Positions 1 through 64,000 of a DNA stretch of 64,000 nucleotides are shown here, piece after piece. The position numbers and the translations under genes are program-made. Source of the DNA: Zygnema cylindricum (lineage: Eukaryota; Streptophyta; Zygnematophyceae; Zygnematales; Zygnemataceae); NCBI GenBank assembly GCA_037447655.1, contig JBBHKE010001844.1, positions 104,936 through 168,935 on the forward strand, read 5' to 3'. The notes under the pieces are model-generated. The model did not search any database. It saw only the letters and a program-made list of their open reading frames with translations, and had not been told where the DNA came from. Each line of letters opens with the position of its first letter. Position 1 is the stretch's first letter.

Positions 1-89
1 AATTATGCGTTTGATATGGTGTTTCACAAGTTTATCAAATTATTTTTTCAACTTCACGCGACTTATACTAATTATTGGTTTAAAAATTA

Positions 90-520
90 GTGGAAATCAA
101 ATTGTTACGTCAATTTCCCATGAAAAATTATAATTATTGGCTTTCTCACACGTTTCGAACATTAAATCTATCAATTGAAATGCTATTAAAGTTGGATAAA
201 CTCGACCAAAATTCAAACAAAACAGAGTCATACACCAAAATGGAGAAAAACATCCTAGCTTCCCTTAAAACTAAAATCCAAAACGAACTTCAAAAATCAA
301 AAAATAGTGAAGCTGAGTATCACCTAGTGAAAGAAAGCAGGGCCACTTCAAGTTGTTGGAAAAAATTTGAACATGTCTATGAAGCTAAAACATTAAACAA
401 ATACATGGCAAATGGGTGAGGTTTTGTGGCTTGTAATACATGTTTCATACTTTATCAATACAAGTCAACAAACGGTACTTCAACAATTAACACACACATG
501 TAACAATCACAAATAAGACG
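90..520 (+). pseudogene. BED-type zinc finger relic, probably from a hAT-like transposase
   Basis: A 109-codon open frame starts at 90 and stops with TGA at 417. The same frame continues past the stop. Together the two sides look like a BED finger: an aromatic segment (SCWKKFEHVY, before the stop), then GFVACNTC (the C-x2-C pair) and a downstream NGTSTINTHM that should hold the His ligand. A further stop (TAA) follows the His-Met where the last ligand should be. BED fingers are typical of hAT transposase N-termini, but no hAT catalytic or dimerisation region follows, so this is a detached and broken fragment. The upstream Lys/Asn-rich part is not recognised. It could instead be an exon with a donor at the TGA (GGGTGAGG). 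Confidence 0.5.
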
Positions 521-1227
521 AGCTTCCTAGCAGCTTTAATTATGAGTGATCTTTTCTATGTTAGATCCTACCGCAATCTTTTAAACGCAAAATTTTGTGT
601 TTTGATTTGTTTTATTGTTTTTGTTTTTCGTTATTGCCATTTTTCTTAGTATTATTTATATTGGTTTTTTTTTGTTTAAAGATTTTGTTATATTTCAAAA
701 AAATTGTAGTGTTCTTTATTTTTTAAAGCAAAGTGTTTATATTTGATTTAGATTTATATTTTTTTTGTAATTTTAAAACTTGAGCTTGAAAATTTGTATA
801 TTAGAGTCGCAAATAGGACGAGGCTTTTTTTGTTGTAATTTGTTCATTTTTGTAATTTATATAACACAAGATTTTTTGGTTTTTTTGCTTATCATAATGT
901 GTTTTTTGCTAATTGTTTTTCCAATTGATAAACTAAGATATCTTTTTTAAGCATAAATAATAAAAAACTTTACCTTTTTTTGCACGATTCATACCATAGT
1001 ATAGTACTGAAATAAAAACCATCCAAAATATGTAGTGATTAAATTTAATTTGCGAGAAAATAAACAGTAATCTAAGAGTTACACGCAAAATTAGGAACAA
1101 AAACTCTTGAGAGAGGTGACTGTTAAGGAAAAAAACTTTTCGTCAAAAGAGATTGCAAAAAATAAAAATTTGCAAAAAGACAAAAAAAAAGAAGAGGTAC
1201 ACGAACTGTTATTTGCAAAGGGATACC
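521..1227. other. AT-rich spacer with T-runs
   Basis: No coding signal seen. The stretch has long T-rich runs (about 600-900) and is AT-rich throughout. ATAAGACGAG near 513 recurs as ATAGGACGAG near 813, a short repeat of no clear meaning. Confidence 0.6.
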
Positions 1228-1420
1228 ACTACACCGCTCATCGTTATTAGTGTTAATGCGTCGAATATTTATAGTCGAAAATCACAAAACAGAGTTAACA
1301 ACGTTATTTGAAGACCTGGACTACAACCTCTCGCGTCTCCTTCTATTTTATTAATTCTGATTTCGCATTAACACCAGTAAATCTTTAATGCTAATAAGTA
1401 ATAATAATGAGTGGTGTAAT
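1228..1420. mobile_element. MITE-like inverted-repeat element, copy 1
   Basis: The left end reads ACTACACCGCTCATCGTTAT and the right end is its approximate reverse complement (ATAATAATGAGTGGTGTAAT). GTGTTAATGCG near the left also recurs inverted near 1362. Two further two-ended copies of the same terminal sequence lie at 55009-55222 and 58912-59082. The short length, lack of an ORF and inverted ends fit a non-autonomous DNA transposon. I cannot assign a superfamily because no clear target-site duplication is visible. Confidence 0.6.
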
Positions 1421-1639
1421 TTTGTACTTATACGGGTAAGAGCGATTACGGGTAGTCGAGGGAAATCGAGTTTCGGTTAACTTTTATTTTCGTAAAAGTG
1501 TATGGGGTAACAGTTAACAATTTATGAGCGTGACATAACCCGAGCGGGTTTTGGGTGTTCAGGTTTTGAAAAGAAAAACAATTGTCGATTTCGGTCATGT
1601 AAATTCTTGACTTTTGCGACCTCTGGTATGAAGTAAAAT

Positions 1640-1960
1640 TTTATTGCGATAAATTCAATATTTGATATATCGAATATCGAACGGTCGAACGGTTCGATAT
1701 ATCGCTCCCGGTCCAACAAAGACTGTAGGTTTATATTTGGTAGGAGCAGACTGTCAATGTAGGTTTATATTTGGTAGGAGCAGACTGTCAATACACATAT
1801 AGTATGTTAAACAACATGGTAAATTGTACGGAATATCTCTCCCTCCCCCCCCACCCCACATTGAGCGCGCACCACAGAGGCAAAGGGGGGGGGGGGGGGG
1901 AGCTTTTGAATTATTTTTTGACCTAGCGTCACTTCGATATATCACGATTAAAATTTATCG
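1640..1960. mobile_element. GATATATCG-rich element with C-run/G-run hairpin, copy A
   Basis: Palindromic GATATATCG-type words flank a core with a C-run (about 1846-1858), then ATTGAGCGCGC and a 16-17-base G-run (about 1884-1900). The C-run and G-run could pair as a hairpin. A direct copy of the core lies at about 3040-3190 and an inverted, degraded one at about 2225-2345. No ORF. Confidence 0.5.
1725..1792. repeat. Perfect 34-bp tandem duplication
   Basis: Two adjacent identical 34-bp units (1725-1758 and 1759-1792), each starting GTAGGTTTATATTTGG and ending CAGACTGTCAAT. A recent slippage or unequal-exchange event. Confidence 0.95.
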
Positions 1961-2224
1961 TGAAATCGACTGATGTATCGTATGAATATCCCGATATTGA
2001 TCTCCTCGGTTTATTATAGTGATCTATCGATTATCCTATACCCAAAATTAAGTATATATTTAGTATTGGCAAGGAGCCTTTGCTACAAAACACTACTAAT
2101 TTTGAGTACCCGATGATCGATGTACCGCTTCAATATTTTGAGAAGCTAAATATTGCGGTGTTTATCCAATATTCAACCGAAAATCAGATATTTTTCGTGA
2201 TATATGGAAGTGGTTGAAGTCAAA

Positions 2225-2345
2225 AAAAAAACACCCCTCTTGCACATGGCGCGTCTTTAGTGGTGGAAGAGAGAGAGATATACCATACGATTTACCAATC
2301 TATTTACCATATGGTTTACCCTACTAAGGTTGTACGAATCCCCAC
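2225..2345. mobile_element. GATATATCG element, copy B (inverted, degraded)
   Basis: The reverse complement gives GGTAAATCGTATGGTATATC followed by CTCTCTCT, a CCACCACT and a GCGCGCC-like word. This matches the order in copy A (1800-1870). The G-run is reduced. Confidence 0.4.
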
Positions 2346-2479
2346 CTCCCACTAAACATATCACGATAGTTTTTTCTGGTCTCGGAGCGATATATCGAGC
2401 CCTATGACAATTCGGTATTCGATATATCGAAAAACAAATTTATCACGACATTTTTTACTTGACTCATGAAACTAATAAC

Positions 2480-2530
2480 ATTACACCGCCCACCGTTATT
2501 AACGTTAAGGGTTTATTGGTGTTCATGTGT
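2480..2530. mobile_element. One-ended MITE terminus
   Basis: ATTACACCGCCCACCGTTAT then TAACGTTAAGGG matches the left terminus of the 1228-1420 element. No matching right end was found nearby, so it is a fragment. Confidence 0.45.
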
Positions 2531-2711
2531 AATGAGAATACGTAATGTTCATTTAGTGCTAAAAGAAGTCGTACAAATTATCCTAACCATTCCCCGTGGA
2601 GTGTTGTGCTGTTGAAGTGACGGCGTACATGAAATGGAATAATTTATTATGAAAGTTGCACCGAAATTTTTAACTAGGTCTTCAATTCCACTAATTTAAA
2701 CTCTCTTCATC

Positions 2712-2807
2712 AACGTTTTCAAAAAACCTAAATCAAACGTCTCAACGTTTTTAATAAACCTAAATTGAATATCTCAACATTTTCAAAAAACCTAAATCTA
2801 ATATCTC
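2712..2807. repeat. Three 32-bp tandem units
   Basis: Units at 2712-2743, 2744-2775 and 2776-2807 share AAC(G/A)TTTTC..AAACCTAAAT and end in (C/T)CTC. A minisatellite with a few substitutions per unit. Confidence 0.9.
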
Positions 2808-2929
2808 AAGAAACCTTTTGGGCTTTATTTTAACAATTGTCAATATTTGTTAAGGGTATGTGCCCATGTATTAAAGTATTGTGTTTTTTATTACGTTTTA
2901 CTAATTTGGGTATGGGGTAGATTCATATC

Positions 2930-3230
2930 ACAATAATCTCGATATTCGATATATCGATTATCGATTGGTCAGGTTCTTCAATAAATCCTACCGGGAACAA
3001 CATAAATTATCGCGATAAATTTGGTAAAAGGTAGGTGTCCGTACAGATCTAGTACAAAAAATCGTACAGACCCCCCCCTCCACCCCCCACTGAGCGCGCC
3101 AAGGGGGGGGGTGAGGAATAGATAAAAAAATAAAAAAATGTATGTTATATATCGTAGAAATATTGCGATATTTAGCTTCTTGATATATCAAAGCGATATA
3201 TCGATTATCGAGCGCCTAAAATAAGGCATA
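2930..3230. mobile_element. GATATATCG element, copy C
   Basis: Direct copy of the 1640-1960 element: GATATATCG words, then a C-run, CACTGAGCGCGCC and a G-run (about 3068-3112), then GATATATC words to 3210. The core is a potential hairpin. No ORF. Confidence 0.5.
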
Positions 3231-3854
3231 CATCGAATATACGCAAGTGGTCCTCAATACCTAACACGTTTTACTCCAAAATTTAGTCCCCAACAATTAA
3301 ATCATGTCTTAAGTAAAAATGCTTTTACCAATATACAATAAACGTCAACTTATAATTACGTCAACTTATAACATGAATGTATTTCAACTTTGCCAGTCTT
3401 TTGTGATTTTTTGGCGTTTTAATCTTTTCGACCCCCAGGCACGCGAATCCAACTCATCAAAAAAATTCATTGAAAGTCACCTCGCGAGTTGATTTTAGTT
3501 AAACTATCACTCAAACAACGATTGAAAAAGGTAACGCGCATGTGCCACACGAGTGGAAAGTTTTTATCACGAGGGAGATTACTCACTATTATTTTACCTG
3601 CCCGTCACATGTATGTACGAAAATAAATTGCATGCATCTCGGACCTCCTGTTCCATTTATCGGTCCTTTGCAAACGTCTACGCCGACGTCGCCTCTCCTC
3701 TCTCTTAAGGTATGTCCCCAGGTGCATAAGTAAGGGTTTTTTTCTATCGTTTTATTGTAAAAATTAGCGTCGTTTTGCCAAAAATGCAACCGTACGAAGA
3801 AATCGCAAATTTGTAAATTACAAATTGCGTTATCTTCGAACTTAGGATATACGT
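3231..3854. other. Repeat-derived spacer
   Basis: No convincing gene. 3705-3860 resembles 20105-20260: both start with GGTATGTCCCCA, then a 'AAGTAAGGGTTTT' stretch and a CGAACTTA(A/G)GAT segment. It therefore belongs to the dispersed family that continues at 3855. Confidence 0.5.
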
Positions 3855-4625
3855 GTTAGTTTTTGACAGTCTTCGGCAATACATCAATTTTGACGAGACT
3901 ACCGATTTGCATATGTACGGCGTGACGTGATGTGACGAATCGAAATGCAAGGAATTGGACCGAACGACTACATGTTTGAATGAATGCTTTGTGTACGAAA
4001 TTGTGTACAGACGTGCTGCAATTCTAGGTGGACAGTTAATGTATAAATAAAAAATTATTGGACCACACTTTAGTGACTTATTTAGAGTAAGCTTTTTGTT
4101 TGTATAGAAAAGACAAAGCAGAGTACACAGAAAGATACCTTTTTATCCATCAATTTTGGAGAGCAAGTCAGAAAATTACAGTAAGACAAAGAGTAGAATA
4201 GTTTCGGCTTTATTAAAAAGTCCACATTGAAACATTTTGTCCTAAAATGACTAGTAATCAAAGCTATGGTTTTTTCTAAGATTCTACTCTGTCTACTTTC
4301 GTTTGTTTGCTACATATCTTTCCGTACTCTACACCATTTCTATCTCTATCTATTTATGTGACTCCCGAAAGCCCCTCTGCGTATTTAATCTGTGGCCGGT
4401 CCAAGCTGTTTGTGGTTACAGGGAACTCTTCGCGTTAGCTCGGATGACCGACTAGGCGCGACAGGTTTTGGGCCCACCCACAGGGTGCCCAATGGAGTTC
4501 AAAATTCCGAGAGAAGAAAGTAACAGCCATCCAAAGAAAGTTGAGAGTAGAGGAGAAGAATCGTAGGTTTCTACAACAACAACGAGAGCATCAAATAAGA
4601 TATGAGAATTGGATGCGAGTGACGT
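3855..4625 (+). mobile_element. Dispersed family R1, copy 1 (5'-truncated)
   Basis: Collinear with 18338-18960 and, in its second half, with 12620-13110. The first part matches the end of the 242-aa ORF at 17690-18418 (residues ETTDLHMYGV) but no upstream coding part is kept. The second half contains CTCTATCTATTT, a GACTCCC(G)A word and a short frame that would encode a QV(M/L)GPP-type start. Function unknown; probably a degraded transposon. Confidence 0.55.
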
Positions 4626-4813
4626 GAGAGCTGTTGAAATCACTAGATTTAGAAGATGTATTTTCTAGGTCTAAATTAGCTAAAATAGCTAAAAGAAAAG
4701 CACAGGCAGTCTTCCTCCACCTTCTCTCTCTAGCCTCCATACTTGTTGTAGTCACTGAAGGAAAGAGAGGGCGGTGGAGCCATGGCTGCCTTTGCTCCAT
4801 AGACACGACTAAA

Positions 4814-4847
4814 GAGTGACCTAAGTCACTCTCAACAAAAAGGTTGA
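4814..4847. other. Two adjacent short hairpins
   Basis: GAGTGAC-CTAA-GTCACTC (4814-4831) is a perfect inverted repeat, followed directly by CTCAAC-AAAAAG-GTTGAG (4830-4847). They sit at the 3' edge of the minus-strand tRNA-like head, where a T-run could act as a pol III stop. Confidence 0.7.
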
Positions 4848-4930
4848 GTCCGGCAAGACTCGAACCTCCGCCGGCAGAGCAAGGCGTAGCCGTCAGCTCT
4901 TACCAGTCTGACGTAGTAGTCTATTAGGAT
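4845..4930 (-). mobile_element. tRNA-derived SINE-like head
   Basis: On the minus strand, an A-box-like TACGTCAGACTGG is followed about 35 bases later by a B-box GGTTCGAGTCT, the spacing of a pol III internal promoter. A D-arm-like GGTAAGAGC follows the A box. The T-arm has a mismatch and no matching 5' acceptor strand is present, so this is not a working tRNA. Downstream on the minus strand a T-run could terminate pol III. On the plus strand the same bases could instead be read as an over-long tRNA-complementary primer site. Confidence 0.45.
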
Positions 4931-5606
4931 ACCTAGGGTTTGACAGCTATTTAAACATTAGCTACATCATTAATCGGATTAACGGAATATCAAATTACGG
5001 ACATAAGAACTAGTTGGAATTTAGTGCGCACGAAACAAATGTACCAGACATTTGTTAATTTCAAAGGCGAACATTAAAAGTCGGTTTAGATCCGACGGTC
5101 CGCATCATCGCCAGGATCCCGGAATGGCCGTCTTGGCGGTTTTTCGGACGTGACATGACCTGTCGATACGTGACAAGGTATCATTGGGAAGCGGGAATCC
5201 CGGAGAGCATAAGGACAAGTCCGAAGGAGACAGACGTCCCCTCCATGGCCTTGTCGTACACCAGCCGTAAAGAAGTACATCGGCCTTATTACCTTTTTGT
5301 ACTAAACAATTTTCTGATTAGTTCGTACATCAGTAGATAGGGGTTAAGAGAGGGGTTTAGAACTTAGAGGATTGAGGAGGTAGCCGCCTCTCTCCCAACA
5401 AGCTTGTATAAATATTGGCATCTTTGCCACTTGATAATTAATTGCCTAGTTGGGCATTTTTAGTGATTATTTTTGATGTGAACTCAAGAGAGTCCAGACA
5501 GCACAGGGGTGCAATCAAATTGTCTTTTTACCAGCTTGGGTAGCAGTGATCCAAATTGCAAGAGGGCTAGCCAAAAGCTACCTAGAGGCTTCCTGAATTC
5601 AGTGAT
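4931..5606 (+). other. Possible copia 5' LTR/leader
   Basis: This lies directly upstream of the gag frame. TATAAATA at 5407-5414 is a good TATA box, and GGGTAGCAGTGATCC near 5538 weakly resembles a tRNA-Met primer-binding site. No 3' LTR survives in the window, so LTR ends cannot be fixed. Confidence 0.35.
5407..5414 (+). promoter_or_regulatory. TATA box, probably of the copia LTR
   Basis: TATAAATA lies about 190 bp before the gag start, where an LTR promoter would be expected. Confidence 0.4.
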
Positions 5607-6530
5607 ATGATGGGAGACACAGAATTACAGGTTATGGGCCCACCCTTTAGGGTGCCCATCTTCAACGGATCTGGGATCATTTACTGGGAAGCCATGATGA
5701 CAGGGGCACTGTGTGAAAAACGATATTGGGATATCGTCAATGGAAAAGTGAAACGTCTATCTCACGGGACCCCACCAAGGTTTGATGGAGTGAGGTTTTT
5801 TTCTGCAGCATATGCTCCAACGGAGGAGACAGACGATGGGGAGAGCGGTGTGTCAGAAAAGGGGAAAGGAAAGGAGACACCTTTTACTCTTATTGCCACT
5901 GCACCTGGAGCGGTGGTCGTGAATACCGAGGAAAACAACATTCGAATGTGGGAGTACACCAACATGAATGCCAAGCATTTCATTCTGAGGCACCTCACTC
6001 AAGCTCTCGTGACCTCTCACCTTCACATCTTCAAGGCCGAGGAGTTGTGGATGACTTTAGTGGAGATCTATAGAGTCGGTACCATTTAGGAGCTATAGCT
6101 AGTGGAGCAAAGGTTGGGGAGTTACACTTACAAAGGAGGGAAGATGTTAGATTACTGTAGTGATCTCTCTTGTCTTTATACGGAGATGGAGAGTGTTGGA
6201 TGGACGAGCACAATGAAAATGAAAGTCAACACTCTCATCATCCTAAAGAGTATAAAAACATAGTGTACCGAGTGCAAGAAATGGGTGATAGGTCTTGGAA
6301 GTGGAACACCGTGGTCAGAATGATACTTGTACAGGAGAAAACCATCGAGATCCTCAGAGGAGGAAAAAGCGTTCAAGCTCTAGCTGCCAGAACAGACCGG
6401 TGGAGGAAGGTTCCGAAGAAGCCGTACAACAACTTCAATGGGGACTAATCTAGAGAACCCAGGCCTCCAAAGGGTTTTTGCCATTTCTGCAAAAAGCCGA
6501 GACACTTGATAGTTGATTGCATCAAGCTGT
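5607..6530 (+). pseudogene. Copia gag (degraded)
   Basis: The frame opens with MMGDTELQVMGPPFR and runs 160 codons to a TAG at 6087. Gag-like sequence continues in other frames. A CCHC zinc knuckle, CHFCKKPRHLIVDC, is visible at about 6481-6522, the RNA-binding end of Ty1/copia Gag. The usual Gly of the knuckle is replaced (KPRH). At least two stops (6087 and about 6446) break the polyprotein. Gag normally packages the element RNA; this copy cannot make it whole. Confidence 0.8.
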
Positions 6531-6554
6531 CGGAGCTGAGGCTCCAAGAAAACC

Positions 6555-6974
6555 GTGGAGGGAGTTCTTCCAAGAGGGAAGAAAAAGGCACTTGTGGTCA
6601 CACGAGTGAAAGGAGAGACCGAGGAGGACGAGTCTTCTGAGGAGGAGGATGGGGAGCTTCTCCTTGACGAGAATTTGGAGGAGAAGGAGATTCCTCGGAA
6701 ACAGAAGTGTGCCTTTGGAGCTATTCGGGAAGCTCTAGAGGAAGGATGGATCATCAATTCAGGTGCATCCATGCATATGTGCCGTGACAGGCACCTCTTC
6801 AATAAGCTAAGAAAGATCCGTACTGTAGAAATTGTGTATGGGGATAGGAGAGTAGTTACCACAAATCTAATGGGCTTGGTAGATCTAAAATTTTTAGTAA
6901 AGGGTAAGACTTCTATACTCACCTATAGACTTCTATACTCACCTTCTCAAATGTGCTCTACATTCCTCAGTTGA
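6555..6974 (+). pseudogene. Copia protease region with altered catalytic residue
   Basis: The aspartic protease motif normally reads D-S-G-A-S; here it is N-S-G-A-S followed by MHMC (about 6750-6783). The catalytic Asp is thus replaced by Asn, which should abolish activity. An 18-bp duplication (AGACTTCTATACTCACCT repeated around 6908-6945) then shifts the frame before the next part of Pol. Confidence 0.75.
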
Positions 6975-8269
6975 GTAGAAATCTTGTGTCTACTTCGGTA
7001 TTAGATGACAAGGATATTGATACCTTTACTAGAAAGAGAGTCTTTGCAGCTAAGTACGGAGATAAAGTTTACTTCACAGCAGATAAGGGTAGCCAATTAA
7101 TGTTTAGGCTTAACCTGAGTAATGAAAAGAAGAGTGCTTACCATGGTGGTGTCTCGAGCTTGATGATCTGGCATAAGTGGTTGGGGCATGTGCATTTTGA
7201 TAGGCTAAGGGAAATGAAAAAACTGGGTGTAGTAGAAGGCATTCAATTTGGGGATAATGAAATGATGGATGATTGAAGTGGATGTGCCCAAGGTAAGGCT
7301 CACAGACTCCCCTTTCCCAAAACTGCCACGTATAGAGGTTATTAAGTATTAGACCTAGTCCACACAGACATCTGGGGACCAAGAAGAGTACCTTCGGTTG
7401 GGGGGAAGAGGTATATGCTGACAATTACTGATAATTGGTCCAGATATTTTAGAGTCCACTTCGTGAAAACAAAGTCTGAAACACCAAAGTACTTCAAAGA
7501 ATACGAAGCCTGGAGTGAAAAACTGCACGGAACCCCCATTAAGAGAATAAGAAGTGATAATGGGGGAGAGTACACCTCTAACCAGTTTGAAGAATACTTG
7601 AGAGATGAGGGAGTTCAGCATCAAAAAACAGTACCGAATAATCCAGAACAAAATGGGGTAGTTGAGAGGTTGAACCTGACTTTGGGAGATAGTGTGTGTA
7701 GTATGATGGGAGATAAGAAAATAGGAAAAAGATTTTGGGCAGAAGCCATGAATTGTGCTAACTATATTAAGAATAGAGTCCTCACTACAACTGTCAAAGG
7801 AATGACACCTTATGAGAGATAGGTTGGAAGGAAACCGGATATCTCCCACTTGAAAGTATTCGGTAGCCAAGTTTATAGTCTTGACTTATATAAGAAAAAC
7901 TGGAAACTAGACCTTAAAGGAAAACCGAGGTATTTTGTGGGATACGATGAGGATGTCAAGGGATATAGAGTCTATGACTTAGTTAAACAAGATATTATTG
8001 TGGTAAAGCACCTAGTTGTCATGGATGAAGGGAAGTCATTTGATCCCTTCAAATACATTAAGAAAATCAGAATCAATTTTGAGTCCGAGAGTGAGGATGA
8101 CTTGGGTCTTCCCAAAAAGGACACAAGTGAAAATGTGATTGCTGATTCAGGGGAGATCCTAGATGGGGGGGATATACCGGAATCTCCTCATATTTCTGCA
8201 CACTCTGAGGAGAGAGAGGAAGAGGAGCCAGCACCGGATTTCATTAATAGAGGAGCTGATGAGACATGA
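6953..8269 (+). pseudogene. Copia GAG-pre-integrase and integrase (broken)
   Basis: The segments in order are a HxxxxGH pre-integrase word (WHKWLGHVHFDRL), the catalytic Asp in HTDIWGP, the second Asp in RSDNGGEY and the Glu in NGVVERLN. The D-D-E triad is therefore present, and a C-terminal KVFGSQVY segment follows. Stops at about 7274, 7349 and 7820 break the frame. Integrase would insert element cDNA into the host genome; this copy is inactive. Confidence 0.85.
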
Positions 8270-8413
8270 CAAAGGAATCCAAGACTTCCCTCCATTCCAG
8301 CTTCAAACTTCGAGGGAGGACGGAGGAGCAGCAAAAGACTACAAGATAAATAGGCTGCTCACAAGGTAACAAAGCTATCTCACCCAGATGAGCCTCAGTC
8401 ATACTCTAAGGCA

Positions 8414-9130
8414 ATGAATAGTCCGAAGAAAGACCGATGGGTCAGAGCCATAAATGATGAGATGGCTTCCATCATGGAAGCAAATACTTGGGAGCTAGTG
8501 AACTGTCCTCCAGACAGAAAACCTATCGGGTGCAAATGGGTATTTAAATTGAAGCTGAACCCAGATAATACCATTGAGAGATATCAGGCTCGGTTAGTAG
8601 CAAAGGGGATTACCCAAAAAGAAGGGATAGATTATGAGGAGACTTTTGCTCCTGTGGTTCGGTTCTCATCTGTAAGGATTCTCCTCAGTCTAGCAGCAGC
8701 GGAAGACATGGAAATTCACCAGATGGATATCAAAACTGCCTTCCTGAACAGAGAACTAGAGGAAGAAATCTTCATGCGACAGCGAGAGGGTTTTGTAGAG
8801 GAAGGAGAGGAGAGCAAAGTCTGTAAGCTCATAGAGTCTTTATATAGACTAAAGCAGGCTCCCCGATAATGGAACAACAAACTAGATGAGTTTCTCACCG
8901 GTCTGGGATATATTAGGATTAGTTCTAACCAGTCTATTTATATGTTTGAGGATGAGAATGGTGTGATCTTTATTGCAATTTATGTGGATGATTTGCTGGT
9001 GTTGAGTAAGTCTATGGAAAAGATCAATAAGGTAAAGAAAGTTCTTAGGAGCACATTTGACATGAAGGATTTAGGGGAGGCTAAATATATCTGGGAATTC
9101 AAATGGAAAGAGATAGGGGGAAAAAGATAA
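8414..9130 (+). pseudogene. Copia reverse transcriptase (broken)
   Basis: RT starts at a WV-A-x-N-x-EM-type entry, continues through GCKWVFK, ARLVAKG, the first catalytic Asp in HQMDIKTAFL, LYRLKQAPR, and the YVDD box (IYVDDLLVL, about 8977-9003). A TAA at 8867 replaces the Gln that normally follows KQAPR, and the frame shifts near 9100. The active-site residues remain recognisable. Confidence 0.9.
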
Positions 9131-9715
9131 TCAGAATTACTCACAAAGAAGTTATCAGATATATGCTTGAGAAATTTCAGATGGAAAAAACAAACAGTTG
9201 TACCACTCCCATGGACTTGAATAAAGTAAGTGATGGGAGTGTAGAAGAAGGAGCGATGATACTCGATAATCAGATGAGTCTAGAAGAGAGACAGTTTATG
9301 AAGTCTATTGGGTACAAACAGGTTGTAGGAAGTTTAATCTACTTTATAAATTGTACCAGACCGGGCATAGCAGCAGCAGTAGGAGTCCTCAGTAGGAGTC
9401 TTACAGATCCTACAAAGAGAGATTGGGAGGCAGCCAAGAGGGTTATGAGATTCCTGGTGGGAACTAGGGATTTATGGTTGTATTTGGGAGGGGAGCACAC
9501 TGACATCACTACTTGGAGTGATGCCAGTTATAGAGATGCACCTATGAGAAGATGTACTTCTGGGTATGTGTTATATGTGGGGGAGGGTGCTTGCTGTTGG
9601 AGTAGCAAGCAACAAAAGGTGGTTGCTCAGTCCACTATGGAGGCTGAGTACATGGCTTCTTCTTCTGCTGTGAAAGAGCTGATGTGGGTCAAGTCTTTAT
9701 TGCAAGAAGTCAAAC
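9103..9715 (+). pseudogene. Copia RNase H, truncated at its 3' end
   Basis: This follows RT with the connection (GSLIYF, CTRPGI) and RNase H motifs TWSDASY, RRCTSGYV, STMEAEYMA. Similarity stops after LMWVKSLLQEV. The final CDN..A...RTKHI part is missing and the unclassified repeat R2 begins within a few bases. Either R2 landed here or a deletion joined the two. Confidence 0.85.
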
Positions 9716-11533
9716 CAGTCAAAACCCAGATCACAAAGACTTTGTCTGCGAAGCTAACATTCAAATTAAAGATGAACATTCAAATTCAAGATGACCACAG
9801 TGGATAGGAGACAGGCAAAGCTATTGAAAATGGAGGAGAGGAAGTTGGAAACAGAAAGACCTCTAACGATTCCATTGCAGGTCAAAACTCTAAACTGTAC
9901 CACGGTCTCACACATGCGCCTCTTCTTAAAAATGGAAGCTAAAGAAGGAAAAAATTTGCCACAAAGGCAAAAAAAACGGGAAGAAGAATTCACCATTTCG
10001 GGGAAGCAATGGAAAGAGAGTCACCACGAAAATCAGCCGAGAGCATGTGACAGTATCTCCGTCCGCTATGTTTGGAAGGAGTTGCCGAATCACATGGTTG
10101 AGAGCTCCATCCGAAAACCTGCACATCCCAACGTCAGAAGCATCAATGGATGGGACGCCATTAAGCCCATGACAAAGGAGTTAAGCAAGAAGGAAAAACA
10201 TCAAGTTCTGACCTTGTAGAGAATCAATGAAAGCAGCGAACAAAAACGTTGCACAAACAGAAACGTTGCATAGACAACTTTACAAAGGTTGTTGCAGCAA
10301 CGGGTGGAAAGATCGAACACAACTCAAGCAAAGTGAGACGTATCAATTCAAAAAAGAGTTTTCACGGGAACCAAGACCCTAAAATTAAAGGTCACCCATC
10401 TCAAGAGGAGATGGGAAGGAGATGTTACTTCAAAAAAGCTAGAGATCAGATGTCTCAGAAACGACGCCACGCTCATCCGCAACGCCATAGAACTGCGTGA
10501 GCCCAAAGAGGGTGACGAAGAAATCCGCGGAGATTTTACGGAGAATGCACAAAGTCAACCAAGTTCGCCGACCACCATCCTCAAAGAGGACCAGAGCAAA
10601 GTCTTAACAACACGCCAACTTGTCAAACATGTCAATATCAAAACCAAAGGAGGCAGCAAAGTAGGCATTCGCATGATTGCAACAGTGAAGGAAGGAAAAG
10701 TCAGCATCAAAAATCAGAAAACGTCGGACTTTGCAGCACAGATAACCAACAAACCTCAATCGAAGATGACAGATGGAAACATAGACAAATCAGAGTATGG
10801 CAGCTAGATAGTTTATTCAAAGGAACAAGAATCAAGGAGGATTGACGAAAAGGGGTATAGTACCACTCACAAAATAGAGGAAGTTGAGAACAAAGAGATC
10901 CAATGAGTTTCGAAGATCATTGATAGCCGAGTGGCAACATGCGGTCCCATGTGCACAGATTCATGTCATGTCGGCCAAGGCACTGAGAGTAAGAACAACG
11001 ACCTGCAAAACAGAAAGAAAAATATTAATGTGTTTTTAAATGAACAAAAAGAGGAGGGGAACAAGCAGGGAGTAAAAAAAAAATTGAGGGAGCACAAGGA
11101 CAACCAAAAAGTGGGAGGCAATAAGCGAGTGTCACTCACCAAATCATACAACAAAGTCATCAACTTCAAATTTTGTGAGAACACTGGGAGCAAAGGTAGC
11201 AAAGATGACAACTCACAACCCAAGAAGTGAGTCAGAGCCAAGTTTTCCAATTATCAAGTCCGCTTCAATGTCCAATCCAAAAGAGGCCTGGTAACCTTCA
11301 CCTCTACTTTTCTCATCAATGACGACCATCACAAGGCGAGAGCTAAGTCATCAAAGACAAAGAAATGCTCTGCAAAACAAGTGAAATGCATGTCAATAAC
11401 TCGATCAGAAAAGGAGAAGATTCATGCATCAGATTTACTCACACCAAAAAGTGTTTATTGGCAAGTGAGGAAAGAAGCTCAAATTAAGAGCAAGCTAATT
11501 TCTGACAGAGTTGCAGCTAAGACTAAAACACAC
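9716..11533 (+). repeat. Unclassified 1.8-kb direct repeat R2, copy 1
   Basis: Collinear and nearly identical with 13531-15379. Several short lysine-rich frames (9791-10219, 10249-10500, 10931-11230) are shared with copy 2 but differ by small indels, for example a 12-13-base insertion in copy 2 near 14438. None is recognised. The ends do not show TG...CA, so an LTR reading is not supported. Possibly part of a retroelement ORF region. Confidence 0.7.
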
Positions 11534-12119
11534 TCCTAACCAAAATGCAAACAAAAAAAACACAAACACTCCAAACCGTTCCGCTGCCCGTAGAAGGCGC
11601 AGCCGGATCTAGATGCCTCTCCACCCGAACTTCACTCCACCACTTCCCAAAAATAACACAAGTTAGAGGGAAACCTTCCAAACTTGGCTTTGAGCCGTGT
11701 GGATTAAAGAGCGTGGGCAGAAATACAAGGTAAATGTTCTTAAACTATCCAGCCTCTATAGCTAGCTAGCAAAACAAGAGAGAAAAGTGGGCAATCCGTG
11801 AGAGAGAGAGCAAGAAAGAAGCTCAACCGCCAAGAGAAAATTCTTGTCCAAAAGCTAAATTCTGTGAGTATGAGAATTAGCCTAAGTAAGACTAAGCTAA
11901 GCATTACGCGAAAATAGCCTAAGTCTAGTCTACTTTACATGCATAAACCTAATTAAGATGTTGGCCAATATGCGGCCAACATCGTCTTTCCGAGGGTAAA
12001 AACCCTCCCTAACTAGATATGCGCGCGAAACTACATGGATTCGCGACTTAAATAAATACGAGGTATCGAAGCGTGGCCGATGCTACCAAAAATCGCGATT
12101 CGGCGCCAAACGATACTTC
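11534..12119. other. Spacer between R2 and the minisatellite
   Basis: No recognisable gene. The sequence just after R2 is unrelated to that after R2 copy 2. A 62-codon frame at 11545 has no visible domain. AT content rises towards 12000. Confidence 0.5.
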
Positions 12120-12600
12120 GCCTCGATACCCCAAAAATTGCGTGCATACGCACGAAACAAAACATGTTGCACAAAATGAAACATATCGCCCGAAATATTC
12201 TCGAAAATCACGCCGCGTTGATACTCAAAAATCTTGTACCTTGAAAATAAACAAAACAAAACGTGTGCACGAAATTAGTATGTATTTAATCGTACGCGAA
12301 CGAAAATTGCATTCACATCATAAACACATGAACCGACGAAAACTCGCAGGTGCGAACGCAAATTATGCACGCTTGCCAAAATCATGCGTGCATGCTTGAA
12401 ACCGCGCGCGCATGTCTTAAACTGCGCGTGCATACAAAAAATTGCGCGTGCGTGAAAAATATCGCGCGTGCGTGAAGAACACCGCACGTGCGTGAGAAAT
12501 ACTGCGCGTGCGTGGGAATTGCCGTCCGTGCGTGAATTATATCGTGCGCACACGCCGAATATCGCGCGTGCTAGCATGATATCGTGCGCGCGAGCAATCG
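12120..12600. repeat. 20-bp minisatellite rich in alternating purine-pyrimidine
   Basis: From 12400 to 12599 ten units follow with an exact 20-bp period (12400, 12420, ... 12580). The consensus is about TATCGCGCGTGCGTGAAAAA. Weaker units in the same phase run back to about 12340, and decayed ones perhaps to 12120. The GCGCGTGCGTG core is alternating purine-pyrimidine and could adopt Z-DNA. The 109-codon plus frame (12073) and 100-codon minus frame here are by-products of the repeat. Confidence 0.9.
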
Positions 12601-12603
12601 ACA

Positions 12604-13110
12604 GGATGCGGCATGACAGAAATACAGATTTTAAAACAGAGTAGAATAGAATTTGGCATTAATATGAAAATTCTTAAACATTGTAACATTTTGGTCGTAA
12701 ACGGACCATTAATGAAAACTATAGTTATTTCTAAGATTCTACTATGTTGATTCTACTATGTTTATCTTGTTTGTTTACTAAAGATCTCTCCGTACTCTAA
12801 TCTTTACCATCTCTATCTATTTGTGTGACTCCCAAGACCCATTTGCGTATTTGATTTGTGGGCGGTTTAAGTGGTCTGTGGTTACGGGAAACTTTCCCGT
12901 TAGCTTAGATGATCGACCAGACACGACAAGTTATGGGCCCACCTATACGGGGCCCAAATGAGTTCAAAATTCCGAGAGAAGAATGTAACACCCTATTTAA
13001 GAAGGTTGAGAGTAGAGAAGGAGAATCGGGGGTTTTTTCACCAACAACAAGAGCACCAAATCAGATCCGAGAATTGGATGCGAGTGAAGGGAGAGCCTTG
13101 GACAACAACG
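12604..13110 (+). mobile_element. Dispersed family R1, copy 2
   Basis: Matches 4160-4620 and 18660-18960 through GATTCTACT, CTCTCCGTACTCTA and GTGTGACTCCC words. It keeps the frame beginning MIDQTRQVMGPPIRGP (from 12909), which runs 115 codons to 13256. The QVMGPP(F/I)R start is also found in the copia gag at 5607. It lies between the two R2 copies. Confidence 0.55.
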
Positions 13111-13530
13111 TCGAAGTGCTCGAATGGGGAAGGTTAACAAAAGAGATAGTTGAGAGATCATCCATGACAACAAGAATCGGATTGATCCTATCCCTAATCA
13201 ACAAAGTCTACGATGAAGCAATGTCCCTAAAAAAAAACATCTCCCAGCATATTTAGCAAACACACATCTCGTTCTACATACATCTCCTTTTAAAGACAAA
13301 ACTATCACTCCTTCTACTCCCGTTGCTCATTCAGTAAAGGTTTGTTCTCACCACATTAAAGAACAACGCGAAACGAGTGGAAGTGGGAAAATGTCGTCGA
13401 GAAGCTGATCGCTGCCGATGGCTCCACCGAGGTGGTGATGCACAAAATGGCCTCCAACAGTGAACCTGGCATCAAAGAATCAATCGGTCAAATCAATTAC
13501 CAAGCACGTGAACGGGTAGAGACAAAACAA
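13111..13530 (+). other. Spacer before R2 copy 2
   Basis: Carries the end of the 12909-13256 frame (SLINKVYDEA segment), then nothing recognisable. Confidence 0.4.
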
Positions 13531-15379
13531 CTTGTCAAAACCCAAATCTTATAGACTTTGTCTGCGATTCCTGTATTCATATCAAAGTCGAACATAGCAG
13601 AGAGATCCTTGCATTCAGATCAAAGTCGAACACAACAGAGAGGAGACAGGCATAAATACTGAAAATGGAGGAGAGAAAATTGGAAACAGAAAGACCTCTA
13701 ACTATTCCATTGCAGGCCAAACTCTAAACTACACCAAGGTCTCACACATGCGCCTCTTCTTTAAAATGGAAGCTAAAGAAGGAAAAGTTCTGCCACAAAG
13801 GCAAAAAAAACGGGAAGAAGAATTCACCATTTCGGGGAAGCAATGGAAGAAGAGTCACCACGAAAATCAGCCGAGAGCATGTGATAGTATCTCCGTCCGC
13901 TATGTTAGGAAGGAGTTGCCGAATCACATGGTTGAGAGCTCTATCCGAAAACCTGTACATCCCAACGTCAGAAGCATCAATGGATGGGACGCCATGAAGC
14001 CCATGACAAAGGAGTTAAGCAAGAAGGAAAAACATCAAGTTCTGACCCTGTAGAGAATCAATGAAAGCAGCGAACAAAAACGTTGCACAAACAGAAACGT
14101 TGCATAGACAACTTTACAAAGGTTGTTGCAGCAACGGGTGCAAAGATCGAACACAACTCAAGCAAAGTGAGACGTATCAATTCAAAAAAGAGTTTTCACG
14201 GGAACCAAGACCCTAAAATTAAAGGTCACCCATCTTAAGAGGAGATGGGAATGAGATCTTACTTCAAAAAAGCTAGAGATCAGATGTCTCAGAACGACGC
14301 CACGCTCATCCCCAACGCCATAGAACTGCGTGAGCCCAAAGAGGGTGACGAAAAAATCCGCAGAGATTTTACTGAGAATGCACAAAGTCAACCAAGTTCG
14401 CCGACTACCATCCTCAAAGAGGACCAGAGCAAAGTCTTGTACAGAGAAACAACAAAACGCCAACTTGTCAAACATGTCAATATCAAAACCAAAGGAGGCA
14501 GCAAAGTAGGCACTCGCATGATTGCAACAGTGAAGGAAGGAAAAGTCAACATCAAAAATCAGAGAACGTCGGACTTTGCAGCAGAGATAACCAACAAACC
14601 TCAGTCGAAGATGACAGATGCAAACATAGACAAATCAGAGTATGGCAGCTAGATAGTTTATTCAAAGGAACAAGAATCAAGGAGGATTGACGAAAAGGGG
14701 TATAGTACCGCTCACAAAATAGAGGAAGTTGAGAACAAGGAGATCCAATGAGTTTCGAAGATCATTGATAGCCGAGTGGCTACATGCGGTCCCCTGAGCA
14801 CAGATTCATGTCATGTCAGCCAAGGCACTGAGAGTAAGAACAACGATCTGCAAAATAGAAAGAAAAATATTAATGTGTTTTTAAATGAACAAAAAGAGGA
14901 GGGGAACAAGCAGGGAGTAAAAAAAAAATTGAGGGAGCACAAGGACAACCAAAAAGTGGGAGGCAATAAGCGAGTGTCACTCACCAAATCATACAACAAA
15001 GTCATCAACTTCAAATTTTGTGAGAAAACTGGGAGCAAAGGTAGCAAAGATGACAACTTACAACCCAAGAAATGAGTCAGAGCCAAGTTTTCCAATTATC
15101 AAGTCCGCTTCAATGTCCAATCCAAAAGAGGCCTGGTAACCTCCACCTCTACTTTTCTCATCAATGACGACCATCACAAGGCGAGAGCTAAGTCATCAAA
15201 GACGAAGAAATGCTCTGCAAAACAAGTGAAATGCATGTCAATAACTCGATCAGAAAAGGAGAAGATTCATGCATCAGATTTACTCACACCAAAAAGTGTT
15301 TATTGGCAAGTGAGGAAAGAAGCTCAAATTAAGAGCAAGCTAATTTCTGACAGAGTTGCAGCTAAGACTAAAACACACA
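13531..15379 (+). repeat. Unclassified 1.8-kb direct repeat R2, copy 2
   Basis: Second copy of 9716-11533. A short segment near its start (ATTCAGATCAAAGTCGAACA) is itself duplicated. The frame at 14776-15075 (99 codons, Lys/Asn-rich, starting MATCGP) is the best conserved between copies; the one at 14245-14652 is longer than its counterpart, which is frameshifted. No domain is recognised. Confidence 0.7.
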
Positions 15380-16720
15380 CAGGAAAAGGATCATCAAAAA
15401 CCCAAACTCAACGTTAACAGATCCAGCCGAGGAGAGGACGGATTTGCCGAGGGCAATGACTTACATCCTCCTCAATCAAAACACCTCAAGGGAAGGAAAT
15501 TCATCAATAGAAGGAGCTCTTTTCATTGACGCCACCAGTGCAGATTTGAGCTCTTGTCGTCGAGGCCACCAGTATGGAATTTGCATTCAGTGGAGGAGCA
15601 AACAAGTTCTATATCAAGGTGAATCAACAGAGGTGAACAAAAAACGAAAAATAAGAAAAGAAAACGCAAGTCAAAATTACTTCACCATCCTTTCAAGCAT
15701 CATGCCACATGAGAGGGAAAATGGTAAATTGCCACATGCGAGGGAGAACGGGAAACTATGTAAAGGTCAGATAGCAGCAAGGGAAACCATAAATCACCAG
15801 AGAGAATTAGAGATTTCGAGGAAAGTGGGAGAAGCTTCACAAGAGGTCCTCCACTTGTCGTCCCACACAACCTGTTGAAGAAAATTTTGATCAAGTAATT
15901 GAAAAGTTAGTCCGCTGAAAAGACGAGGAACCGGAGTTAAAAATGTGGGTGACCAAATCTTTTAAAGAAGCATTACTCACTGAATTCAAAAAACAGTAAC
16001 GATTGGATCGGTAGGGAAACATTCAAAATGATTTGTATCTCACCTTAATGTAAGTAAGGTCCTCCCAAATCCGCCATCCCAAAGGGCTCAAGATACTGCC
16101 AGATTTTCTGTCGACCACGATTTGAAAACGAGTACATATGCAAAGCACATCAGAAGACATGATTGTTAAGTCAAAGGTGTTCATTCCCAATCCCTAACTT
16201 GTGAGAGTAGGCCAAGGCCTAGAGTCAAAGAACTTAGAAGTCATAATGCAAAAAAAGATGAGATTATAAAGACATCTATTAGAATTCAGGAGTTGAAAAG
16301 TTAAAAAATGTATATGACTCAAAAGAATTTAGTTGAAAGGGCTCAATAGCAGCTGCAGCAAAGAAAAGGGAAGATAGACCTCTTAAATTAACAGTTGCCA
16401 AAGAAAAACTTAGAGGGGATGCTGATAAGTGGAGTAACTCTAAGGTTGAGGGAAGTAAAGAAAATTTACCTCACCAAATTCAGAAAGAGGAAAAAAATCT
16501 TGGACAAGCGCACATTAGAAGGACTCGGAGGTCTCAGGCAGGATCAGGAGCGAAAGCCGTGGCTGGGGAGAAAGAAAGAAGAAATCTAGATGCCATGGAA
16601 GAAAACCTTAGCCTTAGTCTCCTAAAAGACATGGTAACCTATGGCAGTCTGAGTAGAAAAGAAAAAGACACAGAAAAAACGCTAAATGAAACCCTAAAGG
16701 AGAAAGGTTTCAAATAAGAA
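15380..16720 (+). other. Downstream continuation of R2, degraded ORFs
   Basis: Two unrecognised frames: 144 codons at 15444-15878 and 64 codons at 16395-16589. The composition (Lys/Gln/Glu-rich, like R2) suggests the same decayed element. HERENGKLPHARENGK shows a small internal repeat. No catalytic motif was seen. Confidence 0.35.
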
Positions 16721-16849
16721 TTTTCCAAAAGAGAGAATGAGGGTATTTTCGCATGTAACCGAAACTTAGTCTTGTTACTTTGTTTTTTAGCGAAGATTCT
16801 CCGTACAATTTTCAGAGCATTCGTATGTAAAGAAATGAAATCGTAACTT

Positions 16850-17040
16850 AAAATTGTGACGGATGTAGACGTGGGTGTAATTTGTGACGATTGTACACGA
16901 GTACAAAACTCGCGACAATCGATGACGTTTACAAAATAGAGACGGTTGTAGACGTCTACCTACTTGTGACATTGTAGATTTTTAGGGTTTGTGACATTTT
17001 GACGTCACGCGTACTTATGATAGCGTTGACGTCACTAATT
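16850..17040. repeat. Cluster of TACAATCGTCAC-like words
   Basis: On the minus strand, words such as TGTACAATCGTCAC, GTCTACAACCGTC and GTCTACATCCGTCAC recur. They resemble GACGTATACAATCGTCAC in the exon-like modules at 19400 and 21225, in inverse orientation. Confidence 0.5.
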
Positions 17041-17446
17041 CCAAAACATTTCGCCATGGTTTCCCGATTTTGTTTTTTCGTCCGTTCTCACTCTACTTGC
17101 CATCAAATTAAGCTAAAAGATAGCCAAAACAAATATTTTTCATAGATCTTTCATTTGATACCTTTCTTGCCTTTTTTCATTGCAAGAATTGTGAGATAGA
17201 CGCGTTAGGTGGAGAGGGAGAGAAAGAGAGGCGCTTTCACCATCTTCGCTTTTGCGAAATGGCGTCAGTTGGTCGAAACCCCCCTCCACGGGCCCTGTAC
17301 GGAAAAAAGCGCACGGAAAAAAGTCACGCATAGGTTGGAAACGTGCAGTGGGTTTTTTTTTTGGTACTCCGCGGACAAAAATTGTCAAAAAATCTGACAT
17401 GTGCGACAACATCTTCCTATTCGCTCTCCTTTTTGGACTATATTTA

Positions 17447-17468
17447 AAATCACCTCGCGAGGTGATTT
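17447..17468. other. Perfect 22-bp palindrome
   Basis: AAATCACCTCG followed directly by its exact reverse complement. A shorter TCACCTCGCGAG also occurs near 3478. Function unknown. Confidence 0.9.
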
Positions 17469-17689
17469 GACGTAAAGTTTGAACGTGTGATGAAAGGACG
17501 CGAAAATGGGTCGAAATGCGCTAAACGACAAATTGCATCGCGCTAGTCGACAAACTTACGTACGTCTAAAGTTTCACTGTAATGTAACTTGTACGGTACT
17601 AATTTCAATTTTTTGGTACGGCTGCGGATTTTCTCGTTTTTTTCTAAGTTATGAAGGAAAACGACACGAAATAACTGTAACTTTACCAC

Positions 17690-18418
17690 ATGCGAAAATA
17701 CCCTGAACCTGTGAAAGAAAGTACTAACAGTTTTATGATTGGAAAAAGGTTTATGATTGGAAAAAGTACAGGCTGTACCTTTGAGGACGTGCGACAAAGG
17801 CACAAAGAAATTTTGAAGTCGCACATTGGGAAACGTCGAAGTCTCATTACCGCCGCGAACAAAACAATCAAACGAACGAAATTCATCAAGTTGCTCGAAC
17901 GACAACTTAAAATTTTTGCGACAAAATATATGGTACCGAGTGGATGTCAAACGTTCGAAATTCATGGTCAAAGTGAAACGAAACACTATGCTCCTTATAG
18001 AACAAGGATAAATGACACATTAGGTGGTCATAGAAACGATCAGTTGGCATTACCAGGAAGCGCCAGCGACGCAGCAATCTTAGGCACCGGACGCGCCTCA
18101 ATTGGTCATAATATTATGACATGTCATCATTGGACTGAAGATGGTCCCCACGGGATCATATTTCAAATGGAGCGAGTTCCACTTCTGTTCAACGGAGCGA
18201 CAAAATATATCTACTCCAAATTGCCTAAAGCGTGCGGCGACCAATTTTTATATCGAGAAAGTACCCGCGAGTTTTCTATTGTGACGAAAATCATCAGTGA
18301 CGACATTTTATCGGATGTATCGCTCAAAGCTCGAGTGAGAGTGTTAGTTTTTGATAATCTTCGGCGATACAACGATTCTGACGAGACTACTGATTTGCAT
18401 ATGTACGGCGTGATGTGA
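17690..18418 (+). CDS. Hypothetical 242-aa protein in dispersed family R1
   Basis: A single uninterrupted 242-codon frame, the longest unbroken single frame in the first 20 kb. I do not recognise it. Near the N-terminus an 18-bp duplication (17732-17749 and 17750-17767) gives two in-frame copies of FMIGK(R/S). A basic Lys/Arg-rich part follows, then a central stretch with ASIGHNIMTCHHWTEDGPHG, and a C-terminus ending in ETTDLHMYGVM. The last ~30 codons and the following 500 bp recur at 3855-4450, so the ORF belongs to a repeat family rather than a single-copy host gene. The start codon is uncertain because upstream sequence could be exonic. A transposon-encoded protein is the likeliest reading. 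Confidence 0.4.
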   Translation: MRKYPEPVKESTNSFMIGKRFMIGKSTGCTFEDVRQRHKEILKSHIGKRRSLITAANKTIKRTKFIKLLERQLKIFATKYMVPSGCQTFEIHGQSETKHYAPYRTRINDTLGGHRNDQLALPGSASDAAILGTGRASIGHNIMTCHHWTEDGPHGIIFQMERVPLLFNGATKYIYSKLPKACGDQFLYRESTREFSIVTKIISDDILSDVSLKARVRVLVFDNLRRYNDSDETTDLHMYGVM

Positions 18419-18960
18419 TGTGACGCGACGAATCGGAATGTACGAAATTGAACTGAACGACTACATGTTTGACTGAATGCTGTGGATGCAATAGTGTACA
18501 AACGTGCGTCAATTATTGATGGACAATCAATGTGTAAATTAAAAATGATTGGACCACATTTTAGTGACATATTTAGTGTAGGCTTTTTGTTTGTATAGAA
18601 AAGACAAAGCAGAGCAGACAGAAAGATACCCTTCAACCATCAATTTAGTAGAGCAAGTTAGACAATTAGAGTAAGACAAAGAGTAGAATAGTTTCGGCTT
18701 TATGAAAAAGTCCACATTGTAACATTTTTTCCTAAAAGGAACAGTAATCAAAGCTACGACTTTTTTTGAGATTCTACTCTGTCTACTTTCGTCTGTTTGC
18801 TACATATCTCTCCGTACTCTACACCATTGCTATCTCTATCTATTTTTGTGACTCCCGAAAGCCCCTCTGCGTGTTTGATCTGTGGCCGGTCCTAGCTGTT
18901 TGTGGTTCCAAGGAACTCTTCCCGTTAGCTATGATGACCGACCAGACGCGACAGTACGAA
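18338..18960 (+). mobile_element. Dispersed family R1, copy 3
   Basis: Includes the ORF 3' end and the same 550-bp tail as 3855-4450. The tail again ends in a short frame beginning MMTDQTRQ. The three copies are in the same orientation. Confidence 0.6.
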
Positions 18961-19110
18961 AACTTGTCGTCTTTTGTTTTTCAACCCACTTCCACGACAA
19001 AAAACGTCATCTTCAAACTTATGTTTAAAACACATGCGCGATTTAGTTTAAAGCTAGGTATTTCCGATAAACAAATACAAACATATATTCGCACGTGCCG
19101 TAATTTTTGA
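18961..19110 (+). other. Exon-like segment (module 1, first part)
   Basis: A frame with TTKNVIFKLMFKTH recurs at 20265-20400 as TTKNVIFKLFFKTH, so the protein frame appears conserved between copies although it ends in a stop soon after. Product unknown. Confidence 0.35.
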
Positions 19111-19250
19111 AATTTTCATACGATTTCCAAGGACAAAGAAAAGTATATAATTTGCTATGTTTTGTCCGTTCCCGTTAAATAGGACGAAGAAAAGTACACA
19201 AATTGTTTGGTTTTGTCCGTTTTTGTTCAGTATAGATTTTTTTTTTGCAG

Positions 19251-19491
19251 GGGTCTCGAAATTCCGATGCCATTTCATGTCGACCGGACAGGAGACGCGA
19301 AAGCAAAGCGCATCTTCTTCAACCGTGAAACTGCACAGGCTGAAAATGTGGTACGTCTACAATGTCACGGTAAGACATGCGACGTCACAGGTATTGTCGA
19401 CGTATACAATCGTCACAAACGTAAGTTACTATTACGTTCATATACATATGGACACTTGAAAACCGGATCCGGCGGATCCGCGCTTAAATAC
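19251..19491 (+). CDS. Exon-like segment (module 1), Cys/His motif, unknown product
   Basis: A strong acceptor (T-run then GCAG at 19250) and a strong donor (AAA|GTAAGT at about 19491) bound an open frame. The frame reads RLQCHGKTCDVTG then IVDVYNRHKRK and GHLKTGSGGSALKYK. C-x4-C followed by a distant His hints at a metal site, but I cannot name a family. A diverged copy lies at 21110-21330. It belongs to a duplicated module and may be part of a transposon or a repeated host gene. Confidence 0.45.
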
Positions 19492-19516
19492 AAAGTAAGT
19501 TCGCTAAGTTACAAGT

Positions 19517-20121
19517 ACATGGGGACATACCCTTATATTCCCGCTCCTATCTCACAATCCCTGGAATGTAAAACGAGGCAATACCGCTCGCGCTAGCTGT
19601 CACTTGTGTGGCAAGTTGGATGAAGTTTTTTCACTAACCGACAATTATGTAATGTGTATCTTTTAGGAAATCTTTCGGGGACAGAGTATCTGTTAGGAAA
19701 ACTTTTTCTTTTGGAATTTTGGAAAGAGTTACAAAAACTGGCTACCTTTTCCGGGAGGGCGCTCGAATTTTCCGAGAGCGTAATACGATAAAATATATCC
19801 TACGGAAATTTCTCTCAGCTTACACGTGGATTTTTGTCGTTTTCAGCGTGTCGGTGTCAAATGTCGGTCATAAAACTTAGAATGCTGACTGGCGCTCCCT
19901 CACCTGTGGCAAATTTGTACAAAATATATTCGGTACAGTACTTCAACCGAATAACCTTCCGAAAAAGGACAAAATAAAAGGACGTCATGTTATTCCTGTA
20001 GCGAGTACCACTACGGTACCCTGGCTTCCTTCAACTACAAGAGACCTAGGCCTCTGACATAACCAGTTAGCAGTTAAGACTTTAAAGTTACTTTTCATTC
20101 TCTTAGGGTATGTCCCCATGT
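19517..20121. mobile_element. Segment bounded by 17-bp perfect inverted repeats
   Basis: ACATGGGGACATACCCT at 19517-19533 is the exact reverse complement of 20105-20121. Related words occur near 3708, 2856 and 21350. The 605-bp segment has no ORF and could be a non-autonomous DNA transposon, but no target-site duplication is obvious. Confidence 0.4.
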
Positions 20122-20239
20122 GCCAAAGTAAGGGTTTTATTGTCGTTTTCTTCAAAAACTTAGCGCCGTACCGCTTAAGTTTCAACCGTACAAAAAAATA
20201 TATAAAATGAGAAGTACATTTTAAGTCATCGTCGAACTT

Positions 20240-21330
20240 AAGATGTAATACATGTTGTCCTTTTGTGTGTTTAGACCCAAGGCCACGACAAAAAACGTCA
20301 TCTTCAAACTTTTCTTTAAAACGCATCGATCGGCGATGTGTTTTAAAACAAATTATTTTCGAGAAACAAATAGAAACACATATTCACAAGTGCCGTAATT
20401 TTCAAAATTTTCAAACGATTTCCAGGGACAACGTAAAGTTCAGAATTCGCTATGTTTTGTCCGTTTGTGTCCATCAAAGTACACGTGCGTCCATTAAAGT
20501 ACACTATTTGTTTTGTTTTTTCAGGTTGTGCACATTACGTAAATTTCTGTTTCAAATCTCTGAAGCCACGTCATCAACTCGCACTCGCCGCACCTTCGAA
20601 CTTTACCACCCCTTCAAACTTCACTATTCCGCATTCTTTCACTATTCCGCATTCTTTCACCATTCTTTCACCATTCTTTCACCAGGCGGCTCTACTTAAG
20701 CCGTAGGAAGCGGAAGCGGTTTTTTGACCATTGCCAGAGGTATTCAAGCATTTTTTTTGCCTTTAAAAAAAAAAAACACAATTATTGTTGTTAAGTTATT
20801 CATCTCAGACAATGGCGACTAATAAGTCTTCTTTTTTAGGTTGTTTCATCCGAAAATCTTACCTCGTTTTTACAGGGTCAGAATAACCAAAAAAAAAAAA
20901 GCCATAGCGCGTAAAATTGGTTTTTTTATGTCACACGCAATCTACCATACAAATCGACTGTACTAAAATCAACTATACAATTAAAAGCAATTAAAAGCAA
21001 CCAGGAGTCTTAAAAGACCGTACAGAAAAGGTACCGTTTACCGGAAAAGTAGCGGAAACGACACTTCTTCAGCCATGGACATCCTCCATGCCATGGGCAA
21101 TAGAGTGTCGAAAGATTAGACGTCTACAAATGTCACGCAAGGTTATGCGACGTCCAAAGCAATTTTTCACAATTTGGTGCGTCATCACAGATTGTACACT
21201 GTCGACAGCCGTCACGGGCATTACCGACGTATACAATCGTCACGCCCTTTTTAAGTGACAACTTCGTTTGGTACACATAGGGACACTTGAAATCCGGGTC
21301 CGGTGGATCTGCGCTAAAATACAAAGTAAG
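20240..21330 (+). pseudogene. Second, diverged copy of the 19-kb module
   Basis: The order is the same as at 18961-19491: the TTKNVIFKLFFKTH frame, an acceptor-like TTTTTTCAG at about 20524, then (about 21118) a CHARLCDV word, an ~80-bp insertion, and VTGITDVYNRH in a shifted frame, ending at a conserved AAA|GTAAGT donor (about 21325). The frame shift and insertion suggest decay. Confidence 0.4.
20620..20690 (+). repeat. Short tandem CATTCTTTCAC repeats
   Basis: Several copies of CATTCTTTCAC(C/T) in succession, the first two separated by TATTCCG. Confidence 0.8.
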
Positions 21331-21339
21331 TTCGCTAAG

Positions 21340-22980
21340 TTACTAAGTACATGGGACATGTTACAAGTACATGGGACATACCATTAATTCTCGTTTTCTC
21401 TTTCAATTTTTCTCTTTCAATTTAGTTTTCTTCTGGCAGGGATGTGTTGAAAGTGTACCTTTTTGGAAGATGTGTAAATTTCCATACAAATTTTCTTCAA
21501 ATTGAAAGCAAACCCTTCGCCATGGTTACTCTTTTCTTTGGTCGAAAGCATACATATTTTAAATTCTCAGTTAGATGTTCGTAAAACGTCCATTTTTGTT
21601 TCGGATGTCACCATAAATAGACTTACTAAACCTATCAAACTAAAAATAGGTTTTGTTTTTAACCTGTTGACACCTAAGTTTAGGTTAAGTCGTATAATTG
21701 TTACAAGAATCACAAAATATAGACTTGACATCTGCAAATTTTCTTCGACACAAAATTTTATCACAGGGGAATGCTATTTTTTCAACAAGTTTTGTGTTCA
21801 ATTATGTACAGTTTTGATTAAAAATCTAATAGTGAAAAACATATACATGGTGACAATCTCTACTATCAAAATGAATTCATGCATATATGCCTGGAGCATA
21901 ATAAACTTTATTTGCTATTAAGTATAAATTGTTATTATAACCCTACATTTCTGCCACATGCACTCACATATACAGACTGTTCGTTTAATCAATTACTCTC
22001 TCAAATTTATCATAATTGATGAGCAATGCTGTAGATATTCATGAGAAAATATTATAAACTGAATCAAAGCTCGAGTAATGACAACTTTTTTGCAATAACA
22101 AAAGCTCAAAAATTAACTATCAAATAAAATTATTATTAAATATTACTATTATTATTTGGTTTTGTTTTATAACCAAATTAATATTATTATCAGCCCAAAT
22201 TATATGGGGAAGTGGACCAAATTTACCAGTTTGAAAACCTATTTTCAATCTAATTCGCTAGTTCACGACAGCCCGTACTTCTAGGGGCAACGGTCAAGGG
22301 CAAATTGTAACATTATAAAAATAAATTGTTTTTGATATGATTGAAAGCAGTTTATGCAAACGATTTACGAAAATGTAAACGGTGCATCTGAACGAAAATA
22401 CTGAAGAAACTCACCATCCTTTAACAGGTTCAGTGTAGATGTTTTTCAAATTTGAATTGTCTAATGTTTCAAGTATTCGAAATTATAAATTGACATCAAA
22501 TTTTGAAGTGCTAAATTTTAATGTCCAATATTTACTCCTGAATGTGATCCTTCAGTGCCCAACACGATAGTCGTTCAATACACGTGTTTCCTGGTTTGTT
22601 TCAGCAACATCAATGACCAGAATGCTATAAAGATTTGCGGTTGATAATTCTACATTCACTTCAGATTTTTGGAGAAAATGTTTATGGAAAAGCTCCAATC
22701 GTGAACGTCTAAAGCTCAAAGGAAACGCTCAGATTCATATTTGTCAAAGACATTCCTCTCAGTAGCCGAAGAACAAGCTAAGGTTTTGTCTAAAACCAAA
22801 AAGAGAACCGCCATAAAGTCTTGTTTCCCCTACAATTAAGGTGTTGCACATATCTTCATTAAAAAATAGGAATTTTTGTCAGATTTTTCTACAAGAATTG
22901 GTCTACGTTTAATCCAGTCATAGACTCATGGTTTGCTGAAGAGATGCTTAGTAACGCTGAATAAACGATACAGTTTTAGA
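21340..22980. other. AT-rich spacer upstream of the mosaic gene
   Basis: No gene recognised. A 139-codon frame at 21502 has no visible domain. AAGTACATGGGACAT is repeated at 21346 and 21369. The upstream control region of the mosaic gene should lie here, but no motif stands out. Confidence 0.5.
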
Positions 22981-23079
22981 GAGATTCTCGTTTTCTTGAA
23001 TGCATGGATAATTTGCTCAAATTCAAAAAACTAACTTGCCAAAAACATTGGTATTTTGCAGTGTGAAGGCTGACCATCA

Positions 23080-23217
23080 AACTGGAAGGAAAGAGAGAGG
23101 GACAGAAAATAAAAGAGAAGGAGAGGGTGAAAGAGAGTGATAAGGTCAGGAATAGGGAAAAGGAGAGCGAGTTGGAAGTGGAGAGAAACAGGGAGGGAAA
23201 AGTAGAAGTCAATAATT
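23080..23217 (+). promoter_or_regulatory. Purine-rich leader before the signal-peptide exon
   Basis: GA-rich sequence (GGAAAGAGAGAGGGACAG and similar) lies directly before the ATG at 23218 and may be 5' UTR or a GAGA-type promoter element. No TATA box is evident. Confidence 0.3.
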
Positions 23218-23341
23218 ATGGTCGTGGTTGTTGGCTCCCGCAAACAAATTATTCAGTTTGCCGGCATCTTTGCTATTCTCTGTGTAAATTTTTTTACTGG
23301 GCGAGTATCGGCTGTCGTGACAACGTCTCCACAAAGACATT
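23218..23341 (+). CDS. Mosaic gene exon 1: signal peptide
   Basis: ATG at 23218 opens [10 protein letters not shown] (basic n-region), then a hydrophobic [16 protein letters not shown] core and a small-residue GRVSA cleavage site. The likely donor GTATGT at 23342 leaves phase 1, which matches every following module. Read without splicing, the frame stops at 23396. This is the only convincing start of the locus. Confidence 0.75.
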
Positions 23342-26300
23342 GTATGTTCAATCAGCTTTTCCCAGTTGTGTCCGTATTTGACATGTGACAATTGAAGCAC
23401 CAAAAGGTGTAGAGACTATTTCTGTTCTTTGTTAGACAGTACCAAAAAATGAACCATTTAGAATACTGTATAGGCATTTTTGTGTTGTATTTCTACATCA
23501 GAGAAGCTCAACAGTTTGTAGCTGGCAGCACAGCACCCCAGACAGATTTTTCCAGTGTTGAATAAAAGTGCCACACGCATCATGCAGTTTGTGACTTGAT
23601 AAAGGTAATGGAATAGATTTTGATTCCAATTCCCGTCTCATGTACTTTGGGAAATGTTTTGGGGTTTATATTCAGTCAACTTTTAGTATTGGTAAATCAC
23701 TCTTGACTGTGATGGGATGTTAGCTTCAACTTTATCTTCTCGAGTGTATTAATGTTATCACTAATGTTTTACCTGTTCGTGTGGTTGAAATTGCTGTATA
23801 GGAGCAGTTGCTATTTGTATGAGTGACTCAGATCAACAACTGTCGTGGTTTTATTTTCAAGTTAATTATCCCATGGGCCGTCCAGCGTACCAGAGCAGCA
23901 CGTACAAATTTTATTTTCTCGTGTTGAGCTCGATGTGTACAGCTATTATTCTGAATCAATTTTACCATGAAGTTTAATCTTAAAATATGTAAAATGAAGA
24001 AAAATGTGTGAAGGTGTCAAGGGATAATTATTTAGAGATGTGGTAAGGCACAATGTTATTGTTGTTGTTATTATATTGTTTTTTATAGGCTCTTTCCTTT
24101 CATTCGTCTTCTGGCTAAAGTATATATTAACAGTTTCTGTCGAGTCTTTTTCACTATGTAGATGCTCAAGCGTGCAAGGCAATGCAGTACTCTTACACTG
24201 GTTATCCCAACATGGATGCTTACGGAAATGATATTTCATATTATTATGGGAACGTAACAATTTGTCAACGGAAGTGCACAGAGGACTGCGCCTGTAGAGG
24301 GTTTAGGATGATAAATGATCAAGAATGTTTTACAAAGTCAAATACTGATCGATCCACTTGGACGGACGTGGGTGGCGGTTTTTTGTACATAAAAAATCCA
24401 AGTACGTTTTTTATTTTCTGTTGGATTGAACTTCTTCTGCTGATTCACTAAATCAAGCATTTGGGCCGAGAACTTTGTTTGCAGTTCTATTATCTTTATC
24501 TCTTCCTTTGGGAAACATGCATTCATATTAACACCCCCGATAAAAATCGTCATGAATAAAAGTTTAGTTGAAATTACCTTGTAAGACTTGGAATTTACTA
24601 TTAGATTGTGCAAAACGTAAAACTATTCTTTTATGACAAATCGAGGTCCTTGTGTTTGCTCTCACGCCCATTTTCCTCTGAAACACACATAATGAAAGTT
24701 AAAATGACTTCCTAGATAGATAATGAAAGTTAAAATGACCTCTTAGACAGATATCGGTGACTACATTCATCTAGTTGTCCTCCCAATGCAAGAATGGTAT
24801 GTTTTCTATAGTATGGAATGGTAAACTTGATGTCCGATTTGTTTATGGACACCTGGCTCAAATCGGATGGCGATAAACTGCACGGACATGGGTCATTGGT
24901 CATATGCATTAACCCGAAAGTTGGTGCGATTTGGCGGACCCAATAGGGTAATTTGATTGAATTTTAAGGTTTTGGATCATCGAAGATCAATCGCTGTCCA
25001 GAGAGCATTCTGGATGATAATCAAATTAATTGGAAAATAATCTAGGAACTAACTGGGTGATAGTAGAGTTCTCATAACTCAGTCACTACTGGAGTCCACT
25101 TATGAAGAATATTTTTTCTCACTTCAATTTTCATTTTGGTCCATACATTCATTTTGTAATTGTTGCTGAAGATTACGGGTTTGGCGTATGATGCCTTATT
25201 GAGACCCTTGAATGTTGCATATTAAAAGTGAAGTCAATCTTGATTTTTTTTTGTAAAACGTGGTCAAAACAACTCAGATCTTTCTGACTTGATTGGTAAC
25301 AAGGGTTGGTTACTGGCAGATGCCACCCAAAAAGGTGATTTTACAGGCACCATACCCCTTGAAAACTCGCAACTGTAGATTATAAAACGTACCACTCCTA
25401 GCTACAAAAAAAACCTTCTTGAATGTAATTCTTGATCAGAGAAGCTCAACAATTTGTAGCTGGAAGCATAGCACCCAAGACAGATTTCCAGTGTTGAATA
25501 AAAGTCACACACCTAGCTCATGGTGTGTAGTTTGTGACTTGATTAACATAATGGAATAGATTTTGATTCAAATTTTCATCTCGTGTACTCTGGTACTTGT
25601 TTTCGGATTTATATTTAGTCGATTTTGATTATTGGTAAACCGCTCTTGAATATGATGTAATGTTAGCTTCAATTTTATCTTCTCGAGCGTATTTATGTCA
25701 TCACTACTGCTTTGTTGTTTATCTGTTCATGTGGTTGCTGTCGCTGTAAAGGAGCAGTTGCCATTTGTATTAGTGACTCAGATCAACAACTGTTTTGGTT
25801 TTTTTTTCTAGTTAATTATGCCATGGGACGTCGGACGTACCAGAGCAGCACCTCCAACTTATCCGGATTCACATATCCGGCAAGTCTTGCAGTTGACGGC
25901 GAGCCAAGTGGAGACTTCCTTGACCGCAGCTGTACGCTTACTAATATTAATGGCGAAACTGACCCATGGTGGATGGTGGACCTCGGGAAACCCTCACAAA
26001 TTGAGAAGGTGGAGTTATGGAACCGGGACGAATACATAGATGCATTGGCTGGGGTTCAAGTATGGGTGGGAACAAGCAACCAAAGGTGGGATGCCGGAGG
26101 AAACAAAGAATGTGATTCTTCCAATTATTACGATGGATCATGGGATGGCAGACCCTTCACAAAGACATGCTTGACCTCCGGCCGTTATGTATGGGTACGC
26201 CTAAGCGGTCAATATAAAGTATTATCACTATGCGAAGTTCGTGTTTATGGCTATGGTGAGTTGGAAGATGCTATTTCAAACAAAGCAACCAGACATGTTA

Positions 26301-29300
26301 AATCAAATTCTTGTATGATATTACATCCATCGATTGTAATCCATCGTAATTAGGTGCGAACACAATTTTGTGCTTATCATGAGCGCCAAATCAGGGTAGG
26401 ATTATGAATAGCAGGAAATTGAGGTTATGCTTGTCACAAGTTGCCAAGGCAAATCCTATTGATCCTCGTATGTCTTGGTGCATGTATATAGGTATTTACC
26501 TTATCTGTCTTTTGTATGGCAACATTTTATTTTCTTGTGTTGAGCTCAACGTGTACAACTAGTGTTTTGAATCAATTTTACGTGAAATTAATATCAAACA
26601 TGTAAAATGAGGATAAATGTGTCAGGGTGTTAAGGGATAATAATGAAAGATATGTTAAAGGACAATGTTATTATTGTATTTTTATACAGGTTATTTCTGT
26701 TTCTTTCATTTGTTGGCTAAAGTGTACATTTAACAGTTTCTGTCGAGTCATTTTCACCTTGCAGATACTCAAGCATGCAGAGATATGCAGTACTCTTACA
26801 CCGGTTATCCCAACATGGATGCTTCCGGAAATGACATAGCATATTATTATGGGAACTTTTCGTTTTGTCAAAAGAAGTGCACAGAGGACTGCGCCTGTAC
26901 AGGTTTGAGGATGATAAATGATCAAGAATGTTTTACAAAGTCGAATACCGATCGATCCACTTGGACGGACGTGGGTGGCGGTTTTTTGTACATAAAAAAT
27001 CCAAGTAGGTGTTTTATTTTCTGTTGTATTGAACTGCTTCTGCTGATTCACTAAATCAAGAATGTGAGCCCAGAACTTTGTTTGCGGTTCTATTATCTTT
27101 ATCTCTTCCTTTGGGAATCATGCATTCATATTAACACCCCCGATAAAAATCGTTATGAATAGTAGTTTAATTGAAATTACCTTGTAAGACTTGGAATTTA
27201 CTATTAGATTGTGCAAAACGTAAAACTATTATTTTATGACAAATCGAGGTCCTTGTGTTTGCTTTCACGCCTTTTTTCCTCTGAAACACACATAATGAAA
27301 GTTAAAATGACCTCTTCGACAAATATCGCGGACTCCTTTCATCTAGTTTTCTTCCCAATGTAATTTGATTGATTTTTAAGGTTTTGGACGGATCTTGCTC
27401 AGCGAAGATCAATCGCTGTCCAGAGAGCATTTGGATGATAATCACATTATTTGAAATAATCTAGGAATTCAATAGGTAATAGTGGAGTTCACATAGCCCG
27501 GTCACTATTGGAGTCCACTTATATAACCATGTTATTCTCACGTCAATGTTTGTTTTGGTCCATACATTGATTCAATTTGTAATTGTTGTTGAAGATAGGG
27601 GTCTGGCATATGACATCCTGGTGTATGATGCCTTATTTAGACCCCTGCATGTTGCATATTAAAAGTGAAGTCCATATTGATTTATGTTTTGTAAAACGTG
27701 GTCAAAACAACTCGGATCTTTCTGACTTGATTGGTAGCATGAGTTGGCAGATCAATCCAAGGATGTGAATCTCAGGTGTAGATTTAATATGTCCCACTCC
27801 TAGACGAAATTTTTCTGTGGGAAAGACGTGTTTAAAACCTCCCTTGTCATGTAATTTGATTGCTACAAGGCCGATTAGCTGCATATATCAGTAGCTCGAA
27901 CAACAATACTTGGCTTTAACACTTCAAACTATTTCAATTGTAGCCACTAAACTGAATCTAGTGATTCTATTGTCATATTAAAAGTTTGTCGCACAGTGAC
28001 TTATGCCGACTTTAGCGTTGATGTACACTCAAATTACATCAGCCTGGACTTGCAAGACAGAAGTTGTGCTTTCCTAAAATCTGCATTGTAGTCTTGTTTA
28101 TTATTGAACACTGAAATTTTAGTGTGCTTCTCACTGCCGTCGGTGAAATAGAAAACCTAATTCATAGCATATGTATGATACTGTCTCACATCATAATTTC
28201 TGAGATTTAGTAAAACTGCAAAACCTTGATTCCACTACAATGCGAGTCGAACCACTGATAAACTTTGTTTTTGCCCTTGTGACTTTATAATACTATATAA
28301 GTTTGTACGTGCCTTCTACTTATCTACTTTCCTTGCTTTTGGTGTTGTACGGTCAACAAATGTCATCCATCAGGTTACTCAACATTCACATTTACGCGAT
28401 TTAATGAACCCGCTGCTGCTTAACTTTTTTGGATCATCTCAACTTAAATCCTCCCGAATTCAGCTTACACCGGCTACTAGTGATCAAGGTGGTCAAGCAT
28501 TGTACAAGAGCTCTGTCCCTCTTCTACGAGATAGTGACATTAATGGGTGTCAAGCAGCTTCATTTAGTCTGCAGTTCTCATTTAGTATATACAACGACAA
28601 CAAAGCATGCCATGCCGATGGCTTTGCCTTCAACATTCTTGGTTCAAACATAGACTTCTCCAAACTGGGTGGCACCGGTGAAAAATTCGGTCTGCAGTAT
28701 ACAGGTCTGCCAGTTGTGGGTAGTGCAAGCATTGTTTTTGACACTTATGTCAACTACTACGATCCTCCAGGAAGATATGTGGGCATACGTGAAAAATTTG
28801 TCTTCGAGCCAGTGACATACAACTTGACAAACATTTTAGATGATTTTAATTCGTCTACCAAGTATGCATGGGCGGATTATGATAGTACACGTCAAATTTT
28901 GCAAGTATACCTCAGCAATAAGAACTCAAAGCCAGCAACGCCATTGCTTACTTACAGCAAATCCCTTTGCGAGTTGTTGAGGCCATCTGCCTGTGTCGCA
29001 TGCCAAACAGTTACTAGGGCATACGTTGGATTCTCGGCTGGAACTGGTCTTTGTGTCGACACTCATGAGATTCGCAGCTGGAAATTTGATAGCAGTTTCC
29101 CAGGTATTCTATTAAAGCCTCATCCTAAATTTTTTTTAGTTTTTTCTTGACCCTCCTTTTTTGTTAAATGTTAGCGTATGTAACAAATTCATCATAGCTT
29201 AAACACTAAGCATATATTTCTTTGAAGACCTCTACATGCGAATGAAAATTGGAATTACCGAGTATTAAGTGTTTTTTTGTCTTTGGCTCCAGTCAATTTT

Positions 29301-32300
29301 CCACCTCCGCCTCGAAACCCTCCATCACCACCTCGTCGTCCTCCTCCATCTCCCCCTATAAGGCTCACACCAAGTCCCCCAAGACCACCTCCTCCCCCCC
29401 CACCGGCACCATCCGGTTGGTTGTCAATTTCCTGTCTTGCCGTAATGCACACTAAGTTTGTAAGGCTGCTGTCAGGGTTTGATTGTGATGTCGTCAGAGT
29501 CACGCTACCTTGAATTCAGAGTGACCTGTGCCAAAAAAAATCACTCAACATACAAAACGTCTTGGTCTCATTATTTTTGAACCCCTCTAAAATTTAGGGT
29601 GTGCGTCTATTTTCCTTTTTTTTTGTTATTAGTTCATTTCCAGACAAAGATGCATGAATTCTCCAAGCTCTACTGGTAAAGTCAACCAACCTGCACCTGC
29701 TATTTTATAGACGGATGCACCTGTGGTCATCAATAATTGGATCTCCAATCGAGCATGTAATGGATAATATAGCTGTAAAATACCATACATGTTTGTGACA
29801 ACCTTGTACTTATCCACTTTTCTTCCTTTGGTATTGTATGGTCAAATGTCATTCATCAGATAACACGACATTCACATTTACGCAATTTGATGATCCAAAA
29901 AAGCTTATCCTTTATGGATCATCTCGACTCCTTTCCTCCCAACTTCAAGTTACATTTGATTACTGGCAAGGTGGACGAGCATTGTTCAAGGATTCAGTCC
30001 CACTTCTCCGAAAGAATCGCACTAATGGGTGCGAAGCAGCTTCATTTAACATGCAATTCTCTTTCCGCATCTACCACGACAACAAAACGTGCCATGGCGA
30101 TGGCTTTGCCTTCACCTTTCTTGGCTCAAACATAGACTTTTCCAAACTGGGAGGGTATGGTGATTCTATGGCACTGGCGTATACAAGTCAACCTGTTGTG
30201 GGTAGTGTTAGCATTGTTTTTGACACTTATGGCAATGAGTACGATCCTTCAGGAAGATACGTGGGCATACGTGAAAACTTTGTTGCTGCCCCAGTGACAT
30301 ACAACAGAACAACTATTTTGGATGATTTCAGTCCGTCCACCAAGTATGCATGGGTGGATTACGATGGTGCACGCTAGATTTTGCAAGTGTACCTCAACAC
30401 TGAGAATGCTAGGCCAGCGACGCCTTTGCTTACATACAAAAAATCCCTTTGCGAGTTGCTGAGGCCATCTGCCTGTGCCGCATGCCAAACAGTTACTAGG
30501 GCATACGTTGGATTCGGAGCTGGAACTGGTCTTTGTGTCGACACTCATGAGATTCAGAGTTGGAGTTTTGAAAGCAGTTTCACAGGTATTTATTAAGTCT
30601 TACTGAAGAATGTGATTATTTTCCTTTTTCCAACTTATGGAAGTTCTTCTATGCTGAACTTAATCACACATTTGGTTGGTCAATCAATCTAAATTCCCGT
30701 GGATGACCTTAAAAATCACTTATATACTCCGGTTTGCAAAAAATTTCATACAACGGTGGATGTGAACCTGTTTTTCACATGAAATAATCAAATATGATAA
30801 GTTTTTATATTGTTAGACAACTGCAAATTTATCACACACTCGTGTAGCTTGCTCTCTTTGACAAGTGGCCATTAAAAAAAAAAAAAATTGATAGCCATAA
30901 TTTTTGACAACATTATAGACTTCTGCATTTTTCTTTTTTTTGTCGTAGGGTAATCAAACATAGGTGTCGGGGGTCAAAGAGTGAGAACATAGGAAATCTA
31001 AATTCTTGGTGCTGGTAATGAAAAAATGTTAGATCAAAGTCTAATGACCAGAATCTGAATAGTAACTTTCATTTCTCAATTGTTCCTTGCACAGGCTGCG
31101 TGATGGCGCCAAAAGTTCTTTTTCCAATGAGAAGTCAAATTGAAAATTTTAAATAACCTGCAAACACGAATTTGGTTGAGTATTCATGGAGCCCTGTCAT
31201 GTGGCATGATGTTTGACACTTTCTCCTTTTGGTATGGCAGTGTACGCTCTTGGTCTAGATGATGCACAACCGTCAACCAACTCTGCAGGCTTTAGTCCTT
31301 ATTTCTTTCATGCGAGCGTCGGCTATTTTTGGGGTTTTAATAGGCCTATATGGACCCTTTATACATCTTGGGATTGGTCGCCTATCCTATCACCAGTGAA
31401 AGACCAAGGTGCCTGTAGTAAGTACATTCTAAACTTTTTGCAGCTGGAAATTAGTTGTTTTTTGTTTTGTCTTGATATTCGCCAATGCCACAAAATATTG
31501 TAGTATTTTTCTATTATTTTTAGGATATTTCCCAGTTTGAAGGTGTAAGTGAAGCTTAAATAAATGAGGATTTTTTTTGAATTATTTATCTTCTCAAAGA
31601 ACCACATACCAAACTTGTCTAAAGTGGCTTTTTATTGAATCTTAAAATATTTTAAATGAGACGACCAAAAGGCTTTTGGAAGACGAAACATATTAATTTT
31701 GTAAGCTTATTTTATCATTTCAAAACCAATGGAGTAAAATTAAGTCAATTTATACTTATGGTTTTCAATATTCTCCATAGGAAGCTTTTGAATCCTACAA
31801 AAAACATAAATTGGTCAAAAGAATCCACCCAAAACGATTAATATTACTTTGTAATCTCACAACTTAGGACTAGAGGAAATTTCGACAAATGAAATCGTTG
31901 GGATTCATTCACAAGGGACATAAACAAACAGTTGATACACACTTTAGGATTCTCGTCGTTCATTTGTTTCCTATTTGTTCATTTTCAATTCTCCAATGTC
32001 CCACGTTGTCCTTCTATGTGACTATAGAATACGTTTATCAACGTTGTACTCAGCCCAAGGGATCTAATGGATCATAAGGTGATGTTCAATATCCAAGTCA
32101 TTTCTTTATGTCATCCACAATCTAATAGGAGAGCATCCACAATGTGCCATTCCCTTGTGCAGGAAGCTGTTGGGTCTATGCTACAATAGGCGCTATAGAA
32201 AGTGTATACTACATCGCTAATGGATTACAGTTGACGAAACCCCCTATTTTCTCGGAGCAACAAGTGGCCCGTTGCCTCAACAGGGGTTGTGACGATAGCG

Positions 32301-35300
32301 GTTGGCCTTCAATGGCTCTCAGCTTTGCAGCTACAAGAAATCTCACCACCAGCTTTGACCTTTCAAAGCCGTGTAACACACAAATAGTAGGTCCTAAATA
32401 TAACATACATGCTTTGTAAAAAAATCACACAGTTTTCAATAAAATGAACAACAACAGTTCAAATCTCAACCCTATTGCTTGTGGACGTCTGCAACAGCCC
32501 TTTTCATGCATTGTAATTTGGCATCCACATTCCACTGAGGCCTGTTTCATTCATTTTGTTTCAGTATTGATGGTAATTAAAGCTTCACTTTCCTGGATAC
32601 CATTGGGGCATTCTATCTCCACATCCCAAGCCAAGACCAAATATTTAAAGGGGAGACTAATGTCATTGCAATCTGTTCGACGGAGTACATTGCTCTTAAT
32701 TCCAGTTTGCCTTATTGGTATAATTTAAAAAGCTCTTCCTAATGATTCACATGGACGTGGGTATGGCCAGCCTACCAGTACTGTTCGCATAACACGATGG
32801 GAGCGCGTCAGACAATTCGGCTGGTTTGGCTTACTCCAGGCTGTTCTTCAACAGCCGGTTATAGTTTTCGTGGAGGCCAGTGGCTCCGCATTTGTCAACT
32901 ACCGTCAGGTACAAAGAACTCATCCATACGATAATTCATAATTGAGAGCTTAAAGCATGTTGTATGTGTGTCTTATGGCAAGTAACATAAGTATCTATTG
33001 GTGTATGTAGGGCCTTTTCAACGACTCCATGTGTTTTTCCAGTGGAGTGGACCATGCTGTGCTCCTTGTGGGCTATGTGCTCGATTTACGAGAGTTATCG
33101 CAGTCATATTGGATTGTTCGAAATTCGTGGGGAGCATCCTGGGGCGAGCAGGGCTACATGCGTATGCAAATTATGGGAGGGTCGGGGGTCTGCGGCATCA
33201 ACACCCTACCAGGACTAATTCCAGTTGTTAAGGCTTCAGGTACTTCATTTTTTTGAGGTTCATTGTGGCTCCGGCGATTATATAACTTGAACGAGCTAAA
33301 ATGTTACTATTGCTGAATACGACAATAAAACAAAAAGCTCTTTAATTTAATGCCAAAGACCGCTTAGTTGGCTGCATGGAACAGTAAGGGGATGTGAAAC
33401 AGTAATCTAGAAGTGTGCCCTACGGTCATTTGTTTGGTCGGATGTTAGTCAATAAAGGAGAAATTCTTTCTCTCGAAAAGTATAAGTAGGAACCTTGTAC
33501 TTGAGAAAAATGTGAGGAAAGAAAGTGCAAAATCATCAGATGTAGCTTTCCGCATCGCTGAGGCTCAGTAAGCTCTTGTACGCAACAAGTAAACTGATGA
33601 CACTTGCATTTAGTAGATAGCCTCTCTGATTCTTCCAAGTCTTATCAAGTATCATGCTACCATTACTCAGAAAGTTCTATAGCACAAAGTTTGAGTTGAC
33701 TGAGTTGAAGTCAGTAAGTCTTACTAAGTCTAGCAAGTACAGTTTGGAATATGTTTGCTGTAGTTATTAAAGAAGGATGCATGCTCAACACAATAAAAAA
33801 TCTTAAGTACGAATTTTCTAGTGGTGAAACTAGGATTAACGGTGAGCAAACTATGATGAAATATAACGCGTCGTTAATTCCTGGTCATAAAATAACCTGT
33901 TCTATGCTCTTAAAAAATGTGTATATAAGTTGATTCGCTGTACATTTTGTACGGCTGGTGATACTGGCATCTCAATTGTTCGCCTATTACCGACATGTCG
34001 ATGTTGTTTTCAGACGCATCAGTCAAACTTCTCAATTTGATTCTTGATTTTTCACCACAAGCGAGAGGAACTACCTAAGCTTCTCAATGTTTCTGTAAAC
34101 TGTTCAGGAAGATCGCTTTTCTAAACAGAACGGCCGTTCAGGGAGCTGATTTGAAAATCCTCAACAAAACTATTTCTGCAAGTCAGTGTTGTGCCGAATG
34201 CAAATTTCAACCTGGCTGTGTCACATTCACCTTCAACACAGCCACGGGCTTATGCCGACTGAAGGCGTCACGAGGGGTGAACGTTCCAGACAACCGATCT
34301 ATTTCAGGGATGCCGGTTTCAGGTAAGCCTCTGTCGAAAGTTGGGAACACGAGCAGCTTTTGTTACCTTCTTTTTTTGGTGGACCTTCCTTCACAAACCA
34401 TCTTGCTAGGCAAAGTAGTTGGTGCTCAACAAAGTGGTTAAGATGTGGATCGTCCCAATTATTGAGGATAATAGTTGTGCCTGTTGCTTAGAAAAGAACC
34501 TTCAGTACAATATATATAGGTGTGCAGCTAACATCTGTAGCTACTTATATTGGGTTTGCTTATTGGGTTTGTTTTTACATAACAGAAAATGATCCGTGCA
34601 ACTTGGTAAACATTGACACATTCAGAGGTGGAAATAATCAGTTCCCTGGAAGGATGAATCCATGTGGGGGTGGAAGTTGCACTCCTGTGGGTAAAACATA
34701 CACGTGTCAATGTCCGGCTAACTTCACCGTTGTCACAAACAGCGACAAAACACAAGCATGTGCACCAGGTTCGTTTCCAACCTTGCAAAGATTTTGGGTA
34801 TGTCCTTTTACGATGTTTATCACTGAATCTAGCAAAAGATGTTATTAATTTCCTACACATTTTTGTATTCAATGTGTGGATGGATGACATCCGTTGAACC
34901 ACAACAACACATTCCAACTTTGTGCATTAGGTGAGTACCCAATCTTGTGCTTTTGTCTGGCAAGTTAAAGGATTGTGTAAAAAAACCAATTGGGAATCAT
35001 GCATTCATATTGTCACCTGTGTCATATTGTCACCTGTGGTATAGAAAGTTATTAATTGTAATTTAGGTGAAAACATTTTATTAAACCTGCAATCACCATT
35101 AGACTGTTAGACTGTGCAAACTTTTGTGTGCTTGTTTTCACGCTTTTTTTCCCCTGGCACATACATAGTGAAAGATAAAATGTCCTGTTAGGCGAATGTT
35201 GCCGAATCCATTCATCTAGTTTTCTTCCCATTACAACAATGGCATGTTATCTAAAGTATTGAATGGTAAACTTGATGACCAATTTTTCATGAGTGGATTG

Positions 35301-38300
35301 TTTATAAACACATGTTCAAGTCCAATGGCAATATCATGTGAGGACATGGGTTATTGGTCATGTAATAACCCAAAAATTGGTGCGATGTCGCGGACCCCTG
35401 AGGATAATGCGATTGACTTAAGGTTTTGGATGAATTCTGCTCATCAAAGAAGTCAATCTCAATTCAGAGAGAATTTGGACGATAATCACATTATGTGGAG
35501 TAGTCCCCTGCGAAGTTTATTGCGTGCTAGTAGAGTTCACGTAACTATTGGAATCTAATTAGCAAGTGAAGTGAAAATATTTTTTCTCCCTTTAATGACC
35601 ATGTTTGGCCGATACATTGATTCACTTTGTAGTTGGTGGTGTATAATGTCTTATTGAAAATCCTGCGTGTTTCTTTCTATAAGTGGTCCATTTTGATTTC
35701 GGACATATAAAACGTGGTCAAAACAACGTGAATCTTTCCGACTTGATAGGTAGAAAGGGTTGGTTGATGGCAGATGCAATCAAGGAAGGCGAATCTATGT
35801 GCATCATATCCTTTTAAAACCTCGATATTGTAGATTGTGAAATGTCCCACTTCTAGGTACAAAAATTAATGTGAAAGAATTTTTATAACCACTCTTGTCA
35901 TGTCATTTGCTCGCTGCAAAACCGAATAACTGCCTATATCATAGTCAAATAACGATACGTGGCGTCAACACTTCAAATTGTGGCAGCACTACAACTACTA
36001 CACCGAATCTAATGCTTTTATGGTCATATTTAAAATTTGTCCCAATCTGATTTATGCTACTTTTAGTGTTGATGTATACTCGAATCACATCAACCTCACC
36101 CTGTAAGAAAAAGTTGTGCTTTCCTATAATCTACATCGTAGTCTCATTTATTTTTGAACTTTAAAATTTGAGTGTGCGTCTCACTTTCATTGATGAACCA
36201 GAAAAAAACCTTATTCATATATTATAATATGTGTATATATATGCATATGTATGATTTAGTTTTGAGATTGAGTAAAATTGCAACCTTGACTCCACTATTC
36301 TTATAATTTGTTGGTTATTTTGTACATTTCTGGTCAAAGAAGACTAAATTCACCAAGTTCCGAAGGTACCTCTATCGACCTCTACTTGGTACAATGTGGA
36401 TGGTTGTACCCATCCAACAGTCAAATCGCCAGTTGAACCACTAATAAACGATGTTTCTTGTCATGTGACTTTATAATACTAAATAAGTTTGTACCTGCCT
36501 TCTATTTATGTCATTTATCAGGTTACGCAACATTCACATTTACGCAATTCGATCGACCATCAATGCTTACCTTATCTGGATCGTCTCAACTTGTATCCTC
36601 CAAACTTCAGCTTACCCCGGCTAGTGGTGGTCAAGTTGGTCGAGCATTGTACAAGAGCTCCGTCCCTATTCTACGAGATAATGGCCTTAATGCGTGCCAG
36701 GCAGCTTCATTTAATCTGCAATTCTCTTTTAGTGTTTACAACGACAACAAAGCATGCCATGGCGATGGCTTTGCCTTCACCTTTCTTGGTTCAAACATAG
36801 ACTTTTCCAAACTTGGTGGCGGCAGTGAAACATTCAATCTGCAGTATTCAGATCTGCCTGTTGTGGGTAGTTTAAGCATTGTTTTTGATACTTATTCCAA
36901 CAGCTACGATCCTCCTGGAAGATACGTGGGCATACGTGAAAAATTTGTTTTAAAGCCAGTAACATACAACTTGGCAACTATTTTAGATGATTTCAGTCAG
37001 TCCACCAAGTATGTGTGGGCGGATTATGATAGTACACGTCAAATTTTGCAAGTATACCTCAGCAATAAGAACTCAAAGCCAGCAACGCCATTGCTTACTT
37101 ACAGCAAATCCCTTTGCGAGTTGTTGAGGCCATCTGCCTGTGTCGCATGCCAAACAGTTACTAGGGCATACGTTGGATTCTCGGCTGGAACTGGTCTTTG
37201 TGTCGACACTCATGAGATTCGCAGCTGGAAATTTGATAGCAGTTTCCCAGGTATTCTATTAAAGCCTCATCCTAAAATTTTGTTAGTTTTTTCTTGACCC
37301 TCCTTTTTTGTTAAATGTTAGCGTATGTAACAAATTCATCATAGCTTAAACACTAAGCATATATTTCTTTGAAGACCTCTACATGCGAATGAAAATTGGA
37401 ATTACCGAGTATTAAGTGTTTTTTTGTCTTTGGCTCCAGTCAATTTTCCACCTCCGCCTCGAAACCCTCCATCACCACCTCGTCGTCCTCCTCCATCTCC
37501 CCCTATAAGGCTCACACCAAGTCCCCCAAGACCACCTCCTCCCCCCCCACCGGCACCATCCGGTTGGTTGTCAATTTCCTGTCTTGCCGTAATGCACACT
37601 AAGTTTGTAAGGCTGTTGTCAGGGTTTGATTGTGATGTCGTCAGAGTCACGCTACCTTGAATTCAGAGTGACCTGTGCCAAAAGAATTCACTCAACATAC
37701 AAAACGTCTTGGTCTCATTATTTTTGAACCCCTCTAAAATTTAGGGTGTGCGTCTATTTTCCTTTTTTTTTGTTATTAGTTCATTTCCAGACAAAGATGC
37801 ATGAATTCTCCAAGCTCTACTGGTAAAGTCAACCAACCTGCACCTGCTATTTTATAGATGGATGCACCTGTGGTCATCAATAATTGGATCTCCAATCGAG
37901 CATGTAATGGATAATATAGCTGTAAAATACCATACATGTTTGTGACAACCTTGTACTTATCCACTTTTCTTCCTTTGGTATTGTATGGTCAAATGTCATT
38001 CATCAGATAACACGACATTCACATTTACGCAATTTGATGATCCAAAAAAGCTTATCCTTTATGGATCATCTCGACTCCTTTCCTCCCAACTTCAAGTTAC
38101 ATTTGATTACTGGCAAGGTGGACGAGCATTGTTCAAGGATTCAGTCCCACTTCTCCGAAAGAATCGCACTAATGGGTGCGAAGCAGCTTCATTTAATATG
38201 CAATTCTCTTTCCGCATCTACCACGACAACAAAACGTGCCATGGCGATGGCTTTGCCTTCACCTTTCTTGGCTCAAACATAGACTTTTCCAAACTGGGAG

Positions 38301-41300
38301 GGTATGGTGAATCTATGGCACTGGCGTATACAGGTCAACCTGTTGTTGGTAGTGTTAGCATTGTTTTTGACACTTATGGCAATGGGTACGATCCTCCAGG
38401 AAGATACGTGGGCATACGTGAAAACTTTGTTTTTGCCCCAGTGACATACAACAGAACAACTATTTTGGATGATTTCAGTCCGTCCACCAAGTATGCATGG
38501 GTGGATTACGATGGTGCACGCCAGATTTTGCAAGTGTACCTCAACACTGAGAATGCTAAGCCAGCGACGCCTTTGCTTACATACAAAAAATCCCTTTGCG
38601 AGTTGCTGAGGCCATCTGCCTGTGCCGCATGCCAAACAGTTACTAGGGCATACGTTGGATTCGGAGCTGGAACTGGTCTTTGTGTCGACACTCATGAGAT
38701 TCAGAGTTGGAGTTTTGAAAGCAGTTTCACAGGTATTTATTAAGTCTTACTGAAGAATGTGATTATTTTCCTTTTTCCAACTTATGGAAGTTCTTCTATG
38801 CTGAACTTAATCACACATTTGGTTGGTCAATCAATCTAAATTCCCGTGGATGACCTTAAAAATCACTTATATACTCCGGTTTGCAAAAAAATTCATACAA
38901 CGGTGGATGTGAACCTGTTTTTCACATGAAATAATCAAATATGATAAGTTTTTATATTGTTAGACTGCAAATTTATCACACACTCGTGTAGCTTGCTCTC
39001 TTTGACAAGTGGCCATTAAAAAAAAAAAAAATTGATAGCCATAATTTTTGACAACATTATAGACTTCTGCATTTTTCTTTTTTTTGTCGTAGGGTAATCA
39101 AACATAGGTGTCGGGGGTCAAAGAGTGAGAACATAGGAAATCTAAATTCTTGGTGCTGGTAATGAAAAAATGTTAGATCAAAGTCTAATGACCAGAATCT
39201 GAATAGTAACTTTCATTTCTCAATTGTTCCTTGCACAGGCTGCGTGATGGCGCCAAAAGTTCTTTTTCCAATGAGAAGTCAAATTGAAAATTTTAAATAA
39301 CCTGCAAACACGAATTTGGTTGAGTATTCATGGAGCCCTGTCATGTGGCATGATGTTTGACACTTTCTCCTTTTGGTATGGCAGTGTACGCTCTTGGTCT
39401 AGATGATGCACAACCGTCAACCAACTCTGCAGGCTTTAGTCCTTATTTCTTTCATGCGAGCGTCGGCTATTTTTGGGGTTTTAATAGGCCTATATGGACC
39501 CTTTATACATCTTGGGATTGGTCGCCTATCCTATCACCAGTGAAAGACCAAGGTGCCTGTAGTAAGTACATTCTAAACTTTTTGCAGCTGGAAATTAGTT
39601 GTTTTTTGTTTTGTCTTGATATTCGCCAATGCCACAAAATATTGTAGTATTTTTCTATTATTTTTAGGATATTTCCCAGTTTGAAGGTGTAAGTGAAGCT
39701 TAAATAAATGAGGATTTTTTTTGAATTATTTATCTTCTCAAAGAACCACATACCAAACTTGTCTAAAGTGGATTTTTATTGAATCTTAAAATATTTTAAA
39801 TGAGACGACCAAAAGGCTTTTGGAAGACGAAACATATTAATTTTGTAAGCTTATTTTATCATTTCAAAACCAATGGAGTAAAATTAAGTCAATTTATACT
39901 TATGGTTTTCAATATTCTCCATAGGAAGCTTTTGAATCCTACAAAAAACATAAATTGGTCAAAAGAATCCACCCAAAACGATTAATATTACTTTGTAATC
40001 TCACAACTTAGGACTAGAGGAAATTTCGACAAATGAAATCGTTGGGACTCATTCATAAGGGACATAAACAAACAGTTGATACACACTTTAGGATTCCCGT
40101 CGTTCATTTTTTTCCTATTTGTTCATTTTCAATTCTCCAATGTCCCACGTTGTCCTTCTATGTGACTATAGAATACGTTTATCAACGTTGTACTCAGCCC
40201 AAGGGATCTAATGGATCATAAGGTGATGTTCAATATCCAAGTCATTTCTTTATGTCATCCACAATCTAATAGGAGAGCATCCACAATGTGCCATTCCCTT
40301 GTGCAGGAAGCTGTTGGGTCTATGCTACAATAGGCGCTATAGAAAGTGTATACTACATCGCTAATGGATTACAGTTGACGAAACCCCCTATTTTCTCGGA
40401 GCAACAAGTGGCCCGTTGCCTCAACAGGGGTTGTGACGATAGCGGTTGGCCTTCAATGGCTCTCAGCTTTGCAGCTACAAGAAATCTCACCACCAGCTTT
40501 GACCTTTCAAAGCCGTGTAACACACAAATAGTAGGTCCTAAATATAACATACATGCTTTGTAAAAAAATCACACAGTTTTCAATAAAATGAACAACAACA
40601 GTTCAAATCTCAACCCTATTGCTTGTGGACGTCTGCAACAGCCCTTTTCATGCATTGTAATTTGGCATCCACATTCCACTGAGGCCTGTTTCATTCATTT
40701 TGTTTCAGTATTGATGGTAATTAAAGCTTCACTTTCCTGGATACCATTGGGGCATTCTATCTCCACATCCCAAGCCAAGACCAAATATTTAAAGGGAAGA
40801 CTAATGTCATTGCAATCTGTTCGACGGAGTACATTGCTCTTAATTCCAGTTTGCCTTATTGGTATACTTTAAAAAGCTCTTCCTAATGATTCACATGGAC
40901 GTGGGTATGGCCAGCCTACCAGTACTGTTCGCATAACACGATGGGAGCGCGTCAGACAATTCGGCTGGTTTGGCTTACTCCAGGCTGTTCTTCAACAGCC
41001 GGTTATAGTTTTCGTGGAGGCCAGTGGCTCCGCATTTGTCAACTACCGTCAGGTACAAAGAACTCATCCATACGATAATTCATAATTGAGAGCTTAAAGC
41101 ATGTTGTATGTGTGTCTTATGGCAAGTAACATAAGTATCTATTGGTGTATGTAGGGCCTTTTCAACGACTCCATGTGTTTTTCCAGTGGAGTGGACCATG
41201 CTGTGCTCCTTGTGGGCTATGTGCTCGATTTACGAGAGTTATCGCAGTCATATTGGATTGTTCGAAATTCGTGGGGAGCATCCTGGGGCGAGCAGGGCTA

Positions 41301-44300
41301 CATGCGTATGCAAATTATAGGAGGGTCGGGGGTCTGCGGCATCAACACCCTACCAGGACTAATTCCAGTTGTTAAGGCTTCAGGTACTTCATTTTTTTGA
41401 GGTTCATTGTGGCTCCGGCGATTATATAACTTGAACGAGCTAAAATGTTACTATTGCTGAATACGACAATAAAACAAAAAGCTCTTTAATTTAATGCCAA
41501 AGACCGCTTAGTTGGCTGCATGGAACAGTAAGGGGATGTGAAACAGTAATCTAGAAGTGTGCCCTACGGTCATTTGTTTGGTCGGATGTTAGTCAATAAA
41601 GGAGGAATTCTTTCTCTCGAAAAGTATAAGTAGGAACCTTGTACTTGAGAAAAATGTGAGGAAAGAAAGTGCAAAATCATCAGATGTAGCTTTACGCATC
41701 GGTGAGGCTCAGTAAGCTCTTGTACGCAACAAGTAAACTGATGACACTTGCATTTAGTAGATAGCCTCTCTGATTCTTCCAAGTCTTATCAAGTATCATG
41801 CTACCATTACTCAGAAAGTTCTATAGCACAAAGTTTGAGTTGACTGAGTTGAAGTCAGTAAGTCTTACTAAGTCTAGCAAGTACAGTTTGGAATATATTT
41901 GCTGTAGTTATTAAAGAAGGATGCATGCTCAACACAATAAAAAATCTTAAGTACGAATTTTCTAGTGGTGAAACTAGGATTAATGGTGAGCAAACTATGA
42001 TGAAATATAACGCGTCCTTAATTCCTGGTCATAAAATAACCTGTTCTATGCTCTTAAAAATTGTGTATATAAGTTGATTCGCTGTACATTTTGTACGGCT
42101 GGTGATACTGGCATCTCAATTGTTCGCCTATTACCGACATGTCGATGTTGTTTTCAGAGGCATCAGTCAAACTTCTCAATTTGATTCTTGATTTTTCACC
42201 ACGAGCGAGAGGAACTACCTAAGCTTCTCAATGTTTCTGTAAACTGTTCAGGATCATCGCTTTTCTAAACAGAACGGCCGTTCAGGGAGCTGATTTGAAA
42301 ATCCTCAACAATACTATTTCTGCAAGTCAGTGTTGTGCCGAATGCAAATTTCAACCTGGCTGTGTCACATTCACCTTCAACACAGCCACGGGCTTATGCC
42401 GACTGAAGGCGTCACGAGGGGTGAACGTTCCAGACAACCGATCTATTTCAGGGATGCCGGTTTCAGGTAAGCCTCTGTCGAAAGTTGGGAACACGAGCAG
42501 CTTTTGTTACCTTCTTTTTTTGGTGGACCTTCCTTCACAAACCATCTTGCTGGGCAAAGTAGTTGGTGCTCAACAAAGTGGTTAAGATGTGGATCGTCCC
42601 AATTATTGAGGATAATAGTTGTGCCTGTTGCTTAGAAAAGAACCTTCAGTACAATATATATAGGTGTGCAGCTAACATCTGTAGCTACTTATATTGGGTT
42701 TGCTTATTGGGTTTGTTTTTACATAACAGAAAATGATCCGTGCAACTTGGTAAACATTGACACATTCAGAGGTGGAAATAATCAGTTCCCTGGAAGGATG
42801 AATCCATGTGGGGGTGGAAGTTGCACTCCTGTGGGTAAAACATACACGTGTCAATGTCCGGCTAACTTCACCGTTGTCACAAACAGCGACAAAACACAAG
42901 CATGTGCACCAGGTTCGTTTCCAACCTTGCAAAGATTTTGGGTATGTCCTTTTACGATGTTTATCACTGAATCTAGCAAAAGATGTTATTAATTTCCTAC
43001 ACATTTTTGTATTCAATGTGTGGATGGATGACATCCGTTGAACCACAACAACACATTCCAACTTTGTGCATTAGGTGAGTACCCAATCTTGTGCTTTTGT
43101 CTGGCAAGTTAAAGGATTGTGTAAAAAAACCAATTGGCAAAAACCTGCTGCCTATTCCATGCTCTATATTCATGAATTGTGTTCATAAGCAAGAATGTAA
43201 ATTAGGCAAAAAACTTCCTTGCATAGTAAACTCAAATTCTTGAAATGGGTTTTATTGTCAATAGAAGTTTGGTGCCAAAGTTTTATGATCATCTTCCTCG
43301 GTTCCCAGTATTTAATAAGAGAATTTTGATATTCTGTGGTTTATGCACGTGAGAAAAGTAATTTGCTTGTTTCACTAAAATGGCGAAGGTGAGGAAAATT
43401 TCAAATTCGTCCATTTTTTGACTGGGGGACTTGCCATACTTCACATTGTTGTAAAAATCAACAGGAGAAAGATCAAGAGTAAAAATCTCATTGTAGCTTT
43501 GTTTGTACGTGATGATATTCTAGACTCCTAAGCATTTTTCATAGTTTGCGCATTCTTATAGGTATTGCAAATGTGGTGATTAGTTTTACAATTGAAACTG
43601 TTTGGAGGATTTATAAATTTAGAGCTCATATTTAATAATTTTATAAGTTTGAAGGATTTACAATGCTATTGAGGATAATTGAGCAACACCAGAAAGATTC
43701 TGCCAGACATATCCTGGTTTACTACTCTTGTATTTCTCACTGATGACTTCAGTTAGTTCTCTGTTAAAATACTGCAGTATCTCCATGTACGTTTACCGAC
43801 AAAAATCCATGCGACACAGGAGAATGTGTGGACTCCAACAATCCACCTGGGAGCTACACGTGTATCTGTCCCCTCGGCTATGTTATGGACGCATCGGAAG
43901 GTCCAGTTACTTGTGCATTCGGTATACCTCTCCACTTCCATTCCCCCATGTTAATCCCAACGGATGGTAGTTGATGTTGTTAACAGAAGACCTGGGTTCA
44001 TTGTCCACAGGCTTTCAAATGTCAATTTTGCTTTTGTTGTGGTTTTTGTTGTAGCCTCCACTGTCATGGGACGGCAATCATACACCATACCAATCCTTCC
44101 ATCCCTCCTTTCCTCCCTCTCCCAATCGTAAATTATGTTTTAGTTTTGGTTTTTGTTGTAAACTCCACTGTCAGACCACAATTCTTCACCATAACAACCC
44201 CTACACCCCCTTTCGCTGCCTCCCTCTCTCCTTCCGTCCCTCCCCTCCCTCTCCTGATTGGAAATATGTTTTTGTTCTGGTTTTTGTTGTAGCCGCCACT

Positions 44301-47300
44301 CTCAGTGGACCGTTAAGTTACACTATACCAGATGGCTTCAATTTCAGCTGCGCCGAGATCAGTCGGGCTCATGGGCTTAATTTGACGGACTTCCAAAAGC
44401 AAAATCCGGTAGGCTATGTATCCAATCTTCAGTAGAAAGATTAGAAAGTGAGAGTTGCAGTCTTTTAACTATAATTAAGGATCCAATTATGAGAAACTGT
44501 CTGATTTATTCGGCTGGGTGTGTTGGGCTGGGTGTGGCAGAAACTCAGTTGTGCAAGTCGTCTTGTTGCAAAGACAGTTTTGAATGTTACAAATGCTCGC
44601 CCTTGTGGACTTTCTTATAGAGTCAACAATGTGAGTAGAACCAGACATATTTATTCAACCTCATGTTTGTTCTACCCTTCATTTTCATGCGGTGTGTGCG
44701 TTTTCTTTTTTGACGAAACCAGCCTGTCAACACTACTTGGCAGCTTCAATGACAACTTGAAGAGATGGGAAGTGCAAAACATTTTGTGACATGTCTATTA
44801 ATTTTTCTGGCATTCATGTTCTGATCAATATTTTTTTCATGCGAAAAATAAATAAACGCGCAACACGATTTGCAATAACTACCTTATATTCTGCACCGGG
44901 CAACTAGCACAGTCCACACTGTTATTATAGTGATAGTCCACACTATTATCATAGTAAAGACGATGTGGTCCCCGCTAAATAAGCTTTAGGATATACGGTA
45001 TAAAAAGAAATATATTGGGATTTATCCCATATGTTGTGTGGATCGGTAAATTTTGATGTGGAAAACTAGTGTGGTCCTAACTAATCACAATGTTAAATAT
45101 AAGTTGCCATTTTCAAATTTCTACACATCTGAAAATTTGTTTTTACTTATTTTTCTTTGATGATTTGGATGCATCTACTCCTATTTGTTTGTGTTTCGTT
45201 TTTTGCCAGATGTGGGGAGGTATACACACACTTATGATTTATAAAGTGCCTTGTAGTTTTTTGTCAAAATTCTAAAGTATCCTGCAACCATTCAAGTGAA
45301 TTCTTTTGCATCAAATTCCTCAAAATTTCATTGTGGTTTAAGAGTCTTGTTTCGATGTTGACTAGCTTAATACCAGCTGGATTGCGGTCGTTGTTGATCT
45401 GACTGGTTTTTCATTACCGTAGACCGATACCTGCGCGTCCATTAGTCTCCTGTTTGGACTCTCTTCAATCAGTGGAAAAAACTCTCCCAACCCGGATCTT
45501 GACTGCAATACCCTCCAACCTAGACAACAGGTACTTTGCCTTCTGTTTAACTTTAGTTTTGGTCATGTCTTTTTGGGAAAGCACTCTTCTATCGACTCCG
45601 TATACTCCGTTAGCATACAAATATATCATACTCTTCATACAAAAAAACTTAACTTCTGCTTTTTCTTCTTCTTTTTGATTTCTCCACCATCAACCAAATC
45701 TCGATGAAGCATTCTTGAAAAGATAGTTTTTTCCACGAGTTATATGCCTCTGACATGTTGCACTTATGTTTTTCCAAGGCACCTACTGCAAAGTGTCAAA
45801 ATAAATTAACAAAAATTACATAACAAACGCGCCAATGTGAAGAGACCATATGCACAAATCATATTCTAACGGAAGAATAAACAACTTTCCACATTGCCCA
45901 ACCATGAAAACTTCAGATGATTTGTAGATTATTTATAGATTGTTGTCATTGATAGTACACTACGATGAATTTGTTTGTGCTTTACAATGCTCCGTAAAGT
46001 CCATGAAAGTACGTTTTTCTACAGAGTATTTTAGTTCGACTTTTAGCAAAAATTCTTGTGGTGACGGTTTTACTTTGGTTGCCATCGATTAAGGAAAATA
46101 GGCTCGGTAGTTTCATTGCCCACATTTTTCTCTCTCTGAAAATCAGGTGGTCTTCTTTCAATGTCACCCTTCGTTTAACATCCACCCGTATTAACTGAAA
46201 ATAAGTCAGGCGTTCCCTAGTTGCATTGTTTTAATATTGTTGCTAAGTGGATTTTTCGTCAATAGTTCAAAACTTTGAAAAGTACGCACGGAATTTTTCA
46301 GAATACCAGCAAAAGAAGACGCCAACCTATTCTGTGGACTCAAATCATCCCGTAAATGTCACCCGAAGAAAGTCAAGTGTCTAAAATGCAAAAAAATAAT
46401 TATTGGGCTGCTCCTGAGTTCATCAGGGCATATGTCAAGGGTATTCATTAAAGCCATGAAATTACAATCTATTCGACAGTCAACGTATGATGAATATGAA
46501 TCTCTTGTAAGCTGTCTCGACTCTCTACAATATCCAAAAACAAACTTGGGTTCACGCTGTAATGTTTCTCAACGACAGATGCTTTCCATTTGCAAATGAC
46601 ATTTTTTTTCCTAAAGTCTAAGAGGCAAAGGAAAAAGAAATGGAAGTTCTCCGACATAATCTAGGCGTTTTCTTATAACAAGCGGCATAGTCACTGCTCT
46701 AGGGCAATTAAACTATCAGTTTGGGTATTGCATGGTAGTGGTAACAGAAAAGTGATAAAACAGAAATATTACGAAAACGGAGAAATATCTAAAAGTAAAT
46801 TATAGATTTTGGCGAAAGAAAACTGACACTTCCAGGACTACACCCTAGTGAAAGTTTTACTTGTAGTGACCGTTGAGAAGTTCACAAGCATGACCACTGT
46901 TTCGGACTGCTAACAGAGTAATACATACCCATAATCTTTACATTGTACCACCATCGTTTAGAGCTAAACAACTGTAGGGCAGTCAAAGGCCTTTAGCTTT
47001 GTGGTTGGCCAGTGGATTTGCATACTGAGACAAGCAATCGAAAGGTAACAGGCATACCCTTCGATTGTGATGTCACGGTTGAAAATCGGAAAACTGTGTG
47101 ATGTAAATAAGTGCTTTGACTGCCCGAAAAATGTTTAACTCTTATATCAATCGGCGGTGTAACTAGAACAAACAATTTTAGCAAAAATAGCTCTTTACAG
47201 GTTTTATTCACTCAACAATTGATTTTGCAGGTGTGTGCTTTTAGGAGTCGAGTAAATCCACCCGGACCGTGTACTAATTGGTACAGCATGAAATCTGGAG

Positions 47301-47425
47301 AGACCTGCAGTTCAGTGATAAAAGATAAGCTACGAGGTAATGGCACTCTCTTCTATTTGCTCAATCCTGGAATTTACTGTGACGCCTTTTTTTCGGAAGG
47401 AGCAAGCGTTCTGGGTCCGAGACAG
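23218..47425 (+). CDS. Giant mosaic secreted lectin-protease-LysM gene (exon chain)
   Basis: Exon-by-exon reading gives, in order: signal peptide, PAN, fucolectin/F5-8C, PAN, L-type lectin, proline-rich, L-type lectin, papain-like protease (4 exons), PAN, EGF, then lectin, proline-rich, lectin, protease, PAN and EGF again, a further EGF and three LysM motifs. Most module borders are phase 1 and successive phases agree, which supports one transcript. The protein would be secreted and could bind fucose, other glycans and chitin-like polymers. Weak points: the PAN exons at 34.1 and 42.3 kb have unresolved acceptors, protease exon 3 has an ambiguous frame, and the first lectin pair carries a frameshift and a stop. 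The chain could be two or more genes. No membrane span, kinase or final stop was found; it may continue beyond 47425. Confidence 0.6.
23862..23903 (+). pseudogene. Stub of a deleted F5-8C/fucolectin exon
   Basis: After an acceptor (TTTTCAAG) the stub reads [13 protein letters not shown], matching [13 protein letters not shown] at the start of the intact exon at 25812. It then jumps straight into sequence matching 26520 onward. No donor follows, so it cannot act as the original exon. Confidence 0.75.
24162..24401 (+). CDS. Mosaic gene: PAN/apple-like exon 1
   Basis: A 240-bp exon in phase 1-1 (acceptor TATGTAG, donor GTACGT). It encodes [19 protein letters not shown], then [19 protein letters not shown] and ECFTK, the Cys pattern of a PAN/apple-type (or WSC-like) extracellular binding domain. 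PAN domains bind proteins or carbohydrates. Eight of every ten residues match the exon at 26765, so the two arose by tandem duplication. The symmetric phase lets it be skipped or duplicated without frame loss. Confidence 0.75.
24402..25811 (+). other. Intron with sequence repeated after later exons
   Basis: GTCAAAACAACTC followed by (G/A)ATCTTTCTGACTTGATTGG and other segments recur after the PAN exon at 26765 and after the EGF exon at 34586. The introns were duplicated along with the exons. No coding signal inside. Confidence 0.7.
25812..26255 (+). CDS. Mosaic gene: fucolectin/F5-8C-type domain exon
   Basis: A 444-bp exon in phase 1-1 (acceptor TTTTTTTCTAG, donor GTGAGT). It starts [16 protein letters not shown], then [17 protein letters not shown] (core strand), VELWNRDEY and GVQVWVG, ending CEVRVYGYG. 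This is the jelly-roll signature of the fucolectin (FTP)/discoidin family, about 148 residues, a full-length domain. Such domains bind fucose or other glycans; the Arg-Asp in NRDEY may be part of a ligand or metal site. The exon is intact, unlike its deleted counterpart at 23862. Confidence 0.85.
26765..27004 (+). CDS. Mosaic gene: PAN/apple-like exon 2
   Basis: A 240-bp phase 1-1 exon (acceptor TTGCAG, donor GTAGGT). It encodes [39 protein letters not shown] and ECFTK. Close duplicate of 24162-24401. All cysteines are kept. Confidence 0.75.
27005..28373 (+). other. Intron before the first lectin exon
   Basis: The first half resembles 24402-25430 and 34989-36000. The second half resembles the sequence upstream of the lectin exon at 36522. 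No coding signal seen. Confidence 0.65.
28374..29103 (+). pseudogene. Mosaic gene: L-type lectin exon L1, +1 frameshift
   Basis: A 730-bp exon, one base longer than the intact L3 (36522-37250, 729 bp). It enters in phase 1 and reads [12 protein letters not shown], then hits a stop after a GCTGCTGCT run near 28407. The correct frame resumes as GSSQLKSS. The rest is a normal legume-lectin-like domain: [25 protein letters not shown] (the metal-binding Asp and Asn, then the DP), [15 protein letters not shown] and [10 protein letters not shown]. Exit phase is 1. The extra base may be real or an assembly error. Skipping this symmetric exon would keep the frame. Confidence 0.8.
29293..29415 (+). CDS. 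Mosaic gene: proline-rich linker exon (copy 1)
   Basis: A 123-bp phase 1-1 exon (acceptor GGCTCCAG, donor GTTGGT). It encodes [19 protein letters not shown] repeats and a final run of seven prolines: an extended Ser/Pro segment like cell-wall hydroxyproline-rich proteins. It likely forms a stiff, glycosylated spacer between the two lectin domains. The minus-strand glycine-rich frame here is only its shadow. Confidence 0.8.
29860..30585 (+). pseudogene. Mosaic gene: L-type lectin exon L2, nonsense codon
   Basis: A 726-bp phase 1-1 exon beginning [12 protein letters not shown]. The lectin features are complete ([42 protein letters not shown]), but codon TAG at 30375-30377 replaces the CAG (Gln) found in the matching L4 exon, within the ARQILQVY strand. 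Unless the exon is skipped, the product would end here. FAA in place of FVF (29,5xx numbering aside, near 30285) is another difference from L4. Confidence 0.85.
30586..31240 (+). other. Intron between lectin and protease exons (copy 1)
   Basis: AT-rich, with an A-run near 30873 and a T-run near 30932. No coding signal. A 3-base (ACA) difference to copy 2 lies near 30818. Confidence 0.7.
31241..31417 (+). CDS. Mosaic gene: papain-like protease exon 1 (copy 1)
   Basis: A 177-bp phase 1-1 exon (acceptor TATGGCAG, donor GTAAGT). It ends [15 protein letters not shown], the start of the mature C1A fold, with the oxyanion-hole Gln in KDQGAC. Residues before DWS show no ERFNIN/GNFD prodomain pattern, so the protease module seems to lack a classical inhibitory propeptide. 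The split before SCW falls just before the catalytic Cys. Confidence 0.85.
32163..32386 (+). CDS. Mosaic gene: papain-like protease exon 2 (copy 1), catalytic Cys
   Basis: Acceptor TTGTGCAG; the joined codon is AGA (Arg), giving [22 protein letters not shown] holds the catalytic Cys; the usual Gly before it is Arg. Downstream SEQQVARCL and [11 protein letters not shown] match the EQ..DC and GC.GG.P region of papain. The donor may be GTAGGT at 32387 (phase 0) or GTAAAA at 32416 (phase 2). Confidence 0.8.
32587..32908 (+). CDS. Mosaic gene: papain-like protease exon 3 (copy 1), 5' border unsure
   Basis: The 3' part is clear: [18 protein letters not shown], then [19 protein letters not shown], ending at donor GTACAA in phase 0. 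It matches the papain strand that runs from the LL.AV..QPV segment. The 5' part is ambiguous. One frame ([13 protein letters not shown]) runs into stops at 32741, and the good frame has a TAA at about 32728, beside a five-A run. Both copies share this, so either a small intron is used or an old frameshift predates the duplication. Confidence 0.6.
33011..33239 (+). CDS. Mosaic gene: papain-like protease exon 4 (copy 1), catalytic His and Asn
   Basis: A 229-bp exon, phase 0 in and 1 out. [14 protein letters not shown] holds the catalytic His and [19 protein letters not shown] the catalytic Asn, with the usual WG..WG.-.GY C1A ending and GVCGIN before the tail. With Gln and Cys in earlier exons all four catalytic positions are present. 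Confidence 0.9.
33240..34107 (+). other. Intron with a possible alternative terminal exon
   Basis: An acceptor TTGTTTTCAG at 34013 opens a frame in matching phase 1 that reads [20 protein letters not shown] and stops (TAA, 34076). Copy 2 keeps it (42158-42222). It could end a shorter protein just after the protease. Otherwise nothing is seen. Confidence 0.4.
34108..34322 (+). CDS. Mosaic gene: PAN/apple exon 3 (copy 1)
   Basis: The clear part reads [20 protein letters not shown], then [13 protein letters not shown] and [10 protein letters not shown], a typical apple/PAN core (CC..C...C...F.....C.LK). The donor GTAAGC at 34323 leaves phase 1. No acceptor gives the expected phase-1 entry; candidates are at 34107 (phase 2) and 34141 (phase 0). 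Confidence 0.7.
34586..34768 (+). CDS. Mosaic gene: EGF-like exon (copy 1)
   Basis: A 183-bp phase 1-1 exon (acceptor ACATAACAG, donor GTTCGT). It encodes [12 protein letters not shown], then [20 protein letters not shown] and ANFTVV, ending ACAP. Six-plus cysteines in EGF order. EGF modules act as spacers or protein-binding units in extracellular proteins. Confidence 0.8.
34769..36521 (+). other. Intron between the two large repeats
   Basis: About 34989-36000 aligns with the introns after the PAN exons (24402 and 27005), and the rest with the intron before L1. It marks the join of the tandem duplication. No coding signal. Confidence 0.7.
36522..37250 (+). CDS. Mosaic gene: L-type lectin exon L3 (intact)
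   Basis: A 729-bp phase 1-1 exon (acceptor ATTTATCAG, donor GTATTC), open throughout. It encodes a complete legume-lectin-like domain of about 243 residues: [42 protein letters not shown] with the metal-binding Asp/Asn, [16 protein letters not shown], and the closing [12 protein letters not shown] and HEIRSWKF. Extra cysteines (CELL, ACVACQ) are a local feature. Expected to bind glycans with Ca/Mn. L-type lectins occur in plant receptor kinases; no kinase is seen here. Confidence 0.88.
37440..37562 (+). CDS. Mosaic gene: proline-rich linker exon (copy 2)
   Basis: Identical to 29293-29415, with the same splice sites and 1-1 phase. It separates L3 and L4. Confidence 0.8.
38007..38732 (+). CDS. 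Mosaic gene: L-type lectin exon L4 (intact)
   Basis: A 726-bp phase 1-1 exon, open throughout. It encodes [54 protein letters not shown] (with the Gln codon that is a stop in L2), [12 protein letters not shown] and [11 protein letters not shown]. About 242 residues, complete. Same fold and expected metal-dependent glycan binding as L3, but the binding-loop residues differ, so specificity may differ. Confidence 0.88.
38733..39384 (+). other. Intron between lectin and protease exons (copy 2)
   Basis: Near-identical to 30586-31240. No coding signal. Confidence 0.7.
39385..39561 (+). CDS. Mosaic gene: papain-like protease exon 1 (copy 2)
   Basis: Identical in protein to 31241-31417: ends [15 protein letters not shown]. 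Phase 1-1. Confidence 0.85.
40307..40530 (+). CDS. Mosaic gene: papain-like protease exon 2 (copy 2), catalytic Cys
   Basis: Same as 32163-32386: [14 protein letters not shown] with the catalytic Cys and Arg in place of Gly before it. The same donor ambiguity exists (40531 or 40560). Confidence 0.8.
40731..41052 (+). CDS. Mosaic gene: papain-like protease exon 3 (copy 2), 5' border unsure
   Basis: Same features as 32587-32908, including the unresolved frame change next to the A-run near 40870. The clear 3' part runs to [12 protein letters not shown], donor GTACAA at 41053. Confidence 0.6.
41155..41383 (+). CDS. Mosaic gene: papain-like protease exon 4 (copy 2), catalytic His and Asn
   Basis: Same as 33011-33239 apart from a Met-to-Ile change (MQIIGGSG). 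The His ([10 protein letters not shown]) and Asn (RNSWGASWG) are kept. Confidence 0.9.
41384..42251 (+). other. Intron, copy 2 of 33240-34107
   Basis: Contains the matching possible terminal exon at 42158-42222 ([20 protein letters not shown], then stop). Nothing else seen. Confidence 0.4.
42252..42466 (+). CDS. Mosaic gene: PAN/apple exon 4 (copy 2)
   Basis: Same as 34108-34322 except for small changes (LNNTIS for LNKTIS). The acceptor is equally unresolved; the donor leaves phase 1. Confidence 0.7.
42730..42912 (+). CDS. Mosaic gene: EGF-like exon (copy 2)
   Basis: Identical in protein to 34586-34768; phase 1-1. Here it joins another EGF exon at 43778 rather than a lectin. Confidence 0.8.
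42913..43777 (+). other. Intron
   Basis: Unique sequence after 43132, where the large repeat ends. No coding signal. Confidence 0.6.
43778..43921 (+). CDS. Mosaic gene: EGF-like exon 3
   Basis: A 144-bp phase 1-1 exon (acceptor ATACTGCAG, donor GTATAC). It encodes [20 protein letters not shown], then [15 protein letters not shown] and VTCAF: a compact calcium-binding-like EGF pattern with six cysteines. It links the PAN/EGF part to the LysM part. Confidence 0.85.
44030..44292 (+). repeat. Three tandem copies of a LysM exon acceptor
   Basis: GGTTTTTGTTGTA(G/A) followed by (C/A)(C/A)NCCACTNTCA occurs at about 44040, 44148 and 44278. Only the last opens into the real LysM exon. The first keeps the AG and the start of the coding ([12 protein letters not shown]) then goes out of frame; the second has lost the AG. 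CT-rich DNA lies between. Confidence 0.8.
44293..44408 (+). CDS. Mosaic gene: LysM1, first half
   Basis: A 116-bp exon, phase 1 in and 0 out (acceptor TTGTTGTAG, donor GTAGGC). [20 protein letters not shown] and [11 protein letters not shown] have the YTI..G.....I....G....L...NP shape of LysM, a GlcNAc-polymer-binding motif (chitin, peptidoglycan, lipochitooligosaccharide). Continues at 44541. Confidence 0.8.
44541..44630 (+). CDS. Mosaic gene: end of LysM1 and start of LysM2
   Basis: A 90-bp phase 0-0 exon (acceptor GTGTGGCAG, donor GTGAGT): [16 protein letters not shown] completes LysM1, and CGLSYRVNN begins LysM2. The phases and the cross-exon sense fit well, although the exon is small. 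Confidence 0.7.
45423..45530 (+). CDS. Mosaic gene: LysM2, second half
   Basis: A 108-bp phase 0-0 exon (acceptor TTACCGTAG, donor GTACTT): [20 protein letters not shown], then [15 protein letters not shown], closing with VC from the next exon. This is the canonical DTC..I...FG....L...NP.LDC..L.P.Q.VC of LysM. Confidence 0.85.
45531..47230 (+). other. Long intron inside the LysM region
   Basis: 1.7 kb of AT-rich sequence with no recognisable coding signal or repeat. Confidence 0.6.
47231..47425 (+). CDS. Mosaic gene: LysM3 exon (last recognised)
   Basis: A 195-bp phase 0-0 exon (acceptor TGATTTTGCAG, donor GTAATC). VCAF closes LysM2; [17 protein letters not shown] then LLNPGIYCD and VLGPRQ form LysM3. 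A following exon should start with VC, but none was found up to 53 kb, so the 3' end is unknown. Confidence 0.85.
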
Positions 47426-47941
47426 GTAATCTTTGACCCATTTCCAACCTACCCATTTATAAAAAAGACATCGATAAGGCTTTTTCCCTCGGGTTCTCAC
47501 ATTCCCATAACCTCAACAAAGTTCTTTAATGTCTCCTTGCCTCACGGTGTGAATACTTGTTTTGCTACTCTCTTTTTTTACTGCCATAATCTCATACTTG
47601 AGATAGTCAATTATCCGAGTTTATGTTGTGACACACATTATACTTCCGATTATATTTGCTTACAAATGTGTGTATTTTTTTCACTCATTCGTTTTTGCAT
47701 TCTGTTCCACATAGAAAAACTGTAGGTTGAAGAGTTTAATGACAGGACAAGATCTTTTAAGTTTCTCTGTTTACATCGTAACTTTCACTGCAAAAACATA
47801 TAGGAAGCTTATTCGCATGGTTATCTCACAAGACAGAGTAACAAATTGTGATTTGGGAAAAGACGAGCCTATTCAGACTGTTGATGCATAGATTATTTAT
47901 TCGTTCCTGCCCGACAAAAACATAAACGTTTCATTTCACAG

Positions 47942-48260
47942 GCAGTTCGTCATATGCATAGTATAACCAATAAACGTGAGATGTACGAACAAAAATGGTT
48001 ACAACTTGCTGACAATTCTTCTTTAACAATCCTTGAGAAAATGATTTTTGAATATGGCCTCCTCAACGTCCTGCCATAAGTGATGAGGTGTTCATGCATG
48101 TGCTTTTGAGAAGTGTACGTAGAGAAAAAAATATTACCCAGGAGGTTGACGACCTTTTTTGGAGTACGTTTAAAGAAAAAATACATTGTTATGACCGCAT
48201 TTTTCAAAAATGGAAAATTCCCAGTGAAGACCTGTTTACATTGAGGTTTTGTTTTTTGAC
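47942..48260 (+). pseudogene. Unrecognised coding-like segment, possibly frameshifted
   Basis: After a good acceptor (CATTTCACAG) an open phase-0 frame reads AVRHMHSITNKREMYEQKW and on to FEYGLLNVLP, then stops at about 48079. A second frame continues without a gap as ISDEVFMHVLLRSVRREKN, EVDDLFWSTFKEKI up to a CT-repeat. Together they look like one protein with a frameshift. It does not resemble the expected continuation of LysM3. Family not recognised. Confidence 0.35.
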
Positions 48261-48282
48261 AGAGGGACGTCCGTTTCAGCAT

Positions 48283-48286
48283 AGGA

Positions 48287-48330
<44 letters not shown>

Positions 48331-48760
48331 TCTCTCTCTCTCTCTACTCCACCTCCCTCTCCCTCCCCCTCTCCCTCCCCCTATCCCTCCCCCTCTCCCT
48401 CTCCCTCTCTGTCTCCAAATCCCTCTCCCCCTTCTTCCTTTCCCTCTCCCTCTCCCTCTCGTTCTCCCTCTCACTCTCGCTACTTTTCTCTAGATCTCTC
48501 CCCCGCCTCTCACCCCTCTCCTTCTACTCTCACCCCCTCCCTCTCTCTCCGCCCTCTCTATCGCCCTCTTTTTCTCCCTCTCTTCCCCTCTTCCTTTCTC
48601 CCCTTCTCCCTTTTTTTTCCCTCTTCCCCTCTCCCCCTTTTCCCTCTCTCCCCTCTCCCCCTGCCCTCCTCCCTCTCCCCCTCTCACCCTTCCTCCCTCT
48701 CCCCTTGTCCCCCTCTCCCCCTCCCCCTCTCTCCCCCTCTTCCCCTCTGGGAAAAAATAT
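48283..48760. repeat. (CT)n/(CCCTCT)n tract
   Basis: A pure CT run (about 48288-48346) grades into CCCTCTCCCTCT-type hexamers over nearly 480 bp. Long frames on either strand are by-products. Possible triplex-forming DNA. Confidence 0.95.
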
Positions 48761-48769
48761 TCGTTCAAG

Positions 48770-49880
48770 GCTTTGAATAACTATACTTGCACCAATAAAA
48801 AACTGGCTGAGGTACTAAAGCTTAGTAAAGAACCTACTATTTGTGTTCCCAAATAGGGACAGTAAGAAACTCGAACAAGAATTCTTGAAGTTATGTTGAA
48901 CTGATTTTGAAAAGCTGGTAGGAAGGTGGAAGTACAAGATGGTAATGGGAGGAATGATTGCGTTGACGAGATCCTAAATATTTTGAAGAACTTGATTATT
49001 GACTAAACTTTCGTAAACTTGATTCTTTGTAAGTTGTGACAATTGCTCATTCTGTCTTTTTTTTGAGAGCCGACAGTTTGTGTATAAAAGTTTCAGTATA
49101 TCATAGAGATTAGTAGCTGATTGGTTGTATAATAGAGATTTCTCTAACTAAGATAGGAAAGACTAAGGGCTACGATTGTCGACTTATTGCCTTCCTTTTC
49201 TACATTGTGTTTCTATTCCCTTCGTATTCGCTTTGGCTATAAATGAAAGAAAAGGCGTTAAAGTTTGTATTTCATATACGGCATCACTAGTACGGATGCT
49301 TTTGTTTTTATTTTTTTTGTTTGTTTCTTTTGCAAAGTTTTCCAATTTTTATTTTCTTGACTCCATGTCGTAGAACATCACCACACGGGTAAAAAGATCC
49401 TGAGGGAGTGAGAAATGGAGAGGAACCGGGATAGGGAAAGAGATCGAGAGAGGGAGGAAGAGAAAAATCACGGGTGGGGCAAGAATTCGAAAGGGCCGCC
49501 TCATTAACTATTTTTAGATTACCAAAAATAAAATCTAAGAGGATGGGAATTTGGGGACCGTCCCATATTGAAGGAGGTGAAATAAAATGGAAAATAAAAT
49601 AAAAACCACGAGAAAATTTAATATTTGAGCCCTATGGGAGTTCCTTTAAGAAAAGGAACCTTAACCTCGAAATCTGACTCTGTTGTTTAAAAAAAAAAAG
49701 ATCTTCGACCCGACAAGAAAAAAAAAAATCTGATAAAAAAAAATTGATAAAAAAAATCATAATGGGTTTCCTCATGTCTTTACTTTTAGCGTTATGTCAT
49801 TTTAAAAGCTTTTGATACAGTTTCCGCCCAAAAAATGGGTGAAAATAACAAAAATGTCTTTAAAAAACTGCCCTCTGTAA
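48770..49880. other. Spacer
   Basis: No gene recognised. Purine-rich patch at 49405-49470. Confidence 0.5.
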
Positions 49881-49884
49881 AAAA

Positions 49885-50340
49885 AAAAAAAACGGAGGAT
49901 AGAGGCTCTCACAAAAATCGACTCCAATTGAAAGAATTTGCTTCTAATCGAAAAAACACGACTTCGATTTTTAACGTAAAATTGTAATTATTACAGTGAT
50001 TCACAAAGAAAAGGAAAAGAAAAAGAAAGAAATAAAAAAAAACCAAGACTCGTCTGAGTTCCAATTTTAGCCTAAAAATATAAAGATTTAGATTTTAAAA
50101 TATAAAAATATGAATATGTGATGTTATCCTTATCCTTTACCTTATTTCCTAACCTTTTCCATATCCATAACCTCGTAACCTTAATTTTTAGTCAAATTAT
50201 TGTTAACCTGCTCCGTCATTATCTTTCTTTTGCTATCCATTGTTATATTCACACCTCCGTTTTTTACGCACACACAAAGTCGGTCAAACTAGAACCATTT
50301 GTACTCTGATCAACCTCAAATGTCAAAAACCACTTTAGTT
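49885..50340. repeat. Dispersed repeat R3, copy 1
   Basis: Aligns with 52760-53345 through GAGGATAGAGGCTCTCACAA, ACTCCAATTGAAA, GAGTT(C/T)CAATT and ATATAAAGATTT, and ends with the CCTAACCTTTTCCAT and GTATCC(A/C)TT words. Copy 2 carries extra CT hexamers. Confidence 0.85.
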
Positions 50341-50700
50341 GGGAACATTATCGAATCCTTCTCCATCTCCCTCTCCCACTCCCTCAACCACTCCTCTCTC
50401 TCCCTCTCTCTTTCCCTCTCCCACTCTTTGTTTTTGACTGATCTTGAATGTCGGAACCACTTTTGTTGGATATATTGTGGTATCTTTCTCCCTCTTCCTC
50501 GCCCACTCCCACCCCCCCCCCTCTCCCTCTCCCTCTCCCACACGTTATCCCTCCCTCTCGCTCTATTTGTACTTTTACCGATCTTGAATGTCAAAACCAT
50601 CTTTGTTGGGGACATTGTGGAATCCTTCTCCCTCTCCCTCTCTCTCTCTTTGTACTTTGACCAATCTCGAATGTCGGAAAGCAAATTTTGTTCCGAACAT
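50300..50700. repeat. Tandem ~80-145-bp units with CT tails
   Basis: A segment GA(T/C)C..(A/T)CTCGAATGTC(G/A)(G/A)AA..CACTTT, then an ACATTGTGGAATCCTTCTCC part and a CCCTCT run, repeats about four times (near 50305, 50440, 50580, 50660). One more unit start lies at 53300. Frames here are by-products. Confidence 0.8.
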
Positions 50701-50765
50701 AATCAATCCTTCTCCATTGTTATGTTCAATTGTGAAATCAACCGAAATTTGGGTTGATGTAATGA

Positions 50766-50956
50766 TTGCGCGTATTGGTCCCTTTTGGTTGCTTGAAGAT
50801 TTCCACTGACAGCATGAGTTCGATGGCGTTGGTTGATAATGAGGTCTTCCACAAGAGGACAAAACATATCCGCATACAGTGGCAATTTGTTCGTGATTTG
50901 GTTGCAGCTAAGGAGATCAAATTTATTTATCTGTATCTGTCGCGGAAATGGTAACG
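50766..50956 (+). pseudogene. Copia RNase H C-terminal fragment
   Basis: The frame reads SSMALVDNEVFHKRTKHIRI then QWQFVRDLVAAKEIKFIYL. This matches the copia motif A.ALA.NPVFH.RTKHI...HF.RE, exactly the part missing from the copia element at 9.7 kb. The usual CDN before it is lost and the frame ends soon after. A 20-bp sequence (GGGTTGATGTAATGATTG plus neighbours) flanks it at about 50749 and 50996. Confidence 0.75.
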
Positions 50957-51234
50957 AAAGTATGACGTTTTGTAGAGCGGAAGACAGAAATTGGGGTTGA
51001 TGTAATGATTGGTGGCGATTCACATTTGAGAGTGAGGTTGGTAGGTTCGAATATGTAAAAGACCGACGCGCGACTTAGTGCCTTTATGAGTTGGCCGTTT
51101 AAGTTTGGTTTTGTTCAAGTATCTTGTTTGGTTTTGTTTGTTTTGTCTTTCTTTTTGTTTCAGTTCGTTGGTCCCGTGACGTTTTTTTTAAAGCGTTAGT
51201 CAATGTAGTTTGATTTCTAAACTTTTAATCATAG

Positions 51235-51965
51235 TTGTTGAAAACGCATTTTACGCACGATTCACCGCGCGTACAATACGTAGAAACTGGAGAGGTCGAT
51301 TTGAAAAAATCGTAAAAATCGTTAATGAATTTTTGTCCGTACAAATCCGTACACGTTAAAAAATTTATATTGAACAAATGCCGCAGTTTGTACGCTGAGG
51401 GGTGGAAAATTTTAAAATATATATATACTCATTACACCTCAATGAAACATAAATACGATTACATTAACTGGTTACAGCCGACATTCTTAAGCCTAGTTGT
51501 TATATATATTGGCCCAAGTTCCATTCTTATTGGCACATGTGCAATTGACCAAATGGCCCAGGTTCAATTCTTATTGGCACATGTGCAATTGACCAAATAA
51601 TATATCTAACTGTCTCAGACAGGCAGCCATGGCATCCGTCCACATTTTGAACTTACGGTGCGCAAATAGTGTGACGCCGCAACGTCTCTTTTTGAAATTG
51701 TCCGTAGATGTACGATAATTTTCCGTACATATCTGTGCACATTCTGTTCAGTTTACAGAACAGAAAGTACCGATATGTGCATCGTATCATTTCGTAAACT
51801 TTCGTACAGGTTTCGTACAGTTACCGTAATTTGTTTATAAGTTTCCCGTAAAATGGCAGTTTCAGTTTACAGTAGACGTTTTTTTGCGATTTTTTCAAAA
51901 GTCACGTACAATACGTAGAAACTGGAAAAAATGAAAAAATCGCGCGATTTGAACAACTAGGCTTT
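51235..51965. repeat. Region bounded by CGTACAATACGTAGAAACTGG words
   Basis: The words CGTACAATACGTAGAAACTGG at 51269 and 51904 lie in the same orientation, each with GAAAAAATCG afterwards. CGTACA-type words are common between them. Function unknown; possibly an old element with direct ends. Confidence 0.4.
51511..51598. repeat. 44-bp tandem duplication
   Basis: Units 51511-51554 and 51555-51598, starting GGCCCA(A/G)GTTC and ending GCAATTGACCAAAT, differ at only a few bases. Confidence 0.95.
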
Positions 51966-52149
51966 TAATCGAAAGTTCGAAACTCCAAAGTTTACCAGCG
52001 ACGCCGGTGCCTCATCACCGAAATAGTGCACCAACAACCAGCGACCAGACTCTCGGCTGAACGAAATAACCCATTATTGATCAGGCTGCCTCTTAATGGG
52101 TTTTAGGAAATGGAGAAATGAAGGAATGTCTCTTTTTTGAAAATTTCCC

Positions 52150-52255
52150 CATTTGGTCCGTCCGTCAATTCCCCCATACATTCCGTCCGTCCGTACATTC
52201 CGACCATCCGTACAATTTCCGTCCGTACACTCCGTCCGTATACGAAATGCATACA
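52150..52255. repeat. Degenerate CCGTCCGTACA repeats
   Basis: CCGTCCGT(A)CA(A/T)T units repeat over about 100 bp. No ORF of interest. Confidence 0.7.
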
Positions 52256-52759
52256 ATTTAACGGAAGTTCAAATAAGTAAAAATAACGTTTCTTGAATTT
52301 GAAATTTGAACCAATGAAACCTCTATCTTCTTGCTCTTCTTTTTTCTTCTTTCTTTCTTGAAGTTTTTTTTTTTCTTTTTTTCTTTCTACTTTTGTAGTG
52401 CTTTTGTATTTTGTGTGATAATCGCGAGCTTTTCGTGTAGAATGTACAGTTTTGTCAGTGTATAGTGTTTTATATAGTGTGGCATAGAGAGAGTGAAAAA
52501 GTATTTATTTATTTACTTATATATAATTTGTATTTTTGTATTTTTTTTTCTCCGTGGGATATATTGGCTTCCATGGAGTGCTCTCTCTTCTGCATTTTTA
52601 TTTATTGCTTTCAATATTTATTCTTATTATAGACATATACTCGACAGTGACAAACAGCAAAAAGAAAAAAAAAATGACATTAACAAAAAAAAAAAAGTAA
52701 AATGAGGGGAAAATAATGAAGAATGTCTTGAAAAAATATGCCCTCCATAAAAACAAAAA

Positions 52760-53345
52760 AAACCGAGGATAGAGGCTCTCACAAAAATGGACTCCAATTG
52801 AAAAAAAAATACTTCTAATCGAAAAAAACACGACTTTGTTTTTATCGTAAAATCATAATTACGAAAGTGATGCACAGAGAAAAAGAAAAGAAAAAGAAAA
52901 AAAAAAAACCAAGACTTCGTCTGAGTTTCAATTATAGCCTAAAAATATAAAGATTTTGATTTGACATGTGATGTTATCCTTACCCTTAACCTTATTTCCT
53001 AACCTTTTCCATAACCTTATCCTCAACCTTATCCTTCCCCTTCTCCTTCTCCTTCTCCCTCTCCATCTCTTTCTCCTTCTCCCTCTCCCTCTCCCTCTCC
53101 CTCTCCTTCTCCCTCTCCTCCCTCTCCCTCTCCTTTTCCTTCTCCTTCTCCTCCTCATCCTCGTAACCTTAATCCTTAGCCAAATCTTTGTCCTTAACCT
53201 TATCCCTCAGTATCCTTAACCTTCGGTATCCATTGTTAAATTTACACCTCCGTTTTTACACAGACACACACAGTTGGTCAAACCTTATCCATTTGTACTT
53301 TGACCGGTCTCGAATGTCGGAAACCACTTTTGCCGAAAATTCGAG
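52760..53345. repeat. Dispersed repeat R3, copy 2
   Basis: Second copy of 49885-50340, expanded by CCTTATCC/CCCTCT hexamers at 53010-53165. CCTTAACCTTATCC words look superficially telomere-like but are not a plant or animal telomere unit. Confidence 0.85.
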
Positions 53346-53526
53346 GGACGACCGAATTCCCAAAAAATATTTTTCAGCCAAAAGGCGTCCCCCAGAATCC
53401 GGAATCTGCCCAGGAAAAAAAAAAAAAAAAAAAAAAGAATGACAAAAGAAAGGGGGTAAAACTTTATGATCGTCTTTCTTTATAGTTTGTTTCATAACCT
53501 CTCCCCCCATTCCCCCCCTTCTCCCC

Positions 53527-53536
53527 NNNNNNNNNN
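53527..53536. other. Assembly gap (10 N)
   Basis: Ten Ns between a C-run and A-runs. Ten is a conventional placeholder, so true length is unknown. The last POLA1 exon(s) may be missing here. Confidence 0.99.
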
Positions 53537-53804
53537 CCTTCGAGAGAAAAAAAAAAAAAAAAAAAAAAAACACAATCCAACACAAAAAAAAAAAAAAAAA
53601 AAAAAAAGAGAGCTTCCACAGTTTCCTAACTTTTATTTTTGTTCTTTTTCACTTGAATGTGAACTTGTGTGGACTTAAATTTGAATTTTTAAAACCTTCC
53701 TTTTCTTTTTTTTTTGGGAGAGGGGGGAAGGGGAGAGAGAGAGTTAGGGGAGGAAAGGGGGACAGGGAGAAACAGAGAGGGGGGAATTTTTTATTTTCTT
53801 TAAC
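53537..53804. other. A-runs and purine-rich spacer
   Basis: Two A-runs over 20 bases (about 53547-53570, 53584-53607) and a GA-rich patch at 53715-53785. No last POLA1 exon was recognised. Confidence 0.5.
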
Positions 53805-53879
53805 CTTTTGAATGGCTCTAGAAACGTCCAAAAGTCGAAAAAAATGCGATAATTGCTTGTAGAGATCCGCCTCCGAAAA
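53805..53879 (-). CDS. POLA1: POLA1 exon: FSEADLYKQL (near C-terminus)
   Basis: A 75-bp phase 0-0 exon after acceptor TTTTTTGCAG; donor GTTAAA is weak. FSEADLYKQLSHFFRLLDVS then RAIQK match the conserved Pol alpha segment after the second zinc site. If the donor is not used, the frame runs on into low-complexity residues. Confidence 0.8.
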
Positions 53880-56800
53880 CTGCAAAAAAATAATAAAATT
53901 AAAGAAAAAAAATTAAAGATAACACAAAAATAAATAAATAAATAACTGAAGAAATTAATAAGTAAGAAATAAAAAAGAAAAGGACATAAAAAGTTAAAAG
54001 TATACAGATTCAACTTCACTAAAAAGAATCAAATTCAAAATCAACACGCCACGTCCACCTCTCTTCCCTCCTCCCTCCCTCCTCCTTCCTCCTTCCCCCC
54101 CCTCCCCCCGCCTCCCTCCCTAGAGAGCTCTCCTTCCTCCTCCTCCCCCCTCCCTCCATTCTTTCTCCTTACTCCCTCACCTTCCTCCCATCCTCCACTC
54201 TTCCTCCCTCATTCCGACTCCTCCCTCACTCTCCCCCACCACCCGTAGCGTCACATTTCTCGTCCGACATCCGTACTTTGTCATCCTTTCGCCAGGTGGC
54301 TCCGTCATCAGCAAAAAAACACAAAAAAAAAAATTTGATAAAAGAAAAAAAACAAAAAGCAAAAAAAGACGAAAAACAAAAAAGACAAAAAAATGAAAAT
54401 TGCGAAAAAAAAAAAAAACAAAACAAAACAGGAAGAAACAAAAGGTTCAAAAAGGCGGGAACTTTTGTAGCCTTGATTTCGTTGCTATTTTCTGCCTTAT
54501 GTACACGAGAAAGTACATGAAGTGTTGTCAATATTTAATACCTAACATTATAAATTGTCGGTGTTCGTACACAAGCTTAAAATGGTCTGGAGGGAGGAGG
54601 AAAAGACAATTTTTTCAGAATTTAAAACGAAGTTGTCGTTATGGAGGGAAGAATGTTACGTATTTGTATTTTCGTGGGTTTTACACATGGCTTACACAAT
54701 CATACCACATTTGTTGTAAGATTTGGGGATATTTTTTTTCATAAGGATGTTGTTGACATGTCGAGGTTCCCATTGCCATTAGATGAATAAGAAACAAAAT
54801 CGCATGAATGAGATTAACGGCCCTAAACGGACTGACATAGTGACATGAATTGATAGGCTTGCCTCACGTACAAAATTCATAAAGGGCAAATTTCATTAGA
54901 ACATGAAGGATTTTTTACTCTATTGACGGTTTTTTCTTCTCGTGTAGAAGTTGAGCCAAGGACAAAGTAGTCTCTCCATCTTAAGTACTTCCCAAGATAT
55001 CACATTGTGTACCATTATTAGCGTTGATCTTATATTCACCGCTTAAATCAACTTTTCTCCGTGCACACTCGGTTATTAAATCGGAAGCCGGTCACAATGT
55101 CTAAAAATTCTTACCTTCCAATTGGCGAACTCCGAAGGGAAACCGGACAAGTGTACGGGGACAAAAAGTTGATGTATAAGTGGTGAAAAAAACATCAAAC
55201 ACTTATAACGACACACGGTATAACAGTAAACCAACTGGAATTTGACAAATTAACAATTTCCAAGAGTCGGTGTTAGAACTGTTTTTTGCTTTGTGGTCAC
55301 GTCAGATTTTCATGGAATGGTACAAATTCATTTCATTCTAACCAAAATCAAATGGCGTGTGGGAGTTTGCCATATATCACGAGACCATTGTTTTTCTTGC
55401 CAAGTTTTTTTCTATGATTCCAGTTGTAAACATTTCCCGTAGCTCGAAGCATGTCACGTCCCGCTTAAAGTGGCACTCTATTACTCGTAAACAAAGTGTG
55501 ATGGAAAAGCTCCATCAACTTCTATGTTACCAATATTATTACACGACTTATAATACGACAACATAACAGAAAAAGCTACTTGTCTTGATGGAAATTTGCC
55601 CAAAGATATATACCTCCCTTGAAACTAACAAAATATTTATAGAATCTTCAATTTTTGCTTTTTTATGACTCGTACTATGTAAGAACACTGACAAATTTCA
55701 TTGTTTTTAATATACGTAGGCAAAATGAACGATTTTATGTACATTGGTACAAGAAGGCGAATTAGGAAAAAGTTTAAGGCAAACATAACTTCCTCGCCAG
55801 ATAAAGACAAAAAACAAACAGCAACAATGAACCGAATTTACAAAACTTAGGCCCATGTTGACCCAATTAAACACATTATACCCATTTGGATTAACAAGCA
55901 ACCCTTCAAAACAAAATGCCTTCAAAGAAATGGAAAGAAAAGGGGTGGAGGGAGACATACCACGAGCCAGCCATCGTAGTATTTAGACACAAATGCCTCT
56001 GCCCTCTGCTTCACCTGTTTATACCCCATTTGTACCCCATTTGTCCCTTTCAAAAAAAGAAACAAACAAAAAATAAAACGATGTTTCATCTGATTTAACC
56101 CCATTTGTAACCCGTTTTAGCCTTTTCAGAAAAAATAAAAAAACCAGACAAAAAAATGGGAAAGAGACGTCAAATTGGTAAATGGAAGAACTATCAATAA
56201 AAGTTGGCTTTGCCACTAAACACCTCATTTTAGTGTAGATCTACCCATATTTTTCTTTTACACCCATTTTTTCTCCCTTTTGTTTGACCTTAATAATGAA
56301 ACCTTAGATTTGGACCACAAAATAGTGTCGATACATTTCAGCCAAAAAGATAAGCTCCAACTGAGAAAAAAAGCAAAAAAAGAAAAAAAAAATCCGCAAG
56401 AAGCCCACCAATCATAGTGTGGATGCTACCAAAACGTACGTCAAAAAAACAAAAAATAAAAAGAAAAAACAAAAGCTCCCAAAGACGCTAAAAACAGTGT
56501 ATACAAAAGACTAACAAGAAAGAAACCGAACACAAAAAGAGGGAAAAAAAAAGAGAAAAACAAACAAGGAAAAAAATAAAAGAGGAAAAAGAAAAAAAAG
56601 GTACCTGATTGGCAAGCATGCCACCTGTCACAACGGATTCCGTTTCAAAACTGTTTTCTTTGCATTTTGGACAACTCAAACCATCCATGGCCGTTGTCTC
56701 TTTCGGCTTATTAGGCGTTAAACCGTCGGCTTTTGGAAGTGCACTAGAATCTGACGAGGGAGGGAGAGGAGAGGGAGATTTGGTGACATCGATGGGCTGT

Positions 56801-59800
56801 TGAGGTTTTGAGGAAGCTTGGGAGATGATGCTTTGGACACCCGGGAAAGGGAATTTGGAGGCACATCTCGGGCAGACGAGAAGGAGTGGATCACAATGTC
56901 GATACCTATGACATTGGTCACGGGTGATAAACATTCAGCATTCCAAAATGGGAAACATAAACTGCTTCGGAAATTGGATGGTGAGAAACATTGGATATGG
57001 AAGTTTGGCATTGAATACTGGACATTGTACACTGAAAAGATTGGAAATTTGACATTAGTCATCAAACATTAACATCAAAACTTTAAACATTAAACGTTGG
57101 ATATTGGACATTAGACATCAGAAATAAGACATTAAACATAAAACATTGGATATTGGATATTGGACGTTGGACAGATTGGATAAGGATGCTGGACGTTAGA
57201 GATTGGAGATTGGACATTAGGCATTTAGACATTTCAAACTGGGAAACGAGCACAGAATGTCAAAAATTAGACATCTGACATTGGACATTCCAAACTCGAA
57301 GATAGAACTTTTTTGTGGAAAGCGGACATTGAAGATCAAATTAAATATTGGACATGTAAAACGTGTGAAAGAAAAACATTGGTCGGTGGACGCTGGTCAC
57401 CGAGTTTGAACATCAGACAATGACAGAAACGGACAAAATTTGAGATATCAGGTCAATAATGAATTTGAGACATTAAATTTGGCCAGACAAATTTACAATA
57501 ACCATCCTAAAAAGATTACAGCTTTCCGTTATCGCTATAAACCGTCGATATGGCCAATGACGATATAATGGAGCCATACATCCGTACCGCAGAACTTCCA
57601 AAAAAGTACGTTATCCGGTTATCAGGAAAAAGACGTCATAAAATCTAATAAAAATCACGTAAGAAAACAAGAAAAACCTTTTTTTTTGGCAAGTTCAAGG
57701 TAAAACTTACCACTCGTCATCGTCTAGTGTCGATCCCGATGTCATCTGAACTTCTTCGGCACTAAAAGCCGAAGCTGCTGCTGCCTGTTGGTGATACTGG
57801 AAAACAGAAAAGAACGACACAAACAAATGTAAAAATGCGATACAAACAAACAGAAAAACACTATAGAAACAAACAAAATATACGATACAAATGAACAGGA
57901 AATGAAGAACAAAGCCTTTTCAAGTTTGGGTTTTTCAAACATACCTTGGCTGTATCGAGACCCAGGCAATCCGCCAGTCGAGCTGCGTCGGTTCCTTCGA
58001 TTGGAGCACAAAGTCGAGCCACAACCGGATGAATCTGGCCAATGGGAACATGCACCTGGCGTTAAACCTAACAGAAATGGTGGATAAACCTCTCGACACC
58101 TGGCATTAAACCGAACAGAAACGATTGATAAATTCTCGCACCATCTGGTAAGCAAAAACGATAGACAAAACCTCTCACAACCTGGCATTAAGCCTAACAA
58201 GAACGATGGAAATAAAAGCCAGCAAAATTTGGGATGCTTTGCCGGTTTCCTCCCTTAAATAGTATGTTTAACAACATGTTCTGAATCCGATAAAATTGCG
58301 AATACGCAATAGTCACACCAGTTTGTATACAACAGTTTGTAGTCGATTTAATGAAATAGGAGCAAATAAGTGGATGAAAGCTTGTTGAAAACGACAAAAC
58401 AAAACCTCTCACAGCCCAGCATTTAACTCAGCAAAAGTAAATAAAAAATAACTTCCCGCCTTCTGGCACTAGACCTAAAAAATGGATTGAACAAATTTCA
58501 CGCCTTCTGGCATAAAGATTAACAAAAAACGATAAAAGAATCTCACACCACCTGGCATTGAAGCTAAGGAAAAAAAAAAACAGCCAATACCTCTTGCCTT
58601 CTGGCATTGAACTTAAAAAAAACATCGCGGTGCCTAGCATTAAACTCAACAAAACGAGAGAAAAAACCAATGCTTACTCACACAAGAGGTAAATGAACAA
58701 ATCAATAAAATTAAAAACCGGAAACACATATCTCAAAATAGTTTACTTTAAGGAGTATGACATTCAGAAAAATATGAATTACTCTGTTGCTCACCACCGT
58801 ACAATTTAGTAACTTTGTTTTATTGCCATTTTAGATGAAACGGTACATTTGTCTTGAAGAAAAATATAACATTAGTGTGGATTGTAAATGATTAAAGAAA
58901 TCTGAGCCAAAACTACACCGCTAATCGTTATCAGTGTTAAAGTTTTTTTCGCCACTTAAATCATCTTTTCTCTGTGCTCACTTGTCAGATTGTCAATCGG
59001 AGACTGCCAATAGTGTGCACAAAGAAAAGATGTTTTAAGTAGCGAAAAAAACTTTAACACTAATAACGATTAGCGGTGTAGTGTGGACAAACATATTGAA
59101 GACAAAAGTTGAGCTTTATACCAAAGTCTACACTGTTAGTGGTAAGAACTGTACCCAACCTGTTGTGTCAAGTAATACTCGATATCGACGTCCCAATCTC
59201 CCTCTCCGTTTTGGACCTCTTCTATGTGACGAGCCCGTTCAGCTAAATTCCCGACAGAAGGTCCTCCCTGGAAGATAAGATTCTCAGAAAGTAAGAAAAG
59301 GAAATAACGAGGGACTTTCAAAAGAAAGGAGAATATTTGACAAAATTGGCCATATGAAGCTCTAACACGTCATGTGAATAACTACAATAAAGTAGGTGAG
59401 ACATCAAAATTTTGAAGTTATAAGGGACTTTTTATAGAATAGCAGTATTCACAACAAAATTTTATCCAAAAAAATCATCAAAAAATCGATGTACGGTAAT
59501 TTTGTTAAGAGAAACCATGTCAAGGTAACTAAACGCGAAAAACCAAACAAGAAGAAATAAGTTACATCAATGCAAAAGAGCTATAATGAAACTGTTTTGC
59601 AAATGTAATCACGAAGGAAGATTTCGTAATCGATAACCAACACCGTTTTTCCTATATTATAGGTTACGAAGTTTGACAGAAGATGCCCAACAACCATTTC
59701 AAAGGCAAAGGTCAACTTTTTTTGTGTAGAATCTTATATCGTTCGAATTATCTAATTTTTTTTCCTGCTTTATGCTATTTTTATATTGCTCGTATTCTCT

Positions 59801-62399
59801 ATACGTTTTCCACTGTCTGTATATTTCATGCATACAGTATTTGTATTTTCTGTACTTTTGGCACTCTATTGCAGTTTCCACACTTCAAATAGTTCATTCC
59901 GTAAGTTATGTACTCTTGATCCTTTTTTTTTTGTTGTCCTTGTGTTTCTGTGGTTACAAGTCTTTGTACATTTTTACACTTTTTGTACTTTCTGTACCTT
60001 TCTGTCTTTGTACTTCTTGTACTTTTTCTTTCGTCTTTTACCTTTTGAACACAGATTATGTATGGGACAGTGTCTCCGGCAGAACATCCTTCAATTCGTC
60101 CACTCTGTTTTCGTCTAATTGCCACCTGGCAGTTTGCAATTCCAGAATAGGACAAAAAACAAATACATAAAAAGAAACAAAGAAAAAGGGGGAAACAAAA
60201 AGGGAGGGGTTGAGGCCCAAAAGCAAAAAATCCACTCAGTTTTATTCAAAAACATTTCTTCTATTTTGAACTTCCGTTTCATTTTTGAAGAAAAATATAA
60301 GTCCGGTGAATAAGGATGTGAACAGAAAAAGCTGTCGGATAAAATATAGACACTCCCTTAAAAAAATCAAACACGTTAGATAAAACAAAATAATTTGTTT
60401 CTAAATTTTTTTAAGAGTGTGGACAGAAAGTAGTCTAAGTGGTCATCTAAACCACTCTTAAGGGAGGGAAAGAGAGAGACGGAGACCCCGAGGGGAGGAG
60501 GGAATGGTCTTGAACTCCTCCGAGGGAGAGTCTTAAACTCTTTAAGTGAACAATTTTCGTTCCCTTTATTTGTTTTTTCCATTTTATTATCTTTTCCACT
60601 ATTATTCTTAACCATTTCCTCCTCCATTATTTTGATTATTCCTCCATTCCCAATCCCATTCCCATTCGTTTCCGTTTTTATTCTTCCAAAAGGTGAAGGT
60701 AGAAGGGCGGAAGTAAGTAAGAGGGAGGGGGAAGAGAGGAGGGACAGGAAGATAGTGTGGAGGGTAGTCGAGGAGAGTGTCTGTTTTTAACTTTGTATCT
60801 CTCGTCCAGTTTTTTCTGTTTCATTTCTTTTTATTTTTTCCTTTTTGCCACCCGTTCCCTCTTTGGCCCTTACAAAGCAAGACATTTCGGAACTCTCACC
60901 TTCTTCTCTTAAAAAGAGGGTTAAATTGGAAAATCGAATTCCCTATATTTTAGTTCATTTTAGTTTTTCTCTCATTTCTAGCCTCTTCAAAAAAGGTTTG
61001 ATTGGAAATTTGAATGGTCTCTATATATAGATTTAGTTTTTCCTTTGTTTTTTTTATCTACGTTGATCGGCACTCATTTCATTTTTCCCGCGAAAAAAAA
61101 CAAACAAAAAAAAACACACACAAATATACATAGATACAGTAAATTGGGAGATGTGGTTGTTCCTGGTACGAGATTATGATGCAGAAACATTTCTTTTCTA
61201 CAACTGAAATTTTTTACTATTGAAGTGTTTTATTATCGGAGATAATATTTTCCACTTTATACATTTCCTGTTCTGTCCTGTTCAGTTCCGTTTCAGTTCA
61301 GTGCTCCTCTTATCCTGTTTTACTCTCTCCCATTTCATGTTTTTCTTCTTATATTCCGTTTTGATGTTCTTTGTTCTGTTCCAATTTCCGTCATCACAAT
61401 CTATGTTTCGTCTTTCCGTTCGGTTTTGTCCTGTTCCATTCTATCCCATCCTGATCTATGTTCCATTTTCCTATACCTTGCTATTCCATTTTTCTGTGCC
61501 TTCCTAATCCATTTTTCTGTACCTTTCTATTCCATCTTTCTATACCTTTCTACTCCATTTTTCTACATCTTTCTATTCCATCTTTCTATACCTTTCTATT
61601 CCATTTTTCTATACATTTCTATACCATTTTACCTTTCTCCTCCATGTATTTCATTTCGATCTACGATCCATTTTCCCATTCTGATCCGTTTCATTCTATC
61701 ATTCCAATCTATGTTTCTTTTATCCATCCATTTACGTTCCGTTCTGTTCTGTTCCACTCTATTCCATTCCAATCTATACTCCGCTTCTCTGTTCCGTTCT
61801 ATTTCATTTTATTCCATTCCAACATATGTTCCACATACATGTACCCATTTCTATATAAGCTTCAGTTTCTGTTTCTGCTCCTGTTTCCGTTTCCGCTCCC
61901 ATAATTCATTTCTCTGTTCCGTCATGTTTCATTCTATTCCATCTCTCGATGTATGTACCATCTTTCCATTTACATTTCCGTTCCCATTTTTACATCCGTT
62001 TCTTTTCCAGCTTCAGTTTTTGTTTCTGCCTTGTTTCTGCTTCCATTTCCATTTTCACTTCCAATTCCCCTTCCCTTTCCGCTAACCCTTCACTTCCATT
62101 TCCGCTTCTGTTTCAGTTTCAGTTTCCGTTTCTATTTCAGTTCCTGTTTCTGTTTCTGTATCCGTTTCCGTTTCACTTTCCGTTTCTGTTTCAGTTTCCG
62201 TTTCCGTTCCTGTTTCCAGTTTCTGTTCAATTTCAGTTTCCATTTCCGTTTCCATTTCCGTTTAAGTTTCCGTTGAGACACTGACCTGGACATGAGGCTG
62301 GTTGCGAGCGTCCGGGTAGTCTTCGGGAGCCTTTGTCAGAGACTTGGTAATCACAAAACTCTCCAACGCTATCTCTCCATCCCGCATTTCTCTCGCCAA
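53805..62399 (-). CDS. POLA1: DNA polymerase alpha catalytic subunit, C-terminal exons
   Basis: Nine minus-strand exons with matching phases give the end of the B-family replicative polymerase that works with primase: FVITKSLTKAPEDYPDARN..PHVQ, then VAIRRKQSGR..AGDTVPYIIC, DIEYYLTQQ, VHVPIGQIHPVVARL..PIEGTDAARLADCLGLD, a Cys-rich region (RHCDPLLLVCPRC ... LSCPKC), SKYYDGWLV, CRTRNVTLRVVG and FSEADLYKQLSHFF. The order and motifs match eukaryotic Pol alpha, where this C-terminal domain holds zinc-binding sites and contacts the B subunit. The polymerase and exonuclease-fold exons lie beyond the window's right end. The last exon and stop codon are not found. Introns are large and purine-rich in the sense strand. 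Confidence 0.9.
53880..54229 (-). other. POLA1 intron, low complexity
   Basis: CCTCC-rich (54050-54230) and AT-rich sequence. A small exon with the remaining Cys pair of the second zinc site would be expected here but was not recognised. Confidence 0.5.
54230..54287 (-). CDS. POLA1: POLA1 exon: CRTRNVTLRVVGE (borders approximate)
   Basis: The minus frame reads MTKYGCRTRNVTLRVVGE, with probable donor GTGAGG. It matches the start of the second zinc-binding motif of Pol alpha. The first Cys of that motif is not visible in any phase-compatible start; acceptors could lie at about 54266 or 54303. Confidence 0.6.
54288..55960 (-). other. POLA1 intron with a MITE
   Basis: Contains an A-rich stretch (54310-54440) and the MITE at 55009-55222. 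No coding signal seen. Confidence 0.6.
55009..55222. mobile_element. MITE copy 2, longer and diverged
   Basis: Left TACCATTATTAGCGTTGATC then CACCGCTTAAATCAACTTTT; the right end read in reverse gives ACCGTGTGTCGTTATAAGTG then TTTTTTCACCACTTA..CATC. Same terminal plan as the 58912 element with a longer middle (about 90 bp). Confidence 0.65.
55961..56014 (-). CDS. POLA1: POLA1 exon: SKYYDGWLV
   Basis: A 54-bp phase 0-0 exon (acceptor TATAAACAG, donor GTATGT): VKQRAEAFVSKYYDGWLV. The YYDGW word is a Pol alpha hallmark just before the second zinc-binding site. Confidence 0.9.
56015..56604 (-). other. POLA1 intron, A-rich on plus strand
   Basis: A-rich on the plus strand and T-rich in the transcript. 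No coding signal. Confidence 0.6.
56605..56905 (-). CDS. POLA1: POLA1 exon: first zinc-binding region
   Basis: A 301-bp exon, phase 2 in (completing the Trp codon) and 0 out, acceptor GTCATAG, donor GTACCT. It reads YRHCDPLLLVCPRCASKFPF, a Ser/Pro-rich insert (about 45 residues, KSPSPLPPSSDSS), then LSCPKCKENSFETES and GGMLANQ. Two Cys pairs of the first zinc site are visible. The insert is longer than I expect in other Pol alpha proteins. Confidence 0.88.
56906..57710 (-). other. POLA1 intron with GACATTGG repeats
   Basis: From about 56990 to 57420 degenerate GACATT(G/A)GA(C/T)ATT units repeat many times (ACATTGGATATTGGACATTA and similar). A simple-sequence-derived minisatellite. Confidence 0.75.
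57711..57796 (-). CDS. POLA1: POLA1 exon: YHQQAAAA...STLDDDEW
   Basis: An 86-bp exon, phase 0 in and 2 out (acceptor GTTTTCCAG, donor GTAAGT). YHQQAAAASAF then EEVQMTSGSTLDDDE links the IHPVVARL region to the first zinc site, as in other Pol alpha. Confidence 0.85.
57945..58055 (-). CDS. POLA1: POLA1 exon: IHPVVARL
   Basis: A 111-bp phase 0-0 exon (donor GTATGT): VHVPIGQIHPVVARLCAPIE then GTDAARLADCLGLDTAK. One of the best conserved Pol alpha C-terminal segments. Its acceptor sequence (GGTTTAACGCCAG) is itself the first unit of a tandem array. Confidence 0.93.
58048..58665 (-). repeat. Array of acceptor-like units upstream of the IHPVVARL exon
   Basis: Read on the minus strand, units of about 42-55 bp contain (TTTCTGTT)(A/C)GGTTTAA(T/C)GCCAG(G/A). 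The real acceptor at 58056 is the proximal unit. Others lie near 58105, 58145, 58187, 58415, 58460, 58507, 58552, 58603 and 58635, with decay. Long frames here are by-products. Confidence 0.8.
58912..59082. mobile_element. MITE copy 3 with long near-perfect inverted repeats
   Basis: Terminal inverted repeats of about 65 bp starting ACTACACCGCTAATCGTTAT differ at only a few positions and enclose about 40 bp. Best preserved copy of the family. It lies in a POLA1 intron. Would fold into a long hairpin in the transcript. Confidence 0.9.
59160..59267 (-). CDS. POLA1: POLA1 exon: DIEYYLTQQ
   Basis: A 108-bp phase 0-0 exon (acceptor TATCTTCCAG, donor GTTGGG): GGPSVGNLAERARHIEEVQN, then DWDVDIEYYLTQQ. 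The DIEYYL word precedes IHPVVARL in Pol alpha. Confidence 0.93.
59268..60041 (-). other. POLA1 intron
   Basis: TTTTTGTACTTT-type words (59770-60030, plus strand) dominate. Plus-strand hydrophobic frames here are composition by-products. No exon. Confidence 0.6.
60042..60125 (-). CDS. POLA1: POLA1 exon: VAIRRKQSG...AGDTVPYIIC
   Basis: An 84-bp phase 0-0 exon (acceptor AACTGCCAG, donor GTAAAA). VAIRRKQSGRIEG then AGDTVPYIICVQK matches the Pol alpha HV.VA......G....AGDTV.Y.IC segment. Confidence 0.92.
60126..62285 (-). other. POLA1 intron, strongly pyrimidine-rich on plus strand
   Basis: 61260-61850 has TTCTATTCCATTTTT-like units (period about 24 near 61500-61640). 61850-62275 has GTTTC(C/T/A)-type hexamers. 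Plus-strand frames up to 219 codons here are by-products of composition, rich in Phe/Ser/Pro. No exon seen. Confidence 0.75.
62286..62399 (-). CDS. POLA1: POLA1 exon: SFVITKSLTKAPEDYPDARN (most upstream seen)
   Basis: A 114-bp phase 0-0 exon (acceptor CCCTCAG, donor GTCAGT): LAREMRDGEIALESF, VITKSLTKAPEDYPDARNQP, HVQ. The F.I.K.LTK.P.DYPD word is strongly conserved in B-family replicative polymerases after the thumb. Earlier exons must lie beyond 64000. Confidence 0.93.
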
Positions 62400-64000
62400 C
62401 TGAGGGAGGAGGGAGGGAGAGGGCGAGGGAGAGGGAGAGGGGAAAGGGGAGGGGGGGGAGAGGAGGATGGGGAGAGAGAGAGGGGGAGCGAGAAAGAGAC
62501 TAGGGAGATGTCAGTCGATGGTTTTGCTGCTACTCTTCCTGAATTGATATTTCTTTTCCGTTATGCCTTGACACACACACACACACACATTTTGTATCTA
62601 TTTTTTTCCCTCAACTGTTCTTTTTCAGTTCTACTTTTTCTTACTCTCCTTCCTATCTCATTCACTGCCTCTTTCTTCTTTCACTGTCTACCTCTCTCTC
62701 ACTCTCACAATGACTGTCTCTTCTACCATCGCCCACTCTTCTGATTCTTTCTGTCACACTCACTTCCCCCCCACTGCCACCAACTCTTTCCCTCTCCAGC
62801 TTTTTTTCTCTCTCCCTCTCCCTCTCCCTCTCCTTCTCCCTCCCCCTCTTCTTTCTGCCACTTCTATTGCAGTAGATGACTTGGCAACGGACAAAAGTGT
62901 GAAAGAAGAAATATAGATGAAGACAAAAGTAGGAAGGAAGAAAATATAGGTAAAGACAAAAGGTAAAGGAATGAAGTATTTTTCTTGGTAGTCAAATTAA
63001 ATGAAAAGCTAAAACTTTATATTACAGGGAGAATGTGGCAAAGGTAACTTCTTGGTATCTCAGGAGCTTTAGTGACTCTGAAAGGTCACCCGAGTCATTG
63101 GCCGAAAGGGCAAGAAAAGAGAGAGAGGGGAGAGGGGGAGAGAGGGAGGGGGAAGGGCAAGAATATTGATCCTTCGTTTGGCGGTGGGAAACTAAGGATA
63201 GAAGCGACAAAGAGAGACAAAAGAGAACTAACTAGATAACGTAAATTAGAATAATGGTGGCTGTCATTTCCTTTCCTCCATCTTCTATCCTCACCACTAC
63301 TCGCCTCCTCTCTTCTTCTTTCTCCCCACCCTTTCCTCCTCCTCTCCCTCTCCTCCCTCTGTTTCCTTCCTCCTTCTCCACTCTTTCCCTCCCTCCTTTC
63401 CTTCTATCCCTCTCTTCCTCCCACTCTTCCTTCCTCTTCCTCTCTCTTCCTCCTCCCTCTTCTCTCCCACTTCCTCTTCCTCCTTCTCCTTCCCTCCCTC
63501 TCTCCTCTACCCTCTTCCTGCCACTCCCTCCCATTTCCTCTCCCTCCCTCTACCTCCCTCCTCTCCCTCTCCCTCTCCCTCTGCGACTTCCTCTCCCTCT
63601 CCCTCCCCACTTCCTCTCCCTCGCCCTCTCCCTCCTCTGCCACATCCTCTCCCTCTCCCTCCCCCTCTTCCTCTGCCACTTCCTCTCCCTCTCCCTCTCC
63701 CTCTCCCTCTCCCTCTGCCTCTCCCTCCTTTCAAGCTGTACCATAGAGTGCACCAAACAAACGCGGTGAAACCAGAAAAAAATGGACCTTAAAGAGGGAG
63801 ACAAAAGGGAGGGGAAGGGGCAGGGGGAGGGGGAGGAGGAGAGGTGACTTTTTTCAAGTTTTTGCTCAAACAATAATAAAATAAAGGGGGGAACAATGGG
63901 AGAGAAGCAGAAGAAAACCGAAAACTTCCTTCCCGTAAAATATTAAGTTCAGTTTTTAAAATGAGTATTTTTCTTCCTTTCCATCCATCTTCACATCATA
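62400..64000. repeat. Polypurine/polypyrimidine-rich sequence
   Basis: GA-rich 62401-62505, (CA)n 62570-62590, CT-rich 62690-62850, GA-rich 63110-63155, CT-rich hexamers 63265-63735, GA-rich 63795-63845. No exon was recognised. Probably further POLA1 intron. Confidence 0.8.

What the first reader, a model, noticed from the sequence alone, without database searches (positions are those of the whole stretch)
23218..47425. A giant mosaic gene joining three lectin classes, a papain-like protease, PAN, EGF and LysM domains
The sequence shows a chain of phase-matched exons: signal peptide, PAN, fucolectin/F5-8C, PAN, L-type lectin, proline-rich, L-type lectin, C1A protease, PAN, EGF (the last six repeated), EGF, three LysM. 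Each domain is known, but I know of no protein that combines L-type lectins, an internal papain domain and LysM. It could be a glycan sensor or wall-matrix protein that processes itself or its targets. This is my best candidate for an undescribed system.
Basis: partly seen in the sequence, partly recalled or inferred. Interest (0 to 1): 0.88.

Follow-up and report, generated by a model that had tools for sequence, protein, structure and literature searches.

The report
Algal lectin-papain-LysM mosaic gene family
A green alga related to land plants carries a family of apparently secreted proteins that fuse sugar-binding heads, a papain-type protein cutter and a wall-binding tail; the gene in this window is a scrambled and probably broken copy, and the family looks like an outer-surface recognition or defence tool.

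Summary
The exon chain is real, and the lectin, papain (C1A), F5/8C, EGF, LysM and downstream PAN domains were confirmed; the upstream PANs are weak. The same order stands as a SINGLE unit on another contig, C569: signal peptide, F5/8C, PAN, F5/8C, PAN, L, L, C1A, PAN, EGF x3, LysM x4. So it is one gene type.

Corrections. (1) The repeated half is probably not a working architecture: units are joined by a 2,051-bp block identical to another locus, C2027. (2) The copy looks broken: frameshift and stop in unit 1's lectins, and the PAN after the protease is out of frame in both units if it uses its paralogs' splice site. (3) The combination is not unique: unnamed Closterium proteins carry lectin-C1A-LysM; Mesotaenium has LRR-C1A-EGF-LysM.

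Lectin-then-C1A order recurs on 19 contigs. Two C1A exons change more slowly than the lectins (less clear against C569); 8 of 36 relatives have Ser for the catalytic Cys.

Best reading (inferred): matrix-bound, glycan-guided protease family for recognition or defence. I found no paper describing it.

The parts
23218..23341 (+). Exon 1: start codon and likely signal peptide, ends phase 1
   Evidence: Hydrophobic N-terminus read from sequence; donor gtatgt; counterpart at C569 74% identical, E=1e-15
23768..23910 (+). Remnant of a deleted F5/8C exon (duplicate of 25718-25860)
   Evidence: Repeat 85%; C569 has two F5/8C-PAN pairs
24162..24401 (+). PAN-like exon a, phase 1-1
   Evidence: PAN_1 17.1 bits, under cut-off; 90% DNA identity to PAN b; conserved at C569
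25812..26255 (+). F5/8C (F-type lectin fold) exon, phase 1-1
   Evidence: Pfam PF22633 3e-13; PDB FBP32 5.5e-29; 74 matches in own genome
26765..27004 (+). PAN-like exon b, phase 1-1
   Evidence: no Pfam family at E up to 0.05, so named by its likeness to PAN a; conserved at C1824, C2027, C569
28374..29103 (+). L-type lectin exon 1 of unit 1, with a frameshift near 28410 (730 nt)
29293..29415 (+). Proline-rich linker exon, unit 1
   Evidence: counterparts read by eye in C587, C1824 and C2027
29860..30585 (+). L-type lectin exon 2 of unit 1, with in-frame TAG at 30375-30377
31241..33239 (+). C1A papain domain, unit 1: exons 31241-31417, 32163-32386, 32771-32908, 33011-33239
   Evidence: borders of exons 2 and 3 set by analogy with unit 2; differences from unit 2
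34080..34322 (+). PAN exon c, unit 1; frame kept only with an acceptor 28 nt upstream of the one used by paralogs
   Evidence: PAN_1 7.6e-9
34586..34768 (+). EGF exon, unit 1
   Evidence: EGF 9.7e-5
34990..37040 (+). 2,051-bp block exactly identical to C2027:303369-305419 that joins unit 1 to unit 2
   Evidence: TTGG microhomology at the left edge
36522..37250 (+). L-type lectin exon 1 of unit 2, open (first 519 bp lie in the C2027 block)
   Evidence: Lectin_legB 3.2e-31
37440..37562 (+). Proline-rich linker exon, unit 2
38007..38732 (+). L-type lectin exon 2 of unit 2, open
   Evidence: Lectin_legB 5.5e-32; PDB seed lectin 4u2a 3.1e-12
39385..41383 (+). C1A papain domain, unit 2: exons 39385-39561, 40307-40530, 40915-41052, 41155-41383
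   Evidence: Peptidase_C1 1e-40 on the corrected join; PDB ficin 8r78 1.8e-30 with Q, C, H, N aligned (uncorrected join)
42224..42466 (+). PAN exon c, unit 2; same frame problem as unit 1
42730..42912 (+). EGF exon, unit 2
43778..43921 (+). EGF exon 3
   Evidence: EGF 3.7e-5; 94% identical at C569
44293..44630 (+). LysM 1: exons 44293-44408 and 44541-44630
   Evidence: LysM 4.9e-9 on the joined tail, best stretch in LysM 1
45423..45530 (+). LysM 2 exon, phase 0
47231..47425 (+). LysM 3 exon, phase 0
   Evidence: No Pfam match alone; similar to relatives and paralogs
48764..48855 (+). Probable terminal exon: second half of LysM 4 and stop codon; CT-rich repeats stand where the first half is expected

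Best explanation
This is one member of a family of mosaic proteins in a zygnematophyte-like green alga. The shared plan is: likely signal peptide, variable head (LRR in relatives; here F5/8C plus PAN-like modules), L-type lectin(s) with a proline-rich linker, a papain-type protease without the usual I29 propeptide, PAN/EGF, and a LysM tail. SHOWN by sequence: the domains, phase-1 exon modules, the same order at other loci and a similar order in other species, an intact Q/C/H/N protease site in the window and Cys or Ser at the active site among relatives, later C1A exons that change more slowly than the lectins, and no membrane-like segment in the last 120 residues of 10 relatives. INFERRED: the LysM tail holds the protein on GlcNAc-containing wall or microbial polymers, the fast-changing lectin head picks the target, and the tethered protease cuts proteins there: extracellular recognition or defence, with Cys-to-Ser members as non-cutting binders or decoys. 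The double unit in this window is a recent rearrangement or an assembly chimera on top of a single-unit gene, and this particular copy probably does not make an intact product.
For: Domains. Near-complete single-unit paralog at C569: 19 local alignments to 15 different C569 exons hold no stop and its active-site exon is open. C1824 runs from F5/8C to EGF3, then the contig ends. Gene-order counts. Relatives with the same C-terminal order, including transcriptome ORFs P0032 and P0019. Fused C1A domains form one clade (100/98) in a tree of 41 rows (long branches, 7 outgroup rows). I29 (PF08246) is listed for 0 of the 36 family proteins; motif GxFGLLxAV in 34 of 37 family rows against 0 of 43 other fetched proteins, 11 of which list Peptidase_C1. 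dN/dS against C1824, C2027 and C587: C1A exons 2 and 4 0.17-0.27, LysM3 0.16, EGF 0.31; lectins 0.42-0.68, F5/8C 0.45-0.49. Catalytic residue in 36 relatives: Cys 26, Ser 8, not covered 2; the Ser members lie in three places of the tree.
Against: No transcript of this locus was seen. Lesions in the window: unit 1 lectins, PAN c of both units, LysM 4. Other copies are broken too: C1824 has a stop at the catalytic Cys codon and C587 a stop right after it and another in C1A exon 3; 4 of the 15 closest active-site exons carry stops. C587 shows only L-PRR-L-C1A: no F5/8C or PAN in the 6.7 kb upstream and no PAN, EGF or LysM in the 6 kb downstream. C2027 lacks PANc, EGF and EGF3 between C1A and LysM1. 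C1A exon 1 is not slow (0.49-0.66) and LysM2 is 0.5. Against the nearest paralog, C569, the contrast is blurred by small counts: C1A pieces 0.25-0.28, lectins 0.51-0.79, F5/8C 0.72, but EGF3 0.87, LysM1b 1.62, LysM2 1.08, PANc 0.57-0.88. The F5/8C exon lacks the fucose-site His and one Arg by alignment to FBP32 (sites recalled); the lectin keeps Asp/Asn/Asp but not the Glu and His of the metal site (sites recalled). Most matches may be ordinary papains. Binding and cleavage are untested.
Confidence: 0.45

Rival explanations
1. The window shows a true giant gene with two working units: a real tandem duplication, spliced into one protein with two lectin-lectin-protease units.
For: Units are 98.2% alike over 6.6 kb but differ after 28.88 kb by 38 substitutions and one 3-bp gap (counted), so unit 2 is not a pure reread of unit 1; the left junction has 4-bp microhomology, as in replication-based rearrangements.
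Against: Unit 1 has a frameshift in one lectin exon and a stop in the other; both units share the PAN frame problem. C569, C1824 and C2027 show one unit. The 2,051-bp joining block has 0 differences from C2027 while the units differ by about 0.6%; about 13 differences would be expected if block and units arose in one event (own arithmetic).
Confidence: 0.12
2. The double unit is an assembly chimera: two alleles of one gene joined through a reused contig piece from C2027; the real locus has one unit.
For: Exact 2,051-bp block with sharp edges; other exact blocks of 539-659 bp between paralogs, the 659-bp one with flanks at 90-92%; no lectin match outside C1385 above 89% identity, so no separate allele contig was seen; native flanks match C569 at about 79-91% while the block matches at 70-82% in its main pieces.
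Against: Microhomology at the left edge is as expected of real breakage; gene conversion could also give exact blocks; reads are not available.
Confidence: 0.6
3. This copy is a pseudogene and makes no intact protein; other members of the family carry the function.
For: Frameshift and stop in unit 1 lectins, PAN c out of frame in both units with the paralogs' acceptor, first F5/8C deleted, LysM4 half missing. Other copies are broken as well (C1824, C587).
Against: Unit 2 lectins, all C1A exons and LysM 1-3 are open; C1A exons 2 and 4 and LysM3 show dN/dS under 0.3; an upstream acceptor would keep the PAN in frame.
Confidence: 0.55
4. The proteins are wall-matrix or mating/adhesion proteins in which the papain domain processes the protein itself or wall proteins; no defence role.
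For: Proline-rich linkers, EGF, PAN and lectins are common in matrix proteins (recalled); fast-changing binding heads also fit gamete recognition (inference).
Against: Many copies and repeated Cys-to-Ser replacement fit recognition or an arms race at least as well; not decisive.
Confidence: 0.3
5. Several separate neighbouring genes (lectin, protease, LysM) that only look joined.
For: Some loci hold only part of the chain (C587; C2027).
Against: Phase-compatible exons, the same order in other species on single predicted proteins and a C1A-EGF-LysM transcriptome ORF, and at C569.
Confidence: 0.07

Closest known systems
Unnamed Closterium proteins with Lectin_legB + Peptidase_C1 + LysM (P0012, P0013, P0014, P0034) and Mesotaenium LRR + C1 + EGF + LysM (P0023)
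   Same: Same order L-lectin (or LRR)-C1A-(EGF)-LysM (EGF over cut-off in P0012 and P0023, under it in P0014 and P0034, not listed for P0013); same family motifs in most
   Different: LRR heads in P0014, P0034 and P0023 instead of F5/8C + PAN; one lectin match or none; no PAN listed after the protease; Ser for the catalytic Cys in P0013, P0014, P0023, P0034
Papain-like cysteine proteases of plants (ficin, ananain, papain)
   Same: C1A by sequence, Q/C/H/N aligned
   Different: No I29 propeptide listed for the family; embedded in a mosaic protein
Fungal chimerolectin MOA (Marasmius oreades agglutinin; PMC4764322, PMC8244254, search listing only)
   Same: A sugar-binding module and an active papain-like protease in one protein: works like
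   Different: Different lectin fold and papain-like family; no LysM, EGF or PAN (recalled)
Tomato Rcr3 protease with the Cf-2 receptor-like protein (PMC7468133, search listing only)
   Same: Extracellular papain-like protease working with a receptor-like protein in recognition
   Different: Two separate proteins in tomato; in the Closterium and Mesotaenium relatives LRR and protease are one chain
LysM and L-lectin receptor-like proteins and kinases (PMC10834447, passages)
   Same: Same extracellular binding modules
   Different: No kinase family listed for the 36 relatives and no membrane-like segment in 10 tails; protease instead

Membership tests
Peptidase family C1A (papain) | Pfam Peptidase_C1 over cut-off across the domain | tested here: met
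   140.6 bits against 20.7, positions 3-214 of 220
Peptidase family C1A (papain) | Catalytic Gln, Cys, His, Asn | tested here: met
   All four aligned with ficin 3 and ervatamin C (site roles recalled)
Peptidase family C1A (papain) | I29 inhibitor propeptide in front of the domain (usual, not universal) | tested here: not met
   No I29 match in the lectin and C1A exons or in 8 relatives scanned; PF08246 listed for 0 of 36 family proteins; ERFNIN-like pattern 0 of 37
L-type (legume) lectin | Pfam Lectin_legB over cut-off, full length | tested here: met
   111.7 and 109.2 bits, unit 2 exons
L-type (legume) lectin | Ca/Mn and sugar-site residues | tested here: inconclusive
   DG, FDT, N, DP aligned; Glu to Val and His to Tyr at the metal site (site roles recalled)
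F-type lectin (fucolectin) | Match to known F-type lectin | tested here: met
   FBP32 3cqo 5.5e-29
F-type lectin (fucolectin) | Fucose-binding His and two Arg | tested here: not met
   His to Leu and the second Arg changed in the FBP32 alignment (residues recalled): F-type by sequence, fucose binding doubtful
Zygnematophyte C1A-EGF-LysM mosaic family (named here) | Order C1A-EGF-LysM and motif GxFGLLxAV | tested here: met
Plant receptor-like kinase / receptor-like protein | Transmembrane segment (and kinase) | tested here: not met
   In relatives: no kinase listed, highest 19-residue hydropathy in the last 120 aa of 10 relatives 1.51; the window's own tail is incomplete
MOA-type fungal chimerolectin | Beta-trefoil lectin plus MOA-type papain-like domain | tested here: not met
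   Pfam finds Lectin_legB and Peptidase_C1 instead
Secreted protein | Cleaved signal peptide | tested here: inconclusive
   Hydrophobic start conserved at C569; no dedicated predictor available

The most novel reading that the evidence does not exclude
[quoted passage not shown] Heads diversify by phase-1 exon shuffling over many loci, with frequent birth and death of copies, and members that replaced the catalytic Cys by Ser act as built-in decoys.
Probability: 0.2. Interest if true: 0.87.

Novelty: new variant of a known kind. Interest (0 to 1): 0.62.

Why it matters
If the family works as inferred, it shows how recognition modules and an immune-type protease were combined in the algae nearest to land plants, offers a testable ancestor-like or parallel solution to the split receptor/protease systems of land plants, and is a rich case of phase-1 exon shuffling outside animals. 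The correction matters too: the striking double-unit gene should not be taken at face value from this assembly.

Tried and rejected
Reassigned stop codon (TAG = Gln): considered for the TAG at 30375 and rejected; unit 2 is open at the same place and, by a hand count of the table, 48 of 54 lectin matches of at least 225 aa are open.

Terminal exons at 47717-47890 and 47942-48077: rejected, the frame is not kept at C2027 (read by eye). The LysM query still carried the first of them; one search repeated it without. C1A exon 2 end and exon 3 start were corrected after alignment with C1824 and C587; the C1A queries used the earlier join with intron-derived residues, another the corrected one. The acceptor I first chose for the PAN after C1A is not the one of the paralogs.

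Organism: not named by any tool; Zygnematophyceae is inferred from the relatives. The size (353 Mb) is near the 359.8 Mb of Zygnema cf. cylindricum SAG 698-1a, but the piece number differs (2,689 against 3,587; PMC9915684, passages). That paper reports 209 Pfam domain combinations unique to Zygnematophyceae; its tables were not seen, so this combination may be listed there.

Literature: searches listed no paper that describes the family, judged by titles and abstract starts of the 2 to 20 papers listed (one search found none; several searches had hundreds of hits of which only the top 10-20 were listed). Opened by 'find' passages only: PMC11289646, PMC10380794, PMC10834447, PMC9915684, PMC10318531. 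Search listing only: PMC7468133, PMC4764322, PMC8244254. No supplement was read.

Not done: catalytic-residue survey inside the own genome (loci could not be cut out); LysM and PAN counts (not completed); search for LRR exons in the own genome; structure prediction. One search scored only the 7,993 candidates sharing most words, so 'F5/8C with L-lectin seen only here' rests on a capped search.

Rows dropped: tree left out P0030, P0031, P0037 by length and used 4 of the later, non-family hits (P0041, P0042, P0044, P0046); motif and residue counts left out P0015 and P0029 as ordinary papains; one search used 79 of 110 lectin, 73 of 74 F5/8C and 108 of 108 C1A matches. Exact-block search compared held pieces on the plus strand only.

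Full report
What the window is. A eukaryotic stretch, contig C1385:104936-168935 of a 353-Mb genome. The nearest relatives of the gene are from Closterium and Mesotaenium, so the source is most likely a zygnematophyte alga (inferred; no tool names it).

The exon chain. Reading the sequence and joining exons by GT/AG borders and phase gives, with unit 1 left out, 18 exons from ATG 23218 to 47425: likely signal peptide, PAN-like, F5/8C, PAN-like, lectin, proline-rich, lectin, four C1A exons, PAN, EGF, EGF and four LysM exons. Exons up to EGF 3 are phase 1-1, apart from introns inside C1A; LysM exons are joined in phase 0. Pfam confirms the lectins, F5/8C, C1A, EGFs, LysM tail and the PAN after C1A; the first PAN-like exon is under the cut-off and the second matches nothing. 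Proteins of other species match the lectins, the C1A exons, the EGFs and LysM 2 and 3 by tblastn. A LysM 4 half-exon with a stop lies at 48764-48855.

A weak point. The PAN exon after C1A keeps frame only if it starts at a TAAG site upstream of the acceptor that C569 and C1824 use. From that shared acceptor both paralogs read on in phase, but both units of the window run into a stop. Both units therefore either use a different splice site or are out of frame.

Copies in the same genome. The lectin exon has 110 matches, F5/8C 74, the C1A active-site exon 108, and Peptidase_C1 gave 150 matches, the number scored out of 303 candidates; many of the C1A matches may be ordinary papains. Of 79 lectin matches used, 22 (on 12 contigs) have a C1A exon within 6 kb downstream on the same strand, 2 upstream, 0 on the other strand; about 0.07 expected; within 16 kb it is 35 of 79 on 19 contigs. 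F5/8C followed by lectin within 6 kb: 21 of 73, 1 upstream, 0 opposite. F5/8C-lectin-C1A in order occurs on C1482, C1687, C1773, C1824 (twice), C2027 and C569 besides the window. C569 (119501-120536 unread, but the active-site exon lies there and is open) has signal peptide, F5/8C, PAN, F5/8C, PAN, L, L, C1A, PAN, EGF, EGF3 twice, LysM 1-4; 19 local alignments to 15 of its exons hold no stop. C1824 runs from F5/8C to EGF3, then the contig ends, but it has a stop at the catalytic Cys codon. C587 shows only L-PRR-L-C1A in 20 kb and has stops in two C1A exons. C2027 lacks PAN and EGFs between C1A and LysM. Of the 15 closest active-site exons 4 carry stops. The proline-rich exon between the lectins was read by eye at C587, C1824 and C2027. 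So the plan is shared, but copies vary and many decay.

The repeat. Units 1 and 2 are 98.2% identical over 6.6 kb. The first 500 bp differ by about 13-15%; the remaining 6.1 kb differ by 38 substitutions and one 3-bp gap. Between them lies 34990-37040, identical over 2,051 bp to C2027:303369-305419, while both sides drop to ordinary paralog identity. The left edge is a non-homologous join with 4-bp microhomology TTGG; the right edge lies in the lectin exon where the copies agree. The native PAN-to-lectin intron (27.0-28.9 kb) matches C569 at 89.8% over its main piece, the foreign block at 70-82% in its main pieces; the sequence after EGF that continues like C569 and C1824 is that of unit 2. 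If units and block arose in one event, about 13 differences would be expected in the block; there are none. Either two alleles were joined in assembly through a reused piece of C2027, or a very recent template switch drew on the other allele. Smaller exact blocks between other paralogs (539-659 bp) fit gene conversion or contig reuse. Unit 1 is damaged in both lectin exons. The double-unit protein is unlikely to exist as drawn.

How the family probably works. The protease aligns with ficin and ervatamin with Q, C, H and N in place. No I29 propeptide is listed for the 36 family proteins. 30 of 37 family rows carry a short F-(R/H)-(Y/H)-A-S-x-G segment before the domain against 2 of 43 other fetched proteins, and 34 of 37 carry GxFGLLxAV against 0 of 43, of which 11 list Peptidase_C1 (patterns written after seeing the family, so descriptive). 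Against C1824, C2027 and C587, C1A exons 2 and 4 (0.17-0.27), LysM3 (0.16) and EGF (0.31) have lower dN/dS than lectins (0.42-0.68), F5/8C (0.45-0.49) and the upstream PAN (0.43-0.62); C1A exon 1 is 0.49-0.66 and LysM2 0.5; C1A exon 3 was not measured, two of these three loci are broken, and the lectin comparison with C2027 includes the shared block. Against C569 the C1A pieces are 0.25-0.28 and the lectins 0.51-0.79, but several small exons are as high or higher. This suggests, without proof, a conserved cutting core and a changing head. Among 36 family proteins the catalytic residue is Cys in 26, Ser in 8, not covered in 2; the Ser members sit in three places of a 41-row tree in which the fused C1A domains form one clade. 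The tails of 10 relatives show no membrane-like segment. I infer a secreted protein held by LysM to wall or microbial GlcNAc polymers, with lectin-type heads choosing targets and the protease acting locally, most likely in recognition or defence. Sugar specificity is unknown: fucose-site residues of the F5/8C exon are changed and the lectin metal site is altered.

Compared with the known. The C-terminal plan is not unique: 28 of 53 hits carry C1 plus Lectin_legB and 4 of these also LysM, all unnamed Closterium proteins (precomputed Pfam). P0014, P0034 (Closterium) and P0023 (Mesotaenium) carry LRR heads. Two transcriptome ORFs support single chains: P0032 has C1A, EGF and LysM over the cut-offs, P0019 has LRR and C1A over and LysM just under; its EGFs and LysMs are otherwise read by eye and by similarity. 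A search with the F5/8C-PAN-lectin part found 26 proteins, none with both F5/8C and Lectin_legB (capped candidates). Functional analogues are the fungal chimerolectin MOA and the tomato Rcr3/Cf-2 pair (search listings); neither has this architecture. No paper describing the family was found in searches.

Verdict. Interesting as a family; the gene as drawn is partly an artefact or a recent rearrangement and probably a broken copy. New variant of a known kind. On rechecking I lowered the main explanation from 0.5 to 0.45, the two-unit rival from 0.15 to 0.12, and raised the pseudogene rival from 0.35 to 0.55, because.

Noticed in passing
window 5586-9807 (+): ORFs that look like a Copia-type LTR retrotransposon (integrase, reverse transcriptase and RNase H motifs recognised by eye)
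   Followed up: no
window 48280-48750 and 63245-63790: Long CT-rich simple repeats; the first stands where the first half of LysM 4 is expected
   Followed up: partly
C2027:305912/C1824:101807 (659 bp), C2586:767450/C2027:393600 (613 bp), C1808:60934 and 61555/C575 (539, 563 bp): Exact blocks shared by paralogs (flanks of the first at 90-92%): gene conversion or reuse of short contigs in assembly
   Followed up: partly
own genome: Peptidase_C1 matched 150 places, all that were scored of 303 candidates: a large papain complement
   Followed up: partly
P0003, P0004, P0013, P0014, P0018, P0023, P0028, P0034: Papain domains with Ser in place of the catalytic Cys, in three separate places of the tree
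   Followed up: partly
C1824:105129 and C587:318791: Active-site exons with a stop at, or right after, the catalytic Cys codon: decaying copies
   Followed up: partly
window 17681-18418 (+): 245-aa open frame, family not searched
   Followed up: no
C569 tail (L049): EGF3 exon duplicated in tandem, both copies about 94% identical to the window's
   Followed up: no
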